Source: Bacteroidales bacterium
GTDB lineage: Bacteria > Bacteroidota > Bacteroidia > Bacteroidales > Tenuifilaceae
Assembly: GCA_003818205.1 (NCBI GenBank)
Contig: RPRQ01000010.1
Span: forward strand, 1-64,000
Reading direction: 5' to 3'
Length of the DNA stretch: 64,000 nucleotides
In this document: in pieces, positions 1-64,000 of the stretch
Layout: each line of letters opens with the position of its first letter
Numbering within the stretch: position 1 is the first letter of the stretch
Notes under the pieces: generated by a model
The model's input: the letters and a program-made list of their open reading frames with translations, nothing else
The model's database searches: none
Told to the model about the DNA's origin: nothing
Program-made: the position numbers and the translations under genes

Positions 1-211
1 TATATCCATAAGGTTTATTGCTAGCAGGTTGCTCTCCAGCAGAGCCTACGTCCTCTTAACCTTACTGACTAAAGTTAATCTCTATTTTCATTAAATTCAC
101 CAACTATTTTTGGCATCATTACCCCTTTGTGACTTTGCGACTTTGTGGCAAATCTATTAGGAGTCACTAAGGCACTAAGAAGAAGTCAATTTCTATTGTG
201 CTCTACTGTGC

Positions 212-844
212 CTATTGTGGTGAAAGCATAAAGTACTCTTCATCCTGACTTGCAAAATGGAGAATCAGTCCAAGTACCGTTAGGTCGATAAGGGTGTTCT
301 CCGCATCAATCCTCGATATAAATGCCAGTCGGCTATACTGCCCAACCGTAATTTTTGGATTGGTTTTAAAGTAATCGAAAAGGGCATTCTCCTTTTCCGA
401 TAGCACCATCATTATCGATTTTCGATGCCTCTCTGTTTTCCAAATCTTTAGCTGAATAGGCGATGCAACAATATTCTCATCGTTCACTCGAACAAATGCC
501 TTGTAGTCACCATTCTTGTCAGGTGCTTTAACGGGTTTGTGCTTAGCTGGGTTAACAATAACCTCAAGGATAGCCTTCCCGTTAATCGTCCATTTGGTTA
601 CTACAAAGGGAATTTCAGGTTTACAGTAAATCTGTGCAGCCGCTTCAATCATATAGTACTCCTCTTCGGAGTCGATGCCTACTATTGAGCCGTTATCCTT
701 GACCCCAATTAGGAGGGTGCCTCCTAAGGTGTTAGCAAAGGCCACCAACGATCGGGCAATCTTCTTCGAATCGGTGATTGAATGCTTAAAATCGAGCGTT
801 TGGTGTTCGCCCTGCTTAATAAGATTGATGATATGCTTGCTCAC
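212..844 (-). CDS. AlbA_2 (Schlafen-like) ATP-binding domain protein
   Basis: The N-terminal half (about residues 10-130) matches the AlbA_2 / putative DNA-binding domain shared with Schlafen-like bacterial proteins: an opening E-x-x-x-L-D-F-K stretch, then AFANTLGGTLLIGVKDNGSI, the characteristic N-T-x-G-G-x-L-x-x-G-V-x-D core. The C-terminal 70 residues look like a small winged-helix segment (SEKENALFDYFKTNP). Members of this family are usually transcription regulators or nucleic-acid-acting proteins; the exact role is unknown. It abuts the serpin gene (shared base at 844), so the two may be co-transcribed. At 210 residues it is short compared with the 400-500-residue family members that carry an HATPase domain, but the ORF is intact. 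Confidence 0.75.
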   Translation of the reverse strand: MSKHIINLIKQGEHQTLDFKHSITDSKKIARSLVAFANTLGGTLLIGVKDNGSIVGIDSEEEYYMIEAAAQIYCKPEIPFVVTKWTINGKAILEVIVNPAKHKPVKAPDKNGDYKAFVRVNDENIVASPIQLKIWKTERHRKSIMMVLSEKENALFDYFKTNPKITVGQYSRLAFISRIDAENTLIDLTVLGLILHFASQDEEYFMLSPQ

Positions 845-2019
845 TACTCACTTTTGGTTGGGTCAACAACCCTTCCCATAAAAAGAATTGTGCCAGTTGA
901 TTTTTCTTTAATCAAAAACAGGAATGGCCTGTTTGCGATGAAAGATTTTACAAAATGAACGGATTTGGTTGCAACTACAACCGCAGTTGCGGCAGAAGCC
1001 TCGGTTCCCTGTTCATTCACCTCAATGAATGCTTTATGAAAAACATCTGAGATTTTGAGACTGCTCGCTGTTGTCATCCCTGTAAAATCAGCATCATCGG
1101 TAAATGGTTGTGGCATACCCATTTTCGAAAGCATCTGTTTTAGCTGATAACCATTGGATAGTTTGAATTTTGGGATTGATATTGTAACCTCCTGTTCGTT
1201 TAGCTCCCTTACGATATCATCTAATATATCGTTCGATAGAATTTTAGTAATCTCCTCCAATGATATTTTTGAGAAGGGAAGTATAACAACCATTGAAAAG
1301 TTACCACCTATATATGGAAGCTCTAAGGCTTGAAGTTTTGAGTCTTCATAATAGTTGAAATCACCCTTAACGCTCATCATCGAGCATTTAATGGCTTTTT
1401 TGGGGGCTATGAAAAAATCCCTGTCGCTCGTTAGCTCCTTTTTGAACATCGTCTTCCAATCACCTTTAAAATATATCGCATTGGTAAGCACAAGTCTTGT
1501 AAGGTTATTCAACGAATTGGGGGGCAGTAGGTCTTTAATCTTTTCGTTAGTTGCTTTATAAACATTATCGTTTATGGCTAACCTGCTCTGCTCGAACTTA
1601 TTGATAAAGTCCATTGGCTTTACTGCTGCCAAATAGGCCTTCTTCAGCAACGTATTGTATGATTGCTTGAATGGAAAAGTCTTTTCAGCCCATAAGGTAT
1701 TTACAATTTTCAGCTGAATTGGGCCAACCTTGGAGTTTATTTGTTTTATAGTATTCCCAAGCTGAATATGGAATTTGTCATCATTCGAAGTAAAATGAAA
1801 TACATTTCCAATCTGCTCCTGTGAGACCCCTTTTGTACCTGCATAGGTCATCCCCATTGCCACGCTTAAGCTGAATGGCGAGAAAAGGATATTCCCTTTT
1901 TCTTCAATGGCAATCTGTTTGTAGAAATCAATTGCAAATTGATTATTGCTCAAATTTTGAGTATTGCCTTGTTTTGCAATTGATAGGGAAAATAAGGCAA
2001 TTAAAATAGTTATTCTCAT
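844..2019 (-). CDS. Secreted serpin-family protease inhibitor
   Basis: Full-length serpin (391 aa) with an N-terminal signal peptide (MRITILIALFSLSIA) for export. The reactive-centre hinge is well conserved (EQGTEASAATA, about residues 336-346), followed by NRPFLFLIKE and the C-terminal serpin signature ILFMGRVVDPT. Counting from the hinge glycine as P15, P1 is Lys352 and P1' is Ser353, which predicts inhibition of trypsin-like proteases; this is an inference from spacing. An intact Ala-rich hinge argues for an inhibitory serpin rather than a non-inhibitory one. Bacterial serpins are thought to protect against the cell's own or environmental proteases. It is followed at once by the AlbA_2 gene. 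The upstream gap carries a -7-like TACCTTTG at 2067-2074 that lies inside a repeat. Confidence 0.93.
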   Translation of the reverse strand: MRITILIALFSLSIAKQGNTQNLSNNQFAIDFYKQIAIEEKGNILFSPFSLSVAMGMTYAGTKGVSQEQIGNVFHFTSNDDKFHIQLGNTIKQINSKVGPIQLKIVNTLWAEKTFPFKQSYNTLLKKAYLAAVKPMDFINKFEQSRLAINDNVYKATNEKIKDLLPPNSLNNLTRLVLTNAIYFKGDWKTMFKKELTSDRDFFIAPKKAIKCSMMSVKGDFNYYEDSKLQALELPYIGGNFSMVVILPFSKISLEEITKILSNDILDDIVRELNEQEVTISIPKFKLSNGYQLKQMLSKMGMPQPFTDDADFTGMTTASSLKISDVFHKAFIEVNEQGTEASAATAVVVATKSVHFVKSFIANRPFLFLIKEKSTGTILFMGRVVDPTKSE

Positions 2020-2043
2020 TGCGCTTTATTTTAAGGTAATTAT

Positions 2044-2234
2044 TCACCACGGAGATGCAGAGATCACAAAGGTATATTTCGTTCATCATAGAATAAAACT
2101 TTGTTAAGCCCTTTTATAGTCTGCAAAAACAAATACATCTTTTGAGCAATCATCAAGACCGAAAAAGAATAATCTAAACATTTGTTATCTTTTATTCTCT
2201 GTGTCCTCTGTGCCTCCGTGGTTTTTTATTTTGA
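2044..2234. repeat. Inverted intergenic repeat pair (CACGGAG/CACAGAG type)
   Basis: The left arm begins ACCACGGAGATGCAGAGATC at 2046; the right arm, read on the minus strand from about 2233, begins ACCACGGAGGCACAGAGGAC. The arms are imperfect inverted copies flanking about 120 bases of unrelated AT-rich sequence. A similar pair lies at 10241-10312 and related text at 120-230. No coding capacity was seen. This kind of purine-rich intergenic repeat is common in environmental Bacteroidota genomes; its function is unknown. Confidence 0.6.
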
Positions 2235-2279
2235 TTACTGCTGAATAGTTACATTTTAAGTTTATTGCAAAGTTAGCAA

Positions 2280-3320
2280 TTACTTTTTAACCATCTCTTT
2301 GGTTGAGAGTAATCCGCAAGCAGCTTGAATATCTAGCCCCCTTGATGCTCTTATAGTTGTGAAGACCCCTTTTGCTGTAAGGGCATTTCGAAATTCAATA
2401 ATTCTTACATCAGGAGTACCAGAAAGCGGTGTATCAGGTATTGAGTGGAACCGGATTAGGTTAACCCTACATTTCAATCCCCCTAAGATTTTAACCATCT
2501 CCTTGATATGTCTATCGGTGTCGTTAATTCCATCGAACATGATGTATTCGAACGATACCCGTTGCTGTCTTCCTAGACCTGCCTTTTTAATCTCTGATAT
2601 TACCTTTTGAATGGGATAAACATACTGAATGGGCATCATCTGACGCCTTTCATCATCGAAAGGATTATGAAGGCTGATGGCTAGGTGGCAGTTGCTTCTT
2701 TCAAGGAATGCCTGCATTGCAGGGATAATACCTATGGACGAAACGGTTATCCGCTTTGGACTCCAAGCATAACCCCATTCCGAGGTAATAATTTCGAGGC
2801 TCGATAAAACGTTGTCGAGATTATCAAAAGGTTCACCCATACCCATGTAAACAAGGTTTGAAACGGTTCGGAATTCAGAGATACTACGTAGCTGATTTAG
2901 GATTTCGTTGGGTGTAAGATTTGCCTGGAATCCCTGCTTACCAGTCATGCAGAAAAGGCAACCCATTTTGCATCCAGCCTGAGTGGAAACGCAAAGCGTT
3001 GCACGATCGGTTTCAGGAAGATAGGCCGCCTCGATATAGTTATTGGTTTCTGTCCTGAAAAGGTACTTCTTAGTCCCATCCACCGATTCCATTACTTTTA
3101 TCGAAGGAGTTAGCCCGTAAGTATATTTTTCCTTTAGCTGTTCTCTTGATTTCAGCGAAAGGTTGGTCATTTCATCGATGCTTTCGATATCCTTTTTGTA
3201 AAGCCACTCTGTAATCTGCTTTGCAGCAAAATTGGGCAACCCCTCCTCTTTAACGATTGAGGATATTTCGCTCAATGTTAAGCCGTACAACGATTTCTTC
3301 CCTACTATATCTTGGCTCAT
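2280..3320 (-). CDS. rlmN: 23S rRNA (adenine2503-C2)-methyltransferase RlmN
   Basis: Radical-SAM dual-specificity methyltransferase that methylates C2 of A2503 in 23S rRNA, and in some species A37 of tRNAs. The 4Fe-4S motif CxxxCxxC is at Cys117, Cys121 and Cys124 (CKMGCLFC). The two further cysteines required by the ping-pong mechanism are plausible at Cys335 (IQAACGLL) and in the preceding core. The glycine-rich SAM-binding stretch MGMGEPFDN and the RVSFEYIMFDG strand are both present. Length (346 aa) is normal for the family. It ends the two-gene unit with the flavin reductase, whose stop lies 9 bases upstream of the rlmN start. Confidence 0.97.
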   Translation of the reverse strand: MSQDIVGKKSLYGLTLSEISSIVKEEGLPNFAAKQITEWLYKKDIESIDEMTNLSLKSREQLKEKYTYGLTPSIKVMESVDGTKKYLFRTETNNYIEAAYLPETDRATLCVSTQAGCKMGCLFCMTGKQGFQANLTPNEILNQLRSISEFRTVSNLVYMGMGEPFDNLDNVLSSLEIITSEWGYAWSPKRITVSSIGIIPAMQAFLERSNCHLAISLHNPFDDERRQMMPIQYVYPIQKVISEIKKAGLGRQQRVSFEYIMFDGINDTDRHIKEMVKILGGLKCRVNLIRFHSIPDTPLSGTPDVRIIEFRNALTAKGVFTTIRASRGLDIQAACGLLSTKEMVKK

Positions 3321-3329
3321 GATGTGATT

Positions 3330-3992
3330 TTAAAAGTAAATCTCCGAGATAATATTGCCGTACGGAACCCCCTTTGAAATGAGTATGTCTCTGACCTCTA
3401 CAACCATCTCCGCAACCCCACAAAGGTAATACTTTTTACTAGGGTTTATAAGGTTTTCTAGCAGGTACTTGGTAACCCTACCATTATAGTATTGGGGAGA
3501 ATTTGAACCTGAACAGCACTGAATATAGCTGCTGCCTAATGTGCTTTTGAGAAAGTCCTCGAAATAGAAATATTCGGGAATTCTTACACCATGAATAAAG
3601 GTTGCATTCCTCCCTTTCCCCGATTTAAGCATTGAGATAAATGGGGCAACCCCTGTTCCTGTTGATATGCAAATAGGTGAGTCGGAATATTCGGTAAAAG
3701 TTCCGAACGGATTGGTTACTAGTATTATTTCCCCTTTTTTTAGAATTGAAAGCATTGGGGTAAGTTTACCGTCGGATTTTTCGGTGTAGAGGATTTCAAT
3801 GGTTTCATCGGTTTCACCGCTAGCAATGCTGTATAAGCGTGGTTCAATAGCCGTATTAACCCCTAACCCGATAACCTGACCTGCCTTAAAGGTAAAGTTT
3901 CTCTTAAATTTCAGTATAAAGGCATCTTGTGCTAAATTGGTATTATCAATAACAACAGTTTCAAAGTATTTCGAATCATTCCAAGAATCCAT
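3330..3992 (-). CDS. Ferredoxin-NADP reductase-like flavoprotein
   Basis: 220-residue FAD/NAD(P)-binding oxidoreductase of the ferredoxin reductase superfamily. The N-terminal beta-barrel carries the flavin-binding R-x-Y-S motif (RLYSIASGE); the second domain starts with the nucleotide-binding GTGVAPFISML and ends with the YYLCGVAEMV strand, the usual C-G-x-x-x-M pattern. It could transfer electrons between NAD(P)H and ferredoxin or flavodoxin. Its position immediately before rlmN, whose radical-SAM chemistry needs reduced flavodoxin or ferredoxin, makes a functional link attractive, but that is inference. No transmembrane or signal segment is seen, so it is cytoplasmic. Confidence 0.85.
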   Translation of the reverse strand: MDSWNDSKYFETVVIDNTNLAQDAFILKFKRNFTFKAGQVIGLGVNTAIEPRLYSIASGETDETIEILYTEKSDGKLTPMLSILKKGEIILVTNPFGTFTEYSDSPICISTGTGVAPFISMLKSGKGRNATFIHGVRIPEYFYFEDFLKSTLGSSYIQCCSGSNSPQYYNGRVTKYLLENLINPSKKYYLCGVAEMVVEVRDILISKGVPYGNIISEIYF

Positions 3993-4393
3993 AAAGCAAT
4001 ATTAATTAGTAGTCTAGAAACTTAAAAGGAGAGAAAAGGTTCAAAGTTTTGGTCTCGCAAATATTGTTATTATTGCTTTGTTAGACGAAGTAATAGGCTA
4101 TCAGACATCTTGTACAAAGAGGTATTTAGATGAAATGATTAAAATTTTACTCTGCAGGATTTTAAAAAAAGCACCTGAAAATGAATATGAAAAATGTAAT
4201 ATCATATTAATCAAACATTTAACATTATATATTGGTGAGCCCAATTTAATAAGTTTGAATTAGGAGAGCAATGACATGAGTTATCTTTAATTTTGATGGA
4301 AAAGGGCATACAAGAAAACCTATCTAAAAACAAATAAGGTGATTGATTTTGATAAGAAGCTTAAAAGAGTCCTGGATTAAAGATTGAAAAAAA
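3993..4393. other. Intergenic stretch without a supportable gene
   Basis: About 400 bases of AT-rich sequence. A TTG-initiated 61-codon frame on the plus strand (4078-4263) and two shorter frames after it (a 13-codon ATG frame near 4295 and one ending at 4380) have no recognisable family, no clear ribosome binding site and no partner. They could be the remains of a decayed gene. No tRNA or strong hairpin was seen. Confidence 0.4.
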
Positions 4394-4912
4394 TCAACGT
4401 TTCAGACGAGGGGCTTTTTCTTGAAGGTTTTTATTTTGTCTTCTTTTACCTTGTATAAATGCAGTAACAAGACCTGTAAGTCCTCCTACTCCTAAAAAAA
4501 TTCCTGTTAATTCATGATCATTTATAGAACAATACGTGGCTGATGCTAATGCTGCAATACCAATAAAAAATGCAAGGAATTGACCAATATAACTTTGGGA
4601 CATTTGTCCGCTTATAACCTTTTTTTCTAACGAAATTCTATGATCTTGCTGTTTCTCTGCCATAGCCATAATTCGTTCTGCACCATTTGGGATTAATGCA
4701 GAATATTCTCGAAGAGTTTCTGGGGTGGGCAATGGACCAATATGAACTTTTTGCATCGAAAATGCAAAGCCTCTTAAAATTTGCTGTTTTTTTTGTGGGT
4801 TTACACCTTCAAATATTTTAGGATTAACGCTAGTTAATTCCTTCTCTATCTGAACAATAGATACTTGTGGATTTTCTTCAGGTAGGTTCTTTTCAGCCAT
4901 ATTATTCGGCAA
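4394..4912 (-). CDS. DUF2335 membrane protein
   Basis: 172 residues. The central block HIGPLPTPETLREYSALIPN followed by GAERIMAMAEKQQDHR is the hallmark of the DUF2335 family (predicted membrane proteins). Two hydrophobic helices follow, at about residues 110-130 and 136-155, with a basic C-terminal tail (QGKRRQNKN). The family has no established function; members are scattered in accessory parts of bacterial genomes. The start overlaps the end of the upstream small gene by 11 bases, so the two are translationally coupled. A poly-T-type minus-strand terminator is not obvious after the stop. Confidence 0.8.
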   Translation of the reverse strand: MPNNMAEKNLPEENPQVSIVQIEKELTSVNPKIFEGVNPQKKQQILRGFAFSMQKVHIGPLPTPETLREYSALIPNGAERIMAMAEKQQDHRISLEKKVISGQMSQSYIGQFLAFFIGIAALASATYCSINDHELTGIFLGVGGLTGLVTAFIQGKRRQNKNLQEKAPRLKR

Positions 4913-5138
4913 GAATCAATTCACTATTTCTTGATTTTGAATCATTAATTACATTATAAATATCTTGCCCCACCATTTCAAAGTCGTTCTTAATTGCTTT
5001 TTCATCAGCCTCGCTTTCAGAGTCAGATTCATTAAAACTATAATAATTTCCAGCAATATTTATTACCGATCCTGCCCCAACTAAAAAATTAGGTGTTGAA
5101 AATAAAAAATCGCTCATAAATTTATTCTTGCTTCCCAT
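4902..5138 (-). CDS. Small acidic protein paired with DUF2335 gene
   Basis: 78 residues with a hydrophobic N-terminal third (FLFSTPNFLVGAGSVINIAG) and an acidic, serine-rich middle (SDSESEADEKAIKNDFEMVG). The glycine-containing hydrophobic segment could insert into or lie on the membrane. I do not recognise a named domain, but a short protein of this design directly before a DUF2335 gene fits a conserved two-gene module. It overlaps the next gene by 11 bases and has a good -7 element (TAACTTTG, minus strand, 5178-5185) about 40 bases upstream, so it is probably the first gene of the unit. Confidence 0.6.
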   Translation of the reverse strand: MGSKNKFMSDFLFSTPNFLVGAGSVINIAGNYYSFNESDSESEADEKAIKNDFEMVGQDIYNVINDSKSRNSELILAE

Positions 5139-5177
5139 GACGTGCGTCTTTTATAATTTAATACGATAATTAGTAAA

Positions 5178-5185
5178 CAAAGTTA
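5178..5185 (-). promoter_or_regulatory. Candidate -7 element for the DUF2335 unit
   Basis: On the minus strand the sequence reads TAACTTTG, an exact match to the Bacteroidota TAnnTTTG box, about 40 bases before the 78-residue gene. A TTTTG lies upstream, but with a spacing nearer 14 than the usual 19-21 bases, so only the -7 part is well supported. Confidence 0.4.
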
Positions 5186-5397
5186 CTGAAAAAAGGTTGC
5201 AAAATTAACATTATTAATAACGAAAGGCAAAAATTTACAATAAATGTTGTTGGCTTTTTATCATCGTAAATGTAATAACTTTTATAAAACAACCAAATAT
5301 GGTTAATGTTAAAAAATACTATACGATGATATGAATCATCAAAAAAATGCTTTTCAAATCAATTTTAGTGCAAAGTGATATATACTTAACTAATCTT

Positions 5398-6096
5398 TTA
5401 TAGGTCTCCACTATCCGCAAAAGAATAGCACTCTGAATCAGTAATGATAATATGGTCAAGAAGAGTAATCTCGAAAAGTTGAGATGCTTCCTTTAGCTTT
5501 TGGGTTATTCGAATATCCTGCTCACTTGGCTTTGGGTTGCCCGATGGGTGGTTATGGCATACAATAATGGATAATGCTAATTTTTCAATGGCCGATTTCA
5601 GGATCAGCTTAATGTCGAATACTGTACCGGTTACCCCACCTTGAGTTATTCTTGCTTGGTCTATTACTTTATTCGCACGATTTAGGAACAGTACCCAGAA
5701 CTCTTCGTGGGGTAGATCGGCTAGCTGTGGTTGAAATATTTCGATAATATCGCTGCTCGATTCTATTTTAGGGCGATTTAGTGCTTCGGCTTGCTTGCGC
5801 CTTCGACCCAGTTCAAGGGCCGCCATAATGGTAATTCCCTTGGCTTCTCCAATTCCCTTTGTTGATGTAAAATCGGCAAGGGTGTATTTCCCCAATTCGT
5901 TGAGATTGCTGTTGGCCGAGAGCAGTATTCTTTGGGCAATCGCTACCGCATTCTCTTTCTTTGTTCCCGATTTAATTAGTATCGCTAGCAGCTCGGCATC
6001 GCTCAGGCTGTTAATGCCACGCTTAATCATCTTTTCACGGGGTCGATCCTCTAACGCCCAGTCTTTTATGGTAAGATTCTTGTATTCTTCTGACAT
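5398..6096 (-). CDS. radC: RadC-family JAB/MPN domain protein
   Basis: 232 residues, normal length for RadC. The N-terminal part holds a helix-hairpin-helix-like segment (SLSDAELLAILIKSGT and TSTKGIGEAKG, about residues 30-90). The C-terminal MPN/JAB domain has the metal-binding JAMM pattern H-x-H-P-S-G-x(7)-D: His181, His183 and Asp194 in HNHPSGNPKPSEQD, with the upstream Glu near residue 131 (HEEFWVLF). The family was named for DNA repair, but the phenotype in E. coli was later questioned, so the cellular role is open. No obvious operon partner is present. Confidence 0.95.
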   Translation of the reverse strand: MSEEYKNLTIKDWALEDRPREKMIKRGINSLSDAELLAILIKSGTKKENAVAIAQRILLSANSNLNELGKYTLADFTSTKGIGEAKGITIMAALELGRRRKQAEALNRPKIESSSDIIEIFQPQLADLPHEEFWVLFLNRANKVIDQARITQGGVTGTVFDIKLILKSAIEKLALSIIVCHNHPSGNPKPSEQDIRITQKLKEASQLFEITLLDHIIITDSECYSFADSGDL

Positions 6097-6198
6097 AGAA
6101 TTTGTAAGTTGATATTAAACAAGTTACAAAGAAGTATGCAATATGGGATAACGAAAGTGCCAACTTTTTAACCTTGACGGTGGTTGATCGGAGGCACG

Positions 6199-6212
6199 GA
6201 CTGCAAGTCTGC
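6199..6212. repeat. Direct repeat flanking the PIN module, left copy
   Basis: GACTGCAAGTCTGC followed by NNCAGCA; the same 14-mer in the same orientation recurs at 7052-7065. The centre is itself a short dyad (AGACT/AGTCT type), which resembles REP sequences. The two copies bracket the toxin-antitoxin-like pair. Confidence 0.5.
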
Positions 6213-6244
6213 GTCAGCAAGGGGTTAGCAAGCGAGGTATTTCC

Positions 6245-6394
6245 TTATGCTATTTTAATCTTGCCTTCTTTTACTTGCTTCAAGAATTCACGCCGCTCTT
6301 CAAATGTCATATTTGCCATTCTTGCTGCTAATTTTTCCTTAATTGAACGAAAAAATTTAACAGTATCGAACTTTTTCTTAGTCGTTGCTTTCAT
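6245..6394 (-). CDS. Small antitoxin-like partner of the PIN protein
   Basis: A 49-codon frame whose ATG (6394-6392) lies inside the last codons of the PIN gene, giving a 17-base overlap in a different frame. The product is strongly basic and helical: it opens MKATTKKKFDTVKFFRSIKE and ends FLKQVKEGKIKIA. The F-D-T-V-K-x-x-R-x-I-x-x-K pattern near the N-terminus and an M-x-x-E-E-R motif match small proteins that accompany PIN nucleases in other bacteria, from my memory of the family. I infer that it neutralises the PIN protein. The order is toxin gene first, the reverse of most vapBC operons. Confidence 0.6.
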   Translation of the reverse strand: MKATTKKKFDTVKFFRSIKEKLAARMANMTFEERREFLKQVKEGKIKIA

Positions 6395-6845
6395 ATCTCA
6401 CAAATTCTTTAGGGGAGCGAATTTCAATCAACGGATAACCTAAACGTAAATTGATTGAGTTAAACAGCTTTATTTTATCATAGTTCACAATATGCTTGAA
6501 GTTCCAGCTTACAAGAACATCAAGTCTATTTACTGTCGCAACAGCAATATGGAATGCATCGTCAAGGCTTGCTTTACCTAAAACTTTTTCATTTATGTAT
6601 GTTTCGGCAAGTTCTCTTGATTCATCATCCAATTCAAGGAATCTGTAACAATCAATCGGAATCTTGGATTTTAAATCCTTCACAAAATCGGGTGCTAAAC
6701 TCAATTCTGCCTCGCTAACTTCTGAAAAATACACTAAGAAATCTTTTTTAAAAACTCTATCAAAGAATAGCTTTGTTACATCCTCAAACTCTTCATCGAA
6801 GTACCCTCCAACAACGGAAGTGTCTATATAAACTCGCAGTTTCAT
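6378..6845 (-). CDS. PIN-domain ribonuclease (VapC-like toxin)
   Basis: 155-residue single-domain PIN protein, a predicted Mg-dependent RNase. Conserved acidic positions are visible: Asp8 in the first strand (VYIDTSVVGG), Glu45/Glu47 in SEVSEAELSL, Asp95 and Asp96 in ASLDDAFHIA, and the late SWNFKHIVN motif (W-N-x-x-H) typical of the family. It is transcribed minus from a near-consensus promoter at 6860-6892 and overlaps its small partner by 17 bases. It probably acts as the toxin half of a type II toxin-antitoxin pair; the RNA target cannot be read from sequence. Confidence 0.85.
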   Translation of the reverse strand: MKLRVYIDTSVVGGYFDEEFEDVTKLFFDRVFKKDFLVYFSEVSEAELSLAPDFVKDLKSKIPIDCYRFLELDDESRELAETYINEKVLGKASLDDAFHIAVATVNRLDVLVSWNFKHIVNYDKIKLFNSINLRLGYPLIEIRSPKEFVRYESND

Positions 6846-6859
6846 TCGGGTATTTTTTA

Positions 6860-6892
6860 CAAATGTACAAAATAATTACTGGTTGTCGCAAA
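6860..6892 (-). promoter_or_regulatory. Promoter of the PIN module
   Basis: Minus strand: TTTG (6892-6889), a 21-base spacer, then TACATTTG (6867-6860), a full match to the Bacteroidota TTTG-N19/21-TAnnTTTG pattern. The ATG of the PIN gene follows 15 bases later, so the leader would be very short. Confidence 0.65.
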
Positions 6893-7051
6893 TCGCTGCC
6901 TGTCAATATTTATGTGCCTCGCTCGTGCAGACGACTTGTTCCGCAAGGCGGGATGTTGTCCGTTCGACAACAGCAAAAAATATCTTATACCCCTGTCAAG
7001 GTTCAAAACCAGAATGTATAACATTATACACTTCTAACTTTACGCAGCACT

Positions 7052-7065
7052 GACTGCAAGTCTGC
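7052..7065. repeat. Direct repeat flanking the PIN module, right copy
   Basis: Exact copy of the 14-mer GACTGCAAGTCTGC found at 6199-6212, again followed by CAGCA two bases later. It lies in a 700-base gene-free stretch and so is not conserved for coding reasons. Confidence 0.5.
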
Positions 7066-7120
7066 ACCAGCAGAGTTACTGTATATCTGATGTTTGATAT
7101 CTTAAATTGACGGCTATGCC

Positions 7121-7400
7121 CTGCGGGGTTCACGCAAAGTCGCAAAGCCGGTAAGGTGTTTGTTGAAAAATAAATACAGTAACAGAAACATAACTGATAG
7201 CTCATCGGAATAATGCTTTTTTTGTTAGAATAAATCTAGAAAAATGGAATTATTCGAATTACAATCCATTAGCACGCAAAGGGAAAAACGAATACGTTTT
7301 TTCTTTCTTTGCGATCCCTGCCTACCCTGCCTACCGGCAGGCAGTAGGCAGGTTTGCGGCCCCGCCTGCCTTAGTACCTAAGTACGGCGGGCAGGTTTGC
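7121..7400. repeat. Gene-free region with REP-like hairpins
   Basis: The stretch 6893-7525 holds no supportable gene. It contains a CGCAAAG...CTTTGCG hairpin (about 7267-7303), the palindrome-like 18-mer CTGCCTACCGGCAGGCAG at 7327-7344 (other copies at 11797 and 50818), and a CCCGCC/GGCGGG stem (about 7363-7391). The GC-rich stems stand out from the AT-rich surroundings. Confidence 0.55.
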
Positions 7401-7525
7401 GAGAGACGAAAGCGAGTAACAGTCTTTATAACTGTAGTTTACATTTATCCATGAATGAAAATGGTTATCTGATAATGCACCTGAGTAGTTGCAAAAATTG
7501 AAATTATTAGCAGGGGTCAATTTCA

Positions 7526-7560
7526 AAAATAAAAAAAGCCCCGAGGTCTCTCGAGGCTTC
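7526..7560 (-). terminator. Intrinsic terminator after rpsT
   Basis: Minus strand: AAGCCTCGAG, loop AGAC-type, then CTCGGGGCTT, forming a 10-bp stem with one G-T pair, followed by a run of T residues (TTTTTTTATTTTT). It lies 25 bases after the rpsT stop. Confidence 0.85.
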
Positions 7561-7584
7561 AAGGTCATTGGCAAAAAGGGGTTA

Positions 7585-7836
7585 CTACAAAGTGCTCACG
7601 TGTTTTGTAAGTGAACTCTTTAGGTTCGCAGCCTTATTCTTGTGAATAATGTTCTTCTTAGCAAGTTTATCGAGCAACGAAGATACTTTTGGAAGTAACT
7701 CAGCTGCAACTGCCTTATCGGTAGTTGATCTTAAGTCTTTGATTGCGTTACGGGTTGTTCTTGCGAAATACCTGTTATGCACTCTTTTTTCCTCAGTCTG
7801 CCTGATTCTCTTTTCAGATGATTTGTGGTTTGCCAT
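7585..7836 (-). CDS. rpsT: 30S ribosomal protein S20
   Basis: 83-residue, highly basic, all-helical protein that binds 16S rRNA and is a primary assembly protein of the small subunit. It starts MANHKSSEKRIRQ with the usual K-S-A/S-x-K-R pattern; the C-terminal half (KNIIHKNKAANLKSSL) matches the R/K-x-x-I-H-K-N-K-A-A-R/N-x-K-S signature of S20. It lies just after tRNA-Glu on the same strand and probably shares its promoter. A strong terminator follows. Confidence 0.97.
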   Translation of the reverse strand: MANHKSSEKRIRQTEEKRVHNRYFARTTRNAIKDLRSTTDKAVAAELLPKVSSLLDKLAKKNIIHKNKAANLKSSLTKHVSTL

Positions 7837-7856
7837 TTTTTTAACTATAAAGTTAG

Positions 7857-7928
7857 TAGCCCGTAGGGGAATCGAACCCCTGTTACCAGGATGAAAACCT
7901 GACGTCCTAACCCCTAGACGAACGGGCC
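7857..7928 (-). tRNA. tRNA-Glu (anticodon TTC)
   Basis: Minus strand, 72 bases. The acceptor arms GGCCCGT and ACGGGCT pair (first pair G-U). The anticodon loop TTTTCAT sits in a CAGG/CCTG-type stem and gives anticodon TTC. The T-arm is AGGGG-TTCGATT-CCCCT, and the D-arm contains TCTAGGGGTTAGGA. CCA is not encoded; the discriminator base is A. It lies 20 bases upstream of rpsT. Confidence 0.95.
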
Positions 7929-7965
7929 GTTAATTTTCGCTGCTCCTATATCGGTTAAGCGGCTG

Positions 7966-7997
7966 CAAAGGTAGTTGAATTTTTATACCAACCAAAA
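7966..7997 (-). promoter_or_regulatory. Promoter of tRNA-Glu (and rpsT)
   Basis: Minus strand: TTTTG near 7997-7993, 19-base spacer, TACCTTTG at 7973-7966. This is a full match to the Bacteroidota sigma-ABfr consensus, about 38 bases before the mature tRNA 5' end. Confidence 0.7.
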
Positions 7998-8194
7998 AAA
8001 AAATATTTTTTTTTGGTAACTTTAGATTATTCTATCATTCCCCCTATTTATAGAGTATCTGACAGATAGTTCTATAGGCTTATTTTTAACAGGAAGTTGT
8101 TTTTCTATTGCCATCAGAGAATACCCATAGAAAATTGTAAAGTTAGATGAAAGGTTATGTGTTTTTATTGTCCTCGTTGTGAATCGTTAATAAA

Positions 8195-8770
8195 TTACTC
8201 CATTATTGGGTCAACCTCAAGGTCTTCAAAACAGGGCTCATCGCTATAAATTATCTTATAGAATTTTGTCGATGGGTTCTCATCTTCGTCGTTGGGTTGT
8301 TTCTTAAACCCAAGTTTTAGTAACGATGCCATAGCCGCTTTGTTACGAAAATCTGCCTCGATAAAAACTTTTCGGAATAGCTTTGTTCTACAACCCCACT
8401 TCAATATCTCAACCATGGCTTCTGTGGCAACTCCTTTGCGACGGTGGGGCTCTTCAACCATAAAGAATATTTCTACTTCACCCTGCGGATCAGGATGTCC
8501 GTTGAACTCAAATTGACCCACAATGGTTTTCGATTCCTTTAGAATCATGAGCCAAAATGTGTGAAAAAGATACTCCTTGTTCTTGTTTGTCCACCATTCG
8601 GGCTCCTGTTGCATAGCCTCATTTATCTCATCCCGATAGAACTCGGGCACTTCTACCCCTGTAACGGTAAGGTTTGCATGCTTCTCGTAATCACTTCGTG
8701 ATTTAATGAAAATCCGCATCTCGTGTAGGTTGAGCGGCATAATCTCCAAACGTTTCGATTCGAGCTTCAT
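8195..8770 (-). CDS. GNAT-family N-acetyltransferase
   Basis: 191 residues. The acetyl-CoA-binding motif A is visible as FMVEEPHRRKGVATEAM (R-x-x-G-x-A), followed by the motif B-type helix RNKAAMASLLKLGFKK. The N-terminal segment MKLESKRLEIMPLNLHEM is typical of the RimJ/RimL-like subfamily, which acetylates small amines, amino acids or N-termini of proteins; the substrate cannot be assigned. It lies 24 bases downstream of the Mpl-type ligase, so the two may be one transcript. Confidence 0.88.
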   Translation of the reverse strand: MKLESKRLEIMPLNLHEMRIFIKSRSDYEKHANLTVTGVEVPEFYRDEINEAMQQEPEWWTNKNKEYLFHTFWLMILKESKTIVGQFEFNGHPDPQGEVEIFFMVEEPHRRKGVATEAMVEILKWGCRTKLFRKVFIEADFRNKAAMASLLKLGFKKQPNDEDENPSTKFYKIIYSDEPCFEDLEVDPIME

Positions 8771-8794
8771 GGCTTAAAGTTTTAACGTTAAACT

Positions 8795-10153
8795 CTATTG
8801 GACTACCTCTTTTGCAAACTCTTGTAAATTCACACCCGAAAAATTCCCCGAGGTCATTATTAGTAAATTTTTATTCTGCCAATCAATCGTTTTTAGCGAT
8901 TCAAGTAGATGCTGAGCATTGGTAAACACCTTGATGCTTTCTGTTCCAAAGCAATCCTTTACCAGATCAGGTTCAATGAGTTGCAGTTTTTTATGCTCAA
9001 TGGTACTCGGGTTAAAATAGACCAACGGAATATTCGCTTTTTCCATTGTTCCTTTATATTGTCCAAGGAATTCAGCGTTGAGGCTGCTGAATGTATGGAG
9101 TTCCAAACATGCAACTAGTTCTCTGTTGGTGTACGATTCTCTTACTGCTTGGACTGTAGCAGCAACCTTTGAAGGAGAGTGTGCAAAATCGAGGAATACC
9201 TTAGTGTTTTTATTTTCTGCTAATAGTTGTAGCCTTCTCGATGCTCCTTTAAAGGTTGATATTGCTTTATAAAAAACTTCATCGGTAATACCAACCTGGT
9301 TACAAACCGCTTTTGCTCCGCTGATATTCTGCATATTGTGCTTACCAAAAACGGCTAATGGCGTTTTTTTGCCGCTTACAATTAAGGAAGCAGCTCCATC
9401 TAATGATTCGTATCTGTGGGTATTATAAGGAATTAACTTGATATTCTTACCTTTTTCTTTGGCAAGACCAGCCACTTCGGAATCCTCATTGCAGTAAATA
9501 AGAACATCTCCTTCAGCAATTTTATCGATAAAAATGGCAAATTGATTTTTGTAAATCTCGTAGGTTGGAAAAGCATTGATATGATCCCACGCAATGCCCG
9601 AGATTAAAGCAATGTTAGGTTGATAGAGATGAAACTTTGGCCTAAGATCAATAGGTGATGTTAAATACTCGTCACCCTCAAAAACAGCAATTTTGGTGTT
9701 TTTTTTTAAACTTACCATGTTTTCGAATCCATCAAGCTGAGCCCCCACCATGTAATCGAAATCGATACCTGCATTCCGAAGAACGTGCATGACCATTGAA
9801 GTAATGGTTGTTTTCCCATGGCTCCCGCCAATCACAATTCGGATTTTGTCCTTGGTTTGCTCGTAAAGATATTCGGGATAGGAGTAGATTCTTAATCCTA
9901 ACTCCTCTGCCTTTAAAAGTTCAGGATTATCTAAGCGTGCATGCATTCCAAGGACTATAGCATCTAGTTCTTTGGTTATTCGATTAGTGTCCCATCCAAT
10001 TGAAGTAGGCAGAATCCCATGCTTTTTCAAACGGCTCAGCGATGGCTCAAAAATTTCATCGTCTGAACCAGATACATCGTAGCCCTTTTCTTTAAGGGCA
10101 ATGGCAAGATTGTGCATGGCGCTTCCGCCAATGGCTATAAAGTGAATTCGCAT
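8795..10153 (-). CDS. mpl: Mpl-type UDP-MurNAc tripeptide ligase
   Basis: 452-residue Mur ligase. The N-terminal Rossmann domain starts MRIHFIAIGGSAMHNLA; the central domain has the ATP-binding GSHGKTT (residues 110-116); the C-terminal domain carries FLDFAHSPSKVAATV. The G-G-S-A-M-x-x-L-A start and overall length fit Mpl, which reattaches recovered L-Ala-gamma-D-Glu-mDAP tripeptide to UDP-MurNAc in peptidoglycan recycling, rather than MurC (G-I-G-G-x-G-M-S). It is cytoplasmic. A TAACTTTG -7 element lies upstream at 10171-10178 (minus). The murA gene is 5 kb away on the same strand, and no other recycling gene is adjacent. Confidence 0.9.
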   Translation of the reverse strand: MRIHFIAIGGSAMHNLAIALKEKGYDVSGSDDEIFEPSLSRLKKHGILPTSIGWDTNRITKELDAIVLGMHARLDNPELLKAEELGLRIYSYPEYLYEQTKDKIRIVIGGSHGKTTITSMVMHVLRNAGIDFDYMVGAQLDGFENMVSLKKNTKIAVFEGDEYLTSPIDLRPKFHLYQPNIALISGIAWDHINAFPTYEIYKNQFAIFIDKIAEGDVLIYCNEDSEVAGLAKEKGKNIKLIPYNTHRYESLDGAASLIVSGKKTPLAVFGKHNMQNISGAKAVCNQVGITDEVFYKAISTFKGASRRLQLLAENKNTKVFLDFAHSPSKVAATVQAVRESYTNRELVACLELHTFSSLNAEFLGQYKGTMEKANIPLVYFNPSTIEHKKLQLIEPDLVKDCFGTESIKVFTNAQHLLESLKTIDWQNKNLLIMTSGNFSGVNLQEFAKEVVQ

Positions 10154-10170
10154 AGGTTTAATTTACATTT

Positions 10171-10178
10171 CAAAGTTA
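10171..10178 (-). promoter_or_regulatory. Candidate -7 element of mpl
   Basis: Minus-strand TAACTTTG, an exact TAnnTTTG match, 18 bases before the mpl ATG. No clear TTTG at the -33 position was found. Confidence 0.4.
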
Positions 10179-10240
10179 AGCCATTCTTGAGTTAAGTGCT
10201 AAAAAAACTAACCTAAATTATTGTTTTTAATAAGTTGTTT

Positions 10241-10312
10241 ATTTCACCGCTGAGGTGCAGCGTGCGCAGAGAAATATTATCCTCAGCGTTCTCTGTGTCT
10301 CTGCGGTTAAAA
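10241..10312. repeat. Inverted intergenic repeat (ACCGCNGAG type)
   Basis: The left arm reads CACCGCTGAGGTGCAGCGTG; the right arm, on the opposite strand, reads AACCGCAGAGACACAGAGAA. The arms are imperfect inverted copies separated by about 12 bases. It is related to the pair at 2044-2234 and lies between divergent genes (mpl minus, hydrolase plus). Confidence 0.5.
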
Positions 10313-10411
10313 TTTAGAGCTATTTTATTATCAAACAAATTAATATTTTTGTTGTTAAGTACATCTATTAACTTTATGCACTCTAAATACTTATAATTTT
10401 AGGCACTTTTT

Positions 10412-11266
10412 ATGAAACTTCACTCTTTCAATATTGTAAACTTTAAGATTGATGGCGGTGCCATGTTCGGTGTTGTTCCAAAAGTGATGTGGAACAAGGT
10501 CTATCCTGCCGATGAGAACAATCTTATTCCACTTGCTCTTCGTTCAATGGTTATTGATACAGGCGATAGGGTTATTCTAATCGATGTTGGAATAGGGGAT
10601 AAGCAGAGTGATAAATTCTTTAGCCATGTATATATGTTTGGAGGCGAGGGTTTAATTGAGGGTTTGGCAAAACGTGGATATAAACCTGAGGACATTACTG
10701 ATGTTATTCTTACTCATCTTCACTTTGACCATTGTGGAGGAGGAGTTAAGTTAAACCCCGATGGGAAATTGGCATTAACTTTTCCCAATGCAAAATACCA
10801 TATCTCAAAAGCACAGTGGGAGTGGGCTATCAATCCTAATTCCCGAGAAGCAGATTCATTCCTGCCTGAGAATCTTCTACCCATGAAGGATTTAGGTGCT
10901 CTCAATCTTATTGAGAAGGAAGGAGAGCTCGTTCCTGGAGTTTACCTTCGATTTTTTAACGGGCATACCCGAGGTCAGATTCTACCTATGATATCCTATA
11001 AGGGCAAAACCATTGCTTTTGTCGCCGACCTATTTCCATTCCGTGCCCATCTACCATTGCCATATATTATGAGCTATGATGTAGAACCGTTAATTACACT
11101 GAAGGAGAAGGAGATTTTTCTTGGAGAAGCGCTTAAAGGCGATTTTATTTTCCATTATCAGCACGATTATTACAGCGATTGTAGCCGTGTTCAACAAACA
11201 CCCCGTGGGATTAGAGCAACTGAGGGTTTTACCTTTGAAACGCTGCTAAAGGAGTTTGGAGAATAG
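10412..11266 (+). CDS. Metallo-beta-lactamase-fold hydrolase
   Basis: 284 residues. The zinc-binding H-x-H-x-D-H motif is at His102, His104, Asp106 and His107 (THLHFDHCGG). Later ligands are plausible at FFNGHTRGQ (His near 190), FVADLFPF (Asp) and FHYQHDYY (His). The arrangement fits the general MBL-fold hydrolase family (lactonases, glyoxalase II-like enzymes, beta-lactamase-like proteins); there is no signal peptide, so it is probably a cytoplasmic hydrolase of unknown substrate and not an antibiotic-resistance enzyme. The 3' end overlaps the convergent membrane-protein gene by 21 bases. Confidence 0.9.
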   Translation: MKLHSFNIVNFKIDGGAMFGVVPKVMWNKVYPADENNLIPLALRSMVIDTGDRVILIDVGIGDKQSDKFFSHVYMFGGEGLIEGLAKRGYKPEDITDVILTHLHFDHCGGGVKLNPDGKLALTFPNAKYHISKAQWEWAINPNSREADSFLPENLLPMKDLGALNLIEKEGELVPGVYLRFFNGHTRGQILPMISYKGKTIAFVADLFPFRAHLPLPYIMSYDVEPLITLKEKEIFLGEALKGDFIFHYQHDYYSDCSRVQQTPRGIRATEGFTFETLLKEFGE

Positions 11267-11653
11267 CTGAAAAGTATATCCGATTAGGGGTGCAAAGCAG
11301 ATTACGAATAGTATTACAGAGTATATGGAGTCTAAAATTACGATTTTAGATAATTTCAGCCATTCCCCCTCAATAGCGATGGAAACCAGAATTCTTGAAA
11401 AAAGTTGAATCAAAAAGAAAGAAAATATTCTTAACCCATAGGGGTTGAGCAATGCCGCTGATTCAAAATTTCCTCTAATCAATTCTGAAAAGCTAGCCGA
11501 TAACCCTTTACTAGGTGGAATTATGCCTGTTAGCTGAGTGAAAAGCGCAGGGATAGGATGATTATCTCCCCTAAACAGCAATGAGTATAAAACGATACCA
11601 ATAACAACGCTTACCAGTGCAACATTTATTATATGATACCCCTTTTTATTCAT
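11246..11653 (-). CDS. DUF2752-like small membrane protein
   Basis: 135 residues with three hydrophobic helices (about residues 9-28, 73-95 and 104-126). Between helices 1 and 2 it has PPSKGLSASFSELIRGNFES followed by AALLNPYG, which resembles the DUF2752 pattern C-P-x-x-G-L-T-R-x(n)-L-x-x-G-x-x-x-x-A-x-x-x-N-P, but the family cysteine is missing. Function is unknown. It ends inside the 3' end of the hydrolase gene on the other strand (21-base overlap). Confidence 0.6.
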   Translation of the reverse strand: MNKKGYHIINVALVSVVIGIVLYSLLFRGDNHPIPALFTQLTGIIPPSKGLSASFSELIRGNFESAALLNPYGLRIFSFFLIQLFSRILVSIAIEGEWLKLSKIVILDSIYSVILFVICFAPLIGYTFQLFSKLL

Positions 11654-11942
11654 TAACGTGAGCTCGATGTAAGAAGCAACTTAACTACTTGTTTATTATC
11701 ATTATATCCTTAATGATTAATTGGAATAGAAGAAAAATGGAACTGGAGCGATCCGGCAACTGCCGGACGGCGGAGTCAATATTGCCTGCCTGCCGCCTGC
11801 CTACTGGCAGGCAGGCACCATTCCAATTCCAAATGAAAAATTTGTAACAAATTACATTTTAGAGCATTACCGCTATTTCTTAGATCGAACTCACGTTCAT
11901 TAATGAAAGCCTCTCGTAATGCCTGATATCTAATTTTAGCCT
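11654..11942. repeat. Gene-free region with GCCTGCC repeat
   Basis: No gene was seen. The segment 11723-11835 begins with GGAATAGAAG, contains CCGGCAACTGCCGG (short hairpin), GCCTGCCTGCC runs and the 18-mer CTGCCTACTGGCAGGCAG (11797-11814), and ends ACCATTCCAATTCC. A similar arrangement occurs at 50765-50877. It looks like a dispersed non-coding repeat. Confidence 0.55.
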
Positions 11943-11981
11943 AAAAAAAGACTAGAACACTACGTTGAATGCCCTAGTCTT
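11943..11981 (-). terminator. Intrinsic terminator after the DUF4190-like gene
   Basis: Minus strand: AAGACTAG, 18-base loop, CTAGTCTT, then TTTTT. The perfect 8-bp stem with a T-run lies about 20 bases after the stop codon at 12000. Confidence 0.75.
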
Positions 11982-11999
11982 ATTGATAAATCATTAATG

Positions 12000-12551
12000 C
12001 TATTTATTTTTTGCAGAATCTCTTGTGTTTTTTAATCCGTCGGTAGCCTTTTTAATTGCTTTTGCAGCGGCAGCAGCAGCATCGTGAGCTGTTTTTTCAT
12101 CTAGAGTCGCTTCAACTTCATCCATCTCATTTTCAAGATCGCGCAATGCTGATTCAAGGCTATCGGAGGCTGCCTCCATGTCAATATTGTTTTTCTCCAT
12201 CTCCTCGTTGAAAGTTTTTTCAAACTCTTTCCCGAATTTTTCAATCTTATCGGAGTTGCGAATTAGCTTATCAGCAATGGTCGATGCTCCGCTAAAAACA
12301 GCAATCCAAAGAGCTGCAATAATTATTGCCACAAGTGAGATGATCAAAGCACCAATTCCAAGCCCTTTTGAGCCATAGCCCTGAGATGCCTGAACGATTG
12401 AGATTATACTGAATATTAGGGCAAGGGTAGCGGGTAAGAATGCTACAACGCCAACGCATGGAATAAACGCAACAATCAGCGATATAATGCCGAGCACAAT
12501 ACCTATAATTCCCATTACCTGCCCTGCTGTTGATGTTTTTTCTGGTTCCAT
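12000..12551 (-). CDS. DUF4190-like membrane protein with charged coiled tail
   Basis: 183 residues. The first 90 hold three hydrophobic segments (GIIGIVLGIISLIVAFIP; FLPATLALIFSIISIV; IGALIISLVAIIIAALWIAV) with glycine-rich joints, as in DUF4190 proteins. The C-terminal 90 residues are highly charged and alanine-rich and probably form a coiled coil (EKFGKEFEKTFNEEMEK; LENEMDEVEATLDEK). The domain is widespread and uncharacterised; the tail would sit on one side of the membrane. It is a single-gene unit with its own terminator. Confidence 0.7.
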   Translation of the reverse strand: MEPEKTSTAGQVMGIIGIVLGIISLIVAFIPCVGVVAFLPATLALIFSIISIVQASQGYGSKGLGIGALIISLVAIIIAALWIAVFSGASTIADKLIRNSDKIEKFGKEFEKTFNEEMEKNNIDMEAASDSLESALRDLENEMDEVEATLDEKTAHDAAAAAAKAIKKATDGLKNTRDSAKNK

Positions 12552-12722
12552 AGTTTTATATTTTATTGAATGACGACTTATTGAATACTATTGCTGCTTT
12601 TATATTCGTTAATAGGTTCTATTTAACATACATTAATACTACTCAATAGATTTCAAATTATTCTGCCAATTTCATTATTTCATTTGAAAATAGCAAATGT
12701 TTAATTATGGCTTATTAAAAGA

Positions 12723-13469
12723 TTATTTTTGAGTTAAGCGAATTAATTTGGTGTTTGAACTTTGTTCCTCTACAATGATCTTTGGATCCCCATAGTAGAA
12801 AACCCTACCCGTTGATTTAAAGGATACTCTTAGCTCATCAGTCACATAAACGTAAACATCCCCAATGCTTTTCTGAGAAACAATGCAATTTTTAACCTGC
12901 ATGCCTTTTGCATCGATAAATGCTGATCCCCAGTCATTGAATGTTGCGCTTTTTGCTTTTCCCTTGATGGTATAGTGTCCAAAATTCTCCGAGGAAACAG
13001 CTATAGCACAATTATTTACATCAAGAGTTATATCTAGTTCGGTAAACTGCTCCCAATCAATAAGATAAAATTCATTTGTTTTAAAAGTATCTCGGGTAGT
13101 AATGTAAACAGGGTTTCTAACATTTATTGCCGGAATGCTAATTAGATGAAGTTCAAGCTCAACTTTCTTATAGCTTCTTGACCAATTGTACTTTACAGAG
13201 CTTTGAAGGTAAAGAATTTCATCTTTAATGTAGATGTCAATATTGTGTTGAAGGTTCTCACCACAAACTACTATCGCTTTATTGATGGTGTCTTGAACCA
13301 ACGTAATATCAAACATTGCCTGAATTTCGATATTGTTGATAATATCTGCTAGCGGAACTTCGCGCGATACCGTTTCTCCAGCGTTAAAAAGCCCTTCTTT
13401 CTTACAGGAATATAGAGAAAGGAGTAAGATTAAAATGATGTTATGCCAGAGATGAGAATATTTTTTCAT
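12723..13469 (-). CDS. GIN-domain (DUF2807) lipoprotein
   Basis: 248 residues. The signal peptide ends in a lipobox (LLLSLYSC, Cys near residue 22), so it should be a lipoprotein. The rest is a beta-rich repeat region with alternating strands (NNIEIQAMFDITLVQD, INVRNPVYITTRD, VKNCIVSQKSIGDVYVYVTD) that fits the putative auto-transporter adhesin head GIN / DUF2807 fold, common in Bacteroidota envelopes. Function unknown. It lies 10 bases downstream of the PagL-like gene and is probably co-transcribed with it. Confidence 0.7.
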   Translation of the reverse strand: MKKYSHLWHNIILILLLSLYSCKKEGLFNAGETVSREVPLADIINNIEIQAMFDITLVQDTINKAIVVCGENLQHNIDIYIKDEILYLQSSVKYNWSRSYKKVELELHLISIPAINVRNPVYITTRDTFKTNEFYLIDWEQFTELDITLDVNNCAIAVSSENFGHYTIKGKAKSATFNDWGSAFIDAKGMQVKNCIVSQKSIGDVYVYVTDELRVSFKSTGRVFYYGDPKIIVEEQSSNTKLIRLTQK

Positions 13470-13479
13470 GTTTATATTT

Positions 13480-14601
13480 TTATTTTTTCCATCTATAACC
13501 TATGTTCCATTCCACAAAATCTGCTTTAGCTAACCAATGTGCTTTAACTGATACACCTGCTATCCATTGTTTCCTAAAGTAGTATCGCAATCCGATTCGG
13601 TTTGTAATTAAACCGTAATCTTTAACGCTATATTTAAGATATATACCGGGTTGAAAAAGAAAAGCGAGCTTACCCATCCTCATTTCGTAGGATGGATTAA
13701 GAGCAAAGCTGTAATAATCGGACGATTTGAAGGTCGTATCTGGAATAATTGGTATCTCAAATTCTTTCTTGATTGAACGATCAAGGTATCCTGTTAATGC
13801 CATTCCAAGCCATCCTGATTTTGAAATTTTTCTTGAGTATTCCAACGATAAGGCATAAACAGGGTATTCATACGAGTGAAATCTTGAAATGCTTTTCCAA
13901 CCATAAGCGATGCTAGCAATGAGTTGGTTCTTAGATGTGTCGGGGTTTGTTTTTTGATCTTTTGAAATACAATTTCTTTGATCGGTTAGCGAATATTGTA
14001 ATCCTACAAAGGAGGTTACAATATTAAAGCCCATGTTTGGCTCTTTGATTGAGCCATTTGATGAGTGGATTAGGCTTACCCCTGCTTTCATTTGCATTGA
14101 AGAGGTAAGCCTTACGGTCCCTTCAAAGTTGTATTGAAGAAAAACATTCAGATTCGATCCAATTGCTATATTATAGTTATTGGAATATAAATCAAATTTT
14201 TTCGAGATATGACCTAGCCCGAAGGAAATTCTATTCCCAAAATTGAATCGATTATTCAGATTAAGGAAGGCTCTATCAACGTATAGGTAGAATGCATCTA
14301 ATTGACCATAAATTTTCCTGTTTCCCAATCCTGAATGATAGTATCCTAAGCCTATTCGAGGATAATTGTAGGATTGATTCCAATACTTATTACCAACTGT
14401 AAAAATGCCTGCATTAATCTGAAAACCCTGTACGTGTTCATTTATAAAATAGGCCATATAATTATGATGCGGAGCAACAAACCCATAGTGGGATAACCCT
14501 TCAAAGTATAGCTGTTTTTTGCTGAAAAGAGTTTGGGAAATACCTTGTAGTTGGCTTATAAATAGAATGATTAAGGCAATAATTATCTTTTTGATCCACA
14601 T
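13480..14601 (-). CDS. Acyloxyacyl hydrolase (PagL-like lipid A deacylase)
   Basis: 373 residues with a signal peptide (MWIKKIIIALIILFISQLQG). The segment SLIHSSNGSIKEPNMGFN (about residue 180) matches the PagL active site H-x-S-N-G followed by P-N-x-G; in PagL the histidine and serine are catalytic and remove the 3-O-acyl chain of lipid A in the outer membrane. Flanking sequence is rich in aromatic, alternating beta-strands, as expected of an outer-membrane barrel. It is about twice the length of Pseudomonas PagL, which is usual for Bacteroidota versions. It heads a two-gene unit with the GIN lipoprotein. Confidence 0.8.
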   Translation of the reverse strand: MWIKKIIIALIILFISQLQGISQTLFSKKQLYFEGLSHYGFVAPHHNYMAYFINEHVQGFQINAGIFTVGNKYWNQSYNYPRIGLGYYHSGLGNRKIYGQLDAFYLYVDRAFLNLNNRFNFGNRISFGLGHISKKFDLYSNNYNIAIGSNLNVFLQYNFEGTVRLTSSMQMKAGVSLIHSSNGSIKEPNMGFNIVTSFVGLQYSLTDQRNCISKDQKTNPDTSKNQLIASIAYGWKSISRFHSYEYPVYALSLEYSRKISKSGWLGMALTGYLDRSIKKEFEIPIIPDTTFKSSDYYSFALNPSYEMRMGKLAFLFQPGIYLKYSVKDYGLITNRIGLRYYFRKQWIAGVSVKAHWLAKADFVEWNIGYRWKK

Positions 14602-14741
14602 AATTTGCTAAAAAGTGATGCTACGCTTAAATGCTAATCGTAAAGGTAGTTTTTAACTAATAAAAGAAAAAGAGATAAGGTATTTACAACGGTTTTTTTA
14701 TCTCTGAACTTATTAAGGGGATTTAAAATAAATAATTCCGA

Positions 14742-14879
14742 TTCAATGTCGTTTACTTAAGGTTGATAGAATGATGACAGGTTCTTCTAACTCTGTCAGG
14801 TTAACCGACTTGATTGACCTTTCAGAGTCGGAGGATCTGAAAGCGTCAATTGCAAAATCCTTAAATAAACGGCATTGAA
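14742..14879. mobile_element. MITE-like element with 21-bp terminal inverted repeats
   Basis: The left end reads TTCAATGTCGTTTACTTAAGG (14742-14762, 21 bases); the right end, on the other strand, is the same apart from two substitutions (14859-14879). The 96-base interior has no coding capacity but contains short internal dyads. The size (138 bp) and structure suggest a non-autonomous transposable element or a pair of IS ends. No clear target duplication was confirmed. Confidence 0.5.
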
Positions 14880-14930
14880 TTCCGATTCTTAAAAAGCAAT
14901 TTTTCTTTACAAAGATAAAGGTAATAAAAA

Positions 14931-15287
14931 ATGGACGTTGAAATAATAAAAGCATTGGAAACATTTTTACCAGTCTTAGAATTTGGCTTGCAAAAAATGA
15001 CAGGTAGTGAGCGAAGAATTTATTTAGCAGAGATAGCTAAGCGATTAGGATATGGTGGAATAAAGCTTGTAAATGAGCATTTTGCCATTGACTATAAAAC
15101 CATATAAAAAGGTATGGAAGAGCTGGAGAGCGGCAATTATATATTTGATAATTTTGTTAAACGTGTTCGTAAAGGGATTGAAGCCCATTTGCCAAATATT
15201 GCAGATGATATAAAAAGTATTGTAGATTCTGAGAGCCAAACCGACCGAAGGTTAGAGGATAATAGCGTGTTATGGTTAGGGGCATAA
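14931..15287 (+). pseudogene. Truncated ISAzo13-family transposase remnant
   Basis: Reading from ATG at 14931 gives 58 residues, a TAA at 15105-15107, then 60 more in the same frame ending at 15287. The text around RRIYLAEIAKRLGYGGIKLV and then KGMEELESGN resembles the N-terminus of ISAzo13-type transposases (R-R-L-x-A-A-x-E-A-x-x-L-G-Y-G-G-I, then T-I-x-x-G-x-x-E-L). The catalytic domain is absent. The internal stop and truncation show that it is dead. The rest of the 14602-15373 gap, apart from the MITE-like element, shows nothing. Confidence 0.6.
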
Positions 15288-15373
15288 TGATTAGATCAAA
15301 ACAAAAAGAGATGTTGATAAACTACAACTTCTCTTTTTACTATTAACACTCAACCTTTAACTATCAACTATTC

Positions 15374-16681
15374 TTACCCAATCCTTCTTATATCTGCTCC
15401 AATGGCATTCAACCGTTGGTCTATATTCTCATAACCCCGGTCAATCTGTTCAATATTATGGATTGTGCTTTTGCCGTCAGCCGATAAAGCGGCGATAAGA
15501 AGGGCGACCCCTGCGCGAATATCGGGCGAGGTCATGGTAGTGGGGCGGAGCTGCATTTGGTGGTTATGTCCAATCACTGTTGCACGGTGAGGGTCGCAGA
15601 GGATAATCTGAGCACCCATGTCGATTAGCTTGTCAACAAAGAAAAGGCGGCTCTCGAACATCTTCTGATGGATTAGCACGGAGCCTTTGGCTTGTGTAGC
15701 AACTACAAGGAAAATGCTGAGCAGGTCAGGGGTGAGTCCTGGCCAAGTGGCATCAGCAATGGTCAGAATTGAACCATCTATGAAAGTGTCAATCTCATAA
15801 TTGCTCTGCTCTGGAATATGGATGTCATCGCCAATTCTCTCCATCTTGATGCCAAGGCGGGTGAATGAGTCGGGGATTATTCCCAGCTCATCGTAGGCAA
15901 CGTTTTTTATGGTAATATCGCTATGGGTCATGGCTGCCAAACCTATGAATGAGCCTATTTCAATCATGTCAGGTAGGATAGTATGCACGCAGCCTTCAAG
16001 GTTTTCAACACCTTCAATGTTAAGTAGGTTTGAGCCGATGCCTGAGATTCTAGCACCCATGCTCACAAGCATTTTGCTTAGCTGCTGTACGTAGGGTTCG
16101 CAGGCAGCATTAAAAATAGTTGTTTTCCCTGGGGTTAGGACTGCTGCCATTAGGATATTGGCTGTTCCTGTAACCGATGCCTCATCTAAAAGCATGTATG
16201 CCCCTTTGAGATTTTTGCCCTCAACCTTAAAGAAACTCTCCTTTGTATCGAAGTTGAATTTCGCACCGAGTTTTTCGAACCCAATAAAGTGAGTATCCAA
16301 TCTTCTACGACCAATCTTATCTCCTCCCGGTTTTGGGATATAGGCTATTCCAAAGCGGGCAAGTAGTGGTCCAACTACCATGATAGAGCCTCTAAGGCTT
16401 GCAGCCTTATTCTTGAAATCATCGGTGGTGAGGTATTCGACGTTAACGTTTTGGGCTTTGAATATGCAAACCGATGGCTCGGGGTGCTCAACCTCAACGC
16501 CCATACACTCTAAAAGTTCAATGAGTTTTAGCACATCCCTGATGTTCGGAATGTTTTTTATCGTAACCTTTTCAGGGGTCAAAAGTGTGGCGCAGATTAT
16601 CTGTAACGCCTCATTCTTGGCACCCTGAGGGTGAAGTTCACCCTTGAGCTGCCTACCGCCATACACTTCGAATGTGGCCAT
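15374..16681 (-). CDS. murA: UDP-GlcNAc 1-carboxyvinyltransferase MurA (Asp variant)
   Basis: 435 residues, EPSP-synthase fold, first committed step of peptidoglycan synthesis: transfer of enolpyruvate from PEP to UDP-GlcNAc in the cytoplasm. The catalytic Lys22-Asn23 is present (GAKNEAL). The active-site loop reads KPGGDKIGRRRLDTH, so the residue equal to E. coli Cys115 is Asp121. Enzymes with this Cys-to-Asp change are known to be active and insensitive to fosfomycin, which alkylates the cysteine. The gene follows the DUF4290 gene by 17 bases, a frequent arrangement in Bacteroidota. Confidence 0.97.
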   Translation of the reverse strand: MATFEVYGGRQLKGELHPQGAKNEALQIICATLLTPEKVTIKNIPNIRDVLKLIELLECMGVEVEHPEPSVCIFKAQNVNVEYLTTDDFKNKAASLRGSIMVVGPLLARFGIAYIPKPGGDKIGRRRLDTHFIGFEKLGAKFNFDTKESFFKVEGKNLKGAYMLLDEASVTGTANILMAAVLTPGKTTIFNAACEPYVQQLSKMLVSMGARISGIGSNLLNIEGVENLEGCVHTILPDMIEIGSFIGLAAMTHSDITIKNVAYDELGIIPDSFTRLGIKMERIGDDIHIPEQSNYEIDTFIDGSILTIADATWPGLTPDLLSIFLVVATQAKGSVLIHQKMFESRLFFVDKLIDMGAQIILCDPHRATVIGHNHQMQLRPTTMTSPDIRAGVALLIAALSADGKSTIHNIEQIDRGYENIDQRLNAIGADIRRIG

Positions 16682-16698
16682 AGTCGCTTGGTTTTAGG

Positions 16699-17283
16699 TT
16701 ATTTTTTGCGCGGAATGAATTTGCGTTTATTTTTAAAGGCTTCGCGGCTATCGCTTAGCTTTGTTCCCGGTGCCAATGCCAATTTGCCTTTCGAAAGTAC
16801 GTTCAAATCCCTAATGACATCTTCATCCGAAACCGAATCGTTGTTCCACATCAGGTATGCCTTTTTCATATGGTTGGCGATGAGCTGGGTAAGCGCCTCT
16901 TTCTGTTGCCCCTCTTCCATCTCAATGGCTTTTTGAATCATCATCTCGATGGATCTGCCGTAGTGCTTGTAGGTGATTGGTTGTGTTGGATATGGAACAG
17001 TTTTTGGCTTCTCCTCATAGGTCTCCTGGCTTGGAATGGGGTATGGTGAATCAATGTCAAGCTTAAAGTCCGACATGATAAAAATGTGATCCCATAGTTT
17101 ATGTTTGAAGTCGTTGATATCCCTAAGGTGAGGGTTAAGATTACCCATAATCCCGATAAGAACTCTTGCTAACCTGTTCCGTTCGTCCCTATCCTCAACG
17201 GTTGAGAGATGGTCAACCATCTGCTGAATATTCCTGCCGTACTCGGGGAGGTTCAACTTCTTTCTGCTTGTGTTATAATCCAT
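16699..17283 (-). CDS. DUF4290 protein
   Basis: 194 residues, matching the Bacteroidota-specific DUF4290 family: the N-terminus MDYNTSRKKLNLPEYGRNIQ, then DRDERNRLARVLIGIMGNLN and a DFKHKLWDHIFIMSDF stretch are the conserved parts. The C-terminus is basic (KNKRKFIPRKK), which may mean nucleic-acid or ribosome contact, but this is a guess. No signal or membrane segment. It stands directly upstream of murA, 17 bases apart, and is almost certainly in the same operon. Confidence 0.85.
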   Translation of the reverse strand: MDYNTSRKKLNLPEYGRNIQQMVDHLSTVEDRDERNRLARVLIGIMGNLNPHLRDINDFKHKLWDHIFIMSDFKLDIDSPYPIPSQETYEEKPKTVPYPTQPITYKHYGRSIEMMIQKAIEMEEGQQKEALTQLIANHMKKAYLMWNNDSVSDEDVIRDLNVLSKGKLALAPGTKLSDSREAFKNKRKFIPRKK

Positions 17284-17488
17284 TGTATAGATTTATTTGC
17301 TATTAAATATAAGAAAACGATTGCTTTAATTAGGTAAGGATAAGTACTATTTAATTCTCCGAAAGGTGGTAATTTATCAGCTACTCTCAATAGCAACAAG
17401 TCAACCGTTTCTCTTCTGATGCAAAACTAGCTGATTGAATGATAAAAACAAAATCGTTTAACGATTGATGTGGTTTTTTCTTCATAAA

Positions 17489-17522
17489 GAAAAAAGCGGA
17501 ACCTAATTTAGGTCCCGCTTTA
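17489..17522 (-). terminator. Intrinsic terminator after the propeller gene
   Basis: Minus strand: AAAGCGGGACCTAA, short loop, TTAGGTTCCGCTTT with one mismatch, followed by TTT. It lies about 20 bases beyond the stop of the 1098-residue gene. Confidence 0.8.
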
Positions 17523-17543
17523 ATCGATTTTGATTATTAATGA

Positions 17544-20500
17544 TTACCTCCAAACAGGTATTCTTCCCGTTGTGTATGGTGCTCCCTTTTCGTCCATCAA
17601 CTTGCGTACTTCAACCATTTTAGTTTGTGCAATGGCTTTTACTCTATCCAAAACTGGAGGGAATTCCTCCTTGATGATATTGTAAAGTGTTGTAGATGTG
17701 CTTGTAATGTCTGAGGTGCTGTTGATTTGAGTGTCAATTAGCTCATACAAACGATTAATTAACGGCATTTCCACCGGAGGTATTTCTTCCGCGCTAGCCT
17801 TTGCCTCAAAGCCGTTGAATAGGAATAGGATATCATCTAGCTCTTTTTCAATTCCAGATAGCGTTGGTAGCAGCTTTTCGTGTGATAAAGGAAGCGTTAA
17901 TGCTGTTTGTTTCATAGCAATTACCTCTTCCTTTAAATCCTCAGCGAGCTGAATTGTGCCAATCATTGTTTTTGAAAGATTCGATATTTCTTTGTGAAAA
18001 GCAACCATCTTTTCACGGTTTTGAGCAGGAAGAGTTGTGTTGTTCAACGCTTTTACAATAAAGTTGGTTGGCTTTGCAAGCTGTGTTATCTGCCCATTTT
18101 GAACCATAGAAATTTCGACAGAATAGGTGCCGGGAAGTACGAATACTTCACCATCTCTTTTAGCAAACGGATCGAACTTATCAGTTTTTCTTACTCGAGT
18201 ATTATCATAGCATAAATCCCAATTGATGCGTTGGATATTTTTTGATGGTTTTTTGGTAATGGTTCGAATAATATCACCTTGACCATCGCGAATTGTTATT
18301 AGAAGATAGGCTGGGATTTCATTCTTTTCATCCTCTAGCTCTTTTAAACTTGGTTGTGGGATTGGCTTGCCATCCTTGAATAGCTTCTTCTCTGCTTCGT
18401 GGCGAATATCCTTTTTCAATTTGGGTACTTCTTTTAGGAAGAAAGTGAAGGTCGCTCCAAATTCAGGATTTGGTGCAAGGTAATACGATGCGCCTTGTCC
18501 ATACTTTTTACCAGTTTGAATGTAGAGCAAAGCATCTTTTATAGGGAAAAGATAGCTGCTCATTTTTGGGAATTCACCGTTGATGTCGCGAAGTGGAGCA
18601 TAGTTGTCGAGGATGTAGAAGCCACGACCAAATGTGGCTAAAACTAAATCACTTTCCCTTTTTTGGATTGCCATATCGTAAACAGCAACCGAAGGCAACT
18701 CTGATTCGAGCTGAACCCAGCTTTGACCACCATTTATTGAGAAGAATGCTCCAAACTCAGTGCCTGCAAAAAGTAAATCAGGTTTTACGAAATCTTGCTC
18801 AATGCAATGAACCGAGCCGTTCTCAGGTAGATTTGCAGAAATAGATGTCCAAGTTTTACCCTTGTCGGTACTTTTTAGAAGATAAGGTTTGAAATCGTCA
18901 CGTTTGAGGTTTCGTAGTGAAGCGAATACAATATTTTCATCAAAGCGTGAAGCGAATATGTCGCTAACATATGAGTTGTCAGGTACTCCAGGGAATGATG
19001 AGGTTTTTCTCCATGTTTTCCCAGCATCTTCGGTTACCTGAATTAGACCATCATCGGTTCCAACGTATATTAGATTCTCTTTAACTGGCGACTCATCCAA
19101 AGATACGATTGTGCCAAATAACGATGTAGAAACATCTTTCGCAACAGCATCAACACTCCAATATTTACCCATTACAGGCCAAGTATTACGATCGATTTGA
19201 GCAGTTAAATCATCAGAGATAACTTGCCAGGTATTCCCCCTATTGTCGCTACGGAAAAGCTTATTAGCTGCCATATATAGTCGAGTAGGAGAGTGAGGGC
19301 TAATGATCAAAGGACTATCCCAGTTCCACTTATAGGTTTTTTCACCTTTACGGGGTTGTGGTTTAATGTTGATTCGCTCGCCACTTTTTTTGTCGTATCT
19401 AACAACGTTACCATATTGTGATTCGGAGTAAATGATGTCGGGATTTGTTGGCTCAATTCTTGGCCAAAAACCATCGCCACCAACGGTAACAATCCACTCG
19501 CCACTGGTTACTCCATTTTCGCTGATATTCCTCGAAGGACCTCCAAGGGTGTTATTATCCTGTGTTCCGCCGTAAACATTATAGAAAGGTTCGGCATTAT
19601 CAAGAGCAACTCGGTAAAACTGAGTTACTGGAAGGTTTGAAACTTGATACCAATACCCTTCATCAATATTATGGGTAATATAAACCCCACCATCTCCACC
19701 AATCATTACATGTTTATTGTCGGTTGGGTCAATCCAAAGGGCATGGTCATCAACATGTCGGTCTTTATTGCTAACCCTCGACCAGTTTTTGCCACCATCA
19801 TTAGTGACAAAGGTGAATGTTTCAACGGAGTACACTTTATCGAACTGAACTGGGTCGCAATAAATTTCGTTGTAGTACTGTCCGCTTGATGCGTGATCGC
19901 TCATCTTTGACCACGATTCGCCTCTATTCGCTGTTCTGAAAAAACCTCCTGCGCTATTTGCCGCTTCTATTATTAGATAAAGCACATCGGGGTTTTGAGG
20001 AGATATTGCAATGCCCATTCCGCCCATGTGTTCGGATGGTAGCCCGCTAGTTAGTTTTCGCCAAGTTTTTCCGGCATCCTCCGATTTATGAACAGCCGAT
20101 TCGGGTCCTCCACCTATTTTTGTGAAAACATGCCTACGTCGTTGCTCTGAGGTTGCGTAAAGGATATCGGGATTGCGAGGATCGCAGATAATGTTTGTAA
20201 TACCTGTGTTCTCGCTAATGTTTAAAATCTTTTCCCATTTTTGTCCTCCATCGATGGTTTTATATAAGCCCCTATCTCCACCTGGACCCCAAGCAGAACC
20301 CTCTGCTGCAACATAAACTGTATTTGAATTACGAGGGTCGATAAGAATCATCCCAATTTGTCGGCTATCTTTTAAGCCCATGTTTTTCCACGATTTACCG
20401 CCATCTAAGGACTTGTACACCCCATTCCCATATCCAAGTGCACGTTGATGGTTGTTCTCTCCTGTTCCAGCCCAAATTACGTTAGTGTTATTAGGATCAA

Positions 20501-20840
20501 GGGCAAGGCATCCAATGGAATATGCTCCATAGCTGTCGAAAATGGGCTCAAAGGTTAACCCTTTATTGATTGTTTTCCAGATATGACCGCTTGCAACGGC
20601 TACATAAAACTCGGAATGATTTTTTGGGTTTACTGTAAAATCGGCAATACGCCCCGAGGTGAAAGCTGGGCCAATGCTCCTGAACTTTAACCCAGAAACA
20701 AGGCTGCTCTTCACTAAAGAATCTTTAATTTCAGGTTTTGCTGTGGCTTTCTTTTGCCCTATAGCGATAGCGGGAGAAAGCATTATTAAGGCAAGCATAG
20801 CAATGATTACTACCTTAAAATGGGGTTTGGTTTTTCTCAT
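17544..20840 (-). CDS. Secreted VPS10/BNR (Asp-box) propeller protein
   Basis: 1098 residues with a signal peptide (about residues 1-29). The first 750 residues contain at least nine Asp-box motifs S/T-x-D-x-G-x-T/S-W (for example SLDGGKSW, TIDGGQKW, SEDAGKTW, TNDGGKNW, SDNRGNTW, TEDAGKTW, STDKGKTW), which build a sortilin/VPS10-like beta-propeller. The C-terminal third has a beta-sandwich-like part and a helical tail (NLSKTMIGTIQLAEDLKEEV). Proteins of this type are annotated as glycosyl hydrolases without proven activity. No T9SS or lipid anchor is seen, so it is periplasmic or secreted by an unknown route. It lies after the TonB receptor gene with a 75-base gap. Confidence 0.85.
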   Translation of the reverse strand: MRKTKPHFKVVIIAMLALIMLSPAIAIGQKKATAKPEIKDSLVKSSLVSGLKFRSIGPAFTSGRIADFTVNPKNHSEFYVAVASGHIWKTINKGLTFEPIFDSYGAYSIGCLALDPNNTNVIWAGTGENNHQRALGYGNGVYKSLDGGKSWKNMGLKDSRQIGMILIDPRNSNTVYVAAEGSAWGPGGDRGLYKTIDGGQKWEKILNISENTGITNIICDPRNPDILYATSEQRRRHVFTKIGGGPESAVHKSEDAGKTWRKLTSGLPSEHMGGMGIAISPQNPDVLYLIIEAANSAGGFFRTANRGESWSKMSDHASSGQYYNEIYCDPVQFDKVYSVETFTFVTNDGGKNWSRVSNKDRHVDDHALWIDPTDNKHVMIGGDGGVYITHNIDEGYWYQVSNLPVTQFYRVALDNAEPFYNVYGGTQDNNTLGGPSRNISENGVTSGEWIVTVGGDGFWPRIEPTNPDIIYSESQYGNVVRYDKKSGERINIKPQPRKGEKTYKWNWDSPLIISPHSPTRLYMAANKLFRSDNRGNTWQVISDDLTAQIDRNTWPVMGKYWSVDAVAKDVSTSLFGTIVSLDESPVKENLIYVGTDDGLIQVTEDAGKTWRKTSSFPGVPDNSYVSDIFASRFDENIVFASLRNLKRDDFKPYLLKSTDKGKTWTSISANLPENGSVHCIEQDFVKPDLLFAGTEFGAFFSINGGQSWVQLESELPSVAVYDMAIQKRESDLVLATFGRGFYILDNYAPLRDINGEFPKMSSYLFPIKDALLYIQTGKKYGQGASYYLAPNPEFGATFTFFLKEVPKLKKDIRHEAEKKLFKDGKPIPQPSLKELEDEKNEIPAYLLITIRDGQGDIIRTITKKPSKNIQRINWDLCYDNTRVRKTDKFDPFAKRDGEVFVLPGTYSVEISMVQNGQITQLAKPTNFIVKALNNTTLPAQNREKMVAFHKEISNLSKTMIGTIQLAEDLKEEVIAMKQTALTLPLSHEKLLPTLSGIEKELDDILFLFNGFEAKASAEEIPPVEMPLINRLYELIDTQINSTSDITSTSTTLYNIIKEEFPPVLDRVKAIAQTKMVEVRKLMDEKGAPYTTGRIPVWR

Positions 20841-20915
20841 TAGTTCTAGAATTAGGGTTTGTTAAAATTATGTATTTGAAACTTTATGTTTTAACAGGGT
20901 AAACGGTTTTGAAAT

Positions 20916-23324
20916 TTAAAAAATAACCATTAAAGAAAAAATAAAGTTAATCCCAGCAGCTACCATGCCCGAGCTATAAGGTCTGTAGCGTTGGTCAGTT
21001 ATGTTTTCAATATCTCCAGAAATCGTAAACGTTTTGTTGATTTTCCATTGTGTCTTAAAATTCAGTGTGTACCAGCTTGGAGAGTAAGGGTTATCATTTC
21101 TGTCGATGGCATACATGTATGGTTTGCCTCGTTCTTCATCCGCTAAATTTTTATATGGTACTTCTCCGCTGTAAGCAGCATAAAGGTCCAATTTAAGTTT
21201 GTTTGACGAATATGTAAATCGAGTAATTCCAAACCATGGTGCCGCATGACGTAGCGGGCTCCTTGTTCCATCATCGAGCTCCTCTTCACCTTTTTGGTAG
21301 TTAAACCTCGATGATATAACAAAACCAGCAGGTAGTTTTAGTTCAAAGTCAGCTTGTATTCCCCATACCCTTGCAAATGCAGCGTTTTGGATAGATTGTA
21401 CTTGGCTTAACCCTCCATCGTACATAATGCTATCTAGACCATTTAGCGTTGAATTCCTTTTAACAAGCGCATCATCAAGAATTGTGTAGTATGCAGAAAG
21501 ATCAACTTCGAGAAAATCTCCAAATACTTTTGTGACTCCAAATTCTGCGTTGTAAGCATATTCAGCTTTTAAGTCTGGGTTTGGCACAACAACCGAACCT
21601 GGCTCGGAGTCGAATATCTTTCCCATATCATCAACGTTTGGAGAACGGAAACCTGTTGAGATATCCGCATTAATGCTCCATTTACTATTTGGATTATAGG
21701 TTAACCCAATACTTCCAGTTAACGCCCCATCGCTAACACTTGCATTTTTAAAAGGGAAAGGGTAAAAGGTGTTGTCGAATGTGGCGTTAAGGATATAATG
21801 ATTGTAACGACCTCCCATGTGTAACATTGTCTTATCCGTTATTTTACGCTGATAAGTTAAGTATGCTGCGTACGATGCCCACTCTGATTTTGGGTAGCGC
21901 GATGGGCCATCAATGTTAATGCCTGTGGTTATATCTTCATCCTTACCTGTTGATTTTACATCATTATAGATAGCTTCAATCCCATAGAAAAAAATGCTCT
22001 TTAAACCAGCTGCTTTTTTCAAATCGATATTGACTGATAGCGCATTTACTTTCTCAAATCGATGTTTTCTGTTTGTACTATTAAAATTCCTATCAACACG
22101 GCTCTCGTCGAAAAGTTGATGCGCAGCATGAATTGAGAGATGGTCGTACAACTCAGCATTTCTATGATTATTAAGAATAATGCTATTCATGGTCCATTTT
22201 TGTGGTCCATAATACCATTCAGCACTTTTGGGTAAACCGTTTTTGTAAATGATAAGCCTATCGAATCGATCATAGTTTGACGTGGCTGAGTGATGGAAAT
22301 TATAGGCTAAATCCCATTTTGAGTTGGGTTTGTACAAAACTTTCTGCATTATGCTGATTTGAGAGTAGCCTGTAGGCCGTTGTAGCTGCTCGTCCGAGTT
22401 TTTTACTGCTATATCAACGTTCCCATTATGTTCCACGAACTCTTTGCGTAGGTATTCATTGGGACCATTCGAGCCCATCCTTAAATCCCCATAGTTATTA
22501 TAGCTAATGCTTGATGCCGATGCCCATTTTTTCCAACCCAAATTAATATCAATATGAGCTGTTTTCTCGCTATTTGCTGTAGCGTAACGAGTTGAGGCGT
22601 TCCCCGAGATTATTGTTTTCTCTTGATATGATAATTTTGGAGAGAGGGTGTAAAAACTCATAACACCACCTATGGCGTCGCTGCCATAAATTACTGAACC
22701 TGGGCCAAATAGTACTTCCGTTTGTTCTATTGCAAATGGATCGAGCGATATAATGTTTTGAAGGTTACCGCTTCGGAAAATTGCTGTGTTCATCCTAATA
22801 CCATCAACAACAATAAGTAGCCTGTTTGTAGCAAATCCTCTTATCATAGGACTTCCGCCGCCCTGTTGACTTTTTTGAATAAAAACTTCACCAGAGGTAC
22901 CTATTAAATCCGCTGCCGTTTGAGGGTTTTGGAGCGATATATCGTTTGGTGTAATAGCCGTTATTTTGTTTGGAATCTCCCTTGTGGCTTGATCCCATTT
23001 TGATGCAGAAATTACAATCTGATCGATTGAAAAGGTTGATGGTTGAAGTTCAACTTTAAACTCCCTATCCTCAAGCTCCTTATAGCTATAGATTAGGGTG
23101 GCATAACCAATAATCCGAAATTCTATACCCTTTGATTCTTTAAACCCTGTAATATCCGCTTCCCCATTTGCATTAGTAGCGGTTGATGAATGTGGGTTTT
23201 GGCTTGAAATGGTAACGAACTCGAGAGGTGCAGCATTCTCCTTGTCAATTACCATGATTGTTTGTGCACTGCAGTAAAAACCTAAGGAGGTAAGTATAAA
23301 CGTATATATTAATTTCAGCCTCAT
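20916..23324 (-). CDS. TonB-dependent outer-membrane receptor
   Basis: 802 residues: signal peptide (to about residue 20, FYCSAQ), a carboxypeptidase-regulatory-like beta domain (about 22-95), a plug domain (about 105-230) with SPMIRGFATNRLLIVVDGIR and GPGSVIYGSDAIGGVMSFYT, then a 22-strand type barrel. It belongs to the siderophore/haem/vitamin receptor class rather than the SusC class, as it lacks the SusC extended signature and a SusD partner. The substrate is not evident. The last residues (AGINFIFSLMVIF) fit a terminal barrel strand. Expected to work with TonB-ExbBD. Confidence 0.93.
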   Translation of the reverse strand: MRLKLIYTFILTSLGFYCSAQTIMVIDKENAAPLEFVTISSQNPHSSTATNANGEADITGFKESKGIEFRIIGYATLIYSYKELEDREFKVELQPSTFSIDQIVISASKWDQATREIPNKITAITPNDISLQNPQTAADLIGTSGEVFIQKSQQGGGSPMIRGFATNRLLIVVDGIRMNTAIFRSGNLQNIISLDPFAIEQTEVLFGPGSVIYGSDAIGGVMSFYTLSPKLSYQEKTIISGNASTRYATANSEKTAHIDINLGWKKWASASSISYNNYGDLRMGSNGPNEYLRKEFVEHNGNVDIAVKNSDEQLQRPTGYSQISIMQKVLYKPNSKWDLAYNFHHSATSNYDRFDRLIIYKNGLPKSAEWYYGPQKWTMNSIILNNHRNAELYDHLSIHAAHQLFDESRVDRNFNSTNRKHRFEKVNALSVNIDLKKAAGLKSIFFYGIEAIYNDVKSTGKDEDITTGINIDGPSRYPKSEWASYAAYLTYQRKITDKTMLHMGGRYNHYILNATFDNTFYPFPFKNASVSDGALTGSIGLTYNPNSKWSINADISTGFRSPNVDDMGKIFDSEPGSVVVPNPDLKAEYAYNAEFGVTKVFGDFLEVDLSAYYTILDDALVKRNSTLNGLDSIMYDGGLSQVQSIQNAAFARVWGIQADFELKLPAGFVISSRFNYQKGEEELDDGTRSPLRHAAPWFGITRFTYSSNKLKLDLYAAYSGEVPYKNLADEERGKPYMYAIDRNDNPYSPSWYTLNFKTQWKINKTFTISGDIENITDQRYRPYSSGMVAAGINFIFSLMVIF

Positions 23325-23383
23325 TTAAAACAAGTTAAATATTTGAACTATTTTATATCAGACAGCCAAAATGAGGATTGGTT

Positions 23384-23423
23384 TAAAAAACATTGCAGAG
23401 CCCTATAATAGCGGCTCTGCAAT
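23384..23423 (-). terminator. Intrinsic terminator at the end of the PUL (after nagB-lmbE)
   Basis: Minus strand: ATTGCAGAGCC, 10-base loop, GGCTCTGCAAT (perfect 11-bp stem), then GTTTTTT. It lies about 35 bases beyond the stop of the NagB-LmbE gene and closes the polysaccharide-utilisation transcript. Confidence 0.9.
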
Positions 23424-23458
23424 CACCTAAACTAAACTAAAAAAAGACTAATTGTTTG

Positions 23459-25399
23459 CTATTCAATGTTCATTTTTACAAAAACCTCTATTGCTTCATA
23501 TTCGGCCATGCCGAGTTTGTTGTATATAACGGCAGTGTTTTTATTCCTCTCCTCGGTACGCTCCCAAAACTCACGCTCATCGAGGCCAGGGAAAAGCGCT
23601 CTGTCCTTCTGCGTTTGATGTTTGAAAATTGCCCTACGTTTCTTTATCAGCTCCTCGGGGCTGATGGGCACAGCCATTTCGGCTTCTGCCACATCCCACT
23701 CCTGCCATGAGCCACGGTATAGCCAAACCCAGCAGTTCTTGAACCAATCATCATTTTTTACCACTTCGAGGGCTTGGCTAATTGCCGTTAGGCAGATTCG
23801 ATGCGTACCATGAGGGTCAGATAAATCGCCAGCTGCGAAAATCTGATGGGGTTTAACCCTTCGCATGGCATCAATCACCAATTCAACATCGGCGGGCGAT
23901 AGTGAGTTTTTGCGTATTGTCCCTGTTTTGTAGAATGGCATATCCATAAATTGGATATGCTCCTCCTTAATCCCAATGAATCGACATGCTGCTTTGGATT
24001 CACCCTGCCTGATTAAGGCTTTTATCTTTTGAATCTCGGGGTTATCGATTTGCCCTGGTTTCTTGGTTGCTAGGAAGTTGATTACCTGGCTGTACCATCT
24101 CCCCGATTGCTCGGCATTTTCTAGAAAGGCTTCATTGTACATGTTGATAAAATCGGCATATCGGATTACATCCTCATCGCTAACGGAGATATTCCCGTTG
24201 GTTTGGTAAGCCACATGAACATCGTTGCCCTGCTCCGCTAATCGGAAAAGCGTTCCTCCCATCGATATTACATCATCGTCGGGGTGAGGGCTGAAAACCA
24301 ATACCCGCTTGGGGAATGGGTTAGCCCTCTCGGGACGATTGGAGTCATCGGCGTTGGGTTTACCACCTGGCCAACCGGTTATGGTATGCTGCATCTGGTT
24401 GAATACCTTGATGTTTAGCATGTAGGCGGGCCCAAAATTTGCCAAAAGATCGCTCATCCCATTATCGTTGTAGTCGCGGTCGGTTAGCTTAAGGATTGGC
24501 TTTTCGAGCTGTTGGCAAAGCCATACCACAGCCCTTTTTATCAGGGGCTCTGTCCAAACGCATGAGCTGACAAGCCAAGGGGTTTTCTCTCTGGTTAGGC
24601 TAGCTGCCGCAGCAGGATCTACTATAAACTCCGCATCGGGATGGTTTTGCAGAAACGATGAGGGCACCGAATCGGTAACCGGACCTTCGATGGCTTCGCG
24701 TACGATATCCGCTTTCTTTTCTCCCCAGGCCATTAATATAATTCGTTGGGCTTTCATAATGGGGTCAACGCCCATGGTTATGGCTCGACGGGGAACATTC
24801 TCCTCGGCAAAGAAGTCCGATGCGGCGTCGGCAATGGTCAGGTGATCGAGGGTGATGAGTCGGGTGGGGGAGTTGATATCCGATCCAGGCTCGTTAAAAC
24901 CGATGTGCCCAGTACGGCCAATGCCGAGTATCTGGATGTCGAGACCACCTAGGCTGTTCATCTTCTCCTCGTAGCTAGAGCAGAAATCATAGACCTTTTC
25001 GATGGGTAAAGTGCCATCGGGGATATTAATATTCTCTGGTAGTATGTCGATATGGTTGAACAGATGTTCGTGCATAAAATGCCAGTAGCTCTGAATATGT
25101 TCTTTAGGAATAGGATAATACTCATCGAGGTTAAAGGTTACTACGTTTTTGAAGCTTAATCCCTCTTCCTTATGCATTCTTACAAGTTCCCTGTAAACGC
25201 CTACAGGGCTTGATCCTGTTGCCAACCCAAGAATACAAAGTTCATTTCGGCTAGCCTTCCCCTTAATCAGATTGGCTATTTCGGTGGCAACCCAGGTTGA
25301 AGCGGTTTTCGAATCGTTAAATATTGTAGTGAAAATTTTCTCGTAACGCCTTTTCATCTTCTCGCGTACATCCAGCTTGGTGTTTCTAAGTCTAGGCAT
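23459..25399 (-). CDS. nagB: NagB-LmbE fusion: GlcN-6-P deaminase-like + PIG-L deacetylase
   Basis: 646 residues from the ATG at 25399 (MPRLRNTKLD). An upstream ATG in frame at 25450 would add 17 residues made of low-complexity intergenic sequence and is less likely. The N-terminal half is NagB-like, the enzyme turning GlcN-6-P into Fru-6-P and ammonia: Asp92 (NLDEYYPI), His165 and Glu170 (GHIGFNEP) are kept, but the position of E. coli Asp141 is Thr163 (GIGRTGH). The C-terminal half (about 365-646) is an LmbE/PIG-L zinc deacetylase with HPDDD at 372 and DPHGTH later. Last gene of the utilisation locus; a strong terminator follows. Confidence 0.92.
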   Translation of the reverse strand: MPRLRNTKLDVREKMKRRYEKIFTTIFNDSKTASTWVATEIANLIKGKASRNELCILGLATGSSPVGVYRELVRMHKEEGLSFKNVVTFNLDEYYPIPKEHIQSYWHFMHEHLFNHIDILPENINIPDGTLPIEKVYDFCSSYEEKMNSLGGLDIQILGIGRTGHIGFNEPGSDINSPTRLITLDHLTIADAASDFFAEENVPRRAITMGVDPIMKAQRIILMAWGEKKADIVREAIEGPVTDSVPSSFLQNHPDAEFIVDPAAAASLTREKTPWLVSSCVWTEPLIKRAVVWLCQQLEKPILKLTDRDYNDNGMSDLLANFGPAYMLNIKVFNQMQHTITGWPGGKPNADDSNRPERANPFPKRVLVFSPHPDDDVISMGGTLFRLAEQGNDVHVAYQTNGNISVSDEDVIRYADFINMYNEAFLENAEQSGRWYSQVINFLATKKPGQIDNPEIQKIKALIRQGESKAACRFIGIKEEHIQFMDMPFYKTGTIRKNSLSPADVELVIDAMRRVKPHQIFAAGDLSDPHGTHRICLTAISQALEVVKNDDWFKNCWVWLYRGSWQEWDVAEAEMAVPISPEELIKKRRAIFKHQTQKDRALFPGLDEREFWERTEERNKNTAVIYNKLGMAEYEAIEVFVKMNIE

Positions 25400-25474
25400 G
25401 TGTTTATCGTTGTTTGTTATTTGTTGTCTGTTATCTGTTGTCACTTTCATAATTCATCTCTCACTTCTCACTTC

Positions 25475-26545
25475 TCACCTCTCCTCCAGCAGCACCTTAA
25501 CCTTGGTCGAATCCTCTTCGAACTGAGCCCATTCCCAGAAAACTACACCTTTTGAGGGCTTTTCTAGGGCATACCTCATATTCATTTTGAACTCCTCGGG
25601 GCTTAGGATCCCTTCGCGGTAGCAACTATTCACCTCAATGCTCGGTATTATCTGACCGGGAGCAAGCGAGTCGAAATCCTTTACCACCGATGCGACCCAT
25701 TCGGGTTCACGGTAGAGCATCCACGAGTAGCACATGGGCGATATGTAATCGACTAGCTTCGATAGCTCCTTAATATCCTGACCTGCTAGGTAGTAACGGG
25801 CATTGCTGTAATCGGACTTTCTCCAGGGGACTGCATGGAGGTTCAGCTTGATGTCGGGGTTCAGCTCACGGGCTAAAGCTGATAAACTTTGAACCATTGA
25901 GGTTATTTTAAAACTTTTAAACTCAGCCCACGATTCGCTTTTAGCTAGCCATTGGTTCTTCGAATAGGTTGATGTAAAGGTATCGGGTATTGCAACCCCT
26001 TTCTCCTTCGTGAAATCTGCTTGGCAGCTGTCGCAGTAGCAACCGTGAAGTATCGAATCGGTAGGGGTTGATGGTTTTACCATCTCCCAGTAAAGAAAAT
26101 CTCTTACGAAATCGATGCTAATTCCATCGGGATTTGTGGTGGTAATAAGATTTCGTAAATCATCTAAGACCTGTTGCTGATATCTATCTCTTGATGGGCA
26201 TACGAACTCGACCCAATCCTGTTTAGCCTTTGTGCCTCTATTTGTTACTGCGTAGTTCGATGAGTCCTTAGCCAGCGCTTCGGGGTTGAAGAATACGGGG
26301 AATATGACGAAGACCTTAACCCGATTCTCCTTCGCCAAGCGACGGAATTCATTATCAGCCGCCATTTTTTTGCTTACAAAAGCGGTATTGATTCCACCCT
26401 TATGCCATGTTGCGAATAGCTCGGGGTAGCTGCCCTTGTAATCGTAGATTTTTGTACCGATTATGGCATCGTTGGGTTTGCTGCATGAGGCAGCGATTAG
26501 GGCAACAAGGCTTAATACTAGATTTCGGTTATAGTGAGGTTGCAT
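25475..26545 (-). CDS. Glycosidase-like (GHL10-type) lipoprotein
   Basis: 356 residues. The signal peptide ends in a lipobox (LIAASC, Cys at 21), so a surface or periplasmic lipoprotein is likely. The body looks like a TIM barrel: YDYKGSYPELFATWHKGGIN, then VKVFVIFPVFF, PDGISIDFVRDFLYWE (a D-G-I-S-I-D strand as in GH-like barrels), and a late VDYISPMCYSWM and SKGVVFWEWAQF. This resembles the putative glycoside hydrolase (GHL10/DUF4015-like) group. A CYCDSC motif near residue 175 might bind metal or form disulfides. It stands 75 bases before the NagB-LmbE start in the glucosamine locus. Confidence 0.65.
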   Translation of the reverse strand: MQPHYNRNLVLSLVALIAASCSKPNDAIIGTKIYDYKGSYPELFATWHKGGINTAFVSKKMAADNEFRRLAKENRVKVFVIFPVFFNPEALAKDSSNYAVTNRGTKAKQDWVEFVCPSRDRYQQQVLDDLRNLITTTNPDGISIDFVRDFLYWEMVKPSTPTDSILHGCYCDSCQADFTKEKGVAIPDTFTSTYSKNQWLAKSESWAEFKSFKITSMVQSLSALARELNPDIKLNLHAVPWRKSDYSNARYYLAGQDIKELSKLVDYISPMCYSWMLYREPEWVASVVKDFDSLAPGQIIPSIEVNSCYREGILSPEEFKMNMRYALEKPSKGVVFWEWAQFEEDSTKVKVLLEER

Positions 26546-26659
26546 GATCTGTTTTATATAGGTGTTGTTAATAATGGGTTGTTTAGTGTTATAAAAGTTT
26601 TGTTTGGTTATGTTGGTAATGGAATAGTGGGGTTCTCATAAACAGTTATCTTTCAATGT

Positions 26660-26953
26660 CCTTTTATTTAGTTATTCGACAAAACTAGTGGGTAGTTGTA
26701 ATTCTACAATTGTAGGATTTTATCGGTGACCTCTTGAAAACCTTACACACTTTTTATTCATTGGCTTTCTTAATCCCAGAGGGATTATATGTCTATAGAA
26801 AATATCTATCCCTAGGAACATTCGACCCCCGCTGGGGTCGCACCATAAATGGGCATTTTTTCTATAAACATCCGACCCCTCTGGGGTCAATATTGGAGCA
26901 AAACCAAATTATCTTCCACAACTTTTGTCGAATAACCTTTTATTTAGTTATTC
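26660..26953. repeat. Structured intergenic element with terminal repeats and hairpin array
   Basis: The 441-base gap 26546-26986 holds no convincing gene. Identical 18-mers CCTTTTATTTAGTTATTC lie at 26660-26677 and 26936-26953. A 14-base perfect inverted repeat (GTTATTCGACAAAA at 26671-26684, its complement at 26923-26936) overlaps them. Inside are three short hairpins: AATCCC-AGA-GGGATT (26772-26786), CGACCCC-CGCT-GGGGTCG (26823-26840) and GACCCC-TCT-GGGGTC (26874-26888), and an inverted pair ATGTCTATAGAAAA / ATGTTTATAGAAAA. Confidence 0.6.
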
Positions 26954-26986
26954 AAAACATATATTGAATTATAGTTACGATCAACA

Positions 26987-27886
26987 TTACCTTGGCGGAA
27001 ATACATCTATCACAGTAAAATCGACCCAGAATAGCGATGATGTATTGCTAACCCTGCTGATAATAGAGTCGCCAATGGTTTTTGATGGGTTTTCGTAATT
27101 ACCCCACCAGCTTTTATCGGGGCCATAGCCATACTGAAATCCAACCTTTGCGGGTTTAAAGGCATCGCCCCACGCTTTAAACTCATCGACCATGGCTTTT
27201 AGCGACGTAAACTGCTGGCTATCGTCAACAAAAACAATCCCATCCCTAGCATGGGGCGGCATTTTTTCGATTAGCCAATGCTTGAGGAATAGCTTATACT
27301 GCGGATGATATTCGCGAGCAATGGTAAGCCATTTGTTGGCCTCCTCGTCAGTTACAGCATTGCCATCGGGCTGGGTGTATGATTTGTACCACTCCACATC
27401 AACGCCTACGCCAATAATACACTTGTGCTTGCTATACTTTTTGAGCATGGTATGAATCAGCTCCTCCACCGATGCCATACCCGGTTCAATTTGTAGCCAA
27501 ACCCTTACCCCATTCTGGTCGAACAGGTTAAAGGTCTCCTCGTTTTGGTCTGCCGATGAACCGCTAATATATTGCGAAGTATTTGTAATGGGGAAGTTTA
27601 AGCGGCAACCCTTTTCGTTGAGCGTACCCACAATCCATACGCATTCAGGTTGAGCCCCAGTAAAATTCGATGCCATGCGCTGCCCCACCGATAGCCAGTA
27701 CTCCCTGCCAGGGTTATACTCAGGGCCGTAGGCTGAGTACCTAAATCCTGCACCTAGGGTTGGGTCAACAATGGTATCGTAATCGGTTGCATTGCTATTC
27801 TTAACAACTTCATCCTTGGTGCATTTGCATGAGGTTAAAACAGCAGCAAGAATAAATACCTTTAAGATATGGGAATAAATTTTCAT
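26987..27886 (-). CDS. Lipoprotein with GH18-like D-x-E motif
   Basis: 299 residues; lipobox at LTSC (Cys20). No family was firmly recognised. The middle reads as alternating strands and helices compatible with a TIM barrel: GVRVWLQIEPG, then CIIGVGVDVEWYKSY, then KLFLKHWLIEKM, DGIVFVDDSQQF and AKVGFQYGYGPDKSWW. GVDVEW (Asp163, Glu165) is reminiscent of the end of the GH18 D-x-x-D-x-D-x-E motif, and a lectin-like or inactive GH18 is possible. The context (SusCD, exo-glucosaminidase, NagB) supports action on an amino-sugar glycan. A hairpin separates it from the upstream PKD lipoprotein gene. Confidence 0.5.
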   Translation of the reverse strand: MKIYSHILKVFILAAVLTSCKCTKDEVVKNSNATDYDTIVDPTLGAGFRYSAYGPEYNPGREYWLSVGQRMASNFTGAQPECVWIVGTLNEKGCRLNFPITNTSQYISGSSADQNEETFNLFDQNGVRVWLQIEPGMASVEELIHTMLKKYSKHKCIIGVGVDVEWYKSYTQPDGNAVTDEEANKWLTIAREYHPQYKLFLKHWLIEKMPPHARDGIVFVDDSQQFTSLKAMVDEFKAWGDAFKPAKVGFQYGYGPDKSWWGNYENPSKTIGDSIISRVSNTSSLFWVDFTVIDVFPPR

Positions 27887-27905
27887 GTTAATTTCTTTAT
27901 AAAAT

Positions 27906-27940
27906 GGGCATCCTACTATAAATATAGGATTTGGATGCCC
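27906..27940 (-). terminator. Hairpin between PUL genes (possible attenuator)
   Basis: Minus strand: GGGCATCC (27940-27933), loop with an inner ATCCTA/TAGGAT alternative stem, GGATGCCC (27913-27906), then ATTTT. It lies between the PKD lipoprotein and the GH18-like gene and could lower transcription of the downstream genes or protect the upstream mRNA end. Confidence 0.6.
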
Positions 27941-27993
27941 CTTTTGGTTTAAATGATGAACGGTTTAAGGTGTTTCTGCTATTAATATTTAAT

Positions 27994-28911
27994 CTATCGA
28001 GTTACTTTTTTTACCAATCGCAAATAACCCCATTCAGTTTTAGTTGTACCTGAAACTGTAAAATCGGCTGGTAATGAAGCATCGTAGCGCAACCAGAGAG
28101 TATTAGGTGTTATTTCAAGAATTTGATATTCATGTGTGCCGTTTGCTATACCAATCCAACCATTATTTGTAATTCTTAAAACCCAGGCTGTATCGGCACC
28201 CGTTCCTAGTTTTTCAGTTTCCCAGCTGCTCTCAGGGGCAGTATATTCAAGAGCTACATCGGCATATTCTGCTTGTGTTTGACCTCTTAATTCATTAGCC
28301 CAAGCCCAGCTGTAAAGAAAATCACCATTGCTATTATTAATGTAATCAAATTTTCTGTTGATTTTAAATGAGTATTCATCATCATAACATCCCATACCAT
28401 CCATTTCATTGTCACCTGATTCCCACCATGTGACATCAATAGGGTCGAAATATGTACTTGGATCTTCTGGTCCTCCACAAGCAAAAGCTCCAGCCGTATG
28501 ATCCCATACCCAAACAGCAGAACTTTGATTATTCAAGGAACTATAACCACAAATGACTTTGTTCACATAGTTGTAAACATCAGGATTACCAATAGTTGTT
28601 GTGATGGACTTGGTAACAACTGTTTGTCCTCCTTTACCCATGGCAATACACTTTACATTGTATGTATCGGCAATATCAAATGACATCTCTGTATTTTCTC
28701 CAACAGCTGTTTTTCCATTATCAAAATCCCAGTAGAATTCATACGCATTGTCAGCATTCGCAGTAAATTCAACGCTGTTTCCAGTGATAGTTGCTTGAAT
28801 TTCAACATTTGCAGGGGGGGTGCCAATACTTGGATCGGAATCTTCCTGTGTACAGGAAATCATCATAAGGGTAAGTACTCCCACAATTAAAAGGCTTATT
28901 GTTTTTTTCAT
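27994..28911 (-). CDS. PKD-domain surface lipoprotein (putative glycan binding)
   Basis: 305 residues; lipobox LMMISC (Cys20). About residues 45-110 form a PKD domain with the signature FYWDFDNGKTAVGEN; the rest (about 115-305) is a tryptophan-rich beta-sandwich-like domain (AVWVWDHTAGAFACGG; LYSWAWANELRG; TLWLRYDASLP) that ends in W-G-Y-L-R-L-V-K-K. It takes the place of SusE/SusF-type surface glycan-binding proteins just after SusD (30-base gap), so it probably binds the polysaccharide at the cell surface. The ligand cannot be read from sequence. Confidence 0.75.
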   Translation of the reverse strand: MKKTISLLIVGVLTLMMISCTQEDSDPSIGTPPANVEIQATITGNSVEFTANADNAYEFYWDFDNGKTAVGENTEMSFDIADTYNVKCIAMGKGGQTVVTKSITTTIGNPDVYNYVNKVICGYSSLNNQSSAVWVWDHTAGAFACGGPEDPSTYFDPIDVTWWESGDNEMDGMGCYDDEYSFKINRKFDYINNSNGDFLYSWAWANELRGQTQAEYADVALEYTAPESSWETEKLGTGADTAWVLRITNNGWIGIANGTHEYQILEITPNTLWLRYDASLPADFTVSGTTKTEWGYLRLVKKVTR

Positions 28912-28941
28912 TTTTTAATCATTTAAGGGTTTAAAATGATA

Positions 28942-30417
28942 TTAAAATCCACCAAGGTCAACTTGAGCCTGAGGTATTGGGAAGTAGTGATTATTCGCTT
29001 CGGTGTAACCAAATTGACCAAGAACTTCAACACCACGTCCTGAACGAATTATATCCCATAGTGCATGACCCTCCATTGCAAGTTCGCATCTGCGTTCATG
29101 GAAAATAGCCTTAACTGGATCTGCTAAGTATGGCGATGCCCCTAAACCGACTCTATCACGAACTTCGGTTAAATATGATTGCCAATCACCTCCTGTATGA
29201 TAAGCAGCTTCGGCTGCCCAAAGCAACACCTCAGCATAGCGTATTACAATCCAGTTATTTGGATCATCACTCATATTTTCGGCTTGTAAGCTAAAAGGTA
29301 GTTGATACTTTTGGTTACACATCTTGTCGATATTGCTAGCCCAATTAGTTGAGTTATCGGCAACCACCTCATCAGCGGTTCCTGGCCATAGTATTTCACC
29401 ATCAGTAATAATTGTTGCATCTCGTCGAGGATCACCAGCCTCGTATTCATCGTATAAATTTTGGTTTGGTAGATTGAAACCCCAACCAGCATCTAAATTA
29501 CGGCTACGCATAAAAATTGAATATACATTGCCAGTATTCTGATCACCCCAGTTTGAGCCACCGGGTATATTCCCGAATTGAATTTCGAATACGCTTTCGG
29601 GTCCATTTTCGTGAGGGTAAGCCCAATTGTTGGCATAGTCTGATTCTAGATGGTATTGTGGTATGGCTGGAGCGGTAGGATTTATTATCTCTTCAGCTAT
29701 GGCGAGAGCTTCGCTCCATTTTTCTTGATAAATATAGGCTTTACAAAGCATCGCATTTGCAGCACCTTTTGTTGCTCTACCCATATCTTCTGTAGTATAT
29801 TCACTCTTTTCGGGAAGAATTAAAGCTGCATCTTTGAAATCTTGTTCGATTTGAGCATAAATAGCAGAGATTTCTGCAAGGGGTTGTTTGTATTCGCTGG
29901 GGCTAAGTACTTTTGTAACAAGCGGGACTTTCCCATAAGTTCTAACCAATTCGAAGTAAAAGTAGCCACGAATAAATTTAGCTTCAGCAATAATCCTTTC
30001 TTTCATATCAGCATCAATGAGATTATCGCTCATTTTGGTAACACCATCAATAAGTTTATTGCATCTGCCAACTCCTATAAAATAGTTTTTGTACGGGTTG
30101 ATTAACCCCTCGTTATTTGCATTGTATTGGAAACGTAAAAGAGGTTCAATCCATGCATTATCTCCTGCCCCTTCTCCTCCTTTATGAGCATCATGACCAA
30201 GAATGTCTCCAAGCCAAAATTGAAGGAAGTTAGAGTCGTCCCAGCCTAAAACACTATAACAACCAGTTAGTGCAAGCTGGGCGTTTTTTTCACTATTAAA
30301 GTATAGCTCTTCGTCAACTTGTGGAATGGTTGGATCAAGGAATTTCTCTGTGCAAGCAACTATTCCAAGTAAACTTGCAAAAAGTGTAATCTGTAAAAGG
30401 ATTTTTTTAGTTTTCAT
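28942..30417 (-). CDS. susD: SusD/RagB-family outer-membrane lipoprotein
   Basis: 491 residues from ATG 30417 (MKTKKILLQ); an ATG at 30429 that shares its A with the SusC stop (TAATG) would add four residues and could give translational coupling. Lipobox LLGIVAC. The N-terminal TPR-like region (ALTGCYSVLG) and the terminal SusD domain (DRVGLGASPYL, FHERRCELAMEGHALWDIIRSG, NHYFPIPQAQVDLG) are clearly present. SusD proteins form the lid of the SusC transporter and bind oligosaccharides outside the cell. It follows susC directly. Confidence 0.97.
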   Translation of the reverse strand: MKTKKILLQITLFASLLGIVACTEKFLDPTIPQVDEELYFNSEKNAQLALTGCYSVLGWDDSNFLQFWLGDILGHDAHKGGEGAGDNAWIEPLLRFQYNANNEGLINPYKNYFIGVGRCNKLIDGVTKMSDNLIDADMKERIIAEAKFIRGYFYFELVRTYGKVPLVTKVLSPSEYKQPLAEISAIYAQIEQDFKDAALILPEKSEYTTEDMGRATKGAANAMLCKAYIYQEKWSEALAIAEEIINPTAPAIPQYHLESDYANNWAYPHENGPESVFEIQFGNIPGGSNWGDQNTGNVYSIFMRSRNLDAGWGFNLPNQNLYDEYEAGDPRRDATIITDGEILWPGTADEVVADNSTNWASNIDKMCNQKYQLPFSLQAENMSDDPNNWIVIRYAEVLLWAAEAAYHTGGDWQSYLTEVRDRVGLGASPYLADPVKAIFHERRCELAMEGHALWDIIRSGRGVEVLGQFGYTEANNHYFPIPQAQVDLGGF

Positions 30418-30428
30418 GGTTTGTTGCA

Positions 30429-33400
30429 TTAAAAGGTTAATGAAATACCGGTAAAGAATGTTCTTGATTGTGGATATCTTCCTCTATCGAGACCATAATC
30501 AAGATTACCATATACACCATAGCTTACATCTGGATCAAATCCTGAGTACTTTGTAAATGTGAGTAGATTTGTCCCGCCAATAAAGAACCTTAAGGATTGA
30601 ATTTTGATCTTAGTCGCCAAACTATTAGGAAGCGTAAAACCTATTTGAAAATCTTTAAGTCTTACATAGCTACCATCCTCAACAAAACGATCGGAGAACC
30701 AGTTGTTGTTTGCATCAGCAGCATTCATCCTTGGATTATGTGCATCATTAGTGGTTCCTTCCCCTGTCCAACGATTAAGCATTTGAGCATCCATGTTATG
30801 CGATGCATCAGGGCGTTCGGAGTAAACCATTGTTCCATTGAATATATCATTGCCGTAAACACCTTGAAATTGGAAGCTAAGGTCGAACATTTTGTACTCA
30901 AGTTTACCGCTTATACCATATGTAATTTTTGGGAGAGGACATCCTATACTTCCCAGATATAATTTGTCAGGATCATTAGGATCAACTTTATACTTAATAT
31001 CACCCGGTGCTGCATTTGGTTGAAGAAGATCACCATTTGAATCAACATGAGCATTAACCTCATCCCAGGTTTGAAATAATCCGTCGGTTTTATAACCACG
31101 AAATTGTATTAATGGCTGTCCAACTTCAGCATAGGTTATAAAATCGCCATCGCGGAGACCTGTTCCCCATAATGTTTTTGCACCATCCAAGGTTACTAGC
31201 TCGTTTTGATTATAATTTAAATTAAACCCAATTTGGTAGGATAATGAACCTGTTTTTTTCTTGTAAGAAAAATCAAAATCAATACCATTATTCTTAACCT
31301 TACCAGCATTTACCCATGCTTGCGTTTCTAATCCAACATGGCTTGGTGTAGGTTTTTCAACAAGCATCCCGGTAGTATTTTTAACATAATAATCGAATGT
31401 CATATTAATACTATTGTCAAGTAAACCTAAATCAAATCCAATGTTTGTTGAGCTATTACTCTCCCATTTAATATCCTGATTCTTGCCACTTGGAAATGCA
31501 GATCCATCTAAAACGGTGTTTCCGAATACATAACCATATCCTTTACTGGCTAATGATATATATGGGTAGTTTCCAATTTTGTTGTTTCCATTTACGCCAT
31601 AGCCACCCCTTAACTTTAATTGGTTAATAAAAGATAGATTGGACATAAATGATTCTTTATGAAGATTCCAACCTAGTGAGAATGAGGGGAAATTCCCCCA
31701 TCGGTTATTTATACCAAAATTAGATGCCCCATCACGTCGAATCGATGCGGTTACTAGATATTTATTTGCATAAGAGTAATTCACTCTTCCAAAATATGAA
31801 AGCATTAATAGCTCACCCATTAGGCCGTTCGAAATGGCAGCACTTGCGTTACCATTATCGATAAAAGCTTGATCGGGATTGTTGGATAGAAGATTCGTTA
31901 CGCTAGTTCCAAAATATTCTTCATACTTATTCATTGCCTCATTCCCTAACATGGCCGATATTGAATGATCTCCATATTCTTTGCTGAATGTAAGCGTATT
32001 GTACAAACTCCAGGTTTTGCTTTGAGCATAATTTCTAGATACAGAAGGTTCAGCTTGCCCAGGCTCACTAAAAATTTCATAAGCAGGGCTAAAATTATTC
32101 GAATTATTATCGTTATAATCTATACCCAAATTCGATTTAAAAACCAAAGATTTGAAAGGTTTAATTTCAGCAAAAACATTTCCTACAATTATTGTAGTTA
32201 TATCATCATTATGAGTACGATCAATTTGAGCCACTGGATTTCGCATATCAACAAATTCAGATCCGATAAAATTCCCATCTGTATCTCTTACTGCAGTCAC
32301 AGGATCAATAGCAAGTGCTTCAATAATAACAGCATTCCATTCATCTTCTTCATTAACTCTATGTGTGATATCCTTTTCAAGTGTAAGGTTTTCACCAATT
32401 GTTAACCACTTTTTTAAATTTGATGTAGAGTTTAGCCTTAATGAAGTTCTTTGATAATCACTTTTTTTGACAATCCCCTTTTCTTTGGTGTTGCCAATAC
32501 TCATAAAATAATTGGTGTTTTCAGACGCACCTGAGATACCAATATTGATGTTTTTGTTAGATCCTACTTGTGTGATTTCATCAAACCAGTTAGTGCCTTC
32601 TCCAAGGGATTGGTAATCAACAAGTGATGCGCTTGGTGATAATCCAGCATTGATTTTTGCTTCATTATTGAGCATTCCCCATTGGCTTGCATTGAGCATA
32701 TTCATTTTTCTCCAAACTTTCGATACTCCTTGTGTTGCATCAATGCTAATTTGCATTTTCCCTTTACTTCCACGTTTTGTGGTTATTAAAACTACACCAT
32801 TTGAACCGCGTGAACCATAGATAGCGCAGGCTGAAGCATCCTTTAGTATCTCCATCGACTCAATATCTGATGGGTTAAGAAATGAAATATCGTCAACTTG
32901 CAGACCGTCAACTACATATACAGGATCGCTATTATTTACAGTTGAGAATCCACGAATACGTATTGAAGGGGTTGAACCTGGAGTTCCTGTATTAGTTGTA
33001 ACAGATACCCCTGAGGCACGTCCTTGTAAGATTTGTCCAAGGTTAGATGATTTTGATTTTTCTATTTCCTCGGCTTTAACAGATACCACCGAACCTGTGA
33101 GGTCGCTTTTTCGCTGAACGCCATAGCCCACAACTACTAATTCATCAACAGATAACGATTCCTGTTCAAGTTTAAAATCGATTATCGATCGGCTTTCGAT
33201 ATTAACTTCTTGGTTGATAAATCCTACGAATGAGATGGTAAGCGTTGCATTACCATCGGCTTTAATGGAGTACTTCCCATTCGCATCGGATACCGCTCCT
33301 GTTGTGGTGCCTTTAATTAGAATGTTTGCCCCTGGAATGGGAGCTCCGGTTTGGTCGGTTACCGTTCCGGTTACCGTTAGCTCTTGGGCAAATACTTGCC

Positions 33401-33485
33401 CAGCTGAAACAAGGCAGACGAATAGGATAGCTACTAGCCATCTTATGCCCGTTACAGATTTTGCATTGGTTGCGTGATGTTTCAT
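30429..33485 (-). CDS. susC: SusC/RagA TonB-linked outer-membrane transporter
   Basis: 1018 residues: signal peptide (cleavage near VFAQE), CarboxypepD-regulatory-like domain (about 36-110: VTGTVTDQTGAPIPGANILI), TonB box region, plug (DELVVVGYGVQRKSDLTGSV; DPVYVVDGLQVDDISFLNP; ILKDASACAIYGSRGSNGVV, the SusC signature) and a large barrel. It imports oligosaccharides with SusD, energised by TonB. In the unit it follows two ROK genes (34 bases before) and precedes susD with a one-base overlap. Confidence 0.98.
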   Translation of the reverse strand: MKHHATNAKSVTGIRWLVAILFVCLVSAGQVFAQELTVTGTVTDQTGAPIPGANILIKGTTTGAVSDANGKYSIKADGNATLTISFVGFINQEVNIESRSIIDFKLEQESLSVDELVVVGYGVQRKSDLTGSVVSVKAEEIEKSKSSNLGQILQGRASGVSVTTNTGTPGSTPSIRIRGFSTVNNSDPVYVVDGLQVDDISFLNPSDIESMEILKDASACAIYGSRGSNGVVLITTKRGSKGKMQISIDATQGVSKVWRKMNMLNASQWGMLNNEAKINAGLSPSASLVDYQSLGEGTNWFDEITQVGSNKNINIGISGASENTNYFMSIGNTKEKGIVKKSDYQRTSLRLNSTSNLKKWLTIGENLTLEKDITHRVNEEDEWNAVIIEALAIDPVTAVRDTDGNFIGSEFVDMRNPVAQIDRTHNDDITTIIVGNVFAEIKPFKSLVFKSNLGIDYNDNNSNNFSPAYEIFSEPGQAEPSVSRNYAQSKTWSLYNTLTFSKEYGDHSISAMLGNEAMNKYEEYFGTSVTNLLSNNPDQAFIDNGNASAAISNGLMGELLMLSYFGRVNYSYANKYLVTASIRRDGASNFGINNRWGNFPSFSLGWNLHKESFMSNLSFINQLKLRGGYGVNGNNKIGNYPYISLASKGYGYVFGNTVLDGSAFPSGKNQDIKWESNSSTNIGFDLGLLDNSINMTFDYYVKNTTGMLVEKPTPSHVGLETQAWVNAGKVKNNGIDFDFSYKKKTGSLSYQIGFNLNYNQNELVTLDGAKTLWGTGLRDGDFITYAEVGQPLIQFRGYKTDGLFQTWDEVNAHVDSNGDLLQPNAAPGDIKYKVDPNDPDKLYLGSIGCPLPKITYGISGKLEYKMFDLSFQFQGVYGNDIFNGTMVYSERPDASHNMDAQMLNRWTGEGTTNDAHNPRMNAADANNNWFSDRFVEDGSYVRLKDFQIGFTLPNSLATKIKIQSLRFFIGGTNLLTFTKYSGFDPDVSYGVYGNLDYGLDRGRYPQSRTFFTGISLTF

Positions 33486-33519
33486 AGTTGAATTAAGGTT
33501 TAGTGTTATTGTTTAAGGG

Positions 33520-34404
33520 TTATTTTCTGAGAATTTTATTCTGGGCATCGTGGTATAGCGCTGCTGCGCCCAATACGGCTATATCGGGGTTTTCTGAGAC
33601 TTCAATTTTGAGAGTTTCGAGGGCGTGCTTGAAGTTGTAGGTGTTTACCTTCTCCCACATGGCCGTTTTAAAGAATGGGAACGCTTTGGCAAGGCTACCG
33701 CCCAAAACGATATAGTCGGGGTCAATGGCGTATAGTATGGCTTTAATGGCTGATCCCAAATCGAATCCGAATTGTTCAAAAACAGCTAAGGCAATCTTAT
33801 CGCCTTCGGTTGCCCGTTGGTAGAAAACATCGGCCTTAATGCCATACTTCTCATCGAAGTACCCCTCTGAGCAGTAGTACTCAATGTCGTAGTCGCGGTA
33901 GGGCATTGAGCCGAATTCGCCTGCGCCGCAGTGACTCCCAGAGTATAAGTGGCCGTTAAAGATTATGCCAGCGCCGAACCCTACGCCGATGATTACTCCA
34001 ACCACGTTGTTGTAGTCCTTGGCCTGCCCAAAGTACTTCTCGCCAATGGCAAAGCAGTTGGCATCGTTATTAACATAGACCTTAACATCCAAGCGGTTTT
34101 CGAGTATCTCCCGTAGGTGAACTTTTCTCCACGATGGGATGTTGGCCACCCTATACACAATGCCCTGCTTAACGTCAACCACGCTTGGTACGCCAATGCC
34201 AATACCCACCACATCCTTATCGAACATCTCCTTGATGACATTGAGAACCTCTTTGATTACTGTATCCTCCGATTCCTTATTGTTGATTTTCCGGGTGATG
34301 GTTTTTTCGAGTTTCATCCCTCTAACCTTGCCAACCGTTATGGTACGGCCGTTTAGGTCGATGCCAAGGATGAGTTCATTCCCTGTAGTTTCATCGTAGA
34401 TCAT
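33520..34404 (-). CDS. ROK-family protein, divergent copy
   Basis: 294 residues of the ROK (repressor, ORF, kinase) family. The phosphate-binding loop reads GIDLNGRTITVGKV, with Asn in place of the second Gly of the usual D-x-G-G-T-K. NDANCFAIGE holds the catalytic Asp, and VIIGVGFGAGIIFNG is the ATP site. The typical zinc motif C-x-C-G-x-x-G-C is missing; instead GEFGSMPYRDYDIEYYC. No helix-turn-helix precedes the domain, so it is a kinase-type or ligand-sensing member, not a NagC-type repressor. It overlaps the first ROK gene by 4 bases and is its paralogue. Sugar phosphorylation in the glucosamine pathway is the likely role, but activity is uncertain. Confidence 0.85.
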   Translation of the reverse strand: MIYDETTGNELILGIDLNGRTITVGKVRGMKLEKTITRKINNKESEDTVIKEVLNVIKEMFDKDVVGIGIGVPSVVDVKQGIVYRVANIPSWRKVHLREILENRLDVKVYVNNDANCFAIGEKYFGQAKDYNNVVGVIIGVGFGAGIIFNGHLYSGSHCGAGEFGSMPYRDYDIEYYCSEGYFDEKYGIKADVFYQRATEGDKIALAVFEQFGFDLGSAIKAILYAIDPDYIVLGGSLAKAFPFFKTAMWEKVNTYNFKHALETLKIEVSENPDIAVLGAAALYHDAQNKILRK

Positions 34405-35285
34405 GCTGATACGGTTTTAGGGTTATTGTTGGTAACATCAAAAAACATAGCTGCTGCGCCAAGTATCGATAGGTTTTCGAGCGAGGAGTATAAAACTTTA
34501 AAATTCTTCAATGAGTTGGGGTAGGGGAAAGTATTTATTTCCTCAAGCATCGATTTTTCGAAGTATTTATGCGATTTTGCGATTGACCCACCCAGTATTA
34601 CCATTTCGGGGTCAACTGAGAATAGAATGGTTTTAATTGCATTCCCGAGATGTTTGCCGAATTCATGGTAAGCTTTTAGCGCCATTGGGTCGTTGTTCTG
34701 TGCGGCCTCCGAGATTTTCTCTCCATTCTGATGGAATATGGTTTTAAAGAACTTACCGCTACAGTAATCCTCATATATTCCATCGAGGTATGGTATGCTT
34801 CCGAATTCACCGGAGCCGCAGTTGGCATCTAATATCAGTTTCCCTCGGTTAATAATGCTTCCGCCCATGCCTGTACCGAGCGTTATGCCCACAAAGTTCT
34901 CGTAGCTACGTCCCTGCCCGTAAAGCCTTTCACCTATGGCGAAGCAGTTGCAGTCGTTATCGAGGAATACTGGAATGTGAAAATGCTCTTCGAGTAATTT
35001 CTTCAGATGAACCTCTTTCCACGAAGGGATGTTCTGAACATCGTAAACGATTCCATGCTTACGATCAACGAGGCTCGGAATTCCAATGCCAATTCCCTTC
35101 GTTTCAGGCGAGAAAGCCTGCTCTACGGTTCTCTTAATCTCATCAACAACGATGTTGGCATCGTTTGCATCGAGGGGTACGCGATTATCGGCATACTTAA
35201 CGATTTTTGCATTCTCAACTAGCCCCGCACGAATATTTGTGGCTCCAAGATCAACCCCAATAACTATATCTTTTGAAATGTTCAT
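34401..35285 (-). CDS. ROK-family sugar kinase
   Basis: 294 residues. The P-loop GVDLGATNIRAG is close to the ROK consensus; NDCNCFAIGE carries the catalytic Asp; the ATP motif is GITLGTGMGGSIIN; VDPEMVILGGSIAKS is the C-terminal nucleotide-binding strand. Zn-site cysteines are mostly absent (GEFGSIPYLDGIYEDYC). Context makes glucosamine or GlcNAc kinase the best guess: it comes after the importer and upstream of a GlcN-6-P deaminase. It starts 11 bases after the importer stop and overlaps the second ROK gene by 4 bases (ATGA). The two proteins share length and layout, so they arose by tandem duplication. Confidence 0.88.
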   Translation of the reverse strand: MNISKDIVIGVDLGATNIRAGLVENAKIVKYADNRVPLDANDANIVVDEIKRTVEQAFSPETKGIGIGIPSLVDRKHGIVYDVQNIPSWKEVHLKKLLEEHFHIPVFLDNDCNCFAIGERLYGQGRSYENFVGITLGTGMGGSIINRGKLILDANCGSGEFGSIPYLDGIYEDYCSGKFFKTIFHQNGEKISEAAQNNDPMALKAYHEFGKHLGNAIKTILFSVDPEMVILGGSIAKSHKYFEKSMLEEINTFPYPNSLKNFKVLYSSLENLSILGAAAMFFDVTNNNPKTVSA

Positions 35286-35296
35286 AGAAAGAAAAA

Positions 35297-36547
35297 TTAC
35301 TCTTTTTGCGATTTAAGACTTATGGTTTTGTTGTTTACGATGGGTTTTGCCCAGAAACCGATGCTAAAGATGTACCCCAGCGTTACGTATAGTATTGTCA
35401 TGCTGAACCGTAGCCCGATTAGGTCGCTTAACCCACCAATTATCCATGGTACAATGGCTCCACCAATTATTGCTGTGCATAGCAGCCCCGAGAAAGCCCC
35501 ATGATGATTTTCTAGCGAGTTTAGCGCAAGCGAGAATATTACCGACCACATTACCGATAGGAAGAATCCGCATAGCGGAAAGGCTACTATTGAATAGCTG
35601 GCAGGTCCAAAAAGGCCAAATGACAAGCTGAGTATTGCTAGTGATGTAAAATAGATAAGCACTTTGCGGCTATCGATGAATTTTAGCAATAGTAACCCGA
35701 GTAAGCATCCTAGGGTTAGTAGCCCCCAGAAGCTCGAAACGGCATTTGCACCATCCTCCTGAGGGTTAAATCCGTGGTACTGCTCAAGGAATCGCGACAT
35801 CCAGTTGGCTATACCCTGCTCGGTTCCTACGTAAACGAAAATACCGATGATAAAGAGGATAACCACTCTCTTTTTGAGCAGCATGCCATAGACCGACGCT
35901 TTTTCAGCTTTTTCGTCATCCTTTAGTTCAATGCGTGGGAGTTTGGATATAAGAATAACGCCAACCATTGCTATGGCTATGGCGCAAAACACCCAGTAGA
36001 TCGACACCCAGGGTTGATTTGCAGGAACCATTCCCGAGAGGGTTTGGATAAGCGTACTGTCGGGAATAGGATTTTTTTGCAGTTCGGTTACCAGATAGGA
36101 GTATAGCTGAGGGCTTACAAATGAAGCCAATCCGAAAACTAGCTGGGCGAATACGGAGTTAAAGGCAAAATGCTCTTCCCCCCCGGCAGAGCGTAGCAAT
36201 GGGTTGATTACTACTTGTAGCATAGCCATACCAATCCCAATGGTGAACAGCGATGGAAGCGCAGTATGGTATGTGGGAATAAATGCAAACCAGAAAGCCC
36301 CTGCTGTGGCTAACATAAATGCCCAAGCCATTAGCGTTTTCGCTGAGTACCTTTCGGCCAAAACACCTGCAGGAATGGAAATAATATAGGCAAAGAAAAA
36401 GGCAAAGGGTAAAAACCCTGCTAATGAATTGCTGAGGTTAAAGCTCGATATAAACTCGGGGATAATCGGTCCAAGAATATTAGTTAATAGCGAGATTACA
36501 AAGAATATCAAGAAAATAAGAGCAACAATAAAATAGTTTCGCTTCAT
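35297..36547 (-). CDS. FucP-like MFS sugar:H+ symporter
   Basis: 416 residues from ATG 36547 (MKRNYFIVALIF); this start is 7 bases after the GH2 stop. An upstream in-frame ATG (36586) would run back into the GH2 gene and is less likely. Twelve hydrophobic segments are visible. The features FFFAYIISIPAGVLAERYSAK, IGIGMAMLQVVINPLLR and FNSVFAQLVFGLASFVSP fit the FucP/glucose-galactose transporter group (FHS family). It sits in the inner membrane and should import the monosaccharide freed by the GH2 enzyme, here perhaps glucosamine. Confidence 0.9.
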   Translation of the reverse strand: MKRNYFIVALIFLIFFVISLLTNILGPIIPEFISSFNLSNSLAGFLPFAFFFAYIISIPAGVLAERYSAKTLMAWAFMLATAGAFWFAFIPTYHTALPSLFTIGIGMAMLQVVINPLLRSAGGEEHFAFNSVFAQLVFGLASFVSPQLYSYLVTELQKNPIPDSTLIQTLSGMVPANQPWVSIYWVFCAIAIAMVGVILISKLPRIELKDDEKAEKASVYGMLLKKRVVILFIIGIFVYVGTEQGIANWMSRFLEQYHGFNPQEDGANAVSSFWGLLTLGCLLGLLLLKFIDSRKVLIYFTSLAILSLSFGLFGPASYSIVAFPLCGFFLSVMWSVIFSLALNSLENHHGAFSGLLCTAIIGGAIVPWIIGGLSDLIGLRFSMTILYVTLGYIFSIGFWAKPIVNNKTISLKSQKE

Positions 36548-36554
36548 GGTTTGG

Positions 36555-39176
36555 CTATTTTGAAATATTAATTCCGTCAAGTTCAAATGTTGGGGTCTGA
36601 CCCTCTAGGTTTTTTGTGTAAACCCATGCGCTAATGGTGCGCAATTCGCCAGGTAGTAGGCTGATGTAATTATCGTCCCAAAAAACTGGTAGAATTGTTT
36701 TGCCAGCTTGGCTCCCTTTAATGGCAAGCTCAAGGAAGAAGGCAATTTTCTCCGAACTATTTTTTAGGGTAACCGTAACTCGCTGCTTGTCGCCATCAAC
36801 CGAAAATTGTGCATTCGATTCCACTTTCACTTTTTCAAGGTCTCTTAACCCTCTCAGGTCTGCGAATTGGCTATTGGGGGTAACGAACCATGCTGTTTTT
36901 TTGTAATCAAGGATGTCATCTTGTGTTGATAACCAGTAAAAATTGGTTGCGATCAGCGATGAATCCTCTTGGTAAAGCCTTAGATCAACAAAGTATGCTG
37001 TGGTTAGATCTTTTAGCTCCGATAGGCCAAGTACTTCTTTCGATGTGTTTGATTCAATATCAATGGTTGATGAATTGCTAAAGATTAGCTTCGATTCGAG
37101 GTTAAAGACTTTTACCTCTGCTCGGAGTTTATTCTTTGGCTCTATTAAATCGGAGGAAACAAAAACCGTTTTACTGCCATAGTTGTATGAGATATTCAGC
37201 GGACGACATGCGCTTCGTGTCCCGTAGAACGCCCCGTTTGGCATTAGGTACCAATCGTATAGCTGCCAGTACATCTCGGGCCAAGCGGAGTTTAACATCC
37301 ATTGGACTACCCCTGTGGAGTTGAATTTGTTTGCGCTGAAAGCCTCGAACATGGGACGGATGGCCTCGTAGTTCGAAACTTGGCACATCTTAGCAAAATC
37401 TTTTATGTCCGATGACTCCCCATACCTATGATTAAAGGCGTTAAGAAATCTTTTTATGGAGTGAAACTCATTCCTGCCGCAATGGTAGTTCCATTCGCTA
37501 TTTGTTGGAGGCCAAAGTGAATCAGCAGGGAGCATTCTTTGCAGGCTTTCAAGGGGTGGAACCTGTGGCCCAGGGCCTGTTTCGGTGTTGAAACCGTATG
37601 CACCACCGTAATGGGTGTCAACATACCAGTAGTTCGGGGTTACGTAATCGTAAGGTCCACGCATCTTAACGCCTGTAGGTCCGCTAATTTTACTTGTATT
37701 GTTGAAAATGTCATCGGCATCGTAATATTTGCAGCTGGCAAGTATAGGGCGTGTGGGGTCAACCTTGTTAATAGCATTGTTAAGCATGGCTTCAAGTTCT
37801 GTAGGGGGGAGCTTATCGCTACCGTAAACCCATAGAAACACCGAAGGATGGTTCCTTAACCACATCACCTGATCGGCATACGATTGGGTGTGAAGGCTAA
37901 ACTCATTGGGGTTGATTGACATAAAATCGGTTTCGGGTCTTCCGCAGTAACCCTCCCATTCCCAATGGCAGCTCCAACCTAGCATCACAAGCATACCGTT
38001 CTCATCGGCATAATCGTAAAATTTTTCGCTGTTTCCCCAGAAGCCTTCGAGGCGAATGGTGTTCAAATTCGTGTGGCGAGCATATTCAACCTGCACCTTA
38101 ACTTTTTCATCGGTATCGGACAGGGTAAGGTCATCGACCCATCCTGCCCCTTTAATCAATACCTTTTTGCCATTTATTTTATAACCTCTATGTCCATCCC
38201 TATTAATGTACTGGCCTATGGTACGAATTCCGAAACGTATGGTTTTATGGTCGGTAATAAGGCCATCGACGCTAGCGCTTATATTTAGCGTGTAGAGTTC
38301 GGGTTTACCCATTCCGTTGGGCCACCATAGCCTCGCATCTTTTAGGTTGAGCGTTTCGAAATCATCGGGGTCAAAAACTCCTTCGATACAGCCATTCGCA
38401 TTGGCTTCAATCTCCTTTTCGATTCTCACCCCTTCAAAATCGGCTGTAATCTTTATCTTCTTCGATGATGCGGCGAAATTTTTAAGGTTAAACCCAATGC
38501 TGATTCTCGCTGATTTTAAGGTTGTTGTATCTACGTCGCTTCGGACATAAACATCGTTGAGCGATACAACCCCAGAGCGGATGATTTTAACACCTCTCCA
38601 GAGACCCATGTTCGCATCGGGGGCAGGTGGATTCCAATCCACAAAGCCAATGGTTAAATCCTGGGGTTGGGGAGGGAATACCTCTACGGCCAAGGCGTTT
38701 TTTGCCTTTAGTAAATTATTGTTGAGGGATATTTTAAAAATCCTAAAGGGGTTCTCAACGGTGTCGGCCTTTGCTATAAGAGTTCCGTTAAGCCAAATAT
38801 TAGCCCTGTAATTTAGACCTTCAAGAATCAATGTTTGATTGAATGCATCACCATAGCAATCCAATAAAAATTCCTTACGATACCACCATGATGTTTGAAA
38901 CCTTTCGGTATTTACTTTTTGGAGGTTGTTGCTAAAGTAGATGTCTTTATACTCTCCGGCATTTATCAATGCAGTGAACACGGTGGATGGTATATTACAG
39001 CTATACCATGCTTGGGTATTGTACTCAGGTTTTGAAATTACGCTTCCTGAAGTATTCGTTATTGAGGAGGATTGTAGGTTCCATCCGTTATTCAGGTTGC
39101 TTTCATCGTACAAGGTTTCTTTTTTTGAACAGGAAAGCAGAATGAAAGAGATTAAGATTACTGAGTTTATGCGCAT
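36555..39176 (-). CDS. GH2 lipoprotein, exo-beta-D-glucosaminidase-like
   Basis: About 873 residues. The start at 39176 (MRINSVILIS) gives a clean lipoprotein signal with lipobox FILLSC; longer in-frame starts exist up to 39212. Order: sugar-binding jelly roll (FQTSWWYRKEFLL; LNYRANIWLNG), Ig-like domain, TIM barrel (RLEGFWGNSEKFYDYADENG), C-terminal beta domains. The acid/base region reads WVYGSDKLPP: Ser-Asp instead of the Asn-Glu of most GH2 enzymes, a mark of the exo-beta-D-glucosaminidase (CsxA) group. The nucleophile is in FNTETGPGPQ. In the longest frame these are Asp466 and Glu544. It should release glucosamine from chitosan ends. First gene of the locus. Confidence 0.85.
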   Translation of the reverse strand: MRINSVILISFILLSCSKKETLYDESNLNNGWNLQSSSITNTSGSVISKPEYNTQAWYSCNIPSTVFTALINAGEYKDIYFSNNLQKVNTERFQTSWWYRKEFLLDCYGDAFNQTLILEGLNYRANIWLNGTLIAKADTVENPFRIFKISLNNNLLKAKNALAVEVFPPQPQDLTIGFVDWNPPAPDANMGLWRGVKIIRSGVVSLNDVYVRSDVDTTTLKSARISIGFNLKNFAASSKKIKITADFEGVRIEKEIEANANGCIEGVFDPDDFETLNLKDARLWWPNGMGKPELYTLNISASVDGLITDHKTIRFGIRTIGQYINRDGHRGYKINGKKVLIKGAGWVDDLTLSDTDEKVKVQVEYARHTNLNTIRLEGFWGNSEKFYDYADENGMLVMLGWSCHWEWEGYCGRPETDFMSINPNEFSLHTQSYADQVMWLRNHPSVFLWVYGSDKLPPTELEAMLNNAINKVDPTRPILASCKYYDADDIFNNTSKISGPTGVKMRGPYDYVTPNYWYVDTHYGGAYGFNTETGPGPQVPPLESLQRMLPADSLWPPTNSEWNYHCGRNEFHSIKRFLNAFNHRYGESSDIKDFAKMCQVSNYEAIRPMFEAFSANKFNSTGVVQWMLNSAWPEMYWQLYDWYLMPNGAFYGTRSACRPLNISYNYGSKTVFVSSDLIEPKNKLRAEVKVFNLESKLIFSNSSTIDIESNTSKEVLGLSELKDLTTAYFVDLRLYQEDSSLIATNFYWLSTQDDILDYKKTAWFVTPNSQFADLRGLRDLEKVKVESNAQFSVDGDKQRVTVTLKNSSEKIAFFLELAIKGSQAGKTILPVFWDDNYISLLPGELRTISAWVYTKNLEGQTPTFELDGINISK

Positions 39177-39300
39177 CATCTCGGTTTGGTTTTGGGTTTT
39201 GTATGAACCCAAAATACGCCCATCGGATTTTTAATTGCAAAGAAATGTACAGCAATTATAGCTGTTTATAGGTGGTTATGGTTTCTTTTTTGATGAGCAA

Positions 39301-39314
39301 TGCAAAAAATTGCA
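39301..39314. promoter_or_regulatory. Operator-like dyad TGCAA-N4-TTGCA, proximal
   Basis: TGCAAAAAATTGCA, 125 bases before the GH2 start. It shares the exact half-sites and 4-base spacing with the core of the large palindrome 100 bases away. A LacI-type dimer would fit this spacing. The rest of the 39213-39597 gap has a loose ATCGCAAAG/CTTTGCGAT stem (39439-39481) but no gene. Confidence 0.55.
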
Positions 39315-39390
39315 CAAAGAGGTTTTACTGATTGATTTTGTATCGATTGAATTTAGTGAAAAAAATTAAAAATAGCTAATTATCAGCATG

Positions 39391-39424
39391 AATAAGCGTG
39401 TGCAATATATTGCACACGCTTATT
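39391..39424. promoter_or_regulatory. 34-bp perfect palindrome, operator candidate, distal
   Basis: Each 17-base arm is AATAAGCGTGTGCAATA or its complement, with no mismatch and no loop; the core (39401-39414) is TGCAA-TATA-TTGCA. No T-run follows on either strand close by, so an operator is preferred over a terminator. Likely ligand: the LacI-type regulator encoded at 42152-43189. Confidence 0.6.
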
Positions 39425-39597
39425 TGAGGTTATTTTTTATCGCAAAGGCTGCATGGTCAAAAGATAGACAGACTTTGCGATCCCTTTTTTTAGCAATTTT
39501 TACGTGAAATGGGTTGCTCTATACTTTGAAGTCTAAGGTAGATAAACATATAGTTGAGGTTCAGATGTTTGTTGCGATTGTTGGTTTAAGTCAGGCA

Positions 39598-41334
39598 TTA
39601 GTTCTTGCTTGCTGTTTGTAGAGCTAACCTGAATGCAACCATCTCTTGGGCATTGCGAACAATCAGAACATTACCAGCCAGTGCTGGATGGTTCCATGTT
39701 TTGCCTTCAATTGCATGAAAATGTGCTAGCTCTTTGAATTGTTTAGGAGTAGCCAAAGCTAGTGCAATATCTCCTTTCTCCGTTAGTACAAGCAGTAAAT
39801 CTTGATCGGCTAGCAGAAGAAGTTGACCTCCATAGCGCCCCCCTTTCCATTTCCGATCCCCCTTTTCGATGTCGATGCAAGCAAGGCTAGGTCCCTCAAA
39901 GCCGTAAACATGACCTTTATGCACGACAAAGTCATTGTAGTCGGGCCTTAGCTTGTTTGATGTCCAGCGTTCCTCAGTAGCCCATCCATTGGGTTCGTTT
40001 TTGAGCGCAATACGCTTCATTCCTATTCTCTCCTCTGCACCGATTAGGATTTCGCTTTCATTTATTTGAGCAGGTTGAACAACTCTAACCCCTGGCCATG
40101 GGAACTCCCATAGTATTTTGCCATTGCTTGGAACATAGCTGGTTGCCCCTGCATTGTTTGTAAATAGTATCTGCTTAACGCCATTGATTGTGAATGCATG
40201 GGGGGAGCAGTAGCTTTCTCCACCGTCATTACCTGACCATTGCTGTTTTCCTGTAGTAATATTGTAGGCAAGAAGTTGACCCGATATGGCAATTAAAACG
40301 GTGCTATCAATCACCAAAGGTGAGCTCGTGTAACCCCAACCCGGGATCGTTACCTTTGTATCCTGCGCTGCATTGCGGGACCATACAACGTCACCATTTA
40401 ATGCATCGAGAACATTCAGGATTCCTGTTGCACCTAATGTGTAAACACGACCATTGCATAGGGTGGGTGTTGAACGTGGACCAGCACCTGCATGGGCGTC
40501 CCAAAAACGGGTTGAATCTTTATGAGTCCATATCAGCTCTCCTGTATTGAGGTTGTAGCAGGTAACCATCTCGTACTCCCCTCGCTGTTCCTGAGTATAG
40601 ACCGTAGCCCCTTGTACAGCAAAGGATGAGCAACCTGGACCAACAGGCCTACGCCACATCTCAATCGGTGGATTTTTTGACCAATCGGATTCAATTTTTA
40701 TACCATGAACAATGCCATTCCGATTGCGCCCCCTGAAGCCCGGCCATTCGGGCTCTGTTGCCATTGCTATTGAATCTAATGGTGCTTTTTCTAGGTTATC
40801 TTTGGCTTGATATAGCAATTGCTCCTCGGCTGTTTTCGCCCATCTCCATTTTAACTCATGATGAAGTTCAGCATCCATGCCATCTGTTCGTAGGAAAGCC
40901 CAAAACCCGGATGCGAGTAGGATGGTGGCAACCATAGTTGTACGTCGTAATTTAAGAGAGAAGTTGCGGCTGATCATCGTCCACACCACAAAAGCAAGAC
41001 ACATAACCGGGATTGAGTATATAGCAAACATCAACCCCATATTCGCTGTTGCAATGGATTTATCTAAAATTTGAAATGTTCCAACCAATGCAACGATTAT
41101 TAGCGGTATTGCAAACCATCGCTCGAAGCGGGGTGCTTTGCTAAAGAATACCCACCATATAACGATTGCCAATCCGAATAGGATAACGCCGAGCACACCG
41201 TATATAATGGCATCGGGCTCAATGGCAGGGATAGCATATCTCAACAACCATTGTAAAGTTACGAATACCACTCCAGGCCATAGCCTTAGTGGATTCGGTT
41301 GATTTGGAATGTTTGCGTTTTTGCTCATCATCAT
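39598..41334 (-). CDS. Membrane-anchored PQQ-type beta-propeller protein
   Basis: About 578 residues from ATG 41334 ([10 protein letters not shown]). Residues up to about 150 contain four to five hydrophobic helices ([80 protein letters not shown]). The rest is a PQQ/BamB-like propeller with repeats such as [38 protein letters not shown] and [10 protein letters not shown]. Quinoprotein dehydrogenase activity is not shown; no heme motif. It lies 4 bases after the XRE regulator gene, so the three genes form one unit with DUF2178. Confidence 0.8.
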
Positions 41335-41338
41335 AATG

Positions 41339-41560
41339 TTATTTATTTTCAACGATATAGGAGAATACCTCTTCTAAAGGAGAGTGGAAGACTAGGGCGA
41401 TGCGAAAGGCTAATTCTAGCGTTGGGGAGTATTTGCCATTTTCGATGGCAACAATGGTTTGTCGTGTAACCCCAGTTTTATCAGCCAATTCTTGCTGAGT
41501 CATTTCATCGGCATGGAAGCGTAGTTTGCGTATATTATTGCTTATTAAACATTTGCTCAT
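41339..41560 (-). CDS. XRE-family HTH regulator
   Basis: 73 residues from ATG 41560 ([19 protein letters not shown]), one base after the upstream stop. An in-frame start at 41617 would overlap the upstream gene by about 56 bases and add unconserved text. The helix-turn-helix is canonical: [29 protein letters not shown] split as recognition (T-R-Q-T-I) and G-K-Y-S-P. Short XRE proteins next to DUF2178-type membrane proteins are a frequent pair and probably control their own promoter at 42061. Confidence 0.9.
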
Positions 41561-41561
41561 G

Positions 41562-42008
41562 CTAAAATCCTTTCTTATAAAAAATATACTTGGCGATTCC
41601 TGATGTAGTACATGCAATAAAACCTGATAAAATCAGCACAATAAACATCACCCAAGGCTTCATCCCGATAGCCAGCGATCCCATTGAAAGCAAAAAGCCG
41701 AAAATGAATATCCGATGGGCTATTCTAATAGATTTTAGCTCAATCAGCTTGTCGCGTTCATCGGTAATGGTCGGCACATCCTCATTTGTTACAATTTTAC
41801 TGATGATAGCAAAAATGATGTGAATGATAATTTGTGCTAAGATTGAAATGGGAATCAAAATAAGGAAGCATTCCCCCCAGAATTTAAAGTCGTTCAAAAT
41901 AGCAGGATTCCCTGCAATGTAATTGTAATATATATAAAGGGAATAAAACCCAAGAATCAGCAGAGATGTGATTAAAGAAACAAGTATTTGTTTTTCTTTA
42001 TTGTACAT
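41562..42008 (-). CDS. DUF2178-like four-helix membrane protein
   Basis: 148 residues. Hydrophobic segments at about 9-29, 45-70, 98-117 and 119-137; the soluble loop in the middle has ITDERDKLIELKSIRIAH, the D-E-R-D feature of the DUF2178 group. Its partner is the XRE regulator that follows after a single base. Function unknown; membrane sensor or target of the regulator is an inference. It has a consensus promoter 53 bases upstream. Confidence 0.75.
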   Translation of the reverse strand: MYNKEKQILVSLITSLLILGFYSLYIYYNYIAGNPAILNDFKFWGECFLILIPISILAQIIIHIIFAIISKIVTNEDVPTITDERDKLIELKSIRIAHRIFIFGFLLSMGSLAIGMKPWVMFIVLILSGFIACTTSGIAKYIFYKKGF

Positions 42009-42060
42009 ATTTACCTTTTTTTATCTGGTTAACTTTACTATATGTAAAAAAATATAGACA

Positions 42061-42091
42061 CAAAGATAAATATATTATACATAATGTCAAA
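42061..42091 (-). promoter_or_regulatory. Consensus promoter of the DUF2178/XRE unit
   Basis: Minus strand: TTTG (42091-42088), 19-base spacer, TATCTTTG (42068-42061). Both boxes and the spacing match the Bacteroidota consensus exactly. The surrounding sequence is very AT-rich with short dyads (ATTATACATAAT) that could serve an autoregulating XRE protein. Confidence 0.75.
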
Positions 42092-42151
42092 TAAAATATA
42101 CATCATGAAATATATTTTTTTTATTAAGCTTTAAACGATCTGTTTATGTTT

Positions 42152-43189
42152 CTATCGTTTTATACTCGAACCACGAATGGAGAGGCGGGTAGTGATAATG
42201 GATGTGTCAGGCGAAATGGATTGTCCTATTTCAGTTTTTTGGAGGGTTTCGAAGAATTTTTTTGTGGTGGCTCGTGCAAATTCAAGGTTGTTCACCTCTA
42301 CACAGGTGATTGTGGGGGTCCAGTATTTAAGTAACGAATGATTACCAATGGTAACAATGGCAATATCTTCGGGCACTCGAATATTCTCATCCTTCAATCG
42401 GCTAATAATCTGAATAGCGATGTTTGGATTGGCTGTGATAATGGCATCGGGGATTTCATTTAATCGGTATAGTATATCTAGAGAAGCGTCAACATCCGAT
42501 TCGGTGAGGCTACTGCTTACCACGTATTCCTGCTTGAGCGCCAATCCGTTTTTTGAAAGAGCCTGTTTATAACCCTTCAGTATTTCGGAGTAAATGGGGC
42601 AGCTTTTCTTACCGATTAGCAGGGCAATACGATTGCAGCCCATGGTAAGTAAATGGTTTGTGGCTAGGAACGCCCCTTGAAAGTTGTCGATGATAATTCG
42701 TGGAATTTGCAAATTGAAGTTCACCCGATGGATGGCAACGATTGGAAACCCCTTTAAATCTGGATTGTTGATATTGATGCAGTTAGTGGTCGTATCCGAA
42801 AATGAGATGACCAATCCGCAAAGGCCAAGATTTTTAACGTCAGTAATTATTTGTTTCTCAACTTCAGGCCGATTGCCTGAGTTCAAAACAACAACCTGAT
42901 AACCTTTTGTAAGAGCCTCTTCTTGTAGTATATTATAAGTTTCGATGTAAATGGGGTTGCTGAAATTTGGAACCAATAATCCAATAGTTCTCATTGGCCT
43001 GTTAACCTTAGCAAAATCGGGGAAGTAGGGTTGATAATCCATTTCGTTGGCTAATTTCCAAACGGCCTCTCGGGTCTCTTTACTAATACGTGGATTATTG
43101 TTTAGCGCACGCGAAACGGTGGATGCAGAGACTCTTAATCGCTCTGCAATTTCTTGAAGGGTAACCGATTCTTTTCTTTTTGCTGCCAT
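42152..43189 (-). CDS. LacI-family transcription regulator
   Basis: 345 residues. N-terminal LacI helix-turn-helix: TLQEIAERLRVSASTVSRAL and NNNPRISKETREAVWKLAN, with the hinge region following. The periplasmic-binding-protein-like sensor domain opens MRTIGLLVPNFSNPIYIE and includes KGYKQALSKNGL. It stands alone on the minus strand 3 kb upstream of the glucosamine locus, which lacks its own regulator, so it is the natural candidate for its control; the palindromes at 39301 and 39391 would be its operators. Confidence 0.95.
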   Translation of the reverse strand: MAAKRKESVTLQEIAERLRVSASTVSRALNNNPRISKETREAVWKLANEMDYQPYFPDFAKVNRPMRTIGLLVPNFSNPIYIETYNILQEEALTKGYQVVVLNSGNRPEVEKQIITDVKNLGLCGLVISFSDTTTNCININNPDLKGFPIVAIHRVNFNLQIPRIIIDNFQGAFLATNHLLTMGCNRIALLIGKKSCPIYSEILKGYKQALSKNGLALKQEYVVSSSLTESDVDASLDILYRLNEIPDAIITANPNIAIQIISRLKDENIRVPEDIAIVTIGNHSLLKYWTPTITCVEVNNLEFARATTKKFFETLQKTEIGQSISPDTSIITTRLSIRGSSIKR

Positions 43190-43224
43190 GCTCAGTAATG
43201 ACGAGATTTCAATAAGGACATATA

Positions 43225-43324
43225 AAATGCGTTAACAAATGCTTTGTGCATTAGGTTGAAAATGATTTCTATTCAAGGTTAGTAAAGTAAATAAAAAGCC
43301 TGAACCCTCCAAATGCGTTAACAA
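43225..43324. promoter_or_regulatory. Direct repeats AAATGCGTTAACAA upstream of lacI-type gene
   Basis: Identical 14-mers at 43225-43238 and 43311-43324, each with a GTTAAC dyad, lie 36 and 122 bases upstream of the LacI-type gene. GTTAAC-centred sites are typical for some LacI proteins, so autoregulation is possible. They differ from the TGCAA-N4-TTGCA sites near the GH2 gene. Confidence 0.45.
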
Positions 43325-43437
43325 CCCAAATACAATAAATACGCCTTGGCAGCTGGTGTTATATGTTTTTCACTATTTGCCTAATCAAATAACAAAAATG
43401 TAATTATCAATTCTTTAATAATAGTTTGGGTTGTAAT

Positions 43438-44256
43438 TTAAATTTGTTTGGGTTTATGATTATTGCGATATTCACTCTCACGAATCCTATTGTCCTCAAC
43501 CATTCTCTTTAATTCAGGCTCAATTAACGGCAGCATTGATTCGGCAAGTTCAAACATATTTGTAGAAAAAAGTTCAGGAATGCCATTTGCATCAACTTTA
43601 TAGTTTGCTTTTGCATTCTCTATATTCTGTTGAATATTAAATACGGCTTTAGTTGGGTTTATACCTCTACCTCCTTGAATGGCATTAGGTAGCCATTTTT
43701 TAAATTCCCAACTTATTGTTGCCATTTTTTTCGGAATTGAAAAATCAGGCAAATTAGAACAATATGCGTAGTACAACCAGACTTCAAAGCATGAGTTGCT
43801 TATAATCAATAGTAATTCGTCTTTCGCACATAAAGGACTAATTTCAATCAATTCAGGCATAAACAAATCCACATCTGACACAATAAATATTTTGTCGGGT
43901 GTTTCTGGATTTTCATCTTGACTTGACTGATAAAGTTCTTTTTTGAATTGAGCAATGCTAAGCATTCCTTTTGGGGACAACTTAGTAGGGTCAGCAATGA
44001 AATCAATCTTAATTCGCTTAAACTTATCCTGTTTGCAGACTATCTTGAAGTAATCCTTTTCTCGAACTTCTCCACCTGAAATAATAACGAAGAACGCTTT
44101 AGGTGAGATTTCTTTACTCGGCTTTTGATATGTGTTTGCGCTATCTTCTATATTAGGCATCTGAAGAATACTCCCATCAATGGGTTTTATGACCTTTTGT
44201 GGAAGAGTATCCTTTTCGGGATTATGTTTGCTATATATTCTTTTACTATTGGTCAT
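43438..44256 (-). CDS. RloB-family (TOPRIM-like) defence protein
   Basis: 272 residues. The RloB pattern is visible: FFVIISGGEVREKDYF (strand, then Glu63 and E-K-x-Y-F), KIFIVSDVDLF (Asp128-x-Asp130) and SNSCFEVWLYYAYC (S-N-x-C-F-E-x-W-L). These acidic residues are arranged as in a TOPRIM-like nuclease. RloB/AbiLii proteins pair with AAA ATPases in anti-phage abortive infection and near restriction loci. The first 50 residues are a polar, probably disordered extension. It overlaps the ATPase gene by 4 bases (ATGA) and has no gene after it in the unit. Confidence 0.82.
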   Translation of the reverse strand: MTNSKRIYSKHNPEKDTLPQKVIKPIDGSILQMPNIEDSANTYQKPSKEISPKAFFVIISGGEVREKDYFKIVCKQDKFKRIKIDFIADPTKLSPKGMLSIAQFKKELYQSSQDENPETPDKIFIVSDVDLFMPELIEISPLCAKDELLLIISNSCFEVWLYYAYCSNLPDFSIPKKMATISWEFKKWLPNAIQGGRGINPTKAVFNIQQNIENAKANYKVDANGIPELFSTNMFELAESMLPLIEPELKRMVEDNRIRESEYRNNHKPKQI

Positions 44257-45557
44257 TCTTGTTCAAAATCACTAATTTGAGGAATTGCACCAAAACGACC
44301 TGATAAATAACCATTCTCTATGTTTATGGTATTATGTATTTTAAAATCATTTATGGAATACATTCTTGTATTTCCATTTTCTTTTTCGGTTAACCAAATT
44401 TCATCAGGTCGAAGCAATTCTTGCTGATTAAGCAGTTTCGTAGTATGAGTTGTAAATATTAATTGACCTTTTGATTTAGTATTACTATAAAATTGCAATA
44501 GCGTATACATAAGGTTAGGATGGATACTATTGTCAATTTCGTCAATAAAAATAACCTTTTGTTCGTTAACCACGCTATAAAATGCTGGGATTAGAGTCAG
44601 CACTCGAACAGTGCCGTCTGATTGAGATGTAATTTTCATTTCTTTTTGATAACCAGATAAACCTAATTGGCTAAATAGAAATTCTTGGACAGTTTCAACG
44701 CCTTTTTTTATTGATACAGAAAAAACATTTCGATTGTTTTCAACTCTCGAAATACCCATATTAGGTTTAAGAGGGTCTTGTTCGATAATTTGTTGTAACT
44801 TTTTTGCATTTTTATTATCTGTAACCCATTTTTCAAATGGTGTATCGCCTATTTTTACCGACTTAATACCTATGCCAATATTTTCAAATATCTCATTTGC
44901 GAAAGTTAAGAGTTTTGGTTGTTTTGACATAATATCAATTAGCATGGGTATTGTGCTATTAATAGCAATAATTTCCAGCTGTTTATGAAACCACTGATAT
45001 GCATTTTTTACATCACTGGAGGATAAAACAGGAAATTTCAGGTTTAAAGGAAGTAATGACGATTGAGCATTCATGCTCAACAATTGCTTTGCAGAATTCT
45101 CGTTTTGAAGGTAATCGGAAGTAACTTCGTTCCCAATTCTTTTAAACAATAGTTTGTCTATATCTTTTCCCAGACCTGATAGGGACAATGTTTCTTGTAT
45201 GCTTTTTTTATCAATTTCAGTAGAATAGATAAAATATTTTTCTTTATATAAGAATTCAATTTCGAAACAAATTGATGCATGTTTCTCAGCAGCTAATTGA
45301 AAGCGATATTCCTCTAAATCAATGGTGTTTAAAAAATCATCTTTGGTAACGAATGATTTTATAAACCACATAGCCTTGATGAAATTAGACTTCCCCGAAC
45401 CATTAGCACCATAAATAGCAGCTTGCTTTAATAGTGGCACTTCCATATCGTTATAGATGTGGTTAGGAAAAGATGTACGTTTCGGATTGGGAAACATATC
45501 GAACGTAGTTTCTTCATAAAAAGAAAGAAAGTTCCTGATTTTCAATCGCAATAACAT
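44253..45557 (-). CDS. AAA/ABC-type ATPase partner of RloB (RloA/AbiLi-like)
   Basis: 434 residues. N-terminal strand IRNFLSFYEETTF, Walker A GANGSGKS (50-57), Walker B VIFIDEID (335-342), the preceding S-Q-S-D-G-T signature-like loop and a TTHTTKLL H-loop identify the OLD/AAA_15/AAA_21-type ATPases related to SMC and ABC proteins. No fused nuclease. In known systems (AbiL, PARIS) such an ATPase senses infection and releases a TOPRIM-type effector, here RloB. AT content is visibly higher than in the flanking uvrD and lacI-type genes, hinting at transfer. Confidence 0.85.
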   Translation of the reverse strand: MLLRLKIRNFLSFYEETTFDMFPNPKRTSFPNHIYNDMEVPLLKQAAIYGANGSGKSNFIKAMWFIKSFVTKDDFLNTIDLEEYRFQLAAEKHASICFEIEFLYKEKYFIYSTEIDKKSIQETLSLSGLGKDIDKLLFKRIGNEVTSDYLQNENSAKQLLSMNAQSSLLPLNLKFPVLSSSDVKNAYQWFHKQLEIIAINSTIPMLIDIMSKQPKLLTFANEIFENIGIGIKSVKIGDTPFEKWVTDNKNAKKLQQIIEQDPLKPNMGISRVENNRNVFSVSIKKGVETVQEFLFSQLGLSGYQKEMKITSQSDGTVRVLTLIPAFYSVVNEQKVIFIDEIDNSIHPNLMYTLLQFYSNTKSKGQLIFTTHTTKLLNQQELLRPDEIWLTEKENGNTRMYSINDFKIHNTINIENGYLSGRFGAIPQISDFEQE

Positions 45558-45580
45558 GGTGTTTATTTTTAATATGACAA

Positions 45581-45624
45581 CAAATATAGTATAAATTTAT
45601 TATCCGTGAATAATTCACGGATAA
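45581..45624 (-). promoter_or_regulatory. Promoter with palindromic operator before the ATPase/RloB pair
   Basis: The minus-strand -7 box TATATTTG lies at 45588-45581. A dyad with 11-base arms TTATCCGTGAA / TTCACGGATAA and a 3-base centre (45600-45624) covers the -33 position. A repressor bound there would block the polymerase. No T-run follows, so a terminator for uvrD is less likely. The remainder of the 45558-45789 gap is plain AT-rich sequence. Confidence 0.55.
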
Positions 45625-45789
45625 TTTTATGAGATGCGTTTACCTTTCATTTTTTTTACTTTGGTCGTAAGGTATCTTTAAACAAGCATGCAAAGAAATT
45701 TTATTAACTAATTGTGAAGTATAATTCAAATGTATCTGAAAGAATAGGTAATTTAAAAGAAATTGTTTCGAAAATAGTTTTAAAAATGA

Positions 45790-48105
45790 TTACCCGATAA
45801 TTTTTAGTCTTGCAAACTTCAATAATAGCTGTTTCTGACCAGCCGATTGAAAGAACACCGTTGCCTTCCGATTCTGCCCTTCTCCCTCCACGTTTATTAC
45901 CTTTCCTACGCCAAATCGTTCGTGTGTTATCTGCATACCTGTTACAATACTTGTTGGATCGCTAACATCGCCTGAATTGCTTTCTGCTTCATTGGTCGTT
46001 CGACCGTAGAGGTTGCCACTCCTTTGATTCGACGCATCCGATTGCGAAAGCGATGTTAAATGTTTACCATGCAAATTACTTCCAAAGCGAGAACCTGATG
46101 ACGAAGCCGTTTCAATCTCTTGGGCTGATGAATTCATATCAGCAGGCATATCAACCCACTCAGAGTCAATCTCGTTAATGAAACGGCTTGGTACGCAGTG
46201 TGATAGGTTTCCCCACTTGTAGCGGGTTTGAGCGTAAGAAATGGTTGCCTTTTTAGCTGCACGGGTAATGGCAACGTAGAATAACCGTCGTTCCTCTTCC
46301 AAGCCTTCGGGAGAGGTGAGTGTCATCTTTGAGGGGAACAAATCCTCCTCTAAACCTGTTAGAAAAACGTAATTGAACTCAAGACCCTTAGCTGAGTGGA
46401 TGGTCATAACGGTTACTTTGTCCCTATCCTCGGGTTTTTGGGTATCGGCATCGGTGAGGAGCGATACATTCTCCATGTAATCGGCAAGGGCTATCGTTTC
46501 TGTAACCCCTTCAGCCTTTTGGGTATCGGTAAACTCCTTAATACTATTTAGTATCTCCTCGATGTTCTGGAAGCGAGCCATCCCTTCAAACGATTTGTCT
46601 TCCTTCAGCTCACGGATAATCCCCGAACCCATAGCAATTGCATAGGCAGCATCGTAGGCCTCCGAGTTATAAACCAGGCTCTGAAATTGCTGCATCATGC
46701 CAATAAATCCCTTTATCTTCTTGATTAAGCCTGAATTGATCCCATGGTTTTCTTTATCGATTCCTTCGAGGGTTACCCAAATGCTTTGGTCTTTCGCATT
46801 GGCAACCTCGGTGATACGCTCCATGGTGGTATTTCCAATTCCTCGTGCAGGATAATTGATAACCCTCTTTAACGCTTCGTCATCGCTAGGGTTTAGCGAT
46901 AAACGGAAGTAGGCGAGTATATCCTTTATCTCCTTGCGTTGGTAAAACGATAAACTTCCGAATACCCGATAGGGGATATTCCGCTTACGTAAAGCCTCCT
47001 CGAATATTCGCGATTGGGCGTTGGTGCGGTAGAGAATGGCAAAATCTTTATATGGGATATGGTCGCGTTGTAGGATATTCAATATCTCGGAGGCTACAAT
47101 GTAACCCTCCTCCTGATCGGTGAATGCTTTTAATACCTTTATCTTATCACCCTCCTCCTTCGATGAAAAGGATGCTTTTTTTATCTGCTTACTATTCTTA
47201 GCAATTACGCTGTTTGCTGCATTAACAATATTCTGTGTTGAGCGGTAGTTCTCTTCAAGCTTAAAGAGTTTGTAGCTGGGGTAATCGTTTCTGAAGTTTA
47301 GTATGTTCTCAATTTTTGCTCCACGGAACGAGTAGATGCTCTGCGCATCGTCGCCCACAACGCAAACGTTTTGGTGCTGCGCAGCCAACTTCTTAATGAT
47401 CAGGTATTGGGAGTAATTGGTGTCCTGATACTCATCTACTAGAATATACTTGAATTTCTGCTGATATTTTTCTAGCACATCAGGAAAATCACGGAAAAGA
47501 ATATTGGTATTTAGCAGAAGATCATCGAAATCCATGGCTGATGCTTTATAGCATCGCTGTGCGTACATGGCGTAAATCTTGGCAATCTCAGGTTTGCGAT
47601 TCTGTCTGTCGAAGGCGACCAAATTGGTATTTGATGCGTAAGCCTGAGGTGTTATCAGGTTATTTTTTGCCGAAGAGATTCTGCCAAAAACCTCGCCAGG
47701 TTTATAGACTTGAGTATCGAGGTTCAGCTCCTTTACGATTGAGCTGACAAGGTTCTTTGAATCGGCGGTATCGTAAATCGAGAAGGTTTTGGAGTAGCCC
47801 AGCTTATCGGCATCGTACTTCAAAATCTTCAAAAATATTGAGTGAAAGGTTCCCATCCATAGCTGCGATGCGGTTTTCTCTCCAACCACCTTAGCAATTC
47901 GCTCCTTCATCTCTTTTGCCGCCTTGTTGGTAAAGGTCAAGGCGAGAATCGACCATGGTGGAACACCCTGCGTTAGGAGATAAGCAATTCGATAGGTTAG
48001 AACTCGGGTTTTACCCGATCCTGCCCCTGCAATCACAAGGCTAGGACCCTCAATCGTTGTAGCCGCTTCGCGCTGAACCCCGCTTAGCTCTTCGAGAAAA
48101 TGCAC
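45790..48105 (-). CDS. UvrD/PcrA-type DNA helicase
   Basis: 771 residues, superfamily 1A 3'-5' helicase. Motif I GAGSGKT (27-33), motif II LVDEYQDTN, motif III VGDDAQSIYSFRGA, motif IV FKLEENYRS, motif V TVMTIHSAKGLEF and motif VI RRLFYVAITRA are all intact. The C-terminus has the RNA-polymerase-interacting Tudor-like domain (HERFGVGKVINVEGEG). Role: excision and mismatch repair, and removal of stalled polymerase. Single gene with its own promoter. Whether to call it uvrD or pcrA cannot be settled from sequence alone. Confidence 0.96.
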   Translation of the reverse strand: MHFLEELSGVQREAATTIEGPSLVIAGAGSGKTRVLTYRIAYLLTQGVPPWSILALTFTNKAAKEMKERIAKVVGEKTASQLWMGTFHSIFLKILKYDADKLGYSKTFSIYDTADSKNLVSSIVKELNLDTQVYKPGEVFGRISSAKNNLITPQAYASNTNLVAFDRQNRKPEIAKIYAMYAQRCYKASAMDFDDLLLNTNILFRDFPDVLEKYQQKFKYILVDEYQDTNYSQYLIIKKLAAQHQNVCVVGDDAQSIYSFRGAKIENILNFRNDYPSYKLFKLEENYRSTQNIVNAANSVIAKNSKQIKKASFSSKEEGDKIKVLKAFTDQEEGYIVASEILNILQRDHIPYKDFAILYRTNAQSRIFEEALRKRNIPYRVFGSLSFYQRKEIKDILAYFRLSLNPSDDEALKRVINYPARGIGNTTMERITEVANAKDQSIWVTLEGIDKENHGINSGLIKKIKGFIGMMQQFQSLVYNSEAYDAAYAIAMGSGIIRELKEDKSFEGMARFQNIEEILNSIKEFTDTQKAEGVTETIALADYMENVSLLTDADTQKPEDRDKVTVMTIHSAKGLEFNYVFLTGLEEDLFPSKMTLTSPEGLEEERRLFYVAITRAAKKATISYAQTRYKWGNLSHCVPSRFINEIDSEWVDMPADMNSSAQEIETASSSGSRFGSNLHGKHLTSLSQSDASNQRSGNLYGRTTNEAESNSGDVSDPTSIVTGMQITHERFGVGKVINVEGEGQNRKATVFFQSAGQKQLLLKFARLKIIG

Positions 48106-48134
48106 TATTTATACCCTTTCATTTAGTTAGCCAA

Positions 48135-48165
48135 CAAATGTACTTGCCCCAAACCATTCTAACAA
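48135..48165 (-). promoter_or_regulatory. Promoter of the UvrD/PcrA helicase gene
   Basis: Minus strand: TTG (48165-48163), 20-base spacer, TACATTTG (48142-48135), about 30 bases before the ATG at 48105. The boxes fit the Bacteroidota consensus. Confidence 0.6.
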
Positions 48166-48390
48166 GCTTTGATATAATTTGTTGTTAACAATCTTATAGC
48201 CCAAGACAATAAATCATAAAAAGAGGGTGTTTATATGTCAATACGAATGAACAAGTTAAACGAAGTCAGAGTAGCTATAAAGGTGGTGAATTGCCAAAAT
48301 AATTAACAACACTATATTTTTACTATCAACTCTTAGCTGTTAACTGTCAACTTTTTTTTGCTAATATTGTGTCTTATTTGATTTTGAGCA

Positions 48391-49797
48391 ATGAGAATCT
48401 ATAGAATCCAAATACTAGCCATTCTGCTTGGTTTATCTACTTTATCGTTTTCACAAATCTCTTCTGTGGGGAAAGATTGGGGTGGGTTAACCAGCTATTC
48501 AAGCGGTTTGGTTGCTCAGGATTCAATTTATGTTTTCTTTTCATCGGCTATAGCCCCCAAAATGGGAAGTATTAAAGCCAAATTCTCCGATGGATCAATA
48601 TCCAATTTTCAGTGGTTTAAATATGATGCAAGTAAACCACTTGCATCTCGTTTCGTTGCATACGCAGTACCTGAAAATGGGGTAGCCGAATCGAATCTTA
48701 CTAACCTAGCTAGAGGTGGGTACAAGGTTACTGCTACTAGGGTGTCCGACTCTGAAAAACAGGACTACTACTGTTGGGTGATGATTGATGATGTTGTGAT
48801 TACAAGTTTAGAAATTGATAATCGGTGCGATTTTTTGGAGGTTATTGCTAAAACCTTGCCAAGCGCATTAAGTCTTCGTAATTTAGATTTCTTTAGGTAT
48901 TGGGATTTTAAGAGTTCAACCACCAAACATAGTGAAATCAATACGCTTGGTATCGACTATTTTAAAAATATTAAATGGCAATCGAGTAACCCACAGGTAG
49001 CCCTACCTTCATTCTTCTCGTTAATCCTTACCATTGGCAATTCTGCACCGCTGTACGAATCGAAGTACGATATTCAGATTACAAATCCGTTTGGGCGCGA
49101 TATTAAAGATACAACAGAATTGCTCCCTGCAAAGGCCGCGAAGGCTGATTTCACGCTTTTTGTTGACAAGGATGCCAATGGTATATGGACTGAAGGTAAA
49201 AGCGGCGAAGCACCCCTAGCGATTAAATTTGATACAGAATCGATTAATGCCGACTCTGTTTATTGGCAAATTCTGAACGATGCCCTTCTCCTTAAAAAGG
49301 GTGGCGATAGCATTATCTGGAGTGAGGGTTATAAGACTTCCGAGGGAATAGGGATTATCCCTGACGTGAAGTTGATGCCTGGGAAATTTCCCCTTGAGCA
49401 TATCGCCTATAATATTACCTCGGGTTGTCGTGATACTATGACTGTTCTTGTTGAGGTTGATACCTCATTTATCATTAAGGATGCTATCCCTAATGTATTT
49501 ACCCCCAATGGAGATGGATTGCATGAATTGTTTAAGATAAAAGATGATAAAATTGACAATAATTACGAATCAATAAAAACCTTTAAAATATCAATTTTTA
49601 GCCGACAGGGTATGTTAGTTTACTCTTATTCAGGAAACCCTAAAGAATGGGAAGGCTGGGGTGGTAAAATTGATGGTAGTAAAAGAGATGCTCCTGAGGG
49701 GATATACTACTTTATCATTGACGCTACGGGATGGGATGATCGAACATTCAAAAGAGGGCCCTATAAGGGATTTTTATACCTGTTCCGAGGGCAATAG
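48391..49797 (+). CDS. Secreted protein with T9SS type B sorting domain
   Basis: 468 residues. Signal peptide MRIYRIQILAILLGLSTLSF. The last 95 residues form the gliding-motility-associated C-terminal (CHU_C / type B sorting) domain: PNVFTPNGDGLHELFKIK, then KISIFSRQGMLVYSY, EGWGGKIDGSKRDAPEGIYYF and a closing FKRGPYKGFLYLF. This marks it for export by the type IX secretion system and surface attachment. The middle is beta-rich without a recognised domain. It is a lone plus-strand gene between minus-strand units. Confidence 0.88.
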   Translation: MRIYRIQILAILLGLSTLSFSQISSVGKDWGGLTSYSSGLVAQDSIYVFFSSAIAPKMGSIKAKFSDGSISNFQWFKYDASKPLASRFVAYAVPENGVAESNLTNLARGGYKVTATRVSDSEKQDYYCWVMIDDVVITSLEIDNRCDFLEVIAKTLPSALSLRNLDFFRYWDFKSSTTKHSEINTLGIDYFKNIKWQSSNPQVALPSFFSLILTIGNSAPLYESKYDIQITNPFGRDIKDTTELLPAKAAKADFTLFVDKDANGIWTEGKSGEAPLAIKFDTESINADSVYWQILNDALLLKKGGDSIIWSEGYKTSEGIGIIPDVKLMPGKFPLEHIAYNITSGCRDTMTVLVEVDTSFIIKDAIPNVFTPNGDGLHELFKIKDDKIDNNYESIKTFKISIFSRQGMLVYSYSGNPKEWEGWGGKIDGSKRDAPEGIYYFIIDATGWDDRTFKRGPYKGFLYLFRGQ

Positions 49798-49845
49798 GGG
49801 AAATGATAGGTGTACAATGCCCTAATTTGTTACAAGCAACAATTT

Positions 49846-50295
49846 CTATTCTTCAATTATAATCTTCAGATATCTGCTCTCACAAAACTCTTTTATTTCT
49901 AGCTGAATAGCTCTAGGGGGGAGTTTGATATTGCCATAATCCGAATTCCAGGTATTGTAGAGCCGCTGTTGCCCAATCCAATGTATTTCTTCCCCTTTGG
50001 GTAGCTTGATTAGCAATGCTTTTAGCGAATCTTCACCCAGAACGCTAATAGGATTGTTTTTTACTTGTGGTAATGTTTTTATGGTATTCGTCCCAACCAT
50101 TAATGAGTACCTCCAGCTAGAGGTTAATGGCCAGCTGTAAAGTTCCCAGCCTTTCATCGAATGGGTAAAGGTAATGGTGTCAAGTTTTGCGCCAACAATC
50201 CCTAGCAAATCGTTTTCATTCTTATCCTTCTGACAGGCAGAAAAGAGTAATGCAACACTTAGTAAGTAAAATGTAATTTGTAATACTCGTCTCAT
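49846..50295 (-). CDS. Small lipoprotein of unknown function
   Basis: 149 residues; signal peptide with lipobox LLFSAC (Cys about 21). The mature part holds MKGWELYSWPLTSSWRYSL and NTWNSDYGNIKLPPRAIQ, beta-rich and without a family that I recognise. It is on the strand opposite the T9SS protein and shares the 71-base gap with the following membrane-protein gene (50367-50726). Confidence 0.6.
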   Translation of the reverse strand: MRRVLQITFYLLSVALLFSACQKDKNENDLLGIVGAKLDTITFTHSMKGWELYSWPLTSSWRYSLMVGTNTIKTLPQVKNNPISVLGEDSLKALLIKLPKGEEIHWIGQQRLYNTWNSDYGNIKLPPRAIQLEIKEFCESRYLKIIIEE

Positions 50296-50366
50296 ATTGT
50301 CCCAATTGTTTTTTATAAAGATGATTTTTGAGATAATAAGGTTGCGAAGGATGATAAAAAGAGAAG

Positions 50367-50726
50367 TTAGCTGAAAATTCTAATGAAAATTACTTTAATA
50401 ACATTTACATTAAACCAAATATGGGCGTAAACGCAATAGAGGATAAAAAGCATAACCAAAAATGTGATGTAAATTCCAATAGTCCGCCCAAACAGGTTAT
50501 TCCCTTTCTTTAAGAATTTTGTAGTAAATTTCTCAACGATACCATTCATGTATTCAAACGCAGGGTAAAAGACCAATACAATTACCCCCATCCCAATGGC
50601 AGTGAATTTCAAAAAGTCGGTCTGCCCCCTGTACTTCATCAGGTAATCAGCAATAAATGTTGTAAGCAGGTTTACAAGCAGTATTGTGATTGCAAGAACA
50701 AAGAAGTTGAAAATTTTCCGATTCAT
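50367..50726 (-). CDS. Small membrane protein
   Basis: 119 residues with three hydrophobic segments: about 6-26 (FNFFVLAITILLVNLLTTFI), 41-57 (FTAIGMGVIVLVFYPAF) and 84-109 (IGIYITFLVMLFILYCVYAH). No recognised family. Could be co-transcribed with the small lipoprotein gene (71-base gap). Annotated as hypothetical. Confidence 0.6.
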   Translation of the reverse strand: MNRKIFNFFVLAITILLVNLLTTFIADYLMKYRGQTDFLKFTAIGMGVIVLVFYPAFEYMNGIVEKFTTKFLKKGNNLFGRTIGIYITFLVMLFILYCVYAHIWFNVNVIKVIFIRIFS

Positions 50727-50764
50727 CTACAATAATTTATGGACTTTAGCGTGATAGAAGTTTG

Positions 50765-50877
50765 ATGGAACAATGGAATAGTGCGGTTGATACTTACTTT
50801 TCTCATCCCTGCCTACCCTGCCTACCGGCAGGCAGGTGACAGGCAGGCAATATTCCATTATTCCAGCATTCCATCCC
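50765..50877. repeat. GCCTGCC intergenic repeat copy
   Basis: Starts ATGGAACAATGGAATAG, contains the 18-mer CTGCCTACCGGCAGGCAG (50818-50835) and AGGCAGGCAATATTCC, and ends with TTCCAGCATTCCATCCC. The 18-mer is identical to 7327-7344 and differs at one base from 11797-11814. Outer GGAAT/ATTCC arms are inverted copies. No coding content. Confidence 0.55.
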
Positions 50878-50940
50878 AAAATATCTGCAAATAGTAGCGA
50901 AGATTGTTTTAAAAACACTCTTTATGATAAAACAGCAGCG

Positions 50941-51399
50941 TTATGCTTCAATAATAACAATCTTCTCAATCTTATCACCAGCTTTAATGGCATCGATAAC
51001 ATCAAGCCCCTCGTATACCTTACCGAAGCAGGTGTGCTGCCTGTCGAGATGCTGGGTATTCTGACGCCCGTGGCAAACAAAGAACTGTGAACCTCCAGTA
51101 TTACGCCCTGCGTGAGCCATTGATAGAACACCACGATCGTGGTATTGGTTACCGCCCGTCAGCTCGCAGTTGATTTTGTAACCTGGATCACCCGTTCCAA
51201 CCCTAGGATTGCTCATATCCTTTGAAAAAGGGCAACCTCCTTGAATCACAAAGTTTGGGATTACCCTATGGAATGCCAACCCATCGTAAAAACCTTCCTT
51301 GGCTAGCTTTACAAAGTTAGCAACAGTAATAGGCGCATCCTCTTCGTAGAAGTTTACTTTCATAACACCTTTAGCGGTGTGTATCTCTGCTGATCTCAT
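50941..51399 (-). CDS. Cyclophilin-type peptidyl-prolyl isomerase
   Basis: 152 residues, complete cyclophilin fold and no signal peptide, so cytoplasmic. Active-site text AFHRVIPNFVIQGG (catalytic Arg) and MAHAGRNTGGSQFFV is canonical, with the CFGKVYEGLDVID segment later. It speeds cis-trans isomerisation of prolyl bonds during folding. Its ATG lies 25 bases downstream of a good promoter. Confidence 0.95.
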   Translation of the reverse strand: MRSAEIHTAKGVMKVNFYEEDAPITVANFVKLAKEGFYDGLAFHRVIPNFVIQGGCPFSKDMSNPRVGTGDPGYKINCELTGGNQYHDRGVLSMAHAGRNTGGSQFFVCHGRQNTQHLDRQHTCFGKVYEGLDVIDAIKAGDKIEKIVIIEA

Positions 51400-51423
51400 C
51401 TGTTTATTCTTTTAATTGAGTTG

Positions 51424-51453
51424 CAAAAGTATGTAGTTTTGATTTTAAAACAA
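51424..51453 (-). promoter_or_regulatory. Promoter of the cyclophilin gene
   Basis: Minus strand: TTG (51453-51451), 19-base spacer, TACTTTTG (51431-51424); matches the Bacteroidota consensus. Confidence 0.65.
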
Positions 51454-51506
51454 TACAAATTTTATGGGAGTTCTATTTTTAGTATCGAGAACTAAGCTTA
51501 AAGCAA

Positions 51507-51526
51507 AGGGTGCCTCTCGGCACCCT
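51507..51526 (-). terminator. Terminator after the EF-G paralogue
   Basis: AGGGTGCC-TCTC-GGCACCCT hairpin (8-bp perfect stem) followed on the minus strand by TTGCTTT; it lies about 45 bases after the stop at 51571. The T-run is weak, but the stem is strong. Confidence 0.65.
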
Positions 51527-51570
51527 CTCTCTTCTTGAAAATATATAGATTTGGTTTTAGGGTCAATCCT

Positions 51571-53730
51571 CTATTCCTCTTCCTGCTCAGCCTCGTAAGC
51601 TTTAAGCAACTTATCCTGAACATCTGAGGGAACTTGCTCGTAAGCGGCAAACTTCATATTATAGGTAGCACGACCGCTGGTTAAAGACGATAATGAGGTG
51701 GAGTACTTATTCATCTCGGCCAGCGGAACGCGTGCGTTGATGATCTCAAAGCCTTTATCGCTTCCCATTCCCATGATAATAGCACGGCGGTTCTGTAAAT
51801 CGCTCATCACATCACCCATTCTATCCGATGGAACAAGAACCTCAACATCGTAAACGGGCTCCATAATCTTTGGTCCGGCATCTTTAAATGCGTTCTTGAA
51901 CGCGTTACGACCAGCAAGTTTAAAGGAGATTTCGTTTGAATCAACAGGGTGCATCTTGCCATCGTAAACGGCAACACGAATATCACGGGCGTACGAACCG
52001 GTTAGCGGGCCTTGCTCAATCTTCTCCATGATACCCTTTAGGATAGCAGGTAAGAAACGAGCGTCAATGGCTCCACCCACAATACAGTTATAGAAAACAA
52101 GTTTTCCACCCCATTCGAGTTTAACCTCTTCGGTTCCTCTAACGCTGATGTTTACCTCTTTCCCTCCAATTTTATACTTCGATGGAGCAGGAGCGCCCTC
52201 AACGTGTGGCTCAATCACCATGTGTACCTCTCCGAACTGGCCGGAACCTCCCGATTGCTTTTTATGACGATAATCAGCCGTAGCAATTTTAGTAATAGTT
52301 TCACGGTAAGGTATGCGAGGGGCGAGGAATTCAACCTCTATCTTATGCAAATGGGATAAGTGCCATTTTAAAATATTTAAATGGTGCTCCCCTTGACCCG
52401 AAAGAATTATTTGACGTAGCTCTTTGGAATGCTCAACGATTATGGTTGGATCCTCCTGATGAGCTCGGTTTAGCAGTTCTCCCATCTTTTCAGTGTCCGC
52501 CTCGTTTTTTGCGCTAATTGCTGTGCGGAACTTTGAATTAGGGAAAGTCATCGGTTCGAACTTGATACCGCCAAGGGCAGAAACGGCAAGAGTATGATTG
52601 GTCTTGGTGCTTTTCAGTTTAATGGTTGCTCCAATATCTCCAGCTACCATTTCGGTCACCTTGTTTCTATTCTTACCAGCTACTACGAATAGCTGAGCAA
52701 TTCGCTCTTTAGAATCGTTATTGCTATTCACCAAATCCATTCCCTCGGTTACTTTTCCCGACATCACCCTGAAATAGTTAATCTCACCGATATGGGGCTC
52801 TACGGAAGTTTTGAATATGAAAAGGGAAGTAGGTGCCGAAGCATCGCATTTAACCTCTTTATCGCCTTCATGCTTTGGCATTGCGCTTTCACTTGGATTC
52901 GGCGCAACGTTGATAATGAAGTCCATCAAACGCTTTGTACCAATGTTCCTTTTCCCTGATGTACAGAATACTGGGAAAATATTTCGCGATGTAACACCCG
53001 CCGATAATCCTTTACGCATCTCATCCTCGCTTAATGAGCCTTGTTCAAAGAACTTTTCCATTAAAGACTCATCGTTTTCAGCAGCGGCTTCAACTAGCGT
53101 ATTATGAAGTTCAGTTGCTTTATCCATCTCCTCAGCAGGAATTGGGAACTCTTCACGAATACCAGTGTCACCCTTGAATTTATAAAGTTTCATGGTCAAC
53201 ACATCAATAAATGCGTTGAACTCAGTGCCTGGATTGATAGGGTATTGAACTAAAACCACCTTTTTACCAAAGCTCTGCTTAATCGACTCAAAGGTTTGTT
53301 CGAAATTCGCCTTTTCCTGATCGAGTTGGTTAATTGCAATAACCATGGGTTTGTGCATGTTGTCAGCGTGGCGGTTGAAAATTTCGGTTCCAACCTCAAC
53401 GCCATACTGCGCATTAATTACCATAATAACGGTATCCGTTGGTCGCATTGCCGAAATAACTGCTCCGACAAAATCATCGGATCCTGGAGTATCTATAATA
53501 TTTAATTTTCGATCGAGAAATTCGGTATAAAGGATAGTGGAAAAAATGGAACGTTGATTTTGTTGCTCTATCTCAGAGTAGTCCGAAACAGTGCTCTTCC
53601 CCTCAATAGTCCCTTTTCGTTCAATAACTTTACCCTCAAACATCATCGACTCGGCTAGAAGTGTTTTGCCTGAGCCGGTATTCCCCAGCAGGGCCACATT
53701 CTTGATTTGATTAGTAAGATAAGTTTTCAT
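51571..53730 (-). CDS. EF-G paralogue (EF-G2-like, GTPase motifs altered)
   Basis: 719 residues with the full five-domain EF-G plan. The P-loop is GNTGSGKT instead of AHIDAGKT; switch II reads DTPGSDDF, so the catalytic histidine is Ser84; the guanine-recognition motif is NQLD, not NKMD. Domain IV and the C-terminal signature remain (KQSGGSGQFGEVHMVIEP; TSGRATYNMKFA). I recall that a Bacteroides EF-G2 supports translation in starvation without GTP hydrolysis, and this protein fits that type. The ordinary fusA is at 55176-57293. It is a single-gene unit with a terminator. Confidence 0.9.
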   Translation of the reverse strand: MKTYLTNQIKNVALLGNTGSGKTLLAESMMFEGKVIERKGTIEGKSTVSDYSEIEQQNQRSIFSTILYTEFLDRKLNIIDTPGSDDFVGAVISAMRPTDTVIMVINAQYGVEVGTEIFNRHADNMHKPMVIAINQLDQEKANFEQTFESIKQSFGKKVVLVQYPINPGTEFNAFIDVLTMKLYKFKGDTGIREEFPIPAEEMDKATELHNTLVEAAAENDESLMEKFFEQGSLSEDEMRKGLSAGVTSRNIFPVFCTSGKRNIGTKRLMDFIINVAPNPSESAMPKHEGDKEVKCDASAPTSLFIFKTSVEPHIGEINYFRVMSGKVTEGMDLVNSNNDSKERIAQLFVVAGKNRNKVTEMVAGDIGATIKLKSTKTNHTLAVSALGGIKFEPMTFPNSKFRTAISAKNEADTEKMGELLNRAHQEDPTIIVEHSKELRQIILSGQGEHHLNILKWHLSHLHKIEVEFLAPRIPYRETITKIATADYRHKKQSGGSGQFGEVHMVIEPHVEGAPAPSKYKIGGKEVNISVRGTEEVKLEWGGKLVFYNCIVGGAIDARFLPAILKGIMEKIEQGPLTGSYARDIRVAVYDGKMHPVDSNEISFKLAGRNAFKNAFKDAGPKIMEPVYDVEVLVPSDRMGDVMSDLQNRRAIIMGMGSDKGFEIINARVPLAEMNKYSTSLSSLTSGRATYNMKFAAYEQVPSDVQDKLLKAYEAEQEEE

Positions 53731-54091
53731 CCTTACACAGTATTAAAATTGTTATTTTATTAAAAAATTAACTCTCGTAATAAATATGCTCCTATATAAT
53801 AAGGTATAATTCGCTAATCAATTCAATTTTGGAACTACCCTATTTTTAAACCTCCCAAAAATAGTAAAATTTTGATATAAACAGCATTTTACCATAGCGA
53901 AGTTGAAATCTACTATCAACTCGCTTAATTCTTAGCAACTTGCTTTAAAAAATATTTATTTATGGGTTATTTTACCAATAGAGTAATGTTTAAATGTCTA
54001 TAAAACAGGATTGTAACAGTTATTTCAACCCCTATTATTTCTATTAATTGTAAATCAGAAAATAACTTTATTAATATACTGCCGATTGGGC

Positions 54092-54121
54092 TTGCATATT
54101 GATTAAAAAGCTCTACTTTTG
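54092..54121 (+). promoter_or_regulatory. Distal promoter of the rpsL operon
   Basis: TTG at 54092-54094, 19-base spacer, TACTTTTG at 54114-54121. Exact fit to TAnnTTTG. Leader of about 130 bases to the rpsL ATG. Confidence 0.6.
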
Positions 54122-54180
54122 CGCCCTCGCTAACACTTTTTAACCTAATTGATTAATTTGCAATAAAAAAAGGTTGAAAA

Positions 54181-54212
54181 TTGTGGTATTTTGAAAAAAA
54201 CGAATACCTTTG
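54181..54212 (+). promoter_or_regulatory. Proximal promoter of the rpsL operon
   Basis: TTG at 54181, about 20-base spacer, TACCTTTG at 54205-54212; leader near 40 bases. Two promoters in tandem fit the high expression of ribosomal genes. Confidence 0.65.
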
Positions 54213-54258
54213 CGAACCCATTTTGTAACGTATTTTTAATTAAATATTTAGTGTTTAT

Positions 54259-54636
54259 ATGCCTACAATTCAACAGCTAGTAAGAAAAGGAAGGTCAAAG
54301 CTGGTAGATAAGAGTAAAGCGCCTGCGCTCGATTCTTGTCCGCAAAGACGCGGGGTATGTGTACGTGTGTACACCACTACTCCTAAAAAGCCGAATTCGG
54401 CTATGAGAAAGGTTGCAAGGGTTAGGCTTACCAACGGTAAGGAGGTGAATGCCTACATCCCTGGAGAAGGTCACAATCTTCAAGAGCACTCCATTGTACT
54501 AATTCGTGGTGGCAGGGTAAAAGATTTACCCGGTGTACGTTACCACTTAATTCGAGGTACTCTCGATGCTTCTGGCGTAGAAGGTAGAAATCAACGCCGT
54601 TCGAAGTATGGTACTAAGAGACCTAAGAAAAAATAA
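54259..54636 (+). CDS. rpsL: 30S ribosomal protein S12
   Basis: 125 residues. [20 protein letters not shown] is the usual start; [18 protein letters not shown] and [14 protein letters not shown] are the decoding-site loops. The lysines equal to E. coli Lys42/43 and Lys87/88 are unchanged, so no streptomycin-resistance mutation is seen. First gene of the str part of the operon. Confidence 0.99.
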
Positions 54637-54663
54637 CATTAAACTCTTGAAGATTTAATAGCG

Positions 54664-55140
54664 ATGAGAAAAGCTAAACCAAAAAAACGAATTATTCTTC
54701 CCGATCCAAAGTTTCACGATACTTTGGTTACCCGTTTCGTTAACATGTTAATGTTAAGTGGGAAGAAGAGCGTATCGTTTAACATCTTTTACGATGCGTT
54801 GGAGATTGTCTCTAATAAGATGAAGGACTCTGAAAAGGCTCCTCTTGATGTTTGGAAAAAAGCGCTTGAGAACATCACCCCACAGGTTGAGGTTAAAAGT
54901 CGCCGCGTTGGTGGTGCAACATTCCAAGTTCCTATGGAAGTGCGTCCCGATCGTAAGATATCTCTCTCAATGAAAAACATGATTCTTTACTCACGTAAGC
55001 GCACCGGTAGAGGCATGAGCGATAAGCTTGCTGCTGAAATTATGGCTGCCTTCAACGAGGAAGGTGCTGCTTTCAAGAAGAAAGAGGATATGCATAAAAT
55101 GGCTGAAGCCAATAAAGCTTTTGCTCATTTCAGATTTTAG
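54664..55140 (+). CDS. rpsG: 30S ribosomal protein S7
   Basis: 158 residues. Begins [20 protein letters not shown] and includes [20 protein letters not shown], the conserved S7 beta-hairpin that contacts the 16S 3' major domain and E-site tRNA. S7 is the primary assembly protein of the small-subunit head. It follows rpsL by 27 bases. Confidence 0.99.
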
Positions 55141-55175
55141 TAGTTGAGAAATTTAAGAGATAGAAGGATTAAAGA

Positions 55176-57293
55176 ATGAGCAGAGATTTAAGGTTTACGC
55201 GTAATATAGGGATCATGGCCCACATCGACGCCGGTAAGACAACCACCACCGAGCGTATTCTCTATTATACGGGTAAAACACATAAAATTGGAGAGGTTCA
55301 CGATGGAGCTGCTACCATGGACTGGATGGTTCAGGAGCAGGAGAGAGGTATTACTATTACATCTGCCGCAACTACTACTTTTTGGAAGTATAACGATCAG
55401 CAATATCAAGTTAACATTATTGATACACCGGGTCACGTTGATTTCACTGTAGAAGTTGAACGTTCGCTTCGCGTACTTGATGGTACCGTTGCAACGTTTT
55501 GTGCTGTTGGTGGCGTTGAGCCACAAAGCGAAACGGTTTGGCGTCAGGCCGATAAGTACGGTGTTCCACGTATCGCATTCGTCAACAAGATGGATCGTAC
55601 AGGTGCCGATTACCTATCAGTTGTTAGCCAGATTAAAGAAAAACTTGGTGCAAACCCAATACCAATTCAGCTGCCTATCGGTGCTGAAGATACCTTTAGA
55701 GGTGTTGTAGATTTAATCGAGAATAGAGCGATTATCTGGTTTGATGATCCTGAAACAAAAACCCTTAGTGCCAGATACGAAGATATTCCTTCTGACATGA
55801 AAGATGAAGCCGCTGAATGGCGGGCAAAGCTCATTGAGGCTGTTGCTGGGTTTAACGATGATTTACTCGAGCGTTTCTTTGATAATCCTGAGTCAATCAC
55901 TCAGGAGGAGATGATTGAAACTATTCGTAAGGCAACCATAAACATGGCGATTATACCTGTGCTTTGTGGTGCTGCTTTCAAAAATAAAGGAGTTCAGCGG
56001 TTACTCGATGCGGTTATCGCATTCCTACCTAGCCCCCTCGATAAAGGTGCGGTTACAGGTATGAACCCTGATTCTGAAAAAGAAGAAACTCGCAAACCCG
56101 ATATCAAAGAACCATTCTGCGGGCTAGCGTTTAAAATTGCTACCGACCCTTATGTTGGTCGGTTAGCTTTCATACGTGTTTACTCAGGTAAAATTGATAG
56201 CGGGAGCTATGTTTATAACGTACGTAATGGTAAAAAAGATCGTATTAGTCGTCTTTACCAGATGCACGCGAATAAACAGAACCCAATCGAATTTTGCGAA
56301 GCAGGTGATATTTGTGCAGCAGTAGGTTTCAAAGATCTACGTACTGGCGATACTATTTGCGACGAGAAACACCCCATCGCACTTGAGTCAATGACTTTCC
56401 CTGAGCCCGTTATCGGACTTGCCATCGAACCAAAAACCCAAAAGGATATGGATAAACTCGGAATTGCTTTAAACAAGCTTTCTGAGGAGGATCCAACTTT
56501 TAGAGTTAATACCGATGAGGATAGTGGTCAAACCATTATCAGAGGTATGGGCGAGCTTCATCTCGAGATCATCGTGGATCGTCTTCGAAGAGAATTTAGC
56601 GTTGACATTAATCAGGGAGCACCTCAGGTTGCCTATAGAGAAACTATCACAAAAACCGTTAACCATCGTGAAGTGTTCAAGAAACAATCAGGTGGTAGAG
56701 GTAAATTTGCTGATATCGTGTTCGAAATTGGACCAGCCGATGAGGGCGTAACCGGATTACAATTCATAAACGATGTCAAAGGCGGAAATATTCCTAAGGA
56801 GTTTGTTCCTCCTGTAGAAAAAGGATTTACGCAAGCAATGAAAAATGGTGTACTTGCTGGTTATTCAATGCCTAGCATGAAGGTGACATTAAAGGATGGT
56901 TCATTCCATGCTGTTGACTCCGATGCACTATCGTTCGAAATTTGCGCACGTCAAGCATTCCGTCATATCTGCCCTAAAGCCAGCCCAATCATTCTTGAGC
57001 CCATTATGGCAGTAGAAGTGGTAACCCCCGAGGAGTACATGGGTGATGTTATCGGCGATTTCAACAAACGCCGTGGACAGATCACTGGTATGGAATCAAA
57101 AGGTGTTGCCCGCGTTATTAAAGCCAAAGTGCCCCTGTCCGAGCAATTCGGTTATGTAACTGTACTTCGTACGCTTACATCAGGAAGAGCAACTTCAACC
57201 ATGGAGTTTTCATACTATGCTGAGGTTCCTGCCAACATTGCAAAGAATATTATTGAAAGCACTAGTGGTAAAGTAATTAAGGAAGAAGAATAA
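55176..57293 (+). CDS. fusA: Translation elongation factor G
   Basis: 705 residues. Canonical GTPase: AHIDAGKT (G1), [10 protein letters not shown] (switch I), DTPGHVDF (G3 with the catalytic His), NKMD (G4). Domain IV and C-terminal [14 protein letters not shown] are intact. It catalyses tRNA-mRNA translocation. Contrast with the paralogue at 51571, which has lost these motifs. It stands between rpsG and rpsJ; tuf is not at this site. Confidence 0.99.
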
Positions 57294-57315
57294 AAATTAC
57301 TTAGCAGTAATAACA

Positions 57316-57621
57316 ATGAGCCAGAAAATTAGAATTAAACTAAAATCGTATGACCACAACCTGGTTGACAAGTCTGCCGAGAAAATCGTGAAGACTGTTA
57401 AAGCAACAGGCGCTGTGGTGAGTGGTCCCATTCCGCTTCCAACACATAAGCGAATTTTTACTGTGAACCGCTCCACGTTCGTTAACAAAAAATCGAGAGA
57501 GCAATTTGAACTCAGCTCTTTCAAGCGTTTACTCGACATCTACAGCTCCACCCCGAAGACTATCGATGCTCTCATGAAGCTCGAACTTCCAAGCGGAGTC
57601 GAAGTAGAAATTAAAGTATGA
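57316..57621 (+). CDS. rpsJ: 30S ribosomal protein S10
   Basis: 101 residues, [20 protein letters not shown] start and [19 protein letters not shown] loop are typical; the loop is tRNA- and NusB-related in other bacteria (transcription antitermination). First gene of the S10 cluster here, 22 bases after fusA. Confidence 0.98.
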
Positions 57622-57645
57622 GTTTGATCATTAATTGACTAAAAA

Positions 57646-58266
57646 ATGTCAGCAGGATTAATTGGACGTAAAATCGGAATGACTTCCGTATTCAGTGCCG
57701 AGGGTAAGAATATACCATGCACTGTGATTGAAGCTGGTCCCTGCGTTGTCACTCAGGTCAGAACTAACGAAACGGATGGTTATAACGCCATTCAGCTCGC
57801 TTTTGATGACAAGAAGGAGAAGCACACCGGACGACCTTTGTTAGGTCACTTCAAAAAAGCGAACACAACTCCAAAGCGTAAGATTGTTGAGTTTAGAGAT
57901 TGGAATAGCGAAAGCCAGCTAGGCGATGTTATCACGGTCGATATCTTCAACGACGACAAATGGGTTGATGTTTCAGGTATTACCAAAGGTAAAGGATTTC
58001 AAGGCGTTGTTAAGCGTCACGGATTTGGCGGCGTAGGCGGCCAAACCCACGGACAGCACAACCGTCTTCGCGCTCCCGGTTCTATGGGTGCATCATCCTT
58101 TCCATCACGTGTTTTCCCTGGTAAGAGATTACCCGGACGTACAGGTGGTGATAAAGTAAAGATCACTAATCTTCGAGTTTTAAAAGTGATCCCAGAGAGC
58201 AACTTGCTGCTTATCAAGGGTTCTATTCCAGGAGCTAAGGGTTCATATTTAATTATTGAGAAATAA
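57646..58266 (+). CDS. rplC: 50S ribosomal protein L3
   Basis: 206 residues. [20 protein letters not shown] at the start; the central loop [16 protein letters not shown], then [20 protein letters not shown] reaches toward the peptidyl-transferase centre. The stop codon shares a base with the rplD start (TAATG), giving translational coupling. Confidence 0.99.
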
Positions 58267-58898
58267 TGGAAATAAACGTACTAAATATAGCTGGAAAGGA
58301 AACCGGAAGAAAGATCGACCTCAATGACACAATCTTTGCCATTGAACCTAACGATCATGCAATTTATCTTGATGTTAAGCAATACCTTAACAATCAACGT
58401 CAAGGTACATCCAAATCGAAAGAGCGAAACGAAATATCCGGAAGTACTCGCAAACTGAAGAAGCAAAAAGGTACTGGTACTGCACGTGCTGGTAGCATAA
58501 AATCCCCCCTATTCCGTGGAGGTGGACGTGTATTCGGTCCAAGGCCACGTGATTATGAATCTAAACTCAACAAAAAGGTTAAGCAGTTAGCTCGTAAGAG
58601 CGCTTTAGCTCATAAAGCCATTGAGAATAAAATCGTAGTTATTGAAGACTTCAATTTCGAAGTTCCAAAAACCAAGGAGTTTATCTCAATCTGCAATAAT
58701 CTTAACTTGAACGACAAAAAGTCTTTATTTGTGTTAAGTGAACCAAATAAAAATATATATTTGTCCTCCAGAAATTTACAGAAACAAAAAGTTGTACTAG
58801 CCTCATCTTTAAATACATACGAAGTTCTTGATGCGAACACAATTATTCTGGTAGAGAGTTCGGTTGACGTATTACATAAGATGTTTAAAGTATCATAA
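58266..58898 (+). CDS. rplD: 50S ribosomal protein L4
   Basis: 210 residues. The exit-tunnel loop is visible: [20 protein letters not shown] followed by [14 protein letters not shown]4 binds 23S rRNA and, in E. coli, also represses its own operon; whether it does so here is unknown. It overlaps rplC by one base. Confidence 0.98.
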
Positions 58899-58910
58899 AC
58901 AAAAAGAGCG

Positions 58911-59201
58911 ATGAACATTTTGATTAGGCCAATAGTAACTGAGAAGATGGAACGCTTGAGCGACAAGTTGAGCCAATACGGCTTTATTGTTGAGAAAAGC
59001 GCCAACAAGTTAGAGATTAAAAAGGCCATAGAAGAGTTATACGGTGTAACCGTCGATTCGATAAATACAATTCGTTACGCAGGTAAATTGAAATCACGCT
59101 ATACCCGTTCAGGTTTCTTATCAGGACGCGCAAATAGCTTCAAAAAGGCCATAGTAACGTTAAAAGAAGGTGAAAAGATTGATTTTTATAGCAACATTTA
59201 A
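58911..59201 (+). CDS. rplW: 50S ribosomal protein L23
   Basis: 96 residues: [19 protein letters not shown] start, and [21 protein letters not shown]23 lies at the tunnel exit and docks trigger factor and SRP. It is 12 bases after rplD and 5 before rplB. Confidence 0.97.
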
Positions 59202-59206
59202 GTAGA

Positions 59207-60031
59207 ATGGCTGTAAGGAAACTAAAACCTGTTACACCAGGACAGAGACATAAAGTTATAGGTGTTTTCGAAGAGATAACAACCTCAACACCTGAGAAAT
59301 CCCTAATCCGTCCGATAAAAAGGACTGGTGGTAGGAACAACCAAGGCCGCATGACCATGCGCTATGTAGGTGGCGGTCATAAGCGCAGATACAGGCTTAT
59401 CGATTTTATGCGTGAGCGCGATGGAGTTGAAGCAGTAGTGAAAACTATTGAATACGACCCGAACAGAACTGCACGAATCGCATTGGTTGAGTACTCAGAT
59501 GGTGAGAAACGTTACATCATTGCACCGAATGGCCTAAAAGTAGGTCAAGTTATTATGTCAGGTATGGGGGTTGCCCCCGAAATTGGCAACGCGCTATACC
59601 TATCGGAGATTCCGATGGGTACTTTGATTCACAACATCGAGCTACGCCCTGGTCAAGGTGGTCAGCTGGCTCGAAGCGCAGGTTCTTATGCACAACTTCT
59701 TGCTCGTGAGGGTAAGTACGTTATCATTAAGATGCCTAGCAGTGAAACTCGAATGATTCTAACAGAGTGTAAAGCTACGATTGGTGCTGTTTCTAACTCC
59801 GACCATGCACTTGAGAAATCAGGTAAAGCAGGTCGTACACGTTGGTTAGGACGCCGTCCTCGCACCAGAGGAGTTGCAATGAACCCTGTTGATCACCCAA
59901 TGGGTGGTGGTGAAGGTCGTGCTTCTGGAGGTCACCCACGCTCACGCAAGGGTATCCCTGCTAAGGGTTATAAGACACGCTCTCCGAAGAACAGCTCCAA
60001 CAAGTTTATTGTAGAACGCAGGAAAAAGTAA
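59207..60031 (+). CDS. rplB: 50S ribosomal protein L2
   Basis: 274 residues, full length. [20 protein letters not shown] and the C-terminal [18 protein letters not shown] loop hold the conserved histidine (equal to E. coli His229) near the peptidyl-transferase centre. Primary 23S rRNA binder. Confidence 0.99.
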
Positions 60032-60049
60032 TTAGATAAATTATAAGCT

Positions 60050-60319
60050 ATGAGTCGATCACTCAAAAAAGGCCCCTTTATTGACTATAAACTAGAAAGA
60101 CGAGTAGGGGAAATGAATTCTGCTACAAAGAAGACAGTTTTAAAAACATGGTCAAGAAGGTCTATGATTTCTCCTGAATTTGTTGGACATACCATAGCAG
60201 TTCACAACGGGAATAAGTTTATCCCGGTATATGTTACCGAAAACATGGTAGGGCATAAGCTTGGCGAATTTGCTCCAACTCGTACCTTCCGTGGGCATTC
60301 AGGTAATAAGAACAAATAA
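60050..60319 (+). CDS. rpsS: 30S ribosomal protein S19
   Basis: 89 residues: [19 protein letters not shown] and [20 protein letters not shown], then [18 protein letters not shown], the S19 signature. It binds the 16S head with S13. 18 bases after rplB. Confidence 0.99.
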
Positions 60320-60347
60320 GTGAATTGATTTTTAAAGAAACTTAGCA

Positions 60348-60764
60348 ATGGGTGCAAGAAAACAATTAATGGCCAACCAGATCAAGGAGGAGAAAAAGAA
60401 GAAGGCTTTTGCAATTCTCCGCAACTGCCCATCATCTCCACGCAAAATGCGTTTGGTTGTAGATATGATACGTGGTAAAGAAGTTAATACTGCCCTTAAT
60501 ATACTGAAGTTTACCTCAAAAGAAGCATCAGTTAAGGTTGAGAAACTACTTCTTTCAGCTGTTGCCAACTGGCAAGCGAAAAACGAAGGCGTTCGCCTTG
60601 AAGAAGCAAACCTTTTTGTAAAGGAAATATTTGTTGATCAAGGAAAACAACTAAAACGTATCAGGACCGCTCCTCAGGGACGTGCACATAGAATTCGTAA
60701 GCATTCGAATCACGTTACCGTTGTTTTAGACAGTGCAGTAAATAACGATACTCAAAAAAATTAG
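60348..60764 (+). CDS. rplV: 50S ribosomal protein L22
   Basis: 138 residues. [19 protein letters not shown] and the C-terminal hairpin [20 protein letters not shown], which lines the exit tunnel (site of macrolide-resistance changes; no judgement of phenotype here). The basic N-terminal extension ([14 protein letters not shown]) is longer than in E. coli. Confidence 0.98.
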
Positions 60765-60768
60765 CTAG

Positions 60769-61500
60769 ATGGGAAATAAAGTTAATCCAATAGCAAATAG
60801 GTTAGGAATCATCAAAGGATGGGATTCTAACTGGTATGGTGGAAACAACTATGCTCAAAAAATCGTTGAGGACAGCAAAATACGCGAATACCTCAGCGCG
60901 AGGCTTGCAAAAGCCAGCATCTCAAAGATTGTCATTGAGCGTACGCTGAAACTGATCACTGTTACAGTACATACAGCCCGACCAGGCATCATTATCGGTA
61001 AAGGTGGTCAAGAGGTTGATAAACTTAAGGAAGAACTTAAGAAAATCACCAAAAAAGAGATTCAGATCAATATCTATGAAGTGAAACGTCCAGAACTAGA
61101 TGCTGTTATCGTTGGTAACAATATCGCTCGCCAGATTGAAGGACGTATATCTCACCGCCGTGCCATTAAAATGACTATTGCTTCTACCATTAGGATGGGA
61201 GCTGAAGGTATTAAAGTTCAAATCTCTGGACGTTTAGGTGGAGCTGAAATGGCTCGTTCCGAAACTTACAAAGAAGGACGAATTCCTCTACACACCTTCC
61301 GTGCCGATATCGATTATGCACTTGCTGAGGCTCACACCAAAGTAGGCTTAATTGGAATTAAGGTATGGATCTGTAATGGTGAAGTATATGGAAAGCGCGA
61401 TTTGTCTCCAAACATCGGAACGACCGCTGCTAATACTCCAGCACATACTAACAATCATCAAGGTAAGCAACAGCGCGGACCAAGAAAGAAAAGGAAATAG
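60769..61500 (+). CDS. rpsC: 30S ribosomal protein S3
   Basis: 243 residues: [20 protein letters not shown] start, the KH domain with [20 protein letters not shown], and the C-terminal [20 protein letters not shown] part. The basic tail ([11 protein letters not shown]) ends it. S3 helps form the mRNA entry channel. Confidence 0.99.
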
Positions 61501-61528
61501 TTTAAAGAACTAAAAGAACTATTAGGAA

Positions 61529-61957
61529 ATGTTACAGCCAAAGAAAACTAAGTTCAGGAGGCAGCAGAAAGGCCGCATGAAAGGTAATGCACAGCGAGGA
61601 CATCAGCTAGCATTCGGTTCATTCGGTATCAAGGCGCTGGAAGGCACATGGATTACCGGTCGCCAAATTGAAGCTGCTCGTCAGGCAGTGACCCGTTATA
61701 TGAAACGTGAAGGTCAAATATGGATCCGTATATTCCCAGATAAACCCATAACCAAAAAACCAGCCGAAGTTCGTATGGGTAAAGGTAAAGGTGCACCTGA
61801 GGGATTCGTTGCTCCTATAACTCCTGGAAGAATCATTATTGAAGCCGAAGGAGTATCGTACGAGGTAGCAAAGGAAGCATTACGCTTAGCAGCGCAAAAG
61901 CTTCCCATTGCAACTAAGTTCGTTGTTCGTAACGATTACACCGAAACAACTATCTAA
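61529..61957 (+). CDS. rplP: 50S ribosomal protein L16
   Basis: 142 residues: [19 protein letters not shown] start, [20 protein letters not shown], and [16 protein letters not shown], where L16 meets the A-site tRNA region. 28 bases after rpsC. Confidence 0.99.
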
Positions 61958-61963
61958 CGAGCT

Positions 61964-62170
61964 ATGAAAACAGCAGAGATAAGAGAACTAACAACCAAGG
62001 AGCTGGAGGAGCGTATTGAAAATGAAGTGGCACAGCTGCTTAAGCTTAAGCTAAATCATAATATTTCGCCCCTCGATAATCCTATGAAGATTACAGTAAC
62101 TCGCAAGAATATTACAAGATTAAAAACGATACTCGGCGAGCGTAAACTTCAAGAGAACAAGAAAAGTTAA
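61964..62170 (+). CDS. rpmC: 50S ribosomal protein L29
   Basis: 68 residues, two-helix protein: MKTAEIRELTTKELEERIEN, then LNHNISPLDNPMKITVTRKN and IARxxT-like NITRLKTIL. It sits at the tunnel exit beside L23. 6 bases after rplP. Confidence 0.97.
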   Translation: MKTAEIRELTTKELEERIENEVAQLLKLKLNHNISPLDNPMKITVTRKNITRLKTILGERKLQENKKS

Positions 62171-62176
62171 ACAGCG

Positions 62177-62440
62177 ATGGAAGAAAATACAAGAAATTTA
62201 CGTAAGGAGAGAATTGGGGTTGTTTTAAGCAACAAGATGGAAAAATCCATCGTGGTTGCAGTTAAACGAAAAGTAAAACACCCAATCTACGGTAAGTTTG
62301 TTAATAAAACTACCAAATTCTACGCTCATGACGAAGCCAACACTTCAAGTGTAGGTGATGTTGTAAGAATTATGGAGGTCCGCCCTATAAGTAAAACGAA
62401 GGGTTGGAGATTAGTTGAAATCATTGAAAAAGCTAAGTAG
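62177..62440 (+). CDS. rpsQ: 30S ribosomal protein S17
   Basis: 87 residues, OB fold: [20 protein letters not shown] and [39 protein letters not shown]. Primary 16S rRNA binder. 6 bases after rpmC. Confidence 0.98.
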
Positions 62441-62442
62441 CC

Positions 62443-62808
62443 ATGATACAACAAGAGAGTAGATTATCAGTTGCTGATAACAGCGGTGCAAAGGAAGTGC
62501 TTTGCATCAGAGTACTTGGTGGTACAGCTAAACGCTATGCCCGCATAGGCGATAAAATTGTAGTTACTGTAAAAAGTGCTTTGCCAGGCGGAGAAGTTAA
62601 GAAGGGTACTGTTACCAAGGCTGTAGTGGTTCGCACTAAAAAAGAGATGCGACGTCCAGACGGATCATACATTCGTTTTGATGATAATGCTTGCGTTCTT
62701 CTTAATACAACTGGTGAAATTCGCGGTACGCGTATTTTCGGTCCAGTTGCCAGAGAACTACGCGATAGCTATATGAAAATTGTATCCCTGGCACCAGAGG
62801 TATTATAA
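62443..62808 (+). CDS. rplN: 50S ribosomal protein L14
   Basis: 121 residues: [20 protein letters not shown] and the conserved [20 protein letters not shown] / FGPVARELR end. It joins the intersubunit bridge B8 area. 2 bases after rpsQ. Confidence 0.99.
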
Positions 62809-62827
62809 CAAGTAAATAATTACACTG

Positions 62828-63151
62828 ATGGCAAGTAAGTTACACATAAAAAAAGGGGATTTGGTGTTCGTTAACTCTGGAGAATCCAAAGGACAGCAAG
62901 GACGAGTGCTTAGCGTTGTTATTAAAGACAGCCGTGCAATCGTTGAAGGTGTTAACATGGTATCCAAGCATACTAAACCCAATGCAAAGCACCCCCAAGG
63001 CGGAATTATTAAAAAGGAAGCTCCGGTTCATATTTCGAACCTCATGCTAATTGACCCTACATCCGGTAAAGCAACCAGAATTGGTCGCAGACTAAACGAT
63101 AAAGGGAAATTAGTTCGCTTTTCTAAAAAATCAGGAGAGGAGATTAAGTAA
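62828..63151 (+). CDS. rplX: 50S ribosomal protein L24
   Basis: 107 residues with the KOW motif [20 protein letters not shown], then [20 protein letters not shown]. It initiates 50S assembly. The stop shares a base with the rplE ATG (TAATG). Confidence 0.98.
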
Positions 63152-63708
63152 TGGAATACGTACCAAACCTCAAGAAAAAATACAACGAGGAGATAATTCC
63201 TGCATTAATGAAGGAATTCAAATACAAAAGCGTAATGCAGGTTCCCCGTATAGAGAAGATTGTTATCAATCAGGGTATCGGACAAGCTGTTGCTGATAAA
63301 AAAATTATTGAGAACGCTCAGAACGAGCTTACCAATATTTCTGGTCAGAAAGTTATCCAAACCAACTCTAGCAAGGATATCTCTAACTTTAAACTTCGTA
63401 AGGGCGTACCCATCGGGTTGAAGGTTACACTTCGCCGCGAACGTATGTACGAGTTTCTCGAAAGGCTTAACAACGTTTCACTGCCCCGTATTCGTGATTT
63501 TAAAGGGATTAGCGATAAATTTGACGGTCGTGGAAACTACACACTCGGAGTTCAGGAGCAGATTATCTTTCCAGAAATCGATATCGATAAGATTAACAAG
63601 ATTCTTGGCATGGAGATAACCATTGTTACCTCAGCTAAATCTGATGAAGAGGCGTATGCCTTACTCCGCGAATTTGGATTACCATTTAAAAACGCTAAAA
63701 AGAACTAG
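63151..63708 (+). CDS. rplE: 50S ribosomal protein L5
   Basis: 185 residues: [20 protein letters not shown], then [20 protein letters not shown] and the [20 protein letters not shown] loop; part of the 5S rRNA-binding group and touches P-site tRNA. Overlaps rplX by one base. Confidence 0.99.
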
Positions 63709-63711
63709 TGT

Positions 63712-63981
63712 ATGGCTAAAGAGTCGATGAAAGCCCGTGAGGTTAAACGTGCAAAGCTCATTGCAAAGTATGCTGAAAAGCGTGCTAAACTTAAAGAGGA
63801 AGGCGATTATATTGGTTTGCAAAAGCTGCCAAAAAATTCGAACCCTATTCGTTTACGCAATCGTTGCATGCTAACCGGAAGGCCACGCGGATACATGCGT
63901 CAATTCGGAATCAGCAGGATTACCTTTAGAGAAATGGCTTCTAATGGTTTGATCCCCGGAATTAAAAAAGCTAGTTGGTAA
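63712..63981 (+). CDS. rpsN: 30S ribosomal protein S14 (zinc-independent type)
   Basis: 89 residues. [20 protein letters not shown] and the closing GIKKASW are the S14 signature. It has no C-x-x-C pairs, so it is the long zinc-free (C-minus) form. 3 bases after rplE; the operon, normally continuing with rpsH, runs past the window end (64000). Confidence 0.98.
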
Positions 63982-64000
63982 AACTTATAATAATAATTGA

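What the first reader, a model, noticed from the sequence alone, without database searches (positions are those of the whole stretch)
23459..39176. Glucosamine-polymer utilisation locus built around a Ser-Asp GH2 enzyme
Seen: one minus-strand series GH2 - FucP-like importer - two ROK - SusC - SusD - PKD lipoprotein - two glycosidase-like lipoproteins - NagB-LmbE, closed by a strong terminator. The GH2 acid/base motif is GSDKLPP, the Ser-Asp form known for exo-beta-D-glucosaminidases. Each step from surface binding to Fru-6-P has a candidate. Inference: chitosan or partly deacetylated chitin, or another GlcN-rich glycan, is the substrate.
Basis: partly seen in the sequence, partly recalled or inferred. 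Interest (0 to 1): 0.58.

Follow-up and report, generated by a model that had tools for sequence, protein, structure and literature searches.

The report
Glucosamine-polymer locus with unclassified barrel enzymes
A Bacteroidota gene cluster that probably feeds on glucosamine-rich polymers such as chitosan contains, besides a recognisable glucosamine-trimming enzyme, a barrel-shaped lipoprotein of a family that no searched library names, and relatives of it sit beside or fused to the same partner genes in several distant phyla.

Summary
The gene series is real. The GH2 protein keeps the three CsxA active-site features (Ser-Asp, amino-binding Glu, nucleophile), carries Ig_GlcNase and falls with CsxA in a 100/100 tree branch apart from Asn-Glu (beta-mannosidase-like) rows. 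A glucosamine (GlcN) polymer as substrate is well supported by sequence; chitosan as the exact polymer is not shown. The more interesting part is the two 'glycosidase-like lipoproteins'. LP299 (26987-27886) belongs to a family without credible Pfam or NCBIfam match (80 members scanned), with relatives at 37-56% identity in many phyla, a confidently predicted (beta/alpha)8 barrel, and acidic strand-end residues identical in 80 of 80 rows. It is linked to the SD-type GH2, the same MFS importer, ROK kinases and LP356, to which it is fused in both orders. LP356 is a remote DUF4015/GHL barrel whose nearest structures (PgaB C-terminal domain, Cwp19, GH42) tie. The genome has no GH18 hit and no nagA over cut-off. 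A candidate LacI operator upstream of GH2 recurs at the matching place in the closest relative locus. Best reading: a GlcN-polymer utilisation locus whose chain-cutting step is done by one or two unclassified barrel enzymes. No activity is shown.

The parts
36555..39212 (-). GH2 lipoprotein, exo-beta-D-glucosaminidase type (GH2_16-like): SD acid/base, RLEG Glu, FNTE nucleophile, C-terminal Ig_GlcNase domain
35297..36586 (-). MFS importer of the GluP/FucP/NagP kind (below the NCBIfam cut-offs); 57-61% identical relatives in 9 of 80 LP299 loci
34401..35285 (-). ROK sugar kinase 1 (GlcN or GlcNAc kinase inferred)
33520..34404 (-). ROK sugar kinase 2
30429..33485 (-). SusC-like TonB-dependent transporter
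28942..30429 (-). SusD-like surface binding lipoprotein
27994..28911 (-). PKD lipoprotein (sub-threshold PKD hits), perhaps a surface glycan-binding protein
26987..27886 (-). LP299: lipoprotein with a (beta/alpha)8 barrel of an unclassified family; E134, D163, E165, D222, D257, D289 identical in 80 of 80 rows
25475..26545 (-). LP356: lipoprotein barrel, remote DUF4015/GHL10/GHL13 relative; nearest structures PgaB C-terminal domain, Cwp19 and GH42 (tied)
23459..25450 (-). NagB-LmbE fusion (glucosamine-6-phosphate deaminase-like plus PIG-L deacetylase domain)
23393..23422 (-). Intrinsic terminator stem-loop closing the series
39399..39416 (.). Candidate LacI-family operator TGTGCAATATATTGCACA inside a 34-bp palindrome (39391-39424)
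42152..43189 (-). LacI-family regulator, candidate repressor of the series
26546..26986 (.). Gap between LP299 and LP356 with a repeated MITE-like element

Best explanation
The series is a polysaccharide utilisation locus for a GlcN-containing polymer, most likely partly acetylated chitosan. SusC/SusD and perhaps the PKD lipoprotein capture and import chains (inferred from family). LP299 and LP356, both lipoprotein barrels, cut the polymer (inferred; a predicted barrel fold and, for LP299, invariant acidic strand ends are shown, hydrolysis is not). The GH2_16-type enzyme removes GlcN from non-reducing ends (active site shown by sequence, activity inferred). The MFS protein imports GlcN, a ROK kinase makes GlcN-6-phosphate, and the NagB half of NagB-LmbE makes fructose-6-phosphate; the PIG-L half may deacetylate residual GlcNAc or GlcNAc-6-phosphate, as the genome has no nagA over cut-off. 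A LacI-family repressor probably acts at the palindrome upstream of GH2.
For: GH2: CsxA is the top PDB match at 494 bits against 112 for the best beta-mannosidase; SD, E394 and E541 positions kept; a tree of 41 rows puts 22 SD rows, CsxA and the window among them, on one side of a 100/100 branch, with L122 as sister at 100/99; 20 of 20 SD loci in the tree carry Glu at the E394 place. Cassette: among 80 loci fetched by LP299, LP356 lies next to or fused with it in 18, GH2 is present in 12, the MFS in 9; all 11 of those GH2 proteins that reach the motif are SD, the 12th (L173) is cut short. L122 (Bacteroidales MAG) has ROK, ROK, MFS, GH2, LacI and LP299, LP356. Fusions: LP299-LP356 in 5 loci (one cut by a contig end), LP356-LP299 in 7. 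A GH9 gene directly precedes LP299 in L068, L161 and L178 and lies about 0.7 kb before it in L158, and GH9 is another family with exo-beta-D-glucosaminidases (PMC6566704, passages). In part of the Chloroflexota loci LP299 sits with GH4, YdjC, BadF-type kinase and LacI genes. Own genome: no GH18 match, no nagA over cut-off, one Glucosamine_iso over cut-off, this one. The operator candidate recurs in L122 in the GH2-LacI gap.
Against: No activity, binding or expression datum. All linkage is from sequence, mostly MAG contigs. LP299 has no detectable relation to GH18, DUF4015 or LP356 by profile comparison and its fold matches are many general barrels, so hydrolase activity is not proven. Of the 7 SD-type GH2 neighbourhoods among the 12 fetched without regard to LP299, only 1 (L068) has LP299, 3 the MFS and 2 an adjacent ROK. 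NagB is near LP299 in only 1 of 80 loci at E <= 1e-5, and NagB-LmbE is common in the phylum (56 of 148 genomes over cut-off), so its place here may be incidental. SusD and the PKD protein have no counterpart in the 80 loci. In the same genus 0 of 4 other genomes have LP299.
Confidence: 0.6

Rival explanations
1. The polymer is a beta-1,6-linked, partly deacetylated bacterial exopolysaccharide (dPNAG type) scavenged from biofilms, with LP356 working like the GH153 domain of PgaB.
For: By VIA-align LP356's first match is PgaB's C-terminal domain, solved with GlcNAc and with GlcN (Z 26.6 and 26.5, rmsd 2.9 and 2.8, 302 and 301 aligned); one of 17 members hits the PgaB models weakly (7e-4) and 3 of 17 hit GHL13, best 9.3e-5. 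GH153 cleaves dPNAG to oligomers and needs deacetylated residues (PMC5933820, abstract and passages).
Against: Foldseek ranks Cwp19 first (1.5e-11) before PgaB (9.7e-11); Cwp19 (Z 25.9) and a GH42 enzyme (25.5) are close to 26.6, so the ranking cannot choose. By sequence DUF4015 is nearer (9 of 17 members, best 1.2e-6; hhalign 95.7%). GH2_16 and the GH9 partner point to beta-1,4 chitosan (PMC12243196 and PMC6566704, passages).
Confidence: 0.17
2. The substrate is mainly acetylated (chitin oligosaccharides or peptidoglycan fragments) and a deacetylation step comes before GH2, as in the Thermococcus chitin pathway.
For: The PIG-L half of NagB-LmbE has an intact PHPDD motif in 17 of the 17 family loci examined for it and in the window; part of the Chloroflexota LP299 loci carry YdjC-type genes; a deacetylase plus exo-GlcNase pathway is in print (title in the reference list of PMC6566704).
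Against: No GH18 match in the genome; NagB-LmbE shows no signal sequence by eye, so it is probably cytoplasmic (inference); the Glu that binds a free amino group is kept in GH2.
Confidence: 0.15
3. LP299 (and perhaps LP356) are not hydrolases but binding proteins, lytic transglycosylases or degenerate barrels that assist another enzyme.
For: LP299 has no sequence relation to any enzyme family tested; its best structural match by Z is Cwp19 (17.4), recalled to be a lytic transglycosylase.
Against: Eleven strand-end positions, six of them acidic, are identical in 80 of 80 rows, more typical of catalysis than of loose binding (inference).
Confidence: 0.2
4. The GH2 enzyme is a beta-mannosidase or another GH2 type and the GlcN reading is wrong.
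For: PF18368 also occurs on GH2 proteins with the Asn-Glu motif, so the domain alone proves nothing.
Against: SD, Glu and nucleophile positions and the tree; the subfamily paper states that SD is strictly conserved in GH2_16 (PMC12243196, passage).
Confidence: 0.05

Closest known systems
CsxA, exo-beta-D-glucosaminidase of Amycolatopsis orientalis (GH2, subfamily GH2_16)
   Same: SD acid/base pair, amino-binding Glu, nucleophile and homology over window residues 43-882; same tree branch
   Different: The window protein ends at 885 residues, CsxA (1032) has a further C-terminal part; the window enzyme is a lipoprotein in a SusC/SusD locus
Flavobacterium johnsoniae chitin utilisation locus (PMC5127042; title and start of abstract in the listing only)
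   Same: A utilisation locus for an amino-sugar polymer in Bacteroidota
   Different: It is described for chitin; the window genome has no GH18 match and its recognised enzyme trims free GlcN
PgaB C-terminal domain (GH153)
   Same: Barrel fold of LP356, rank 1 by Z but tied
   Different: No deacetylase domain fused; GHL13 cut-off not reached by any of 16 members scored singly
DUF4015 and GHL10, hypothetical glycosidase families
   Same: LP356 aligns with a 6-row DUF4015 set by profile (95.7%, E 9.7e-9); 1 of 16 members scored singly (L122) just passes the DUF4015 cut-off (28.3 of 27)
   Different: The window copy scores 16.2 of 27 bits and 15 of 16 members stay below every cut-off shown
GH18 (chitinases, endo-beta-N-acetylglucosaminidases)
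   Same: LP299 has an Asp-x-Glu at the end of strand 4; Endo H and hevamine are among the Foldseek matches
   Different: The first two Asp of the GH18 motif are absent and profile comparison shows no relation (0.5%)

Membership tests
GH2_16 (exo-beta-D-glucosaminidase subfamily) | SD in place of NE at the acid/base | tested here: met
   GSDKLPP aligned to CsxA GSDFAPD; criterion from PMC12243196, passage
GH2_16 (exo-beta-D-glucosaminidase subfamily) | Glu in place of the usual His, binding the amino group | tested here: met
   RLEG in both; role of E394 from PMC6566704, passage
GH2_16 (exo-beta-D-glucosaminidase subfamily) | Groups with CsxA rather than with beta-mannosidase-like GH2 | tested here: met
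   100/100 branch of 22 SD rows including CsxA. CsxA is the only characterised row; the NE rows are uncharacterised, and no characterised beta-mannosidase or plant endo-beta-mannosidase was in the tree
GH2_16 (exo-beta-D-glucosaminidase subfamily) | Releases GlcN from chitosan | not testable with these tools
   needs an enzyme assay
Polysaccharide utilisation locus | SusC/SusD pair with glycosidase genes on one strand | tested here: met
Polysaccharide utilisation locus | Substrate-dependent co-expression | not testable with these tools
   a LacI operator candidate is the only hint
GH18 (for LP299) | DxxDxDxE motif on strand 4 | tested here: not met
   GxGxDVEW instead, only D163 and E165
GH18 (for LP299) | Profile or sequence match | tested here: not met
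   hhalign 0.5% against a 15-row GH18 set; GH18 not among the 12 families hit by any of 80 members at E <= 0.1
GH153 (for LP356) | Passes the GHL13 (PF14883) cut-off | tested here: not met
   14.6 of 27 bits for the window copy; best of the others 22.1 (L126)
GH153 (for LP356) | Fold of the PgaB C-terminal domain | tested here: inconclusive
   rank 1 at Z 26.6 but tied with Cwp19 and near GH42; Foldseek puts Cwp19 first
GH153 (for LP356) | Cleaves deacetylated PNAG | not testable with these tools
   needs an assay
DUF4015 (for LP356) | Passes the PF13200 cut-off of 27 bits | tested here: inconclusive
   window copy 16.2, L122 28.3, the other 14 members scored singly below or not listed
NagB (glucosamine-6-phosphate deaminase) | Curated model match | tested here: met
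   TIGR00502 268.7 bits over 236.9; NF002557 ('deaminase-like') 1054 over 384
NagB (glucosamine-6-phosphate deaminase) | Catalytic Asp141 (E. coli numbering, recalled) | tested here: not met
   Thr in the window and in 28 of 30 family loci, Asn in 2; effect on activity unknown

The most novel reading that the evidence does not exclude
LP299 founds a new glycoside hydrolase family: a secreted, endo-acting enzyme for partly acetylated chitosan (or another GlcN polymer) that uses the D163/E165 pair, works as a pair with LP356 (or with GH9 in Ignavibacteria), and forms with GH2_16, the MFS importer and a ROK kinase a conserved glucosamine-polymer cassette carried across several phyla, mostly in uncultured bacteria.
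Probability: 0.45. Interest if true: 0.72.

Novelty: new variant of a known kind. Interest (0 to 1): 0.6.

Why it matters
Chitosan and other GlcN polymers are abundant, but my searches (listings) showed no description of a Bacteroidota chitosan locus of this make-up. The locus offers a protein family without a name in the searched libraries, a predicted active site, two natural fusion orders with its partner and a concrete operator candidate, so its function can be tested with a few purified proteins. If active, LP299 would be a new enzyme family with possible use in chitosan processing or biofilm removal.

Tried and rejected
A single-sequence scan of genome contigs with LP299 found no relative; the scan with alignment A1 then found 170, so the first was a limit of its patterns. 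The phylum search with A1 reported 97 of 395 genomes, but among the rows shown nearly all match only the C-terminal part of the model (from about position 250 on), the tail of three rows; only the own genome, G271, G070 and G357 match the barrel, so I count 4 of 395 (the list was cut).

LP299 as GH18: the GxGxDVEW block suggested it, but profile comparison shows nothing. LP299 and LP356 as relatives of each other: no (0.7%). LP356 as a plain GH153: not favoured over DUF4015; LP356 also aligns weakly with GH18 (76.5%, E 2.2e-5). PDB sequence searches with LP299 and LP356 gave only chance-level rows. Rfam over the window at gathering thresholds gave one tRNA only. A paper search on a NagB-LmbE fusion found 0 papers with 3 of 4 terms.

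Rows dropped: one search left out six loci that are the window itself; the tree left out 12 loci that repeat genomes present as longer loci, and 11 of its 41 rows carry no label because my motif pattern did not match them. My first pattern for the E394 place missed several rows; a looser one finds Glu in 20 of 20 SD loci of the tree and Trp in 7 of 8 NE rows (L030 unmatched). My first NagB pattern matched 17 of 30 loci, a looser one all 30. The DUF4015 set has 6 rows, one below Pfam's cut-off. L165 was left out of the LP356 members scored singly (16 of 17).
Full report
What is there. The window lies in contig C37 of a 5.17-Mb draft genome, 98.98% complete. The order is probably Bacteroidales in GTDB terms: a same-order genome's contig (L056, 8,125 bases) has the same length and LP299 gene as a contig titled Bacteroidales (L168); this is an inference.

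The GH2 enzyme. phmmer against PDB sequences gives CsxA at 494 bits and beta-mannosidases at 112 or less. The alignment keeps the Ser-Asp pair, the Glu of RLEG and the nucleophile Glu. Published criteria match: in GH2_16 the NE motif is replaced by a strictly conserved SD and the common His by Glu (PMC12243196, passages); E394 binds the amino group and Ser468 precedes the acid/base Asp469 in CsxA (PMC6566704, passages). Ig_GlcNase (PF18368) alone is not diagnostic: it passes the cut-off in 27 of 395 Bacteroidota genomes, but a good part of these GH2 proteins have Trp at the E394 place and, where my pattern caught the acid/base, Asn-Glu. The tree of 41 rows puts 22 SD rows, among them CsxA and the window, on one side of a 100/100 branch, apart from the 8 labelled NE rows; 11 rows had no label.

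The two lipoproteins. LP299 has no family: in Pfam the 80 members gave 12 scattered families with one or two members each, best E 0.0057; in NCBIfam 0 families at E 0.01; the PDB profile search gave noise. Relatives were rare in the order (3 of 246 other genomes) and absent from the 4 other genomes of the genus, but the genome-contig scan with an alignment returned 170, best 80 kept, titled Chloroflexota, Acidobacteriota and Aminicenantes, Bacteroidota, Ignavibacteriota, Myxococcota and 'Deltaproteobacteria', KSB1, Planctomycetota and a few archaeal MAGs (MAG contamination is possible). AlphaFold2 with 80 sequences gives mean pLDDT 90.2, about 98 over most of the domain, and a (beta/alpha)8 barrel from about residue 45 to 297. 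E134, D163, E165, K202, H203, D222, Q251, Y254, D257, W287 and D289 are identical in 80 of 80 rows and lie at or just after the ends of strands 3 to 8. Structure search finds only general barrels: Foldseek best E 2.6e-5 (a GH2 barrel), a GH5 at 4.0e-5, Endo H at 2.0e-4; VIA-align best Cwp19 Z 17.4, rmsd 3.1, 230 aligned, then other barrels from 16 down. Profile comparison sees no link to GH18 or DUF4015 or LP356.

LP356 is also a barrel (pLDDT 85.0). It is a remote DUF4015/GHL relative: 9 of 17 members hit DUF4015 (best 1.2e-6), 4 GHL10, 4 GHL6, 3 GHL13 at E <= 0.1; of 16 members scored singly only L122 passes a cut-off, DUF4015 with 28.3 of 27 bits; hhalign against DUF4015 gives 95.7%. By VIA-align its best structures are PgaB's C-terminal domain (Z 26.6, rmsd 2.9, 302 aligned), Cwp19 (25.9) and GH42 (25.5), effectively tied; Foldseek puts Cwp19 first (1.5e-11) and PgaB next (9.7e-11).

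The cassette. Among the 80 LP299 loci (all have LP299 by construction; many contigs short), tblastn at 1e-5 finds LP356 in 18, GH2 in 12, the MFS in 9 (57-61% identity), NagB in 1, SusC in 1, SusD and PKD in 0. Of the 18, five are LP299-LP356 fusions in Acidobacteriota (L108, L109, L115, L153, and L113 cut by its contig), seven are fusions in the reverse order (L156, L160, L162-L166) and six are neighbours. Two fusion orders argue that the two domains act together. A further eight Chloroflexota loci carry a cluster of LP356-like proteins near LP299; five of these eight match the LP356 profile above hmmsearch's inclusion line (best 7.3e-8 with Z set to 1000), three do not. A GH9 gene stands directly before LP299 in L161 and L178 and L068 and about 0.7 kb before it in L158; only the L068 copy was scanned against Pfam, the others were found with it by tblastn. 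Another Chloroflexota group has LP299 with GH4 (7 loci), YdjC (8), BadF-type kinase (8 loci, one of them KSB1) and LacI genes in varying sets (the L121 copies named by Pfam). The nearest match to the window is L122: ROK, ROK, MFS, GH2, LacI on one strand and LP299, LP356 on the other. Seen from the GH2 side the link is weaker: of 12 neighbourhoods fetched from the best rows, 7 are SD type (L063-L068, L073); one has LP299, three the MFS, two an adjacent ROK.

Regulation. A perfect 34-bp palindrome lies upstream of GH2 at 39391-39424, with TGTGCAATATATTGCACA at its centre. The exact pattern occurs once in 64 kb; with up to 3 mismatches there are 3 sites against 0.50 expected, 1 of 100 shuffles reaching 3. 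A 14-base core was found in 2 of 223 loci: L004, which is the window itself, and L122, in the GH2-LacI gap. The window and L122 LacI proteins share the stretch SASTVSRAL in the DNA-binding part and are 36% identical. The palindrome could also serve as a terminator: one search lists it as terminator-like on the plus strand.

Downstream steps. A ROK kinase of B. theta acts on GlcN and GlcNAc in vitro and another ROK gave a growth gain on GlcN (PMC11300592, passages). The own genome has no nagA over cut-off (best 21.1 bits against 225.65), one Glucosamine_iso protein over cut-off, the window's, and no GH18 match. Long ORFs at C59 and C139 match the NagB-LmbE model below its cut-off in the own genome. 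NagB-LmbE is common in the phylum, 56 of 148 over cut-off, and has Thr in place of the E. coli Asp141 (numbering recalled) in 28 of 30 loci and Asn in 2.

The gap. 26546-26986 contains a repeat with 42 matches in the genome, the window copy and fragments included. Five other copies read have inverted ends TTATTCGACAAAA...TTTTGTCGAATAA and lengths of 264, 264, 273, 387 and 273, the mark of a small non-autonomous transposable element. In L122, L126 and L172 LP299 and LP356 are within a few bases of each other, so the element probably inserted between them.

Known against new. As a system it works like a PUL with a GH2_16 exo-enzyme, and each of these is known. What I did not find in print under the searches (listings only, apart from the passages cited) is this cassette or a function for LP299. 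That is a limit of the library and terms, not proof of absence.

Noticed in passing
window 26546-26986: MITE-like repeat (inverted ends TTATTCGACAAAA, 264-387 bp in five other copies read, 42 matches in the genome including this one) between LP299 and LP356; several matches lie at contig ends, so it probably breaks the assembly.
   Followed up: partly
L019, L020, L027, L028, L029, L072 (Asn-Glu and Trp seen); L018, L023, L025, L026, L069, L070, L074 (Trp seen): The Pfam domain Ig_GlcNase also sits on GH2 proteins with a beta-mannosidase-like active site, so annotation by this domain alone would mislabel them.
   Followed up: yes
window 23459-25450; L224-L253: The NagB half of the NagB-LmbE fusion has Thr (28 of 30 loci) or Asn (2 of 30) at the place of E. 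coli Asp141 (recalled); whether the fusion deaminates, deacetylates or both seems open.
   Followed up: partly
L116-L119, L121, L123, L125: Chloroflexota gene groups of LP299 with GH4, YdjC-type, BadF-type kinase and LacI genes in varying sets, resembling a chitobiose pathway.
   Followed up: partly
L156, L160, L162-L166 against L108, L109, L115, L153: LP299 and LP356 are fused in both orders in different lineages.
   Followed up: partly
window 43438-45557: A minus-strand pair of an RloB-family protein (64 bits) and an AAA_21 ATPase (108 bits), possibly a phage-defence pair.
   Followed up: partly
window 17544-20840 and 20916-23324: A Sortilin-Vps10/BNR repeat protein and a second TonB-dependent receptor follow the terminator on the same strand, probably a separate unit.
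   Followed up: partly
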